Source of the DNA: Xanthomonas bonasiae
GTDB lineage: Bacteria; Pseudomonadota; Gammaproteobacteria; Xanthomonadales; Xanthomonadaceae
Assembly (NCBI RefSeq): GCF_017163705.1
Contig: NZ_JAFIWB010000040.1
Span: 1-32,088, forward strand
DNA: 32,088 nt
Direction: 5' to 3'
Below are positions 1 through 32,088 of the stretch, in pieces. Within the stretch, counting starts at the first letter, position 1, and the number at the start of each line of letters is the position of its first letter. The notes under the pieces were generated by a model. That model was not told the origin of the DNA. It saw only the letters and a list, made by a program, of their open reading frames with translations, and did no database searches. Position numbers and translations under genes: made by a program.

Positions 1-96
1 CTTGGCGGCGGGAGCGGCGGCCTCGGTGGGCGCTTCGCGGGAACAACCGGTCGCGATGACCGCGGCCAGGGACAACAACAGGAACGGGGAACGCAT
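1..96 (-). CDS. Putative lipoprotein, N-terminal fragment (runs off the window)
   Basis: Only the first 32 codons are inside the window; the gene reads leftward past position 1. They encode an Arg-containing N-region, a hydrophobic core (residues 5-16) and a Cys at residue 18 in the context VIATGC, followed by an Ala/Pro-rich stretch. This is the look of a type II signal peptide: the product would be lipid-anchored at Cys18 and exported. The -3 position of the lipobox is Ala, not the preferred Leu, so a type I signal peptide is not excluded. The gene lies 162 nt downstream of ubiE on the same strand, separated from it by a large inverted repeat, so it may have its own promoter. Function cannot be read from the fragment. 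Confidence 0.6.
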   Translation of the reverse strand, partial: MRSPFLLLSLAAVIATGCSREAPTEAAAPAAK

Positions 97-174
97 GGCG
101 GACAGCACCGGTTCGGGGAAACCGGAAGTTTACCTTGAAGGCTGGGATAACCAGCCATTCGGCTGTGGAAAAGC

Positions 175-252
175 GGGGATTCGGGGATTGGGGATTCGCA
201 AAGAGCGCATTGCCCCCGCTTTACGAATCCCCAATCCCCAATCCCGAATCCC
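175..252. repeat. GGGATT-type inverted repeat after ubiE (locus 1)
   Basis: Left arm 176-198 carries three G-tracts separated by ATTC and ATT; right arm 224-252 is its C-rich complement with four C-tracts, leaving a loop of about 25 nt. Read along the ubiE mRNA, the G-rich arm starts 6 nt after the ubiE stop codon and has four G3-4 tracts with 3-4 nt spacers, so it could form a G-quadruplex or, with the other arm, a stem of over 20 bp. It may end or protect the ubiE transcript. Related copies are at 9636-9750, 11551-11655, 24215-24244 and 25492-25517. Confidence 0.9.
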
Positions 253-258
253 GGCTTC

Positions 259-1020
259 TCAGATCTTGTAGCCCGAATGGATCGCGACGATGCCGCCGGT
301 CAGGTTCTTGTAGTGGCTGCGGGCGAAGCCGGCCTCGGCCATCATGCCCTTCAGCGCGTCCTGCGGCGGATGCTTGCGGATGCTCTCGGCCAGGTACTGG
401 TAGCTGTCGGCATCCTTGGCGAACAGCTTGCCCAGGCGCGGCAGGATCTTGAACGAATGGAAGTCGTAGATCGGCTTGAACCAGTCGGCGGTGACCTCGG
501 AAAACTCCAGCACCCGCGCCTGTCCGCCGACCTTCAGCACCCGGTACATCTCGCGCAGCGCCGCGTCCTTGTCGGTGACGTTGCGCAGGCCGAAGGCGAT
601 GGTGACCAGGTCGAAGCTCTGGTCCGGGAACGGCAGCGCCTCGGCGTTGCACTGCACGTAGTCCAGGCCCGCGACCAGGCCGCGGTTGGTCAGCCGGTCG
701 CGGCCCACCGACAGCATGCCGGCGTTGATGTCGCCCAGGACCACCGCGCCGTCGTCGCCGACCCGCTCCTTCAGCAGCGCGGCGATGTCGCCGGTGCCGC
801 CGGCCAGGTCGAGCACGCGGTCGCCCGGCTTGACCTGCGCGGTGGCCACGAAATAGCGCTTCCAGGCTCGGTGGATGCCCAGGCTCATCAGGTCGTTCAT
901 CAGGTCGTAGTTGCCGGCGACCGAGGTGAACACCTCGCCGACCAGCTTCTGCTTGTCCTTGGCGGCGACGTCGCGGAAGCCGAAATGGGTGGTGCCGGAC
1001 TTGTAGGGGGATTCGCTCAT
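259..1020 (-). CDS. ubiE: Demethylmenaquinone / 2-polyprenyl-methoxybenzoquinol methyltransferase UbiE
   Basis: 253-residue class I SAM-dependent methyltransferase, the usual length for UbiE. The SAM-binding motif I is [10 protein letters not shown] (residues 69-78), preceded by the family-typical [19 protein letters not shown] (30-48), and the protein ends in the characteristic [12 protein letters not shown]. By family knowledge it carries out the C-methylation step of ubiquinone (and, where present, menaquinone) synthesis in the cytoplasm. The start is ATG at 1020 (MSESPYKSG). No Shine-Dalgarno sequence precedes it; instead a GATAAT hexamer lies 7 nt upstream, suggesting a leaderless transcript. 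A longer frame continues upstream through the porin region but is only an antisense or out-of-phase opening. Identification is firm. Confidence 0.97.
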
Positions 1021-1027
1021 GGCGGGG

Positions 1028-1033
1028 ATTATC
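1028..1033 (-). promoter_or_regulatory. Candidate -10 box of ubiE (leaderless start)
   Basis: GATAAT (5 of 6 matches to TATAAT) ends 7 nt before the ubiE ATG. With the usual 6-8 nt to the transcription start, the mRNA would begin at or next to the start codon. No convincing -35 hexamer is seen. The same spacing recurs at five other genes in the window. Confidence 0.45.
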
Positions 1034-1147
1034 GCACTGCTGGCGCCGTCATGGTCTGCGGCGTCCGGTCGCAGCCGCCGCTGCGCCGACCGACCGGGCC
1101 CGCCGGCCACGCGGCCGCCGCCCGGCGATCGCACGCCCGCGTCCGCG

Positions 1148-1171
1148 CCGCGCGCGGTGCGGCGCGCGCGG
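1148..1171 (-). terminator. GC-rich hairpin downstream of the porin gene
   Basis: A perfect 9-bp inverted repeat of alternating CG (arms 1148-1156 and 1163-1171, loop 6 nt) starts 17 nt past the porin stop codon. It lacks a U-tract, so it is not a standard intrinsic terminator, and alternating CG can arise by chance in DNA of this composition. The 167-nt porin-ubiE gap shows nothing else except the ubiE -10 candidate. Confidence 0.3.
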
Positions 1172-1187
1172 CCGCTGGGCGCGACCC

Positions 1188-2336
1188 TCAGAACTTCAGC
1201 ACCAGGCCGACGTCCACGCCCTCGATGCCGTAGCCGCCGGCGTCGCCCTGGCCGAGGTCGGCGGAGGTCTGCTCGTTGCTGTAGGCGATCGTGCAGGTGC
1301 CGCCGGCGCCGTTGTCGATCCGCGCGTAGTCGGCGTAGAGATAGGCCTTGGGCGACAGCGCGTGCTGGTAGCCCACGCCCCACTTGTTGCAGGTGTTGTC
1401 CACGTAGGACGAATCGCGCCGGCTCCAGGCCGCCTTCCACAGGCCGTTGGCGCCCATCGGCGCGGTGAAGCCCAGCAGATAGCCCTTGTGCTCGTGATAG
1501 AAGCCGAGCGCGGCGACGTCGAACGGCTGCTGGATGTCGATGCGTTCGTAGAACCCGTACAGCTTGATCGGGCCGACGTCGTAGCTGGCCCCGAACAGGT
1601 TGATCCTGAGCCGGGTCAAGCCGGGCACGTCGTTCCACCATTCCTCTTCGTGGTCGTAGCCCAGGCTCAGCGGTCCGTTGCTGTAGGCCAGGATCACCGC
1701 ATACAGCGGACTGCGGCTGTCGCGGTCGCTGACGCCGAGCAGATTCGGCGTATAGGCGAAGGTGGCGTTGAGGCCTCGCCAGGTGGGAGTGACGTAGACC
1801 ACCGCGTCCTTGGCCCGGGACACCACCACCTGCAGGGAACCGGCGCTGGCGACCGACCGGCCCTTGAACGGATCGTACTGCTTGAGCACCGCGGCGCGCC
1901 CGCCGTCGACGGTGCCGCCGAGCAGCGTCCCCCAGCCGCCGGTCGCGCCCAGCCAGGCATGCCGGGTGTAGAACGTATCGCCGCCGCTGCCGGCATCCTT
2001 GTCGCCGGTCAGGTCCACGCCGACCTCGACCTCGCCGATCAGGCGGGTGCCGTTGCCCAGGTCGTAGCCGAGCTTGAGGCCGACATTGCTGCCGTCGGAA
2101 CCGGCGGCGCTCTGCAGGTCGTTCTGGGTGCCCATGTCGGCAACTGCGCCGTTGCCGCCGCGGCGGCCGACGTAGCCGATATCCAGCGTGCCGTAGAGCG
2201 AGGCGCTGGCCGCGCCGTCGCTCCATTGCAGTCCCTGCGCCTTTTCCTGGTCCTGGGCCTGCGCCTGCGCGCCGGTCGCCACCCCTGCCGCGGCCACGGC
2301 CAGCCCGCCGAGCCCTTTCCACATCGTGGTGCGCAT
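1188..2336 (-). CDS. Outer-membrane general porin (Gram-negative porin family, trimeric 16-strand type)
   Basis: 382-residue exported protein. Residues 1 to about 25 form a signal peptide ([11 protein letters not shown], then an Ala/Val-rich core ending ATGAQAQAQ). The mature part starts with [18 protein letters not shown], the first-strand pattern of the Burkholderia/Neisseria-type porin family, continues with alternating amphipathic beta segments such as [26 protein letters not shown], and ends in a C-terminal Phe (VGLVLKF), the signal for BAM-dependent insertion. It should form a diffusion channel for small solutes in the outer membrane. The start at 2336 has a good ribosome site (AGGAGA, 7 nt upstream); the longer frame from 2360 does not. 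A candidate promoter lies about 85 nt upstream. Substrate preference cannot be told from the sequence. Confidence 0.88.
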
Positions 2337-2419
2337 CGCGTGTCTCCTGCAATCGGACAACAGCGTTTCTGCAGCCAGGCCTGCGCCGAGCCGGTGATGC
2401 GGGGGATGGGGGTAGAGCG

Positions 2420-2448
2420 TTCATAGACCCATTCGCGCGGTAAGTAAA
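2420..2448 (-). promoter_or_regulatory. Candidate sigma70 promoter of the porin gene
   Basis: On the minus strand TTTACT (2448-2443; 4 of 6 matches to TTGACA) is followed after exactly 17 nt by TATGAA (2425-2420; 4 of 6 matches to TATAAT). Transcription would start near 2413, giving a leader of about 77 nt before the porin ATG. The surrounding sequence is AT-richer than its neighbourhood. Confidence 0.4.
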
Positions 2449-2606
2449 GCCGCATGCGCGCGCCGCTGGAACGCTGATGCGGCGCGCGGGCCGGCGCTCG
2501 CAAAGTCGCCGCCACCGCAGCCGCCCTGCCCCGCGCCCGGCTTGCGGTGATGACAGCCCGCGCCGCCATGCGCACTATGGCGCTCTCCCGCCAAGGAACG
2601 CCTCCG

Positions 2607-3062
2607 ATGATCGCCACGCCCGACTACCGCGCCCTGCTCGACACCGCCATCGCCGAGGCCCGCCAGGGCCTGGCCGAGGGCGGCATCCCGATCGGCGCGG
2701 CGCTGTACCACAACGACGGCCGCCTGCTCGGCTGCGGCCACAACCGCCGCGTGCAGGAAGGCGACCCGTCGGTGCACGGCGAGACCGATGCGTTCCGCAA
2801 GGCCGGGCGCCAGCGCCGCTACAAGGACACCATCATGGTCACCACGCTGGCGCCGTGCTGGTACTGCAGCGGCCTGGTGCGGCAGTTCAACATCGGCACC
2901 GTGGTGGTCGGCGAATCGGTGACCTTCCAGGGCGGCATCGACTGGCTGCGCGACAGCGGGGTCACCGTGATCGACCTGCACAGCCAGGAATGCATCGACC
3001 TGCTCGGCGGCTACATCGCGGCCAATCCGGACGTGTGGAACGAGGACATCGGCGAGGACTGA
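2607..3062 (+). CDS. Cytosine deaminase of the yeast FCY1 type (CDA superfamily)
   Basis: 151-residue zinc deaminase. The zinc site is visible as VHGE (His57, catalytic Glu59) and APCWYC (Cys84, Cys87). Other hallmarks match yeast cytosine deaminase position by position: EGGIPIGAAL near the N-terminus, GHNRR (Asn46, equivalent to the substrate-binding Asn), YKDT before the Cys motif, VVVGESVTFQGG, and the C-terminal WNEDIGE with Asp147, which corresponds to the Asp that contacts the pyrimidine. It therefore probably deaminates cytosine to uracil in the cytoplasm, though related family members act on other bases or nucleosides. Start ATG 2607 is preceded by AAGGAA (8 nt spacing); an upstream in-frame ATG at 2547 lacks a ribosome site. 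The gene converges on the TonB receptor with only 13 nt between stops. Confidence 0.85.
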   Translation: MIATPDYRALLDTAIAEARQGLAEGGIPIGAALYHNDGRLLGCGHNRRVQEGDPSVHGETDAFRKAGRQRRYKDTIMVTTLAPCWYCSGLVRQFNIGTVVVGESVTFQGGIDWLRDSGVTVIDLHSQECIDLLGGYIAANPDVWNEDIGED

Positions 3063-3075
3063 AGCGCCGCCGCGC

Positions 3076-5244
3076 TCAGAACCGGTACTGCACGCCGGCG
3101 CTGACCGTGCGCGCCGCGCCCACGGCCACCCACGGCGTCGCCGCAACCGAACTGGTGTAGTAGGTCCGGTCGAACACGTTGTCCACGTCCAGCGACACGC
3201 GCAGCCGGTCGTCGATGCGCCAGTACGCCAGCAGCTTGGCCACGGTGTAGGCCGGCAACCGCGCCGGTGCGATACCGGCGTCGGCCTGCGCCTGGGTATA
3301 GGCCTCGGCCAGCCGCGCACCGGTATGGGTGATGCCGCCGCCGAGCCCGAGCAGGCCACCGCCGGGCAGCGGCGTCTCGTGCACCGCCAGCACGCTGCCG
3401 TTGAGCTTGGGCACGTTGATCAGGCTGCCGCCGACCTGCAGCGTGTTGTCGCGCAGCACCTGCACCCGGTTCCACGACGCGCTGGCGTTGAGCCGCCAGT
3501 GCGCGCTCAGTTGGCCGGACAGATCGGCCTCGGCGCCGCGGCTGCGCACGCGGCCGGCGGCGATCTGGTTGCCCGGATTGCGCGGATCGCCGGTGAGCAC
3601 GTTGTCCTTGACGATCTCGTACAGCGCCAGCGTGCCGCCGAGGCGTCCATCGCGCGCCTGCCATTTGCCGCCCAGCTCCAGCGCGCGGCCGCTCTCCGGT
3701 GCCGGGGTGGTGCTGGTGCCGGTGCCGTACCAGACGTCGGAGCCGTTGTTGGGGCGGAACGAACGCCCCGCATTGACGTACCACGACCACTGCTCGCCCG
3801 GCGCATAGCTCAGGCCGATGCGCGGCGTGGTCCTGGCCGGGGTCTGCGCGTAGCGGCCGCCGCTGCGGCGATCCTCCAGCGCCTGCCGGTAGCGGTCGTG
3901 GCGCAGGCCGAGCAGCAGCGTCCACTGCGCGTTCAACGCCACCGCATCCTGCAGGTACAGCGCCAGGTTGCGCTGGCGCTCGTGGGTATCGACGAACGGC
4001 AGCGGCGTCGGCGGCGCCTGGCCGTAGACCGGCGCGAACAGGTCCAGCGCATACGGTGCGGCGGCGCTGGGGCGGACCCGCAGCATGCGTTGATCGAGCA
4101 CGAAGTCGTAGGCCTCCATGCCGACCAGCAGGTCGTGGCGCCAGGTCCCGCTGCGCACCTGGCCGCGCAGTTCGGCCTGCAGCGCGCTGTCGCGCGAGGC
4201 GAAGTCGCGCCAGCGCCGCTGCCGCCACAGCGTGCGCGCATCGGCCTGCACCGCACTGGGTTCGGTGGAGTAGCCGCGCAGGCTGGCGTCGCGCCGCGAC
4301 GCGGCGAGCAGCCCGCTCCATGTGTCGGAGAACGCGTGCCGCAGCTGCAGCTGGTGATTGCGGTTCTCGACCTGCACGTCGCCATCGCCCGGCTCGCCGA
4401 GGAAGCGCGAACGCGGCAGCGCGCGCAGGTCGCCGCGCACCGCGACCACGCCGCGGTCCAGCGGCGCGCGGTGGCGCAGCCATTCGCCGTTGTAGTCCAG
4501 CGTGGTGGCCTCGCCCAGGCGCCAGGTCAGCGCCGGCGCGAGGAAACGGCGCTGCGTGCGCACGACGTCGCGGAAGCTGTGCCTGTCCTCGGCGGCGAGG
4601 TTGAGCCGGTAGGCGACGCTGTCGCCCAGCGGCCCGGTGCTGTCGGCCGCGACGCGGTAGGCGTCGTGGCTGCCGGCGGACAGTTCCAGCGCGGTCGCCG
4701 GCCGCCACTGCGGCAGTTTGGTGACGATGTTGAGCGTGCCGCCGGGCTCGCTGCTGCCGTACAGCGCGGCGGCCGGCCCTTTCAGGAACTCGATCGCCTC
4801 GATGTTGGCGGTGTCGCGCGGCGCGTTGTAGCCGCGGTTGCCGGCCAGGCCGTTGAGCAGGGTCGCACTGCCGGTGTTCTCGTTGCCGGGCAGGCCGCGC
4901 ACCGCGAAGTTGTCCCACAGCCCGCCGAAGCCGTTCTGCCGCGAGATGCCGCCAACGTAGTCCAGGGTGCCGTCCAGATGCGTCGCACCGAGGTCGTCGA
5001 TCGCCTGCCGCGGCAGCACCCGCACCGATTGCGGCAGCTGGCGCAGGCTCAGCTCGGTCTTGCTGCCCTGGGTGGCATCGGCGTAGTAGGTGCCCGAATC
5101 GCGGCGCCCGACCACGCGCACCGTGTCCAGTTCGGCGGGCTCGGACGCGGCGTCGAGCACCGCATCGGCATCGGCCGGACCGGCACTCAGGCCGGCCAGC
5201 AAGGCGGCGACGAAGGACAGCGACTGCGGCGAACGTGGCGGCAT
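3076..5244 (-). CDS. TonB-dependent siderophore receptor (FhuA/FpvA-like)
   Basis: 722-residue outer-membrane receptor. A signal peptide (residues 1 to about 28, ending near PADADA) is followed by a short linker, the plug domain (about 60-170: LRQLPQSVRVLPRQAIDD, the ferric-siderophore-receptor pattern, DYVGGISRQNGFGG, FAVRGLPG and EFLKGPAAALYGSSEPGG), and a 22-strand barrel ending in VSAGVQYRF with the C-terminal Phe. Near the C-terminus LDVDNVFDRTYYTSS is typical of the family. Role by family: TonB/ExbBD-driven uptake of a ferric siderophore. The ligand is not predictable. No N-terminal sigma-factor-signalling domain is present. The start is uncertain: ATG 5244 is used; an in-frame GTG at 5256 would add four residues, and neither has a clear ribosome site. 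It is divergent from the DUF1624 gene across an AT-rich island. Confidence 0.92.
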   Translation of the reverse strand: MPPRSPQSLSFVAALLAGLSAGPADADAVLDAASEPAELDTVRVVGRRDSGTYYADATQGSKTELSLRQLPQSVRVLPRQAIDDLGATHLDGTLDYVGGISRQNGFGGLWDNFAVRGLPGNENTGSATLLNGLAGNRGYNAPRDTANIEAIEFLKGPAAALYGSSEPGGTLNIVTKLPQWRPATALELSAGSHDAYRVAADSTGPLGDSVAYRLNLAAEDRHSFRDVVRTQRRFLAPALTWRLGEATTLDYNGEWLRHRAPLDRGVVAVRGDLRALPRSRFLGEPGDGDVQVENRNHQLQLRHAFSDTWSGLLAASRRDASLRGYSTEPSAVQADARTLWRQRRWRDFASRDSALQAELRGQVRSGTWRHDLLVGMEAYDFVLDQRMLRVRPSAAAPYALDLFAPVYGQAPPTPLPFVDTHERQRNLALYLQDAVALNAQWTLLLGLRHDRYRQALEDRRSGGRYAQTPARTTPRIGLSYAPGEQWSWYVNAGRSFRPNNGSDVWYGTGTSTTPAPESGRALELGGKWQARDGRLGGTLALYEIVKDNVLTGDPRNPGNQIAAGRVRSRGAEADLSGQLSAHWRLNASASWNRVQVLRDNTLQVGGSLINVPKLNGSVLAVHETPLPGGGLLGLGGGITHTGARLAEAYTQAQADAGIAPARLPAYTVAKLLAYWRIDDRLRVSLDVDNVFDRTYYTSSVAATPWVAVGAARTVSAGVQYRF

Positions 5245-5263
5245 GGAGCGAAGCACCCAAAAA

Positions 5264-5281
5264 GAAATGTTATATTATTTC
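5264..5281. promoter_or_regulatory. AT-rich inverted repeat in divergent promoter region (possible Fur-type operator)
   Basis: GAAAT and ATTTC arms with an 8-nt AT-only core except for one G form an inverted repeat 19 nt upstream of the receptor ATG and 23 nt upstream of the DUF1624 ATG. It is the most AT-rich stretch of this region and contains -10-like hexamers on both strands (TATATT, TATTAT). Its position fits an operator overlapping both promoters. Similarity to the Fur consensus is only partial, so the Fur assignment is an inference from the receptor's role. Confidence 0.35.
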
Positions 5282-5304
5282 AATACTGACACGAACCGCA
5301 GCGC

Positions 5305-6471
5305 ATGTCTTCCGCTTCCCCCGCTCTTTCCCCCACATCCTCGCGCCTGGCCTCGATCGATCTGCTGCGCGGCACCGTGATGTCGCTGATGCTGCTCGAC
5401 CATGTGCGCGAGACGTTCTACCTGCACCACCCGATCGGCGATCCGGTGGACGTGGAAACCACCGCCCCGGCGCTGTTCGTGGCGCGCGTGCTGGCGCACC
5501 TGTGTGCGCCGGTGTTCGTGTTCCTGACCGGGCTGTCGGCGTGGCTGTACGCGGCGCGGCAGCCGCATGGCCGCAAGGCAGCGGCGGCGTTCCTGCTCAA
5601 GCGCGGGCTGTTCCTGATCGTGCTGGAACTGACCCTGGTCAACTTCGCCTGGACCCTCTCGTTCCCACCGCAGGTGCTGTACCTGCAGGTGATCTGGGCG
5701 ATCGGGCTGAGCATGCTGGCGCTGGCGGCGTCGCTGTGGCTGCCGCGGCCGCTGCTGGCGCTGCTCGGCGCGCTGCTGGTGGCCGGACACAACCTGCTCG
5801 ACGGCGTGCACGTGCCCGGCGACGGTCCGCTGGCCACGGCCTGGGCCGTCCTGCACGACCGCGGCTGGCTGCAACTGGGCGACATGCGCGTGCGCACCTC
5901 GTATCCGTTGCTGCCGTGGATCGGGGTGATCGCGCTGGGCTATGCGGCCGGCCCCTGGTACGGCGCCGGCACCGCGCCGGCGCAACGCCGGCAGCGCCTG
6001 CTGGCCTGCGGCCTCGGCGCGCTGGCGCTGTTCCACCTGCTGCGCTGGCACAACGGCTACGGCGATGCGCCCTGGCGCGACCAGGCCGACGTGGCGCACA
6101 CCGCGATGAGCTTCTTCAACCTGACCAAGTACCCGCCGTCGCTGCTGTTCCTGCTGCTGACCCTGGGCGTGGGCCTGCTGTTGCTGCGCCTGTACGAACA
6201 ACCGCGGCTGGCGCGGGCGCTGGCGCCGCTGGCGGTGATCGGCGCGGCGCCGATGTTCTTCTACCTGCTGCATCTGTACGTGCTGAGGCTGCTGTACCTG
6301 GCAGCGCTGGCGTATTGGGGGGCGAACCACGGCGCATTGTTCGGCGTGGACAGTGTCGCGGCGCTGTGGGCGATCGCCGCGGTGTTGGGCGTGGCGCTGT
6401 ACTGGCCGGTGGCGGCGTTCGCGCGACTGAAGGCGCGCCGCCGCGACCTGGCCTGGCTGCGCTATCTGTAG
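5305..6471 (+). CDS. Multi-pass membrane protein, DUF1624 / heparan-alpha-glucosaminide N-acetyltransferase-like
   Basis: 388-residue integral membrane protein with about ten hydrophobic segments. The N-terminal signature RLASIDLLRGTVMSLMLLDH (residues 14-33) is the family hallmark: a conserved SIDLLRG and an intramembrane DHVRE whose His is thought to take part in transmembrane acyl transfer in the related lysosomal HGSNAT. Further conserved features are LCAPVFVFLTGLSAWLY and the C-terminal GAAPMFFYLLHLYVLRLL. It may acylate an extracytoplasmic sugar or amine, but the substrate is unknown and many members carry no assigned activity. The start ATG 5305 lies just after the shared AT-rich promoter; the leader would be about 20-25 nt. 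Divergent placement with a siderophore receptor suggests co-regulation but does not prove a joint function. Confidence 0.8.
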   Translation: MSSASPALSPTSSRLASIDLLRGTVMSLMLLDHVRETFYLHHPIGDPVDVETTAPALFVARVLAHLCAPVFVFLTGLSAWLYAARQPHGRKAAAAFLLKRGLFLIVLELTLVNFAWTLSFPPQVLYLQVIWAIGLSMLALAASLWLPRPLLALLGALLVAGHNLLDGVHVPGDGPLATAWAVLHDRGWLQLGDMRVRTSYPLLPWIGVIALGYAAGPWYGAGTAPAQRRQRLLACGLGALALFHLLRWHNGYGDAPWRDQADVAHTAMSFFNLTKYPPSLLFLLLTLGVGLLLLRLYEQPRLARALAPLAVIGAAPMFFYLLHLYVLRLLYLAALAYWGANHGALFGVDSVAALWAIAAVLGVALYWPVAAFARLKARRRDLAWLRYL

Positions 6472-6565
6472 CGACGCCCGCGCCGGGTCGGCCCGGCCCC
6501 GGATTCATCGCCGTGCAATGCCGGCATGCTCGACTGGTCGCCCTGTCCGCGCCTGGAGACCTGCG

Positions 6566-7930
6566 ATGCCCACCCGCCTGCCGCGCCTGCTGCTGATCGG
6601 CCTGATCCTCGCCGCCACCGCCGGCTGCGCCACCGCCGCGAGCCAGCGCGACGCCTGGGTGGTGCAGCAGATCCACGACTACAACCATCCCTATGCCGCG
6701 CAGCAGGCCGAGCTGGACACCAAGATGGCGACGATGGCCGGCAGCGCCTACGCGTTCTATCGTGGCACCGACCATCTGTTCTACCAGGACATGAAGACCC
6801 TGCCGGCCTCGCTGTGGACCAGCCCGCAGACCGGCTACACCTGGCTCGGCGGCGACACCCACATCGGCAACTTCGACGCCGCGCGCGACAGCAGCGGCAA
6901 GGCGGTGTTCAAGGTCGCCGACTTCGACGAAGGCCATCTCGGCCAGTACGTGTGGGACCTGCGCCGGCTGGCGGCGAGCATGGTCCTGGCCGGGCGCGAC
7001 AACGGCCTGTCCGACAGCGACATCGGCAGCGCGATCGAAACGATGGTCGGTGCCTACCTGGACAAGATCGGCGACTTCAAGGGCAGCGACGCCGAGAAGA
7101 GTTTCCAGCTGGCCAAGAGCAACACCAGCGGCGTGGTGGCCAAGGCCATCGACAGCGCCGACGGCAAGAGCCGCAGCAGCCTGCTCGGCAAATACACCGC
7201 GGTCAGCGGCGGCAAGCGCACGTTCCAGAATCTGGACAACCTGGTCGCGGTGGACAGCGCCACCTACGCGGCGGTCGCCAGCGCGATGAACGGCTATGTG
7301 GCGTCCATCGCGGCATCCAAGCGCTATGCGACCAGCTACTACACGATCAAGGACGTGCGCCAGAAGCTCGGTTCGGGCACCGGCAGCCTGGGCCGGCAGC
7401 GCCTGTACGTGCTGGTCGAAGGCGCGAGCAGTTCGACCGGCGACGACGTGATTCTGGAATGGAAGCAGGAAGCGGCCAGCGTGGTCGCCGTCGCCGCGCC
7501 GTCGCAGATGCCCGCCTCCAGCTACGACAACCACGAAGGCGAGCGCGTGGCGCGCACCGCCAAGGCGCAGACCCTGGATGCCGACGTGCTGATCGGCTAC
7601 GCCAGCGTCGCAGGCGTGCCGTTCTACGTGCACGAGAAATCGCCGTTCCAGGAAGACCTGGACCCGACCGCGATGAGCAGCGCCGGCAAGCTGGCCACCG
7701 CCGCCACCTACCTGGGCCAGGCGCTGGCCTCGGCGCACGCGCTGTCCGACCAGGACTACGATCCGGCGGTGGTGAGCTACAGCATCGACAAGCAGATCGA
7801 TGCCGCGGCCAGCAGCAAGAGCGGATTGAAGTCGGAACTGCGCCAGTTCGCGTTCGACTATGCGGCGCAGGTGCAGCTGGACTGGCAGGGATTCGTGGCT
7901 GCGTACCAGGCGGGGACGCCGCTGTACTGA
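6566..7930 (+). CDS. Exported DUF2252 protein (kinase-like fold, unknown substrate)
   Basis: 454 residues. The N-terminus is a signal peptide with a Cys at residue 21 (AATAGC), a possible but imperfect lipobox because position -3 is Thr. The DUF2252 core is clear: FYRGTDHLFYQD (64-75), GGDTHIGNF (95-103), VADFDEGHLGQYVWDLRRLA (118-137) and a late HEKSPFQEDLD. These motifs resemble the HGDxHxxN and DFD active-site loops of aminoglycoside-phosphotransferase-like kinases, so a phosphotransfer role is often suspected; none is proven, and an exported kinase without ATP would be odd. The start at 6566 has GGAGA 6 nt upstream; a longer frame begins at 6518 but would bury the signal peptide. The last codons (WQGFVAAY) have a partial duplicate at 8050-8073, beyond a REP palindrome. 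Confidence 0.85.
   Translation: MPTRLPRLLLIGLILAATAGCATAASQRDAWVVQQIHDYNHPYAAQQAELDTKMATMAGSAYAFYRGTDHLFYQDMKTLPASLWTSPQTGYTWLGGDTHIGNFDAARDSSGKAVFKVADFDEGHLGQYVWDLRRLAASMVLAGRDNGLSDSDIGSAIETMVGAYLDKIGDFKGSDAEKSFQLAKSNTSGVVAKAIDSADGKSRSSLLGKYTAVSGGKRTFQNLDNLVAVDSATYAAVASAMNGYVASIAASKRYATSYYTIKDVRQKLGSGTGSLGRQRLYVLVEGASSSTGDDVILEWKQEAASVVAVAAPSQMPASSYDNHEGERVARTAKAQTLDADVLIGYASVAGVPFYVHEKSPFQEDLDPTAMSSAGKLATAATYLGQALASAHALSDQDYDPAVVSYSIDKQIDAAASSKSGLKSELRQFAFDYAAQVQLDWQGFVAAYQAGTPLY
7883..7906 (+). repeat. Direct repeat, copy 1 (3' end of the DUF2252 gene)
   Basis: These 24 nt encode WQGFVAAY near the C-terminus of the DUF2252 protein. A second copy at 8050-8073 matches at 21 of 24 positions. 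Confidence 0.7.
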
Positions 7931-7951
7931 GCGTGGGGGGGGCACCGCCAC

Positions 7952-8034
7952 GAACCCTGTAGGAGCGGCTTCAGCCGCGACCGGGCGTTACCGGTAACGC
8001 CCGGTCGCGGCTGAAGCCGCTCCTTACAGGGTTC
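7952..8034. repeat. REP palindrome after the DUF2252 gene (also a likely terminator)
   Basis: A nearly perfect 83-nt inverted repeat centred on GTTACCGGTAAC, with arms of about 41 nt and a single extra base in the right arm. Each arm carries the REP head TGTAGGAGCGGCTTCAGC and its complement. It starts 21 nt after the DUF2252 stop and lies between convergent genes (DUF2252 and hslU). The GTAG head resembles the GTAG-type REP families of Stenotrophomonas, Xanthomonas and Pseudomonas. The 350-nt gap 7931-8280 holds this element, a second REP pair, a gene-fragment repeat and a small hairpin, and no gene. Confidence 0.92.
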
Positions 8035-8049
8035 CGGAGACCGATGCCC

Positions 8050-8073
8050 TGGCAGGCATTCGTGGCCGCATAC
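8050..8073 (+). repeat. Direct repeat, copy 2 (duplicated DUF2252 3'-end fragment)
   Basis: The sequence matches 7883-7906 at 21 of 24 positions and in the same phase would read WQAFVAAY followed at once by a TAG stop. All three mismatches fall where the reading stays the same or conservative. The REP palindrome lies between the two copies. No similarity extends upstream, so this is a fragment, not a gene. Confidence 0.6.
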
Positions 8074-8137
8074 TAGCCAGCAGCGCCGTCGCGCTGCGAG
8101 GCGTGCGTTCCTGCATCTCCGGTTTGCAGATGAATTC

Positions 8138-8206
8138 TGTGGGAGCTACTTCAGTCGCGACGCAGCTTTCCCAGGAAAGCCCATCGCGACTGAAGTCGCT
8201 CCCACA
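8138..8206. repeat. REP inverted pair, GTGGGAGCGACTTCAGTC variant
   Basis: The left arm 8138-8160 (TGTGGGAGCTACTTCAGT...) and right arm 8184-8206 are complementary apart from one position, with a 23-nt loop. It is the GACTTCAGTC variant of the same REP family and sits between convergent DUF2252 and hslU. Confidence 0.9.
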
Positions 8207-8243
8207 ACTGTACCGACCGCAAGCAAGTAGTTGCGCGCACTGC

Positions 8244-8263
8244 GGCGCAGGCTCGCCTGCGCC
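8244..8263 (-). terminator. Hairpin 3' of hslU
   Basis: Perfect 8-bp stem (GGCGCAGG / CCTGCGCC) with the loop CTCG, 17 nt past the hslU stop codon. No U-tract follows, so it may act as an RNA-stabilising hairpin or a Rho-independent-like end together with the REP element behind it. Confidence 0.4.
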
Positions 8264-8280
8264 CAGCCGGCACGCCGGAG

Positions 8281-9648
8281 TTACAGGATGTAACGGCTCA
8301 GATCCGGATCCTGCACCAGCTCGCCCAGGTGCGTGTTGACGTAGGCGGCATCGACGACGACGCTCTGGCCGTCGCGATCCGGCGCCTCGAAGCTCAACGC
8401 ATCGAGCAGACGCTCGAGCACCGTGTGCAGGCGCCGCGCGCCGATGTTCTCCTGGCGCTCGTTGACCAGGAACGCGATCTCGGCAAGGCGGTCGATCGCA
8501 TCCTCGGTGAAGCTCAGGGTCACGCCTTCGGTCAGCAGCAGCGCTTCGTACTGCTTGCTCAGTGCCGCCTTCGGCTCGGTGAGAATGCGGATGAAATCGT
8601 CCTTGGACAGCGCCGACAGTTCCACGCGGATCGGGAAGCGGCCCTGCAGCTCCGGGATCAGGTCGCTGGGCTTGGCCAGGTGGAACGCGCCCGAGGCGAT
8701 GAACAGGATATGGTCGGTCTTGACCGTGCCGTACTTGGTGCTGACGTTGGAGCCTTCGACCAGCGGCAGCAGGTCGCGCTGCACGCCTTCGCGCGACACG
8801 TCGCCGCCGGACGACCCGGCCTCGCCGCGCTTGGCGACCTTGTCGATCTCGTCGATGAACACGATGCCGTGCTGCTCGCAGGCCTCGATCGCCGCGGCGC
8901 GCACGTCTTCTTCGTTGACCAGCTTGCCCGCCTCTTCCTCGATCAGCAGCGGCCGCGCCGCCTTGATCGTCAGCTTGCGCGACTGCGACTTGCTGCCGCC
9001 CAGGTTGGAGAACATCTGCCGCAGCTGCTGGCCCATTTCCTCCATGCCCGGCGGGGTCATGATGTCCATGCTGACGTTGACCGCCACGTCCAGCTCGATC
9101 TCGCGCTCGTCCAGTTCGCCGGCGCGCAGCATGCGCCGGAACTTGCTGCGGGTGTCGTTGTCCTGCGCCGAGGGCTCGTTGCGCGCGGCTTCCGGATCGA
9201 AGCCGATGCCGGCGCTGCGCCGCGGCAGCAGCGCGTCGAGGATGCGGTCTTCGGCGCGCTCCTCGGCCTGGGTGCGCACGCGGGTCTTGGCCTGTTCGCG
9301 ATACAGCTTGACCGCGGTGTCGGCCAGGTCGCGCACGATCTGCTCCACGTCCTTGCCGACGTAGCCGACCTCGGTGAAGCGCGTCGCCTCGACCTTGACG
9401 AACGGCGCATTGGCCAATGTCGCCAGGCGCCGCGCGATCTCGGTCTTGCCGACGCCGGTGGGGCCGATCATCAGGATGTTCTTGGGCATCACTTCGTTGC
9501 GCAGCGCATCGGGCAGCTGCATGCGCCGCCAGCGGTTGCGCAGCGCGATCGCCACCGCGCGCTTGGCGTCGTGCTGGCCGACGATGTGGCGGTCCAGCTC
9601 CTGCACGATTTCGCGCGGGGTCATGGTTGAGGTGTCGGGATTGGGCAT
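8281..9648 (-). CDS. hslU: HslU (ClpY), ATPase subunit of the HslVU protease
   Basis: 455-residue AAA+ unfoldase. Walker A is GPTGVGKT (62-69), the pore loop is GYVG (95-98), Walker B is IVFIDE (262-267), the arginine-finger/sensor region follows around [13 protein letters not shown], and the C-terminus DLSRYIL is the tail that docks into HslV. The I domain (about 110-240) is of normal size. It unfolds substrates and feeds them to HslV in the cytoplasm; the system is normally heat-shock controlled. The start is ambiguous: ATG 9648 gives the usual Xanthomonas length, but its first codons (MPNPDT) are made from the GGGATT-type repeat, whereas ATG 9624 begins exactly at the conserved [17 protein letters not shown]. 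Neither has a ribosome site. hslV lies 100 nt upstream on the same strand, unlike the tight spacing in enterobacteria. Confidence 0.96.
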
Positions 9649-9750
9649 TGGGGATTGGAGATTCGTAAGAGCGGAGTAGGAACGATCGAGGCGTGTCCGA
9701 GCACAGGGAAAGGAGCGCTTTTGCGAATCCCCAATCCCGACTCCCGAATC
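9636..9750. repeat. GGGATT-type inverted repeat between hslV and hslU (locus 2)
   Basis: Arms 9636-9665 (G-rich on the plus strand) and 9724-9750 (C-rich) enclose about 58 nt and fill the whole hslV-hslU gap. In the hslV mRNA the G-rich arm begins inside the stop codon itself. The far arm overlaps the first codons of hslU when ATG 9648 is used. Each arm has three good G- or C-tracts, one fewer than a canonical G-quadruplex. Confidence 0.88.
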
Positions 9751-10300
9751 ACAGCTCCTCGACCACCACGTTGCGATTGGTATAGATGCAGATGTCGCCG
9801 GCGATGTTCAGCGCTTCGACCGCGATGGTCTTGGCGTCCAGTTCGGTGTGGCCGAGCAGCGCGCGCGCCGCCGACAGCGCGTAGGAGCCGCCGGAGCCGA
9901 TGGCGATGATGCCGTCCTCCGGCTCGATCACGTCGCCGGTGCCGCTGATGATCAGCGAGGTTTCCTTGTCGGCCACCGCCAGCAACGCCTCGAGCTTGCC
10001 CAGGCGGCGTTCGGTGCGCCAGTCCTTGGCCAGTTCCACCGCTGCGCGGGTCAGCTGGCCGTGCTTCTCGAGCTTGGCCTCGAACAGTTCGAACAGGGTG
10101 AACGCATCGGCGGCGGCGCCAGCGAAGCCGGCCAGCACCTGGCCGTCGCGGCCGAGCCGGCGCACCTTGCGCGCATTGCCCTTCATCACGGTATGGCCCA
10201 GCGTCACCTGACCATCGCCGGCCACGGCGACATGGCCGTTGCGGCGCACCGACAGGATCGTGGTGGCGTGGAAAACGTTGGGATTCTGACTGGGGTCCAT
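9749..10300 (-). CDS. hslV: HslV (ClpQ), peptidase subunit of the HslVU protease
   Basis: 183-residue N-terminal-nucleophile (Thr) peptidase. The propeptide [12 protein letters not shown] precedes the catalytic Thr13 in [10 protein letters not shown], so maturation must remove 12 residues rather than only Met as in E. coli. Other family motifs are [29 protein letters not shown], and [14 protein letters not shown] near the C-terminus. Twelve subunits form the proteolytic chamber capped by HslU. ATG 10300 is supported by a perfect AGGAGG 4 nt upstream; an upstream in-frame ATG at 10336 is not. The DUF3079 gene is 48 nt upstream on the same strand. Confidence 0.97.
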
Positions 10301-10348
10301 GCGGCCTCCTGAGCGGTTCTTCAGGTGTGGGGGCATGCCGCCTCCCGT

Positions 10349-10573
10349 TCAAGCATGCGCGTGTCGATCCTCGCCGATCTTCGCGCGTCCCGGATGCTCG
10401 GGCTCCGGCTCGATGCCCCACAGCAGGTACCAGTGCTCGCCCTGCAATTCGATCGGATGCATGACGCGTCCGGAGCCGTTGCCGCACGCCAGGTCCGCCG
10501 CCGCGCAGTAGCGGTCGCACCCCCAGCAGATCCGCTCGGGATGTGCGGGTTGCAACGGAAAGGGTTTCGCCAT
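10349..10573 (-). CDS. Small Cys-rich DUF3079 protein
   Basis: 74 residues, no signal peptide. The conserved part is MAKPFPLQPAHPERICWGCD followed by RYC and DLACGNGS: four Cys residues (16, 19, 23 and 30) in a C-x2-C-x3-C-x6-C arrangement, followed by HPIELQGEHWY. This matches DUF3079 as I know it. The cysteines suggest a metal site, possibly zinc or an Fe-S centre, but no function is established. ATG 10573 was chosen because the conserved block begins there and GAGGCAGG lies just upstream; a longer frame from 10645 adds non-conserved residues. It lies between xerC and hslV on the same strand, 115 nt after xerC. Confidence 0.8.
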   Translation of the reverse strand: MAKPFPLQPAHPERICWGCDRYCAAADLACGNGSGRVMHPIELQGEHWYLLWGIEPEPEHPGRAKIGEDRHAHA

Positions 10574-10688
10574 CGACCTGCCTCGCTGCATGTTCCGGCG
10601 GACAGTGTCCCCGCCCGCAGCGGCGCGCGCCTTGATCCAGAACAAGCGCGCGAACGGACGGACTTACCGCGTCCGTGCGTTCAGCCGG

Positions 10689-11663
10689 TCACGACTTGCG
10701 CCTGGCGCGCGGGTGCGCGGCGTCGTAGACCTTGGCCAGGTGCTGGAAATCCAGGTGGGTGTAGATCTGCGTGGTGGCGATGTCGGCGTGGCCGAGCAGT
10801 TCCTGCACGCCGCGCAGGTCGCCGGAGGATTCGAGGATGTGGCTGGCGAAGCTGTGCCGCAGCATGTGCGGGTGCACGTGCTTGAACAGGCCCTGGCGCC
10901 CGGCCAGCTGCTTGATCCGGATCTGCACCGCGCGCGCGCCGATCGGCGCGCCGCCGCGGCCCGGAAACACCGGCGCCTCGGCCGCCGCCTTGGTCTCCGC
11001 CTGCCATTCCAGCAGCGCCTTGCGCGCGTGCGAGCCGACCGGCACCAGCCGCTGCTTGTTGCCCTTGCCGAGCACGCGGACCAGGCCGCTGGCGAAATCC
11101 AGGTCGCGCCAGCGCAGCGCGCACAGCTCGCTCAGGCGCAGCCCGGAGGAATAGAACAGTTCCAGCAGTGCGCGGTCGCGCAGGCCCAGCGGCACGTCGG
11201 TCGGCACTTCGACCAGGCGCACCGCCTCGTCCGCGTCCAGTACCTGCGGCAGCTTGCGCGGCGCCTTCGGCGCGCGCAGCGCGGCGGCCGGACTGGCGGC
11301 GATCTGCCCATGCTTGAGCAACCACGCATAGAAACTGCGGCACGCCGACAGGCGCCGCTGCAGGCTCTTCGGCGACAGCCCGCGGCGGTGCTCGGCGGCG
11401 ATGAAATGGCGCAGCTGCTCGGCGCCGAGCGCGGCGATGTCGCCGCCGGCATTGTCCGCCGCCCAGGCCGCCAGCGCAGCGAGATCGCGGCGGTAGGCGT
11501 CCAGGGTGTGCGCGGACATGCGCCGTTCGACCTGCAGATAGCTGAGGAACCGGGATTGGGGATTCGGGATTGGGGATTCGGCATCAACAGCCGACGCATC
11601 GGCGCGCGCGTCGGCGCGCTTTTTCCGAGTCCCGAGTCCCGAGTCCCGCGTCCCGCCCTTCAT
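10689..11663 (-). CDS. xerC: Tyrosine recombinase XerC with a repeat-encoded N-terminal extension
   Basis: 324 residues. All catalytic residues are present and correctly spaced: Arg176 (SGLRLSEL), Lys200 (LGKGNKQR), His266 and Arg269 (HPHMLRHSF), His292 (LLGHADI) and Tyr301 (IYTHL). The SAM-like core-binding domain runs from about residue 39 (FLSYLQVERR). With XerD it resolves chromosome dimers at dif. The ATG at 11663 overlaps the DUF484 stop (ATGA), so translation is probably coupled. Residues 3-38 (GGTRDSGLG... and ESPIPNPQSR) are encoded by a GGGATT-type repeat that kept the frame open; they are not part of the family. No other in-frame start lies before the core; the next Met (residue 49) would remove the first helix. 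Confidence 0.95.
   Translation of the reverse strand: MKGGTRDSGLGTRKKRADARADASAVDAESPIPNPQSRFLSYLQVERRMSAHTLDAYRRDLAALAAWAADNAGGDIAALGAEQLRHFIAAEHRRGLSPKSLQRRLSACRSFYAWLLKHGQIAASPAAALRAPKAPRKLPQVLDADEAVRLVEVPTDVPLGLRDRALLELFYSSGLRLSELCALRWRDLDFASGLVRVLGKGNKQRLVPVGSHARKALLEWQAETKAAAEAPVFPGRGGAPIGARAVQIRIKQLAGRQGLFKHVHPHMLRHSFASHILESSGDLRGVQELLGHADIATTQIYTHLDFQHLAKVYDAAHPRARRKS
11551..11655. repeat. GGGATT-type repeat inside the 5' end of xerC (locus 3)
   Basis: On the plus strand 11551-11580 has four G-tracts spaced by ATT or ATTC. 11626-11655 is a C-rich arm with CGAGTCCC units, that is, G-rich in the sense strand with GACTC in place of GATTC. The arms pair imperfectly through G-T matches. 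In the mRNA the G-rich arm starts within 4 nt of the DUF484 stop codon. Both arms are translated as part of XerC. Confidence 0.88.
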
Positions 11664-12331
11664 GCGAAGCGCTGCAGCGCCACCGTCAGCGACTCGCCCA
11701 TCATGCGCAGGAACAAGGTGCCCATGCCGGGATAGAAGCGGTTCGGATCGCGGCTGCCGACCGCGAGCAGGCCCACGCCCGGCAACGGCAGCAGCGCGGT
11801 GGACTGCACGTCCTCGACGCGCTCGGCGTACAGCAGCGCCTGCTTTTCCGGCTGCAGGCGGCCGCAGATCGGCTCGCCGTCCTTCAGGCAGTCGCGAAAC
11901 GGCGCCAGCCGCGGATCGTCCTGCGCCAGGATCTGCAGCCACGGCGCCTGCTCCAGCCCGGGCACCGGCCACAGCAGCACGATGCTGACCAGGTCGCCCT
12001 GGAAATCCTCCTGCAGCGACGCGGCCATCGCGCGCACGCTGTCGGCGGCGCTGGTCTGCCGCATCAGCGCCAGGGTCAGCTGATGGGTCCGCACCGCCAG
12101 GCGCTCGTTGACCTGGGCATTGCCGGCCAGCTCGGACAGGCGCCGCGACAGCTCGCGGTTCTTGTCGCGCAGCACTTCCAGCTGGTAGCTCGCCAGCGAC
12201 GCGGTCGGGCCGTCGTCGCGCGGCACCACCAGGGTCAGCGCCAGGTCGGGGAACTGTTTCAGGAACGCCGGATGGCGGCGCAGCCATGCGGCGATTTCGT
12301 GCGCGCCGATCTTGTCCTGGGTCTCGCTCAT
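11660..12331 (-). CDS. DUF484 family protein (YigA-like, GAF-type fold)
   Basis: 223 residues, cytoplasmic. The N-terminal part ([25 protein letters not shown]) carries the DUF484 hallmark V-x-x-FLxxHPxFF-like pattern in a variant form, followed by an Arg/Glu-rich helix (about 48-70) that could be a coiled coil, and a C-terminal GAF-like domain ending [18 protein letters not shown]. Function is unknown; in E. coli the homologue yigA also lies between dapF and xerC. Both ends overlap neighbours by 4 nt: the ATG with the dapF stop and the stop with the xerC start, a sign of translational coupling. The stop is immediately followed by the G-rich repeat. Confidence 0.9.
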
Positions 12332-13182
12332 CGGATCCACTCCCCATCGAAAACGAATGCGGCCGGCCCGGACATCACCACCGGCGCCGCGTCGTGCGGC
12401 CAGCGGATGTGCAGCTCCCCGCCGGGCAGCACCACGCGCACGTCGCGGTCCACGCGGCCGCGCTGGATCAGCACCGCCGCGGCCGCGCAGGCGCCGCTGC
12501 CGCAGGCGAGGGTCTCGCCGACGCCGCGCTCGTACACGCGCAGGCGCACATGGCCGCGGTCGATCACCTGGGCGAAGCCGACATTGACCGAATCGGGAAA
12601 CGACGCGTGCTGCTGCAGCAACGGCCCCAGCCGTTCGAGCGGCGCCGCATCGACCAGGCCCACTTCCAGCACCGCATGCGGATTGCCCATCGACACCGCG
12701 CCGAAGCGCACGCTGCCGCCTTGCAGCGGCAGCACATACTCCTCGCGCATGCGCGGGAAGCCGATCAGCGGAACGTCCTCCGGGGCGAAGCGCGGCACGC
12801 CCATCGCCACCGCGAACTGGCCGTCGGCGCCGCGTTCGATGCGATGCGAGGCGAACGGACTGTCGATGACGAACGGATCGCTGCCGGCGGCGCCGTCGCG
12901 CACCAGCCAGGCGGCGACGCAGCGCGCGCCGTTGCCGCACTGCCCGGCCAGGCTGCCGTCGGTATTCCAGATGCGGTAGCTGGCCACCGCCTCGGCAGTG
13001 CGCGGCGCTTCGATGGTCAGCAGCTGGTCGCAGCCGACGCCGAAATGGCGGTCGGCCAGGCGCACCGCCAGCGCTGCGTCCGGCGGCGGAGTGCCGTCGC
13101 GCAGGTCGAGCACCACGAAATCGTTGCCCGCGCCCTGCATCTTGGAAAAGCGCAGGCGCGCCGCGACGCTGGCCTCACTCAT
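12328..13182 (-). CDS. dapF: Diaminopimelate epimerase
   Basis: 284 residues. The two catalytic cysteines are Cys82 (QCGNGARC) and Cys227 ([10 protein letters not shown]), and the N-terminus has the family pattern [17 protein letters not shown]. It converts LL- to meso-diaminopimelate for lysine and peptidoglycan synthesis in the cytoplasm. The start ATG 13182 (MSEAS) is the usual one; another ATG lies 6 nt further upstream. Either start overlaps the end of lptM by 8-14 nt, and the stop overlaps DUF484 by ATGA, so lptM-dapF-DUF484-xerC forms one transcription unit with the same order as in E. coli. Confidence 0.97.
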
Positions 13183-13426
13183 TCCCATCGGTGGGCGTGG
13201 TGCTGGTGTCGTCGGTCGGCTTCTGCTGGCCATCGACCGGCTGCGCCTGGCCGGCCGGATCGGTGGTGGCGGGCGGCGTCGCGTCGGGCGCGGCGGCCGG
13301 TGCGGCTTCCACCGGAACCGGCTTCTGCGGCATCACCAGCGGGCCCTTGTTGCCGCACCCGGACAGCGCCAGCAGGGCGGCGCCGAACAGGGCGATACGG
13401 ATCGGATGACGGAACGATGTGCTCAT
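13175..13426 (-). CDS. lptM: LPS-assembly lipoprotein LptM (YifL family)
   Basis: 83-residue lipoprotein. The signal peptide ends in the lipobox LSGC with Cys24, followed by the family signature CGNKGPL (24-30) and MP. The rest is a low-complexity Ala/Pro/Thr tail (residues 37-83), longer than in E. coli. By family knowledge LptM binds the LptD-LptE translocon and helps its disulfide maturation. Position directly upstream of dapF is conserved from E. coli. The start ATG 13426 has no ribosome site but a TATACT hexamer ends 6 nt before it, so a leaderless mRNA is likely. Confidence 0.88.
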
Positions 13427-13432
13427 GCGCCG

Positions 13433-13438
13433 AGTATA
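13433..13438 (-). promoter_or_regulatory. Candidate -10 box of the lptM-dapF-DUF484-xerC operon
   Basis: TATACT (5 of 6 matches) ends 6 nt before the lptM ATG, with no Shine-Dalgarno sequence between. No good -35 is seen. This would be the promoter of the whole operon. Confidence 0.5.
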
Positions 13439-13526
13439 GCCAGAAGGGCATGAACCGGCTGTGCCGCCTGCCACGCTGCGGCCAGGCGCAGCCACGCCTG
13501 GGTCGATGCAGACGCGCGCTCCCGCT

Positions 13527-13910
13527 TCAATCGCGCGGCGGCGGCTCCGGGCGCAGCCACAGCCACAGCGCCACGCAGCTCATGCAGCCGATCGCCACCA
13601 CCTGCACCCATGGCTTGTGCACGAACAGCAGCAGCACCAGCGCACACACCGCCATGGTCAGCGTGGCCATCCACTTGCCGCGGCGGCTGACCGCACCGTG
13701 CGCTTCCCAGTCGCGGATGCTGGCGCCGAAACGCGGATCCTCCAGCAACCGCCGGCGCAGGCGCTCGGAGCCGCGCGAGGCGGCATAGGCCGAGATCAGC
13801 ACGAACACCGTGGTCGGCAAGCCCGGCACGAAGATGCCGACGATGCCCGTCGCCAGGCTGACGTAGGCCAGCAGCCACCAGGCCCAGCGGAAACGGGAAG
13901 GGGGTTCCAT
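13527..13910 (-). CDS. YbaN/DUF454 inner-membrane protein
   Basis: 127 residues with hydrophobic segments at about 8-35, 83-97 and 100-117. The family signature is plain: GIVGIFVPGLPTTVF, then SRGSERLRRRLLEDPRFG and IRDWEAHGAVSRRGK on a cytoplasmic loop. The function of the family is not established. ATG 13910 was chosen because the conserved first helix starts there and a TATCAT hexamer ends 6 nt upstream. Longer frames upstream run through REP sequences and are not coding. It is 100 nt upstream of lptM but that gene has its own promoter candidate. Confidence 0.85.
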   Translation of the reverse strand: MEPPSRFRWAWWLLAYVSLATGIVGIFVPGLPTTVFVLISAYAASRGSERLRRRLLEDPRFGASIRDWEAHGAVSRRGKWMATLTMAVCALVLLLFVHKPWVQVVAIGCMSCVALWLWLRPEPPPRD

Positions 13911-13916
13911 CGGCGC

Positions 13917-13922
13917 ATGATA
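13917..13922 (-). promoter_or_regulatory. Candidate -10 box of the DUF454 gene
   Basis: TATCAT (5 of 6 matches) ends 6 nt before the ATG; no ribosome site in between. Same leaderless layout as ubiE, lptM and hemC. Confidence 0.45.
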
Positions 13923-14019
13923 AAGCCGCGGCCGGATGGCGACGCGGACCTTGCGGTGCCGGGCGCCGTCGCTTCGTGCGCCCGGAACGACGCAGCGCGC
14001 TGGCCGAAGCTGGATGCCG

Positions 14020-14346
14020 TTGGGACTGAAGTCCCTCCCACGGTGCACCCACCGGCACTCGCCGCAGCTGTCTCTTGCAGGAGCGACGTCAGTCGCGACG
14101 AACGAAGCCGGAAACCGGGCCGGCTCCGGAACCTCGTGGTCGCGGCTGAAGCCGCTCCTACAGTGCACCCAGCCAGCCGAGCGCACGCCACTGTGGGAGC
14201 GACTTCAACTGTGGGAGCGACTTCAGTCGAGACGAGCCAAGCCGGAAGCCTGGCTGACCTTGGGAACCGTCGTGGCTGAAGCCGGTCCTAAAGAACGCTG
14301 GCGGCGCACCGGCCGGGTGCACTGTAGGAGCGGCTTCAGCCGCGAC
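14020..14346. repeat. Cluster of seven REP units
   Basis: The gap 13911-14367 has no gene and is mostly REP sequence. Units are at 14020-14042 (reverse, GGGACTGAAGTCCCTCCCA variant), 14075-14099 (forward), 14137-14162 (reverse), 14191-14208 (forward, truncated), 14209-14233 (forward), 14269-14291 (reverse, degenerate) and 14321-14346 (forward, intact). Neighbouring forward and reverse units can pair. Two forward units at 14191 and 14209 abut as a partial tandem duplication of 18 nt. The intact last unit lies 21 nt behind the oligopeptidase B stop and may act as its transcript end. Confidence 0.9.
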
Positions 14347-14367
14347 AGGATGCCAGACCAGCCGGCG

Positions 14368-16494
14368 CTACTTCGCCGCCTGCTCCACACCCAGCTGGTC
14401 GAGCATGAACGCGTACGACTCGGCCTGCTCGCGATAGCGGCGGAAGCGCCCGGACTTGCCGCCGTGGCCGGCTTCCATGTTGACCCGGAACACGATCGGG
14501 CGGGTGCCGGTGTTGTCGTCACGCAACTTGGCCACCCACTTCGCCGGCTCCCAGTACTGCACCTGCGAATCCCACAGGCCGGTGCCGACGAACAGCGCCG
14601 GATACGCCTGGCGGGTGACGTTGTCGTACGGCGAATAGCCGAGCATGTAGTCGTAGTACTGCTTCTGCTCCGGATTGCCCCACTCGTCGTATTCGTTGGT
14701 GGTCAGCGGAATGCTCGGGTCGAGCATGGTGGTGACCACGTCGACGAACGGCACCTGCGCCACCAGCACCCGGTAATCCTGCGGCGCCATGTTCGCCACC
14801 GCGCCCATCAGCAGGCCGCCGGCGCTGCCGCCGGCCGCGGCGACGCGGTCCGGCGCCGCATAGCCCAGCTTGACCAGGCCGCGGGTGACGTCGATGAAGT
14901 CGGTGAAGGTGTTCTTCTTGTTGAGCAGCTTGCCCTGGTCGTACCAGTCGCGGCCCATCTCCTGGCCGCCGCGGATGTGCGCGATGGCGTAGACCACGCC
15001 GCGGTCGAGCAGGCTGACCACCGGCAGGTTGAAGTTGGGATCGGTGGACATGCCGTAGCTGCCGTAGGCGTACTGGTACAGCGCCGCGGTGCCGTCCTTC
15101 TTGAAGCCCTTCCGGTACACCAGCGACACCGGCACCTTGACCCCGTCGCGCGCGGTCACCCACACGCGCTCGGTCTGGTACTTGTCGGCGTCGTAGCCGA
15201 TCACCGGCTGCTGCTTGAGCAGCTTGCGCTCGCCGGTGCGGGTGTTGAGTTCGTAGGTGGTGGCCGGCGTGGTCAGCGAGGTGTAGCTGTAGCGCAGCCA
15301 CGGCGTGTCCGGTTCGGGATTGACCGACAGGCCCATCGAATACGCCGGCTCGTCGGCCTTGACGTAGTCCTCCTTGCCGTCGGCGAAGTGCAGACGGATC
15401 CGCTCCAGGCCGTCGGAACGCTCGGCGATCGCGGTGAAGCCGTCGAACAGCTCGAAGCCGTCGATGAACACCTTCTCGTCGTAGGGCAGCCAGGCCTGCC
15501 ACTGCGAGCGCTTGGTGGCGCCGTCGGGCGCGGTCATCAGCGCGTAGTTCTTGGCCTTCCAGTTGGTGCGGATCACCCAGCGCCCGTCGAAATGGTCGGC
15601 GCTGTACTCGACGTCGCGCTCGCGCGGCGCCAGCACGGTGAAGCGCTGCGGGTCGGCGGCCGGCGCGTAGCGCTGCTCGGAGGACACCGTGCTCTCCACG
15701 CCGATGACGATGTACTTGTCGTCGCGGGTACGGCCCACGCCCATGTAGAAACTGTCGTCCTTCTCCTCGTAGACCAGGACGTCCTGCGCGGCCGGCGTGC
15801 CCAGCACATGCTTCTTGACGCGCACGGTGAGCAGGGTTTCCGGGTCGTTCTCGACGTAGAACAAGGTCTTGTTGTCGTCGGCCCAGACCACCTCCGGCGA
15901 CACGCCCGGCACGCGGTCGGCGTAGATCTCGCCGGTGTCCAGGTTCTTGAAGCGCACCACGTACTGGCGGCGGCCGACGTCGTCCTCGGTCCAGGCCAGG
16001 ATACGGTTGTCCTGGCTGACCACCGCATCGCCCAGGCTGAAATAGCCCTTGTCCGCGGCCATCGCGTTGACGTCGAGCAGGATTTCCTCCGCCGCCTCCA
16101 TGCTGCCCTTGCGCCGCGCATGCACCGGGTAGTCCTTGCCGCTCTCGAAGCGGGTGTAGTACCAGTAGCCGCGCTCGCGGTACGGCACGCTGCTGTCGTC
16201 CTGCTTGATGCGACCGACGATCTCCTTGTACAGCGTGTCTTCCAGCGGCTTGAGCGGCTTCAGCACCTGGTCGGCGTAGGCGTTCTCGGCATTGAGATAC
16301 GCCAGCATCTGCGGATTCTCGCGCTTGTCGTCGCGCAGCCAGTAGTAGTCGTCCTGGCGGGTGGCGCCGAACGGCGCGGCGACCGTATGCGGCTGCTTGG
16401 CCGGATGCGGCGGGGTGGCGTCGGTGGCGAGGGCGGAAGCGAAGGGCGCGGTCATGAGCAGCAGAAAGCTCGCTAGCAGGGAACGGTGATGCAT
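14368..16494 (-). CDS. Oligopeptidase B, exported form (S9A peptidase)
   Basis: 708 residues. Residues 1 to about 23 are a signal peptide (SLLASFLLLMTAPFASALA), so unlike E. coli PtrB this enzyme should be periplasmic. The N-terminal beta-propeller begins DDYYWLRDDKRENPQMLAYL, the family opening. The catalytic Ser557 lies in GGSAGG. In the C-terminal alpha/beta-hydrolase domain, SYGMSTDPNFN and AHIRGGQEMGRDWYDQGKLL are typical, and the His is in the late AGHGGKSGRFRRY. The family cleaves short peptides after Arg or Lys. No strong ribosome site is seen before ATG 16494. It is divergent from the aminotransferase gene. Confidence 0.95.
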   Translation of the reverse strand: MHHRSLLASFLLLMTAPFASALATDATPPHPAKQPHTVAAPFGATRQDDYYWLRDDKRENPQMLAYLNAENAYADQVLKPLKPLEDTLYKEIVGRIKQDDSSVPYRERGYWYYTRFESGKDYPVHARRKGSMEAAEEILLDVNAMAADKGYFSLGDAVVSQDNRILAWTEDDVGRRQYVVRFKNLDTGEIYADRVPGVSPEVVWADDNKTLFYVENDPETLLTVRVKKHVLGTPAAQDVLVYEEKDDSFYMGVGRTRDDKYIVIGVESTVSSEQRYAPAADPQRFTVLAPRERDVEYSADHFDGRWVIRTNWKAKNYALMTAPDGATKRSQWQAWLPYDEKVFIDGFELFDGFTAIAERSDGLERIRLHFADGKEDYVKADEPAYSMGLSVNPEPDTPWLRYSYTSLTTPATTYELNTRTGERKLLKQQPVIGYDADKYQTERVWVTARDGVKVPVSLVYRKGFKKDGTAALYQYAYGSYGMSTDPNFNLPVVSLLDRGVVYAIAHIRGGQEMGRDWYDQGKLLNKKNTFTDFIDVTRGLVKLGYAAPDRVAAAGGSAGGLLMGAVANMAPQDYRVLVAQVPFVDVVTTMLDPSIPLTTNEYDEWGNPEQKQYYDYMLGYSPYDNVTRQAYPALFVGTGLWDSQVQYWEPAKWVAKLRDDNTGTRPIVFRVNMEAGHGGKSGRFRRYREQAESYAFMLDQLGVEQAAK

Positions 16495-16651
16495 CTAATG
16501 GGGCTCCGGCGGCAGTAACGCAACCAAGGACGCGCCGCCCGGGCCGGGAGACGGCAGGCATGCGGCGCGGCGCCGCACGGTGCCGGCCGAGTCTCCGCGA
16601 GACGCCGCATCCTGGCAAGCGCGCGCAACGATTTCGTGCGCCGCGCTCCTC

Positions 16652-16657
16652 TATCAT
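16652..16657 (+). promoter_or_regulatory. Candidate -10 box of the aminotransferase gene
   Basis: TATCAT (5 of 6 matches) ends 6 nt before the ATG at 16664, without a ribosome site, predicting a leaderless mRNA. Confidence 0.45.
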
Positions 16658-16663
16658 CGGGCC

Positions 16664-17875
16664 ATGAACCCGCTTCCGACCGAACCCCGTACCGCGCCGC
16701 ACGCGCTGCCCGCCTACAGCCAACGCAGCCGCGACATCGAACCGTTCCACGTGATGGCGCTGCTGGCCCGCGCCAACGAACTGGAACACGCCGGCCACGA
16801 CGTGATCCACCTGGAGATCGGCGAACCGGACTTCACCACCGCCGCGCCGATCGTCGCCGCCGGCCAGGCCGCGCTCGCGGCCGGCCACACCCGCTACACC
16901 GCCGCGCGCGGGTTGCCGGCGCTGCGCGAGGCGCTGGCCGGGTTCTACCGGCAACGCCACGACGTGGACCTGGACCCGGCGCGGATCATGATCACCCCCG
17001 GCGGTTCCGGCGCGCTGCTGCTGGTCAGCGCGCTGCTGGTGGATCCGGGCAAGCGCTGGCTGATGGCCGACCCCGGCTATCCGTGCAACCGGCATTTCCT
17101 GCGCCTGGTCGAAGGCGCGGCGCAGCTGGTGCCGGTCGGTCCGGACAGCCGCTACCAGTTGACCCCGGCCTTGCTGGACGCGCACTGGAACGCCGACAGC
17201 GTCGGCGCACTGGTCGCCTCGCCGGCCAACCCGACCGGCACCCTGCTGGACCGCGCCGAACTGGCCGCGCTGGCGCAGGCGCTGCAGGCGCGCGGCGGCC
17301 ACCTGGTGGTCGACGAGATCTACCACGGCCTCAGCTACGGCATCGACGCGCCCAGCGTGCTTGAGGTCGACGACAGCGCCTACGTGCTCAACAGCTTCTC
17401 CAAGTACTTCGGCATGACCGGCTGGCGCCTGGGCTGGCTGGTGGCGCCGCGCGCGGCGGTGCCGTCGCTGGAGAAACTGGCGCAGAACCTGTACATCAGC
17501 GCCTCGAGCATCGCCCAGCATGCGGCGCTGGCCTGTTTCCTGCCGGAAACCCTGCAGATCCTGGAAGCGCGCCGCGCCGAATTCGGCCAGCGCCGCGACT
17601 ACCTGCTGCCGGCGCTGCGCGCGCTAGGCTTCCGCATCGAAGTGGAACCGCAGGGCGCGTTCTACCTGTACGCGGACGTGAGCGCCTTCACCGACGACGC
17701 ACAGGCGTTCTGCGCGCATTTCCTGGAGACCGAACACGTGGCGTTCACCCCGGGCGTGGACTTCGGCCACCACCGCGCGCGCCAACACGTGCGCGTCGCC
17801 TACACGCAGAGCCTGCCGCGGTTGCAGGAAGCGGTGGCGCGCATCGCGCGCGGGCTGGAGCGCTGGTCGCGCTGA
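16664..17875 (+). CDS. PLP-dependent class I/II aminotransferase
   Basis: 403 residues, fold type I. Visible cofactor and substrate elements are IGEPDF (52-57), YTAARGLPALREALAGFY, ASPANPTGT (185-193, Asn of NPTG), VVDEIYHGLSY (Asp217 and Tyr220), and SFSKYFGMTGWRLGW with the PLP-binding Lys247; the substrate-carboxylate Arg is in the late HVRVAYTQS. The pattern fits the aspartate/aromatic or alanine-type aminotransferases, but the amino donor cannot be fixed. The start at ATG 16664 has a TATCAT hexamer 6 nt upstream and no ribosome site. The stop is 16 nt from the converging small gene. Confidence 0.92.
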   Translation: MNPLPTEPRTAPHALPAYSQRSRDIEPFHVMALLARANELEHAGHDVIHLEIGEPDFTTAAPIVAAGQAALAAGHTRYTAARGLPALREALAGFYRQRHDVDLDPARIMITPGGSGALLLVSALLVDPGKRWLMADPGYPCNRHFLRLVEGAAQLVPVGPDSRYQLTPALLDAHWNADSVGALVASPANPTGTLLDRAELAALAQALQARGGHLVVDEIYHGLSYGIDAPSVLEVDDSAYVLNSFSKYFGMTGWRLGWLVAPRAAVPSLEKLAQNLYISASSIAQHAALACFLPETLQILEARRAEFGQRRDYLLPALRALGFRIEVEPQGAFYLYADVSAFTDDAQAFCAHFLETEHVAFTPGVDFGHHRARQHVRVAYTQSLPRLQEAVARIARGLERWSR

Positions 17876-17891
17876 CGCGCGCGCGCGACGC

Positions 17892-18371
17892 TCAGTCGCC
17901 GCATCCCACCAGGTCGAAGAACTGCCGAGCGCTGCCTTCGCGCTGATCCGACGGCGTGCGGTACCACAGCAGTTCGCGCAGCTCCGGCACCAGGAAATGC
18001 GCGGGCGCCGCGTCGCCGCGCCGCGGCACACGATCCAGCAAGGTGTAATCGGCATCGGTGCCGATGTATTCGGCATCGCCGAGCGGACGCGCACCACCGT
18101 CGGGATCCGGCGCCTGCCAGGCCGGCACGGTCGGGTCGGCGATCGAGGCCAGCATCTGGCGTCCGTCGCTGCCGCCATCGGCAGGGAGGAACCAATACGC
18201 CCGGCCGCTGCGCGCCGATTGCAGGCGCAATGCCAGATGCGCCGGCCACGCCAGGCCGGACTCCACCGCGACGAAGCGCGCGGTGAGCGCAGGATCGTCG
18301 CGCAACGCATAGCGCGCACGTTCCACCGTGCAATGGCTGGCCACGAGGGCCAGCGCCAGGTTCAGCAGCAT
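17892..18371 (-). CDS. Small exported protein of unknown function
   Basis: 159 residues. The N-terminus MLLNLALALVASHCTVERAR looks like a short signal peptide with a Cys at residue 14, though no proper lipobox. The mature part is acidic and soluble, with LALRLQSARSGRAYWFLPAD, DAEYIGTDADYTLLDRVPR and a C-terminal SARQFFDLVGCGD. I do not recognise the family. Codon use is typical of the window and the frame is intact. GAGAAAG lies 6 nt before ATG 18371. It follows the prolyl oligopeptidase gene on the same strand but a strong palindrome separates them, so it probably has its own expression. Confidence 0.7.
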   Translation of the reverse strand: MLLNLALALVASHCTVERARYALRDDPALTARFVAVESGLAWPAHLALRLQSARSGRAYWFLPADGGSDGRQMLASIADPTVPAWQAPDPDGGARPLGDAEYIGTDADYTLLDRVPRRGDAAPAHFLVPELRELLWYRTPSDQREGSARQFFDLVGCGD

Positions 18372-18403
18372 CGTGCTTTCTCTTCGTGCCACGACAAGAC
18401 GAA

Positions 18404-18431
18404 GGTCCGCTTCCGGGCCCGGAAGCGGACC
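18404..18431 (-). terminator. Perfect 28-nt palindrome 3' of the prolyl oligopeptidase gene
   Basis: The arms GGTCCGCTTCCGGG and CCCGGAAGCGGACC are fully complementary without a loop spacer. It begins 7 nt after the stop codon at 18439 and is followed on the minus strand by a T-rich stretch (TTCGTCTTGT). This is the best intrinsic-terminator candidate of the window. Confidence 0.7.
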
Positions 18432-18438
18432 GCAGCGG

Positions 18439-20544
18439 TCACTTGGCCAGCCGCTCCCACAGGAACCCGTACGCCAGCGCCTGCATATGCGCGGCCTGCG
18501 CATTGTTGGCCGCGCCGCCATGGCCGCCTTCGGTGTTCTCGTAGTAGCTCACGTCCTTGCCGGCGTCGATCATCTTCGCCGCCATCTTGCGCGCATGGCC
18601 CGGGTGCACCCGGTCGTCGCGGGTCGACGTCAGGAAGATCACCGGCGGGTAGGTCTTCTTCGGGTCGAACAGGTGGTACGGCGAGAAGGTCCGGATGTAG
18701 GCCCAGTCGTCGGTGTCCGGATTGCCGTACTCGGCCATCCACGAGGCGCCGGCCAGCAGGTGGCTGTAACGCTTCATGTCCAGCAGCGGCACCTGCACCA
18801 CCACCGCGCCGAACAACTGCGGGTACTGCACCAGCATGTTGCCGGCCATCAGCCCGCCGTTGCTGCCGCCCTGCACGCCCAGGTGCTTGGCCGAGGTGAT
18901 CTTGCGCGCGGCCAGGTCCTGCGCCACCGCGGCCATGTCCTCGTAGGCCTTGTGCCGGTTCTGCTTCAGCGCCGCCTGGTGCCAGCGCGGGCCGTACTCG
19001 CCGCCGCCGCGGATATTGGCCAGCGCGTACACGCCGCCCTGGTCGAGCCAGGCGCGGCCGAGGCCGCCGGAGTAGAACGGGGTCATCGAGATCTCGAAGC
19101 CGCCGTAGGCGTACAGCAGGGTCGGATGGCTGCCGTCCAGCTTGAGCTGCTTCGGCCGGACTAGGAAGTACGGCACCTTGGTGCCGTCCTTGGACACGGC
19201 GAAGTGCTGCTCGATCGCGTCCTTGGACGCATCAAAGAAGCTCGGCATCGCCTTCAGCGTTTCGATGCTCTGCGGGCCGCGCTGCACGTCGGCCAGCATC
19301 AGCGTGGTCGGGGTCAGGAAATCGGTGGAGGTCAGCCACACCTGGTCGTTCTCGTCGGCATCGACCGCATCGACGCTGATGCTGCCGAAGGCCAGGTCAC
19401 CGACCGGGAACGGCGCGCGCGCCCACTCGCCGTCGCCCGGGGTCAGCACCCACAGCCGGCTCTTGACGTCGTCCAGCACGTTCAGCACCAGCGTCGACTT
19501 GGTCCACGCGAACCCCTCCAGCGAGGTGCTGTCGGTCGGCGTGAACAACACCCGGAACGCACGCTTGCCGGCCATGAAGTCGTCGAACTTGGCGGCCAGC
19601 AGCGCACCGGCGGGATAGGTGGTGCCGTCCACGGTCCACGGATCGCGCAACTGCAGGGTCAGCCATTCGCGGTGCACGCGCTTGCTGGCCGAGTTGGGCA
19701 CGTCGATCTTGCGCAGGCTGCCGTCGGCATTGCGCAGATACATCTCGTCGTTATAGAAGGCCAGCGTACGGCTGACGAAATCGCGCTCATAGCCGGGCGT
19801 GTCGTCGTGCATCGCGGCGATGTACATGTCTTCCGGCTTGCCTTCGTAGACCAGGCTCGCGCTCTGCAGCGGAGTGCCGCGCTTCCACTGCTTGACCACC
19901 CGCGGATAGCCGGAGCTGGTCAGCGAGCCGGCGCCGAAATCGGTGTAGAGGTAGACGGTATCGGCGTCGATCCAGCCCAGGCCGCCCTTGGCCTCGGGCC
20001 GGAAGAAGCCGTCCTTCACCCATTGCTTGGAACCCAAGTCAAACTCGCGGGTGACGTCGGCATCGGCGCCGCCGCGCGACAGCGCGATCAGGCAGCGGCG
20101 GTAGTCCGGGCGCAGGCACTCGGCGCCATGCCACACCCAGTTCTCGCCCTCGGCCTTGTTCAGCGCATCCAGGTCCAGCACCGTCTCCCACTTCGGCTCG
20201 GGCTTGCGGTATTCGTCCAGGGTGGTGCGCCGCCACAGGCCGCGCTCGTGCTCGCGGTCCTTCCACAGGTTGTAGTAGTACGGGCCGATCTTCTGCACCG
20301 CCGGGATCTTCGCGTCCGAGTCCAGCACCTCGCGGATGCCGGCCTCGCGCGCCTGGAAGCCCGGCTGCGCGGTCAGCCGCGCCTCGGTCTTGGCGTTCTG
20401 CGCCTTGACCCAGTCCAGCGGCTTGGCACCGGTGACGTCTTCGAGCCAGGCATAGGGATCTTGGGGCATCGCGGTTTCCTTCGCCGCGGCGGTGCCGGAG
20501 ACGATCAGTCCGGCGAGCAGGCAGGCATGGGCAAGAGAGGGCAT
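18439..20544 (-). CDS. Prolyl oligopeptidase, exported (S9A peptidase)
   Basis: 701 residues. A signal peptide (MPSLAHACLLAGLIVSGTAAA) precedes the family opening DPYAWLEDVTGAKPLDWVKA. The seven-bladed propeller spans about 90-430 and the hydrolase domain the rest: LLYAYGGFEIS, ANIRGGGEYGPRWHQAALK, catalytic Ser561 in GGSNGG, the Asp in STRDDRVHPGHARKM, and the His in EGGHGG. Family members cut small peptides after proline; this one should act in the periplasm. It is the second S9A enzyme in the window, clearly different from oligopeptidase B at 14368. The ribosome site is weak. A strong hairpin follows the stop. Confidence 0.94.
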   Translation of the reverse strand: MPSLAHACLLAGLIVSGTAAAKETAMPQDPYAWLEDVTGAKPLDWVKAQNAKTEARLTAQPGFQAREAGIREVLDSDAKIPAVQKIGPYYYNLWKDREHERGLWRRTTLDEYRKPEPKWETVLDLDALNKAEGENWVWHGAECLRPDYRRCLIALSRGGADADVTREFDLGSKQWVKDGFFRPEAKGGLGWIDADTVYLYTDFGAGSLTSSGYPRVVKQWKRGTPLQSASLVYEGKPEDMYIAAMHDDTPGYERDFVSRTLAFYNDEMYLRNADGSLRKIDVPNSASKRVHREWLTLQLRDPWTVDGTTYPAGALLAAKFDDFMAGKRAFRVLFTPTDSTSLEGFAWTKSTLVLNVLDDVKSRLWVLTPGDGEWARAPFPVGDLAFGSISVDAVDADENDQVWLTSTDFLTPTTLMLADVQRGPQSIETLKAMPSFFDASKDAIEQHFAVSKDGTKVPYFLVRPKQLKLDGSHPTLLYAYGGFEISMTPFYSGGLGRAWLDQGGVYALANIRGGGEYGPRWHQAALKQNRHKAYEDMAAVAQDLAARKITSAKHLGVQGGSNGGLMAGNMLVQYPQLFGAVVVQVPLLDMKRYSHLLAGASWMAEYGNPDTDDWAYIRTFSPYHLFDPKKTYPPVIFLTSTRDDRVHPGHARKMAAKMIDAGKDVSYYENTEGGHGGAANNAQAAHMQALAYGFLWERLAK

Positions 20545-20610
20545 GGGTCACGTCCAGGAGAACAGCCCGGAACCGTAGCATGCAGGGCCGCGGCCCTCCC
20601 CTGCCGAAGG

Positions 20611-20913
20611 TCAGGCTGCGCGGCTGACCCGCCAGGCCGGCGCACGCCGGCGCCGTGCCTGCACCCGCGGCCGCATCCGCGCCAGGACCCGCCGCAACGG
20701 CCGCAGCGGCAGCGGGAAGCGGTGCAGCGCCCACCACGCGCTCAGCGGCATGCCCAGCAGCCACAGCGGCCGCCAGCCCAGCCATTCGCTGTAGCCGCGC
20801 GCCGCCGGCCACACCAGCACCAGGGCCAGGCCGGCGAGCAGCGCCTGCCGCACCAGGCGGCGCAGCGCGGGGTGCGGCGCGGGGGCGGGACGGGAGGAAC
20901 GGGCGATCGGCAT
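20611..20913 (-). CDS. Small, very basic membrane protein, unknown function
   Basis: 100 residues with two hydrophobic segments (about 25-39 and 49-63) between Arg-rich ends; the C-terminal 30 residues contain runs of Arg (RRRRAP). I do not recognise the family. ATG 20913 has GGAG 9 nt upstream. Because such high-Arg frames also arise by chance in GC-rich DNA, the call rests on the two plausible membrane helices and on its fit in an otherwise empty 500-nt interval between the prolyl oligopeptidase and lipocalin genes. Confidence 0.5.
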   Translation of the reverse strand: MPIARSSRPAPAPHPALRRLVRQALLAGLALVLVWPAARGYSEWLGWRPLWLLGMPLSAWWALHRFPLPLRPLRRVLARMRPRVQARRRRAPAWRVSRAA

Positions 20914-20984
20914 GGCGGCGACTCCGGAGCAGGGCTGAGGCGTACAGCCTGCCGCGCGGCCATCTCAACGGCTGCGACCCACTA

Positions 20985-21013
20985 TTGACATCACTTTCGC
21001 CCGATACTGGATA
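20985..21013 (+). promoter_or_regulatory. Candidate promoter of the lipocalin gene
   Basis: A perfect -35 hexamer TTGACA (20985-20990) is followed after 17 nt by TGGATA (21008-21013), a poor -10. Transcription would start near 21020, 26 nt before the lipocalin ATG. The patch is AT-richer than its surroundings. Confidence 0.35.
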
Positions 21014-21045
21014 GCGTGTCTCTTCAAGCCCCGGATCCCTGCCCT

Positions 21046-21630
21046 ATGCGCCTGCTTTCCCTGTTCGCCTCCGTGCTGCTGCTCGGCATGGCCGTCCCCC
21101 TGCCGGCGGCACGGGCGAAATCCCCGGAGCAAGAACCCTCGCAGCAACCGCCGATCGACCTGCAGCGCTTCATGGGCCGCTGGTACGTGATCGCGCACGT
21201 GCCCTATTTCGCCGAGCGCGGGCATGTCGCCAGCAGCGACGAGTACACGCTCAAGGAAGACGGCAAGATCGCCGTGCGCTACCAGTACCGCGAAGGGTTC
21301 GACGAGCCGGTCAAGGAAGTCACCTCGCGCGCCACGGTCAAGGAGGGCACCGGCGACCGCCGCTGGACCACCTGGTTCTTCGCCGTGGTCCCGACCAAGT
21401 ACCGCATCCTCGAGGTGGCGCCGGACTATTCCTGGGCGCTGATCGACTATCCCGGCCGCGACCTGGCCTGGGTGTTCTCGCGCACGCCGGACATGGACTA
21501 CAAGCAGTATCGCGAGCTGGTCGGCAAGCTGGACCACGATTACGGGATCAAGGTGGACAAGCTCAAGCGCGTGGCGCAGCGCCGCGACCAGGTCGGCAAG
21601 CTCGGTTTCGAAGTGCCGAGCAAGCCCTGA
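21046..21630 (+). CDS. Exported lipocalin (Blc-like)
   Basis: 194 residues. The signal peptide (residues 1 to about 23, ending AAARA after PLP) has no lipobox Cys, so unlike E. coli Blc this protein should be a soluble periplasmic one. The lipocalin motif 1 is LQRFMGRWYVIAHVPYF with the invariant GxW; later IDYPGRDLAWVFSRTPDMD is the conserved Blc-type strand G-H region with the closing Arg. It should bind a lipid or other hydrophobic ligand at the envelope, as in the Blc family linked to membrane stress. ATG 21046 starts the signal peptide; an in-frame GTG at 21016 is less likely. HxlR follows 102 nt downstream on the same strand. Confidence 0.88.
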   Translation: MRLLSLFASVLLLGMAVPLPAARAKSPEQEPSQQPPIDLQRFMGRWYVIAHVPYFAERGHVASSDEYTLKEDGKIAVRYQYREGFDEPVKEVTSRATVKEGTGDRRWTTWFFAVVPTKYRILEVAPDYSWALIDYPGRDLAWVFSRTPDMDYKQYRELVGKLDHDYGIKVDKLKRVAQRRDQVGKLGFEVPSKP

Positions 21631-21732
21631 GGCGTGTCGCCGATCCCCGAATAGGTTGCCCCCCCATCGCCTGCCGCTCAGCGCAGCGCCAGCCGGCCCC
21701 CGTATGATCGGGTCGGTCCGTCCCCCAGACAG

Positions 21733-22158
21733 GTGCACCGATTGGCCAGCGTTCCTTCCGACGTCCCCTGCACTGCGCCGCGCGTCCCCGCCGCCGATCC
21801 CACGCGCGGCCAGGTGTTCGCGCAGCACTGTCCCTCGCGCGCCGTCCTCAGCCATGTGACCAGCCGCTGGGGCGTGCTGGTGCTGGTGGCGCTGCGCAAG
21901 GGCACGCATCGTTTCGGCGACCTGCGCCGCAAGCTCGAAGGGGTCAGCGAGAAGATGCTGTCGCAGACCCTGCAGGCGCTGGAAGCGGACGGCCTGGTGC
22001 AACGCACCGCCTATCCGGTAGTCCCGCCGCATGTGGAATACGCGCTGACCCCGCTGGGCGAAGACGCGGCGACGCATGTGCAGGCGCTGGTGGACTGGAT
22101 CGAGACCAACATCGGCGCCATCCTGAGCAGCGGCAACCCGACGCCGGATGCACTGTAG
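21733..22158 (+). CDS. HxlR-family winged-helix transcription regulator
   Basis: 141 residues. The winged-helix signature is clear: SRWGVLVLVALRKGTHRFGD, then LRRKLEGVSEKMLSQTLQALE, then DGLVQRTAYPVVPPHVEYAL (wing) and TPLGED. A Cys in the QHCPSRAVL segment precedes the domain, at the usual place of the HxlR redox-sensing Cys. It is a DNA-binding repressor or activator for an unknown, usually neighbouring target. The start is GTG 21733, with weak initiation signals; a TATGAT hexamer lies 24 nt upstream. The TAG stop codon is part of a REP element (CTGTAGGAGC), so the C-terminus was probably reset by that element. Confidence 0.85.
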   Translation: MHRLASVPSDVPCTAPRVPAADPTRGQVFAQHCPSRAVLSHVTSRWGVLVLVALRKGTHRFGDLRRKLEGVSEKMLSQTLQALEADGLVQRTAYPVVPPHVEYALTPLGEDAATHVQALVDWIETNIGAILSSGNPTPDAL

Positions 22159-22227
22159 GAGCGGCTTCAGCCGCGACAGGCGGTATCAGCTAACGGCAAG
22201 CCCGTCGCGGCTGAAGCCGCTCCTACA
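22154..22227. repeat. REP inverted pair between convergent regulator genes
   Basis: Two perfect 24-nt complementary arms (22154-22177 and 22204-22227) with the head TGTAGGAGCGGCTTCAGC and a 26-nt loop. The element overlaps the HxlR stop codon (22156-22158) and ends 29 nt from the WYL-regulator stop. It could end transcription from both sides. Confidence 0.93.
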
Positions 22228-22256
22228 ACGGCAGCATCCCGCCCGCTACCAACGCC

Positions 22257-23228
22257 TCAGTCGTCGCTGTAGTTGCTCAGCGCCAGCGACAGCAGCGACT
22301 TGGCCTGTTCGCGCAGCGAGCGCGGCTCGACGATTTCCGCGTCCGACCCGTAGTGCAGCACGTCCATCAGCAACTCGCGCGAGACGCTGTACGGCACCTT
22401 CAGTTCGTAGCGGCCGTCGGCCAGGAAGCGCCCCTGCTGCTTGGAATGCCAGTGCTCGTCGGCGACCCAGCGCGCGGCCTTGGGACTGAACACGATCGTC
22501 GCCCAGCCCTTGGGCGCGCCGGAGAAGATCCCGTAGCTGGCCGCCAGCTGCGAGTCCAGTTCCTCGTCGGCCACGTCCTGCGCCACTTGGTCGAGCAGCC
22601 GCGCATGGTTGATGCGGTCCACCGCGAAGCTGCGCACCGCATCGCGGCCGTGGTCCCAGGCGTCCAGGTACCAGTTGTCGCGGTAGTGGGTGATGCGCTG
22701 CGGCGACACCGTGCGCTTGGTCGATTCGTCGGTGGAGCGCGCGCGGTAGTCGAACGACAGCCGCTTGCGCTCCAGCACCGCCGAGGCGACGGTGCGGAAA
22801 CTGGCCTCGTCGAGCTTGCGCCCGCGGTGCGGGATCACCCGCACCCGCTCCACCGGCCAATGGGTGGCCCCGGCCTGCGCCGCCAGCAGGCTCTCGATGC
22901 GCTGCTGCAGCGGCGCCAGCACCGAGGACAGCACCCCGCCGCCGGTCCGCGCCAGCAACTGCTGCGAGGCCAGCAGGGCGTGCAGTTCCTCGGAACTGAG
23001 CCATAGCCCGGGCAGTTCGAAGCGGTCGCTCTCGCCGGACTCGTAGCGGAACCCGGCCTCGCCGTCGCCCTCGACCGGGGCCATCAGCGCATCGCGCAGG
23101 AACGCCAGGTCGCGATAGACGGTGGCGCGGGAGCAGCTCAGTTCGTCCTGCAGGCGCGCCACCGTCACCGGATAGCGGGCGGACTTGAGCAGCCGGTGCA
23201 GTGCGTTGATGCGTTCGTAGCGGTCCAT
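22257..23228 (-). CDS. WYL-domain transcription regulator (YafY/DeoR type)
   Basis: 323 residues in three parts: an N-terminal HTH (MDRYERINALHRLLKSARYP, then DELSCSRATVYRDLAFL), a linker helix region, the WYL domain (about 140-215, RDNWYLDAWDHGRDAVRSFA with the name-giving Trp-Tyr-Leu) and a C-terminal WCX extension (VFSPKAARWVADEHWHSKQ to about 310). WYL domains are thought to sense ligands, often nucleic acids or nucleotides, and adjust DNA binding. No ribosome site precedes ATG 23228; a CATAAT hexamer ends 7 nt upstream. It is divergent from the DUF481 gene over 194 nt, so autoregulation or control of that gene is possible. Confidence 0.92.
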   Translation of the reverse strand: MDRYERINALHRLLKSARYPVTVARLQDELSCSRATVYRDLAFLRDALMAPVEGDGEAGFRYESGESDRFELPGLWLSSEELHALLASQQLLARTGGGVLSSVLAPLQQRIESLLAAQAGATHWPVERVRVIPHRGRKLDEASFRTVASAVLERKRLSFDYRARSTDESTKRTVSPQRITHYRDNWYLDAWDHGRDAVRSFAVDRINHARLLDQVAQDVADEELDSQLAASYGIFSGAPKGWATIVFSPKAARWVADEHWHSKQQGRFLADGRYELKVPYSVSRELLMDVLHYGSDAEIVEPRSLREQAKSLLSLALSNYSDD

Positions 23229-23235
23229 GGCCCCG

Positions 23236-23241
23236 ATTATG
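23236..23241 (-). promoter_or_regulatory. Candidate -10 box of the WYL regulator gene
   Basis: CATAAT (5 of 6 matches) ends 7 nt before the ATG at 23228, no ribosome site; predicts a leaderless mRNA. Confidence 0.45.
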
Positions 23242-23360
23242 TCTGAAGTCCGTGGCGGAAGAACGCGCCGCGGCCGGTCGCGCGCGCCAACCGCGGCGAG
23301 GCGGCCGAACCGGCGATGAAGCCGGGGTCCGCCGGCGGCCGGGGCGTCATGTAGATCCGG

Positions 23361-23366
23361 TATGAT
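23361..23366 (+). promoter_or_regulatory. Possible -10 box of the DUF481 gene
   Basis: TATGAT, 5 of 6 matches to TATAAT, in the AT-richest part of the 194-nt divergent gap; a start near 23373 would leave a 50-nt leader containing the GGAGAG ribosome site. No -35 match is seen. Confidence 0.3.
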
Positions 23367-23422
23367 GAAATCGTTTCCATTCCGTTAGCCGAAGGCTGCG
23401 TCCTCAACCGGAGAGTAAAGCC

Positions 23423-24211
23423 ATGCCCCGCTGCGCCACCGTAGTATCCGCCATCACCTTGTTGCTGCTGTGCACCTCCCCGGCCCTGGCCGCCGATGTG
23501 CCCGCCCCGCCGGCGGAACCAGGCAGTTCACCGTGGAGCGGCTCCGGCGAACTGGGACTCTCCTCCTCGCGCGGCAACAGCTCCAACGAAAGTTTCAACG
23601 GCCGGCTCAAGGGCCAGTACCTGGATGGCGACTGGATCCACAGCATCGACCTGTTCGCCTTGCGCGCCAGCGCCGAATACACCAACACCAACGACGACGG
23701 CAGCACCGAGCGCGTGCGCCAGACCACGTCCAACCGCTACACCGGCAGCGCCGGCAGCGCGCTGCAGTTGGGCGAGCACCGCCAGCTGACCGCTTCGCTG
23801 CGCTACGAGCGCGACGATTTCGCCACCTACGACCGCCTGGCCACGATCGGCATCGGCTACGGCACGCGGATCATGGACGGCGATCACAGGAGCCTCGATG
23901 TGCAGATCGGCCCCGGCGTGCGCCGCGCCCACGACGTGGAAGAGGACCGCACCGAGACCGGGCTGATCGGCCGCGGCCTGGTCGACTTCAAGTACGGCCT
24001 GACCGACAACACCGAGCTGGCCAATACCCTGCTGGTCGAATCGGGTTCCTACAACACCTTCGCGCAGAACGACCTGGGCATCTCGGTCAGCATGAACTCG
24101 CGGCTGGCGCTGAAGGCCGGCTGGCAGGCGCGCCACAACAGCGATGTCAGCGACGACAAGAAGAAGACCGATACGCTGGCTACGATGAACGTGGTCTACA
24201 AGTTCAAGTGA
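23423..24211 (+). CDS. DUF481 outer-membrane beta-barrel protein (YdiY-like)
   Basis: 262 residues. A signal peptide (residues 1 to about 23, ending SPALAA) is followed by a Pro-rich linker and then the DUF481 barrel: WSGSGELGLSSSRGNSSNES is the family opening, further strands alternate polar and hydrophobic residues (SLRYERDDFATYDRLATIGI, LDVQIGPGVRRA), and the chain ends TLATMNVVYKFK. The family is often annotated as salt-stress-induced outer-membrane protein; the real role is unknown. ATG 23423 has GGAGAG 7 nt upstream. A GGGATT-type repeat starts 3 nt after the stop codon, followed by a REP pair. Confidence 0.9.
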   Translation: MPRCATVVSAITLLLLCTSPALAADVPAPPAEPGSSPWSGSGELGLSSSRGNSSNESFNGRLKGQYLDGDWIHSIDLFALRASAEYTNTNDDGSTERVRQTTSNRYTGSAGSALQLGEHRQLTASLRYERDDFATYDRLATIGIGYGTRIMDGDHRSLDVQIGPGVRRAHDVEEDRTETGLIGRGLVDFKYGLTDNTELANTLLVESGSYNTFAQNDLGISVSMNSRLALKAGWQARHNSDVSDDKKKTDTLATMNVVYKFK

Positions 24212-24214
24212 GGC

Positions 24215-24244
24215 CGGGATTGGGGATTCGGGATTGGGGAGTCG
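24215..24244 (+). repeat. GGGATT-type repeat after the DUF481 gene (locus 4)
   Basis: Single arm with four G-tracts (GGGATTGGGGATTCGGGATT, then GGGG) starting 3 nt after the stop codon, G-rich on the coding strand. It fits the canonical pattern of a G-quadruplex with 3-4 nt loops. No complementary arm follows. Confidence 0.9.
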
Positions 24245-24331
24245 CGACGGCAGGTGCGGCGGCGATCGGGCCGGCGCATGGTCGGCCAGCCGTCGGGGTC
24301 GATCCCGGCCTGTCGGCTGACGGCGCTTTCC

Positions 24332-24400
24332 TGTAGGAGCGGCTTCAGCCGCGACAGGAAGTTCCTGGTGAGGCCCGGCCGCGGCTGAAGCCGCTCCCAC
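24332..24400. repeat. REP inverted pair between DUF481 and hemC
   Basis: Arms 24332-24355 and 24377-24400 (TGTAGGAGCGGCTTCAGC head; the right arm ends in the CCCAC variant) pair with a 21-nt loop. It lies between convergent genes, 40 nt past the hemC stop. Confidence 0.92.
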
Positions 24401-24440
24401 GGGTTGGCCGCCTTGCAAACGGGGCGCCTCGCTCGGCCTC

Positions 24441-25364
24441 TCAAGCCGGCAGCGCGGCGTCCAGCAGCTCGCGCGCGCCGGCGCCCAGCAGCGCCGCGGC
24501 GACGGCCTGGCCCAGTGCCTCGGGCTCGTGTGCCGGACGCTGCGCCTCGGCACGCACCAGGCGCCCGTCGGCGACGCCGCCGACCATGCCCTGCAACAGC
24601 AGGTCTTCGCCCTGCCAGTGCGCGAACGCGGCCACCGGTACGTGGCAACTGCCGTGCAGCGCGCGGTTCATCGCCCGCTCGGCCTCCACGCAGCTGCGGG
24701 TGGCGGCATCGTCGAGCGCGGCGAACAGGCCCAGCGCGGCCGCGTCGTCGCCGCGGCATTCCACCGCGATGGCGCCCTGCGCCGGCGCCGGCAGCCAGTC
24801 CGGCGCCTGCAGGCGCTGGGTGATGCGTGCCTCCAGGCCCAGCCGCTGCAGGCCGGCGCAGGCCAGCACGATGCCGTCGTAGCCGCCGTTGTCGAGCTTG
24901 GCCAGGCGCGTGTTGACGTTGCCGCGCAGGTCCAGCAACTGCAGGTCCGGGCGCCGCGCGCGCAGCTGCGCCTGCCGGCGCAACGACGAGGTGCCCACCC
25001 GCGCGCCCAGCGGCAGCGCCTCCAGCGACGCATAGAGATTGGAGATCAGCGCGTCGGCCGGATCGGCGCGGGTCAGGATCGCCGGCAGCGCGAACGGCGG
25101 GTCCAGCTCCATCGGCACGTCCTTCAGCGAATGCACTGCGCAGTCTGCCTCGCCGCGCAGCATCGCCAGCTCCAGCTCCTTCAGGAACAGGCCTTTGCCG
25201 CCGATCGCCGCCAGCGAGCGGTCCAGCACTTCGTCGCCACGGGTGCTCATCGGCACCAGCACCACGTCCAGCTGCGGGTGCGCCTGGCGCAGGCGTTCGG
25301 CGACATGTTCGCTCTGCCACAGGGCGAGCGGACTCTTGCGGGTAGCGATGCGCAGGATCTTCAT
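24441..25364 (-). CDS. hemC: Hydroxymethylbilane synthase (porphobilinogen deaminase)
   Basis: 307 residues. Family motifs: [33 protein letters not shown] with the catalytic Asp82, [24 protein letters not shown] and the dipyrromethane-cofactor Cys240 in [12 protein letters not shown] (commonly GGCxxP). It polymerises four porphobilinogen units into hydroxymethylbilane in the cytoplasmic heme pathway. ATG 25364 begins the conserved first strand; the longer frame from 25451 is not conserved. No clear ribosome site; GATAAT ends 6 nt upstream. algR lies 157 nt upstream on the same strand, as in pseudomonads. No hemD follows in this window: downstream is a REP pair and the convergent DUF481 gene. 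Confidence 0.96.
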
Positions 25365-25370
25365 CCGCCC

Positions 25371-25376
25371 ATTATC
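25371..25376 (-). promoter_or_regulatory. Candidate -10 box of hemC
   Basis: GATAAT (5 of 6 matches) ends 6 nt before the hemC ATG, predicting a leaderless mRNA and expression independent of algR. Confidence 0.45.
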
Positions 25377-25491
25377 GCGGAAAGCGCCGCCACGGGCCGC
25401 AGGCGCGAAGGCCCACCGCCGCTGCCGATCGCCGCCCGTCCACAGGCGCACGCCCGGTCACCCCAAATCCCAACGCCGCACGGCCACTCAT

Positions 25492-25517
25492 CCCGAATCC
25501 CCAATCCCCAATCCCGG
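25492..25517 (-). repeat. GGGATT-type repeat after algR (locus 5)
   Basis: Single arm, G-rich on the minus strand, with four G-tracts of 3-4 nt separated by ATT or ATTC. It starts 4 nt after the algR stop codon, in the algR-hemC gap. A degenerate unit (CCCCAAATCCC) is at 25461-25471. Confidence 0.88.
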
Positions 25518-25521
25518 CCCC

Positions 25522-26250
25522 TCAAAGATGCCGGATCTCCTGCCGCAGCTGCGCCACGCAGCGCCGGCTCACCTCCAGCGGCTGCTTGGCATGGCGCAGC
25601 ACCGCATGCATCTGGCCCTCGCCGAGGCGCCGCAGCTCGACCAGTTCGTGGCGCGCGACCAGGCAGTTGCGGTGGATGCGCACGAAGCGCTCGGCGAACT
25701 CCTCTTCCAGCGACTTCAGCGACTCCTCGATCAGGTCCTCGCCGCGCGCGTGATGCACCACCACGTACTTTTCCTCGGCCTGCAGATAGTGGATGTCGTC
25801 GACCGGGATCAGCCGCAGGCTGCCGCGCAGGCGCGCGCACAGATGGCTGCGGCGCTGCGCCGACGACACCGCCGCGGCGCTGCCGCGACCGGCCATGAAG
25901 GTGCGCGCGCGCTCCAGCGCCGCCGCCAGCCGCTCGGCGCGCACCGGTTTCATCAGGTAGTCGATCGCCGCGGCCTCGAACGCGGACAGCGCGTGCGCAT
26001 CGTAGGCGGTGCAGAACACCACCGCCGGGCGCGGCTCGAAGCTGGCCAGGTGGCGCGCGGTCTCCAACCCGTCGACGCCGGGCATGGCGATGTCCAGCAG
26101 CACCAGATCCGGACGCAGCTCGGCGCAGGCACGCAGCGTTTCCAGGCCATTGCCGGCCTCGGCCACCACCTCGACGCCGGCATGCTCGGCCAACAGCGCG
26201 CGCAAGCGCTCGCGTGCCAGGGGTTCGTCGTCGGCGATCACCACCTTCAC
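25522..26250 (-). CDS. algR: LytTR-type response regulator (AlgR-like)
   Basis: 242 residues: a receiver domain (1-120) with Asp7 and Asp8, phospho-acceptor Asp53 in LLDIAMPG, Thr81 and Lys101 (YLMKP), followed by a LytTR DNA-binding domain (about 140-242; LIPVDDIHYLQAEEKYVVVH, FVRIHRNCLVARHELVELRR). Length and layout match Pseudomonas AlgR, which controls alginate, type IV pili and other surface traits. The start is GTG 26250, supported by GAGGTGA 6 nt upstream; the frame upstream is not conserved. The neighbourhood algR-hemC is conserved, but the partner kinase gene algZ/fimS is not here: a carboxylesterase gene is upstream instead, 129 nt away. Confidence 0.9.
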   Translation of the reverse strand: MKVVIADDEPLARERLRALLAEHAGVEVVAEAGNGLETLRACAELRPDLVLLDIAMPGVDGLETARHLASFEPRPAVVFCTAYDAHALSAFEAAAIDYLMKPVRAERLAAALERARTFMAGRGSAAAVSSAQRRSHLCARLRGSLRLIPVDDIHYLQAEEKYVVVHHARGEDLIEESLKSLEEEFAERFVRIHRNCLVARHELVELRRLGEGQMHAVLRHAKQPLEVSRRCVAQLRQEIRHL

Positions 26251-26379
26251 GTACGTCACCTCAGTGGGCTGGAGCGCGGTCTCGCCGCATAGTAGCCCCG
26301 CTGCCGGCGGGCCGTCATCCGCGCCGCAGCGACTGTGGCCTCGGCTCCGGCGCACGCGGCACGGCGCCGCCGCCGCGCC

Positions 26380-27045
26380 TCAGCCGGCGGCGAAGCGCGC
26401 GCTCATCCAGTCCTGCAGATCGGCGATCTCTTCGGCGCAGACCTGGTGCGCCATCGGATAGCGCTGCCACTGCACCGGCATGCCCAGCGCCTGCAGCGCC
26501 TGCGCGGTCTGCTCGGCATAGGGCTGCGGGATCACCGGGTCGCCCTGGCCGTGGGCCATGAACAGCGGCTGCGACAGCGCCGCCGGCGCATGCCAGCGGG
26601 CCACGTCGGCCACCTCCGGCAGGTAGGTGGACAGCGCGATCAGCCCGGCCAGCGGCCGTTCGCGGCGCAGCCCCGTCGCCAGCGTGATTGCCCCGCCCTG
26701 CGAGAAACCGGCCAGCAGCAGGCGCTCGGCGGGCACGCCGCGCGCGTGTTCGCGCGCGATCAGTTCCTCGACCTGCGCGACCGATGCGGCAACGCCGGCG
26801 CTGTCGGCGCGATTGGAGAAATCGGGACTGACGATGTCGTACCAGGCGCGCATGCGCACGCCGTTGTTGATCGTCACCGCGCGCACCGGCGCATGCGGAA
26901 ACACGAAGCGCAACGCCGGCCAGCCCGGCCGCAGCAGCTCCGGCACAAGCGGCGCGAAGTCGTGGCCGTCGGCGCCGAGTCCGTGCAGCCACAGGACGGT
27001 CCACGCCGGCGAAGCGGCGGTTTCGTGTTCCACTGTTTCCAGCAT
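26380..27045 (-). CDS. Carboxylesterase / phospholipase (EstB-type alpha/beta hydrolase)
   Basis: 221 residues, no signal peptide. The family motifs are LWLHGLGADGHDFAPLVPEL (oxyanion region), FVFPHAPVRAVTINNGVRM, WYDI, the nucleophile Ser115 in GFSQGG, Asp169 in HGQGDPVIP, and His200 in YPMAHQV. These match the Pseudomonas carboxylesterase II / acyl-protein thioesterase family, acting on short-chain esters in the cytoplasm; natural substrate unknown. ATG 27045 (MLETVEHE) was chosen; two ATGs further upstream (27060 and 27075) are alternatives. A CATAAT hexamer at 27072-27077 would start transcription close to these codons. opgH ends 55 nt upstream on the same strand. Confidence 0.92.
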   Translation of the reverse strand: MLETVEHETAASPAWTVLWLHGLGADGHDFAPLVPELLRPGWPALRFVFPHAPVRAVTINNGVRMRAWYDIVSPDFSNRADSAGVAASVAQVEELIAREHARGVPAERLLLAGFSQGGAITLATGLRRERPLAGLIALSTYLPEVADVARWHAPAALSQPLFMAHGQGDPVIPQPYAEQTAQALQALGMPVQWQRYPMAHQVCAEEIADLQDWMSARFAAG

Positions 27046-27100
27046 GCGTGCGGTCCCCATCGAGATGGGGCGCATTATGCCTGCCGCGTCTGCCGCCGGG

Positions 27101-29032
27101 TCAGCCGGCGGCGCGGCGCGCGGCGGCGGCGCGGCGCAATTCGCCCGCGCGCAGCAGCACCGCCGGCGGTTTCTGCTCTTCGGGAATGGCCAGGATGCGC
27201 AGCTGGCGCAGCCACAACCCGGCCGCGCGCGAGGAACTCACCGCCACCACCGGAATCGCCAGCGCCATGCCGATCACCACCGGCGCCATCCACGCCGCCA
27301 GCGACGGCGACACCACATAGGCCATCCCGCCCATCAGCAGCCCGAACGCGCTGAGCCCGCCATAGCTGCGCGCCAACGCCAGCCACGACAGGCGGCCGTC
27401 GTCGCGCTGCTGCGCGTCCCAGCCCGAATCCTTGCCGGCCAGCACCTCGGCCACGCCGCGCGACTGCACGTACATCACCACCGGCGCCATCAGCGCCGCC
27501 AGCACGGTTTCCAGCAGCATGCTCAGCAGCGCGCGCAGCGCACCGCCGCAGCCGCGCCGCTCCTCGGGTTTCAGCAGCATCGCGAAGTAGCCCAGCACCT
27601 TCGGCGCCAGCAGCACGAACATGGTCACCGCGAACACCCAGAACACCCGGGTCGAGTCCTGCTGGTGCCAGTAGCGCGCCGGCGAGAACGGCGACACCAC
27701 CGTGGCGACCAGGTCGATGCCATTGCTCTGCAGCGGGATCGCGATGCCGATCAGCATCAGCAGGCCCCACATCGGCGCGGTGAAGTAATGGCCGATGCCG
27801 ATCATCATGTGCATGCGGCTGATCCAGTGCAGGCCGCGCGCGAAGACCACCTTGGAGTGCTGCAGGTTGCCCTGGCACCAGCGGCGGTCGCGCACCAGCA
27901 GGTCGGTCAGCGTCGGCGGGCCCTCCTCGTAGCTGCCCTGCAGGTACGGCACCATGTGCGTGGCCCAGCCGCCGCGGCGCATCAGCGCGGCCTCGACGAA
28001 ATCGTGGCTGAGCACGTGGCCGCCGAACGGCTTGCGCCCGGGCAACGCCGGCAGGCCGGCCTGTTCGGCGAAGGCCTGGGTGCGCATCACCGCGTTGTGG
28101 CCCCAGTAGTTGCTCTCCGAACCGTGCCACCAGGCCACGCCGTAGGCGATCACCGGGCCGTAGACGCGGCCGCCGAACTGCTGCATGCGCGCGAACAGGC
28201 TGTTGCCGTTGACCACTTCCGGCAGGGTCTGGATCAGGCCCACGTCGGGATTGTTTTCCATGCCCGCGACCAGGCGCACGATGGTCTCGCCGGTCATCAG
28301 GCTGTCCGCGTCCAGGATCAGCATCTGCGGATAGGCGCCGCCGAAACGGCGCACCCAGTCGGCGATGTTGCCGGCCTTGCGCTCGGCGTTGTCGGCACGG
28401 CGCCGGTAGTAGATGCGGCCCTGGCCGCCGGTGCGTTCGACCAGTTCGGCGTAGACCTGCTCTTCCTCGGCACCGACCGCGGCGCGCGTGGTATCGCTGA
28501 GGATGAAGAAATCGAAGTGCTCGATCTGGCCGGTGGCCTCGACCGATTCGTAGATCGCCTGCAGTCCGGCCATCAGCCGGTGCGGATCCTCGTTGTAGGT
28601 GGGCATCAGCAAGGCGGTGCGGCTGCGCACCAGCGGCAGCGGCGCGTCCGGATCGATGCCGAGCTTGCGCCCGCCGCCGAACACCAGGGTCACGAATCCG
28701 GCCAGCGCACTGACGAACGAAAACGCGATCCATGCGAACAGGGGAATGAACAGCGCCATCAGGCAGGCTTCGAGCACGCTGACCCCGCCGATCAGCAGCA
28801 CCTTGCCGATCAGCACGCTGGCGTAGGCGGTCATCAGCGCGGTACTGCCGAACACGTACAGCCGCCGCCAGAACATGCCGGGCGGGGTGCTGGGCAGGCG
28901 CGTGTTGCGCAGTTTGCCCTGGCGCAGCGATTGCACCGGCATCGGCAACGGCGCCTCGGGCGGCAGCACCGCATGGCCGGCATCGAGCACAACGGAATCG
29001 GGCAGGGTCGGTGTGGGGGCGACCATGCTCAT
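27101..29032 (-). CDS. opgH: Glucans biosynthesis glucosyltransferase H (osmoregulated periplasmic glucan synthase)
   Basis: 643 residues, inner membrane. After an N-terminal cytoplasmic stretch come two membrane segments (about 58-82 and 86-118), then the GT2 catalytic loop: MPTYNEDP (143-150), Asp180, DAD (241-243), SHDF with Asp344, and RDRRWCQGN (381-389, the QxxRW equivalent), followed by about five membrane helices up to residue 615 and a basic tail. It polymerises glucose from UDP-glucose into periplasmic glucans; in Xanthomonas these are cyclic. ATG 29032 gives the expected N-terminus; ATG 29026 and GTG 29086 are alternatives. No opgG is adjacent: 640 nt upstream hold no recognisable gene. 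An 8-bp stem (27092-27112) spans the stop codon. A coupled upstream frame is described separately. Confidence 0.95.
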
Positions 29033-29154
29033 GCGTTCCGCCAGCCTCGTCGGACAGCGCAGCGACGCGACCTGGGAATTCCGCACGGGCGCGCCACCGC
29101 GCGCGCTGGCGCCGTAATCGGCACCGTTCTGCTGTCATTGCCACTCGTACCCAC
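29029..29154 (-). other. Possible 41-codon leader ORF overlapping the opgH start
   Basis: A GTG at 29154 is preceded by AGGAGAG (29164-29158) with 5 nt from AGGAG to the start, the strongest ribosome site in the region. The frame runs 41 codons and its TGA overlaps the opgH ATG as ATGA, the coupling geometry seen elsewhere in the window. The product would be basic (many Arg) without known family. Third-position GC is about two thirds, lower than real genes here, so it may be a regulatory leader or chance. opgH itself has only a weak ribosome site. Confidence 0.35.
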
Positions 29155-29175
29155 GTTCTCTCCTGTCGGGCGGGC

Positions 29176-29221
29176 AAAATACGGCCGCCACTGTAAACCC
29201 TAAATAGTAAGCTTTCGCGAA
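29176..29221 (-). promoter_or_regulatory. AT-rich putative promoter patch upstream of opgH
   Basis: An AT-rich patch in a GC-rich gap, with TATTTT (29181-29176) and TACTAT (29209-29204) as possible -10 hexamers on the minus strand and the palindrome TTCGCGAA at 29214-29221. A start from TATTTT would leave a short leader directly before the AGGAGAG site of the leader ORF. No -35 is convincing. Confidence 0.35.
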
Positions 29222-29673
29222 GATGGCCGAGCGCGCGCCACGCCGCCGCCAGCAGGTCCGTTCAGCCATTCGCCAGCGCCAAGCGGCGTTTCGTTGCACG
29301 CGCAGAAGCGTGCGGCGGGCAGGCCATGCGGTTCGAAACGCGGCGGATCGGAACCGCGATTCGCCTAGGACAGCGGAGAGATGCGCGCTCCAGCAAGCGC
29401 CTCGTGCAAAGGTCGCGTTACCTCACCGTCGCAGCCGCCAGGCCTGCCGTGCCGGCGCGCGACCGCGCTGAAGGACCGCGCGACGCCCGACGCAATCGTT
29501 GCGCGGCAACGCCGGTGCCGGGTTCGACTCGGTGCTGCCGCAGGCGGCCGAATGCATCGGGCGCCGCTGCTGGCGCGGTTTGCACGCGTCGCGCCAGCAG
29601 CGCGGTGCGCCGGCTATACCGCGCGCAAGCGGTCAGGCGGAGCGAACTGCTGCCGACACGCCAAGCCTCTGGC
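29222..29673. other. 452-nt interval without recognisable gene
   Basis: Between the opgH promoter patch and the histidine-kinase stop. Open frames here are short and Arg-rich on both strands, with no family resemblance or ribosome sites. The only structure noted is the inverted repeat at 29565-29602. A small RNA cannot be excluded. Confidence 0.6.
29565..29602 (-). terminator. Inverted repeat 3' of the histidine kinase gene
   Basis: A perfect 13-bp stem (CGCTGCTGGCGCG and its complement) with a 12-nt loop, 71 nt past the kinase stop. There is no U-tract, so termination is only one possibility. Confidence 0.35.
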
Positions 29674-30999
29674 TCAGGCCGGCGAGGGCAATGCCGCGCT
29701 GTCGCCGCCCTCGCCCGGCGGCGCTTCGGCGACATAGGGGAACGCCAGGGTGATGGTGGTGCCGCGCCCCAGTTCGGAGTCCACGTCGACGAAGCCGCCG
29801 GCCTGGCGCACCAGGCCGTAGACCTGGGCCAGGCCCAGGCCGGTGCCCTTGCCCTCGGGCTTGGTGGTGAAATAGGCCTCGAACAGCCGCGACTTGGTGT
29901 CCTCGGACATGCCCTCGCCCTGGTCGCTGACCGACAGGGTCACGTAGCGGCCCGGCTGGCGCATCGCCGCAGCCTGACCCGGCGGCACCTGCAGGTTGCC
30001 GCAGCGGATCGATACCACGTCGCCGGATTGGCAGGCGTCGCGTGCGTTCAAGGCCAGGTTCAGCACCGCCTGCTCGACCGAGCTGCGGTCGGCATAGGTG
30101 GTGGCGCCGCCGGCCAGGCTGGTCAGTTGCAACTTCATCTCGCCGCCCAACGCCTGCGCCAGCAGCGGCTGCATGTGCGCGACCACCTCGCACAGATCCA
30201 GCCACTGCGGCTTGACCGGGTGCGCACGGGCGAAGCCGAGCAGGCGCCGGGTCATCCGCGCGCCGTGTTGCAGCGCCTCGCCGGCGATGCCGAGCAGTTT
30301 GCGCTGGTCCGGCTGCAGGCGCTGCGGATGCTCGGCGACCATGCTCACCGAGGTCATCGCGGTCTGCAACATGTTGTTGAAGTCGTGGACGATGCCGGCG
30401 AGCATCTGCCCGATCGCCTCGCCTTTCTGCGCCTGGGTCATGGCCCGCTCGGCGACGCGCTGCGCGGCCAGGGCGATGTCCAGCTGCCCGCGCAGCTCGA
30501 TGTGCTCGGCCTGCAACTGCTGCCCCAGCGTCTCGCTGACGCGCTGCACCGGCACGCCGGCGCCGGTCTGCGGCAGGTCGCCCAGGGTGCGCAGGGCCTC
30601 CTCGATCTGGCGGTGCTGGGTGACGTCGCGGCTGATCACCAGCACGCTTTCCACTTCGGCGTCGACGTTGGTCAGCGGGCTGGCCTGCACGTGCCACCAG
30701 CGTGGCCGGCCGTCGAAGGTTTCGCGCTGCGCCCAGAATTCGTATTGCTCGTTGCGCAAGGCGGCGGCGAACGCCGCTTCCGCGAGCGGCCGCATCTCCT
30801 CCGGCCACAGATCCTGCCACGCGCGGCCGACGACGTGCTTGGGCTCGGCCGCGCCGAGCAGGCGCAGGCCGCGCGTGTTGATCGATCGCACGACACCGTC
30901 GCGGCCGATCTCCTTGATGCAGTCGTGCGAGAGTTCGACGATCTGTCGATAGCGGGCGTGAGTGGACAAGCGGGGTCTCGCGATGAGTGGGTTCAGCAT
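29674..30999 (-). CDS. Cytoplasmic PAS-domain sensor histidine kinase
   Basis: 441 residues without membrane segments. A PAS domain (about 15-130: YRQIVELSHDCIKEIGRDG, RWWHVQASPL, ISRDVTQHRQIEEAL with the PAC end) is followed by a helical linker and the dimerisation domain with the phospho-acceptor His205 in IVHDFNNML, then the ATPase domain: N-box VLNLALNARDA (Asn318), G1 DQGEGM (359-364), F-box LFEAYFTTK, G2 GKGTGLGL (383-390). The HDFNN form of the H-box is typical of the HPK4-like kinases. The signal is unknown but must be sensed inside the cell. ATG 30999 has GGTGA 7 nt upstream. A single-domain response regulator is transcribed divergently 82 nt away and is the likely partner. Confidence 0.92.
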   Translation of the reverse strand: MLNPLIARPRLSTHARYRQIVELSHDCIKEIGRDGVVRSINTRGLRLLGAAEPKHVVGRAWQDLWPEEMRPLAEAAFAAALRNEQYEFWAQRETFDGRPRWWHVQASPLTNVDAEVESVLVISRDVTQHRQIEEALRTLGDLPQTGAGVPVQRVSETLGQQLQAEHIELRGQLDIALAAQRVAERAMTQAQKGEAIGQMLAGIVHDFNNMLQTAMTSVSMVAEHPQRLQPDQRKLLGIAGEALQHGARMTRRLLGFARAHPVKPQWLDLCEVVAHMQPLLAQALGGEMKLQLTSLAGGATTYADRSSVEQAVLNLALNARDACQSGDVVSIRCGNLQVPPGQAAAMRQPGRYVTLSVSDQGEGMSEDTKSRLFEAYFTTKPEGKGTGLGLAQVYGLVRQAGGFVDVDSELGRGTTITLAFPYVAEAPPGEGGDSAALPSPA

Positions 31000-31025
31000 A
31001 TCGGCATCACCGCAGCGTCACCAGC

Positions 31026-31048
31026 GCTTCACCGCCGAATCGTGAAGC
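31026..31048. promoter_or_regulatory. Inverted repeat in the kinase/regulator divergent gap
   Basis: GCTTCAC and GTGAAGC separated by 9 nt, almost in the middle of the 82-nt gap between the divergent kinase and response-regulator genes. The spacing of the half-sites (16 nt centre to centre) would suit a dimeric DNA-binding protein. No regulator is assigned. Confidence 0.35.
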
Positions 31049-31081
31049 TGCCAGTATTGAAAACGCGGCGGTATCAGCATT

Positions 31082-31456
31082 ATGCGTGGCACTTGCGCCC
31101 TCACCACCATTCTTTTGGTTGAGGATGACCAGACGATTCGCGAACTGGCTCGGATGATGCTCGATGCCGACGGCTATCGGGTCCTGTCCGCCGGCACCGC
31201 CCACGAGGCGCTCGCCATGCTCGAACAGGATCCCGATGTGGACCTGATCTTCAGCGACGTGCAGATGCCCGGCGGCGATGGCATGACCATGGTGCGCGAA
31301 CTGCGCCGGCGTGCGGTCACGATTCCGGCCCTGCTCACCTCCGGCATGAAACATCCCGACACCGCGGCGCTGCCGACGCATACCGGCTTTCTGCCCAAAC
31401 CCTACAGCCATGCCGGCTTGCTGGCGGCGCTGCAGCGCCTGCAGCCGGCGCACTGA
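31082..31456 (+). CDS. Single-domain (CheY-like) response regulator
   Basis: 124 residues, receiver domain only. Acidic pocket Asp15 and Asp16 (LLVEDDQTIR), phospho-acceptor Asp59 (IFSDVQMPGGDG), Thr86 (ALLTSGM) and Lys106 (FLPKPYS) are all present. With no output domain it would act by protein contact or as a phosphorelay member. Divergent orientation to the PAS kinase suggests they form a pair. Start ATG 31082 has no ribosome site; the N-terminal residues MRGTCALT precede the usual first strand TILLVEDD, so they may be few residues too many. The downstream gene converges with a 53-nt gap. Confidence 0.9.
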   Translation: MRGTCALTTILLVEDDQTIRELARMMLDADGYRVLSAGTAHEALAMLEQDPDVDLIFSDVQMPGGDGMTMVRELRRRAVTIPALLTSGMKHPDTAALPTHTGFLPKPYSHAGLLAALQRLQPAH

Positions 31457-31480
31457 CGCAGGGCCGATGCACGGCCTGCG
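31457..31480. terminator. Hairpin between convergent genes after the response regulator
   Basis: CGCAGGGCCG and CGGCCTGCG pair with one bulged G around a 5-nt loop, starting directly after the response-regulator stop codon and 29 nt from the stop of the opposing small gene. It could serve both directions; no U-tract. Confidence 0.4.
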
Positions 31481-31509
31481 CCCGAGGCCCGCGGACAGCA
31501 CGCCGCGGC

Positions 31510-31755
31510 TCAGCCGAACACCAATTTCCCATACTGCGCCGAACGGATCGCCGCCAGACGTTCGGCGACGAAGTGCTCCCCGGCGCGAACATCGCCGAAA
31601 TACACGCCATCGAACGCATGCCGGCTCAATACCGCACCCTTCGCGTCCGAGATGCGGATCTGCGGCAGCAGCACGCCGTCCGGCGCCGCGGCGAGGACGG
31701 CATCCAATACGAAGCCGTCCAGCTCGCGTCGCATCCTTGGGTCCGATGGGTTCAT
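31510..31755 (-). CDS. Small cytoplasmic protein of unknown function
   Basis: 81 residues from ATG 31755: MNPSDPRMRRELDGFVLDAV, then LAAAPDGVLLPQIRISDAKG, HAFDGVYFGDVRAGEHFVAE and RLAAIRSAQYGKLVFG. No signal peptide or membrane segment; I do not recognise the family. The frame is open up to ATG 31857 (115 residues), but the extra 34 codons have clearly lower third-position GC and low-complexity sequence, so the shorter form is preferred. Neither start has a ribosome site. From 31858 to the window end nothing is recognised. Confidence 0.6.
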   Translation of the reverse strand: MNPSDPRMRRELDGFVLDAVLAAAPDGVLLPQIRISDAKGAVLSRHAFDGVYFGDVRAGEHFVAERLAAIRSAQYGKLVFG

Positions 31756-32088
31756 GCCGGCATTGCAGCACAGGCCCGATGAAGACAGCGCAACCTGCGC
31801 ATTCAGGCCGAGCGGCGTGGCGGATGACGGCACCGGAAAGGAAACTAAACGATTCATCGGCTGTGCGGGTCTAACCCACTGTATTGCGGCGAAATCACTA
31901 TGCGGTAACCGGGCGGGCGCAGCGTAGACAAGCCACCCGTTTCACGCCCCTTTTATCGCTGCGTTCGTACATTACTGAAGAGGCGCTGACCCGCCGGTAT
32001 CTGCTGTCCTTCATTTTTCTGGTTTCACGTCGCGCGCCCGCTGCGGACACGCGACGGCAGTCGTTTTCCGTGTGCCCGTCCCCCCCTC

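Follow-up and report, generated by a model that had tools for sequence, protein, structure and literature searches.

The five G-rich repeat copies in the 32,088-nucleotide stretch of Xanthomonas bonasiae DNA analysed here (the window) are almost certainly the heptameric G-rich repeats of Rehm et al. (2015, PMC4692102), and we give a probability of roughly one half to the best overall explanation of our data, namely that these known heptads form a recurrent stop-proximal module acting in the mRNA. The preliminary description of the window had taken the element to be undescribed, which does not hold, as Rehm et al. already reported these heptads in Xanthomonas, together with an enrichment on the coding strand within 50 bp behind stop codons. 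All five window copies contain at least two GGGANTN heptads over at least 14 bp and lie on the coding strand 0-50 bp from a stop codon, and in our sample of the genome 37 of 61 intergenic arms lie in sense within 15 nt of one. The search rule of Rehm et al., at least one exact GGGAATC unit, finds none of the window copies, which are built of GGGATT, GGGAGT, GGGACT and GGGACG units and lack GGGAAT. As GGGAAT units occur at orthologous sites in other genomes of the genus, we regard the GGGAATC rule as a search threshold and not as the border of the family. An Rfam structured RNA family was also considered and rejected, as there were no matches above the gathering score within the window.

Table 1. 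Repeat arms in the window and the genes that they follow or overlap.
Feature	Position	Strand	Remarks
ubiE (PF01209), G-arm of four GGG(G)ATT heptads	226..252	-	6 nt past TGA 259-261
ubiE element, convergent partner arm	175..196	+	C-rich in ubiE sense; inverted repeat with the G-arm
hslV, G-arm, GGGAGTCGGGATTGGGGATT	9726..9745	-	3 nt past TGA 9749-9751
hslV element, degenerate partner arm	9637..9663	+	just before the hslU start (ATG 9624, minus strand, by eye)
DUF484, G-arm of GGGACTC type	11628..11647	-	GGGACGC unit starts 5 nt past TGA 11660-11662; probably translated in the xerC N-terminus
DUF484-xerC, partner arm	11552..11578	+	C-rich in sense; within the open frame of xerC, immediately ahead of the SAM-like domain
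xerC (PF02899 and PF00589)	10689..11663	-	inferred start ATG 11663-11661, ATGA overlap with the DUF484 stop
DUF481 (PF04338), single G-arm of four heptads	24216..24242	+	4 nt past TGA 24209-24211
algR (Response_reg and LytTR), single G-arm, GGGGCC and three heptads	25496..25521	-	directly past TGA 25522-25524

Each of the five copies is G-rich in the sense strand of its gene (Table 1), as had been claimed beforehand. Among the spacings given earlier between stop codon and G-rich arm, the 6 nt at ubiE stood, whereas the others had to be corrected, to 3 nt (from 0) at hslV, to 4 nt (from 3) at DUF481, to 5 nt up to the GGGACGC unit or 12 nt up to the strict GGGACTC arm (from 2-4) at DUF484, and to 0 nt up to GGGGCC or 6 nt up to GGGATT (from 4) at algR. 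The ubiE, hslV (with its degenerate partner) and DUF484 copies are inverted pairs consisting of a G-arm, a loop and a C-arm and are thus G-rich on both strands, so that only the DUF481 copy, which has no convergent arm by the strict rule, and the algR copy test the strand rule unaided.

The rule was followed in a sample of the X. bonasiae genome made up of 60 stretches of 20 kb and the window (1.23 Mb). The stretches were picked by contig number after the genome hit list was known, one of them (contig 7, 80-100 kb) because hits were listed there, and start positions are approximate as the gene calls are home-made, from codon usage. GGGATTNGGGATT occurs 508 times in the genome, compared with 5 occurrences of the reversed pattern. 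After 18 of 79 arms had been dropped, the 37 of 61 intergenic arms found in sense 0-15 nt behind a stop codon compare with a mean of 4.9 and a maximum of 13 for random placement in the same gaps (5000 runs). Once 4 arms at the ends of stretches, 44 that have a partner and 5 in overlap with called genes are taken from the 79, 26 partnerless intergenic arms are left, and 22 of these start within 15 nt behind a stop codon and are G-rich in sense (null mean 2.3, maximum 8). Between convergent genes, all 14 partnerless arms are found at the stop codon for which they are G-rich in sense and none at the other; between co-directional genes, 8 are in sense and 3 in antisense, which is not significant alone (binomial p 0.23). 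The C-rich strand was found 0-15 nt behind a stop codon in none of the 76 arms with a called 3' neighbour, two of which overlap a called gene in C-rich sense, one covering the 3' end of the gene by 24 nt. The spacing between stop codon and arm has its mode at 6 nt. A placement and sense orientation beyond random spread, as proposed in the preliminary description, is thus borne out by the partnerless arms, and copies are neither scattered nor equally often C-rich in sense. The word "always" was too strong, as 4 of the 26 partnerless arms lie elsewhere and the DUF484 copy is probably inside the xerC start. The placement looks sharper than in the 2015 description.

In the recurrent module, the stop codon is followed by a spacer, usually of 0-8 nt and frequently with GCC at its end, by (GGGATTN) units, most often four, and then by CG(T/C)AA(A)AGC or a similar sequence. 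In 19 of 42 stop-proximal arms (two edge arms were dropped from this set) a convergent second module follows 22-167 nt further on, whereas a same-strand control within 200 nt gave 1 of 42; in Xcc-like regions, tandem copies weaken this comparison (25 of 48 arms, control 16). Where the second module is present, the mRNA can fold into a hairpin whose base adjoins the stop codon, and for some co-directional pairs position and predicted fold place this base next to the following start as well. A predicted RNA fold with z < -2 was obtained for 17 of 19 arms with a partner and for 5 of the 23 without, the RNA of the latter folding mostly no better than shuffled sequences (median z -0.4). A hairpin can therefore not explain all copies. 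Within the genome, arms match their own partner no better than the arms of other elements (17.1 versus 17.3; 211 of 300 shuffles as good). Across species, with kinship ignored throughout, the match between arms is better than in shuffles at hslV (n=18; 4/1000) and DUF484 (n=12; 1/1000), and not so at ubiE (n=8; 438/1000). A Shine-Dalgarno-like motif precedes the next start in 3 of 23 hairpin-filled co-directional gaps; for the remaining gaps of 20 nt or more, the count is 222 of 586 (Fisher p 0.015 when pooled; 0.08 and 0.27 for each genome alone).

Such structures behind stop codons could be transcription terminators, and 14 of the 26 partnerless arms do lie between convergent genes; in addition, Rehm et al. 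(PMC4692102) found starts or ends of transcripts to be more frequent at quadruplex-capable repeats than at their controls. However, only 1 of 42 elements has a U-rich tail behind it, and window copies sit inside the hslV-hslU gap and probably inside the coding start of xerC, which leaves termination a very unlikely role. An intrinsic terminator, with a G+C hairpin and a U-tract, was rejected on the count of U-rich tails, and the earlier suggestion that the G-tract block may end transcription is to this extent unsupported. Four terminator-like hits were found in 9500-11800, two of them in the DUF484-xerC loop on the strand opposite to these genes.

Because xerC starts in an ATGA overlap with DUF484 and its reading frame stays open across the element in 18 of 20 genomes, the DUF484 copy is probably coding. 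To judge from xerC, some copies may be coding, and studies that treat all of them as intergenic would miss a reading-frame constraint.

When 29 genes of the region were compared over 20 genomes of the genus, a strict arm turned up at these five genes alone. It lies within 15 nt of the stop codon in 71 of the 100 gene-genome cells of these five genes (in 2 more within 25 nt) and was found in none of the 417 other cells, two of which show two or more GGGA no further than 45 nt from the stop codon. At hslV, the 3 nt spacing is kept in 16 of 18 carriers. These comparisons show that, in the window region, the repeat has long occupied its sites, by vertical descent and in a specific orientation. Active transposition was rejected, as no strict arm was found in any of the 417 other cells.

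Alternatively, the heptads could be a neutral or selfish repeat, which arises by slippage and hairpin-templated copying, survives only where coding or initiation is unharmed and has no function. In line with this, unit number and the middle letters of the heptads vary freely between species, GGGATT-type heptads serve as polymorphic VNTR loci in Xanthomonas (PMC8002079, PMC6459536), and Xcc-like genomes show tandem amplification at ubiE. The repeat is absent from all five sites in two genomes of the genus, which have 3 doublets each genome-wide and can thus dispense with it. However, tolerance alone predicts a spread over intergenic space, whereas the partnerless arms cluster at stop codons in a single orientation, and the absence of strict arms from the other genes of the region also speaks against it. 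We therefore consider neutrality unlikely, albeit with several observations to its credit.

A REP/BIME or MITE that is moved by a RAYT or IS200-type transposase preferring gene ends might also give palindromic pairs with like ends and a patchy abundance, which ranges from 3 to 688 doublets per genome in the genus. The nearly repeat-free genomes G002 and G016 also lack PF01797, but other repeat-poor genomes do have it. Among 18 Y1_Tnp loci (candidate RAYTs) from 15 heptad-bearing genomes, REPs of the GT(A/G)GGAG type adjoin the gene in 12 and a heptad array does so in none. No other gene of the region carries a strict arm in the 20 genomes, and at ubiE, the only site inspected, and by eye, genomes without the element (G001, G017, G002 and G016) contain unrelated DNA, with no clean empty site or target duplication. 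A mobile origin of this kind thus has little probability. A RAYT-borne REP in particular was rejected, given the 18 loci and the lack, by eye, of the GT(A/G)G head of RAYT-cognate REPs inside the heptad arms inspected. GTAGGAG REPs follow some heptad arms as separate elements.

According to a further explanation, based on Rehm et al. (PMC4692102), the four G-tracts behind the stop codon fold into a G-quadruplex in mRNA or DNA. Quadruplexes were formed in vitro by the repeats of that study, with its own oligonucleotides rather than the window copies, and four units are the commonest number in stop-proximal arms (22 of 44; at least four in 25 of 44). In unit 3 of orthologous arms, the G positions carry 0, 6 and 3 mutations versus 23 at T5 in paired sites (n=47), and 0, 0 and 2 versus 9 in single sites (n=26). 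On the other hand, A4 is conserved as well as the Gs although a quadruplex has no need of it, in unit 4 of X. bonasiae G2 and G3 mutate about like T5 (7 and 7 versus 8 of 23), and the unit number is below four in 19 of 44 stop-proximal arms. Moreover, GTGATTN doublets without G-tracts are found in Luteimonas marina (166) and Thermomonas (363), an objection that is qualified by the GGGAWT doublets also present in both genomes (83 and 58, respectively). We regard the quadruplex explanation as improbable, and a quadruplex as the common factor was rejected on the basis of the GTGATTN module in L. marina and the GTGATTN doublets in Thermomonas.

L. marina has the same module built from GTGATTN, and the G-tract is thus not the essential part across the order. 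The stretches of this genome were picked because GTGATTN sites lie there, so the following counts measure placement and not density: 17 of 44 intergenic arms lie in sense within 15 nt behind a stop codon (null 3.8, maximum 13), 20 of 22 start-facing arms end within 25 nt of the start, and 40 of 44 arms are paired. Arms in four Rhodanobacteraceae loci, with genes called from little training data, agree less well with the rule: of 14 arms, 2 are found within 15 nt of a called stop codon and 5 beside a start, and others overlap the end of a called gene or come 19-24 nt after it. GGGATTN or GGGAATN heptads occur in Xanthomonas, Dokdonella, Rhodanobacter and Frateuria, and GGAACGA heptads, the placement of which was looked at by eye in the hslV-hslU gap only, in a Lysobacter and, together with others, in Pseudoxanthomonas; a genome frequently contains a mixture of heptads. 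One might speculate, as a rather long shot, that the Lysobacterales share one type of stop-proximal RNA element, which retains its place, heptad period and inverted-pair layout but changes its dominant heptad word from one lineage to another. In operons, this sequence-flexible coupling element with unit turnover would make a hairpin of the gap between stop and start and thereby bring the terminating ribosome to the next start, one that is often without a Shine-Dalgarno sequence. The GTGATTN heptads of the sister genera offer a natural test of whether quadruplexes matter.

We tentatively propose, at somewhat less than even odds and by analogy with E. coli REPs near stop codons, that the element acts in RNA as a stop-proximal structure. 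Its arms have a single orientation, which would fit RNA better than DNA functions that are blind to orientation. In the mRNA, the element would form a structure just behind the terminating ribosome, paired arms giving a hairpin and a single arm possibly a quadruplex or a protein-binding array. This structure may slow ribosome release or the entry of exonucleases, and the effect on ribosome release or 3' exonucleases named in the preliminary description is plausible. In operons, the spacer would be folded away and the downstream start could be reached from the upstream stop codon. There are hundreds of repeat arms per genome, and their sharp placement at stop codons and their strand asymmetry make translation termination and mRNA 3' ends worth studying.

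In the mainly openly accessible literature, we found no later description, heptads in related genera or stop-codon rule beyond the papers cited here. The repeats share with those of Rehm et al. (GGGAATC/GGGANTN; PMC4692102) the repeat itself, its unit, the preference for four units, the convergent pairs and the intergenic location, as well as a coding-strand position near stop codons and a non-coding-strand position near starts. For these repeats, Rehm et al. report that no role in gene regulation could be identified and that the C-rich strand is found on transcripts about as often as the G-rich strand. Compared with what we draw on from that paper, the spacing to a few nucleotides, the GCC boundary, the separate test of partnerless arms, the probably coding case and the G-tract-free heptads with the same placement in another genus are additions. 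In E. coli, ribosomes are stalled by REPs that lie within 15 nt of a stop codon (Liang et al., 2015, as cited in PMC12306157), and like these REPs the heptads are structured repeats in the 3' part of the transcript; the heptad arms take the same position within 15 nt of the stop codon as such translational REPs and, by analogy, might slow ribosomes. A REP is a short palindrome that has a GT(A/G)G head and is tied to a RAYT (PMC2817692), whereas the heptad arrays show neither head nor RAYT link and many are single-armed. The TAACTGA heptamer repeats of Beggiatoaceae (MacGregor, 2015, PMC4679880) are likewise abundant intergenic direct repeats near gene borders with a suspected post-transcriptional role, but they have another unit and lie mostly directly before starts, with a single inverted repeat reported. 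The Nostoc GGGGATT/GGGGACT repeats described by Rehm et al. (PMC4692102) are a nearly identical heptamer; unlike the heptads studied here, they are more often intragenic and form few inverted pairs.

The five claimed G-tract copies were all found in the window, both by direct reading of the five places and in a listing of all GGG(G)ATT units, and each is G-rich in the sense strand of the gene just upstream (5/5). Three of them are inverted pairs, in which the G-rich arm is joined by a convergent partner arm that is C-rich in sense, so that the orientation of these three carries no weight on its own. REPs similar to the GTAGGAGCGGCTTCAGCCGCGAC REP, which lies about 90 nt 3' of the DUF481 arm, adjoin many Y1_Tnp genes in this genus.

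Features of the window and conservation of the stop-proximal arm in 20 genomes of the genus
Feature	Position	Pfam match	Gene name	Window copy	Strict arm <=15 nt from stop
ubiE		PF01209	agrees	inverted pair	16/20
hslV		PF00227	agrees	inverted pair	18/20
DUF484		PF04340	agrees	inverted pair	11/20 (2 more at 16-25 nt)
xerC		PF02899 + PF00589	agrees		
DUF481		PF04338	agrees	single arm	16/20
algR-like		Response_reg + LytTR	agrees	single arm	10/20
GTAGGAGCGGCTTCAGCCGCGAC REP	24333-24355				

In the 5.38-Mb X. bonasiae genome, of which the window is contig 34, GGGATTNGGGATT had 251 + 257 matches, compared with 3 + 2 for the reversed pattern. Placement was studied in 1.23 Mb, made up of the window and 60 further 20-kb stretches, in which codon usage called 1001 genes (83% coding); this sample held 79 arms, as against 4 when the reversed sequence was searched. 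Of 61 intergenic arms, 37 begin 0-15 nt behind a stop codon with the G-rich strand as sense (modal spacing, 6 nt), whereas random positions and strands in the same gaps gave a mean of 4.9 and a maximum of 13 in 5000 runs. When arms with a convergent partner, at a stretch end or overlapping a called gene were left out, 22 of the remaining 26 partnerless arms followed this rule, against a null mean of 2.3 and a maximum of 8. Each of the 14 partnerless arms between convergent genes lies at the stop of the gene whose sense strand is its G-rich strand; co-directional gaps alone gave a strand count of 8 to 3, which is not significant. Among the 76 arms that had a called gene on the relevant side, none followed a stop by 0-15 nt with its C-rich strand as sense, and two arms with the C-rich strand as sense overlap a called gene. 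The random distances from stops, or equally frequent C-rich copies, that the preliminary description had set against its own rule were therefore not what this sample of the genome holds, although exceptions exist. The stops preceding the 37 arms (TGA 31, TAG 4, TAA 2), set beside those of 992 complete called genes (712, 178 and 102), indicate that no particular stop codon is needed.

The suggestion that the element is undescribed does not stand, as the repeat, its preference for four units and its stop bias were reported by Rehm et al. (2015, PMC4692102). They describe 186 repeats in Xcc and 183 in Xac, with 70 and 75 convergent pairs, respectively, quadruplex formation in vitro and, within a 50-bp range, a tendency to lie on the coding strand after a stop or on the non-coding strand ahead of a start, and state that a regulatory role could not be identified. 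Their figures for Xcc repeats between aligned genes (30% same-strand, 35% opposite-strand) count both arms of pairs, whereas partnerless arms are set apart here, which gives a sharper rule in this genome. GGGATT-type heptads also serve Xanthomonas VNTR schemes (PMC8002079, PMC6459536).

By eye, the module runs from the stop codon through a few nucleotides, often ending in GCC, and most often four heptads to CG(T/C)AA(A)AGC or similar. Among 44 stop-proximal arms, 22 have four heptads, 12 three, 7 two, 2 five and 1 six. Of 42 stop-proximal arms, 19 have a convergent partner no more than 200 nt away, and a predicted RNA fold with z < -2 was obtained for 17/19 arms with and 5/23 without a partner.

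The DUF484 copy is most likely a translated N-terminal tail of XerC rather than an intergenic element, since DUF484 ends in ATGA in 20/20 genomes, in 18/20 (not in G005 and G018) the frame opened by this ATG continues across the spacer and enters the conserved XerC core, and the XerC SAM-like domain match starts where the C-rich arm ends. Codon-usage calling had set the xerC start further in. Two of the 18 open-frame genomes, G002 and G016, lack heptads in the spacer, and several others have only degenerate ones.

When the tails of 29 window genes were compared across the 20 genomes, no strict arm within 15 nt of a stop was seen in 417 gene-genome cells of the other 24 genes, which, together with the retention at five genes, indicates that these sites are old, with none seen elsewhere in the region. 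Doublets per genome range from 3 to 688; G002 and G016, with 3 each, have no arm at the five sites. Units drift between GGGATT, GGGAAT, GGGACT and GGGACC. With relatedness between species uncontrolled, arm-to-arm match beat shuffled partners at hslV and DUF484 and was no better at ubiE. By eye, the hslV-hslU gap (loci L141-L160) has two versions, GGGAAT with one flank and GGGATT with another, whose seemingly mixed distribution, not tracking overall similarity, suggests exchange by recombination.

On the 3' side of ubiE, the element is tandemly amplified along with a REP-like GTGGGAGGGACTTCAGTCCC unit in six genomes (G019, G003, G011, G013, G005 and G008; loci L200, L206 and L211-L215), which also carry extra, incomplete copies of the ubiE C-terminus (about residues 210-253) downstream of the gene; the ubiE 3' end and stop can be seen inside the repeated stretch in G003 and G019. 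This resembles BIMEs with rayt 3' ends (PMC2817692). Genome G001, with few heptads, has 31 Y1_Tnp matches, 21 of them near-equal-scoring copies that span almost the full profile and each contain a single internal TAG.

Outside Xanthomonas, genomes were reached via hslV loci. By eye, inverted pairs occupy the hslV-hslU gap in several of them: pairs of GTGATTN in Luteimonas marina, of GGAACGA-like heptads in both Stenotrophomonas daejeonensis and Pseudoxanthomonas, and REP-like pairs in S. maltophilia LMG 978 and Lysobacter M2-1. The gap is short and lacks an inverted pair in Arenimonas and Lysobacter GX 14042. Across 16 genomes, GTGATTN doublets numbered 363 in Thermomonas ACE (control 1), 166 in L. 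marina (control 0), 16 in Pseudoxanthomonas and <=4 in the remainder. GGGAWTN doublets were found in Dokdonella (451), X. vasicola (333), L. mephitis (278), Rhodanobacter (211), Frateuria (193), L. marina (83), Pseudoxanthomonas (65), Thermomonas ACE (58) and Lysobacter M2-1 (50), with <=6 elsewhere (0 in S. maltophilia D5.1 and Halopseudomonas), and GGAACGAGGAACGA in Pseudoxanthomonas (39), Lysobacter GX 14042 (15), S. daejeonensis (10) and Lysobacter M2-1 (1; others 0). The genomes thus mix heptad words, one of them dominant. Of the 44 intergenic GTGATT arms placed in L. marina, 17 follow a stop in sense by <=15 nt (null 3.8, maximum 13), 22 face the next gene's start (20 of these <=25 nt from it) and 40/44 are paired, compared with 44/77 arms in X. 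bonasiae; the same module therefore exists without G-tracts. In Frateuria (L021, near 10582) and Dokdonella (L016, near 10522), the array appears by eye to run over the hslV end, so the stop codon may come from the repeat. Halopseudomonas (L023), outside the order, has a GCTTGAA heptad array.

Where a co-directional gap has an arm at each end, a median of 13 nt lies outside the hairpin in L. marina (15 gaps). An SD-like motif before the next start is rarer in such gaps (2/15 in L. marina, 1/8 in X. bonasiae, Fisher p 0.08 and 0.27 alone; pooled, 3/23 vs 222/586 other gaps >=20 nt, p 0.015), which is a lead, given that gene starts are approximate and the coding DUF484-xerC copy accounts for one of the 8 gaps.

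Because arm orientation follows the transcript, we infer a role in RNA in preference to orientation-blind DNA roles. Readings of the element as a terminator, as a RAYT-REP or as a quadruplex only were tested and were weaker than the stop-proximal RNA reading. Functionally, the nearest parallel is an E. coli REP lying within 15 nt of a stop codon, which is said to stall ribosomes (PMC12306157), and the Xanthomonas element may act in a similar way.
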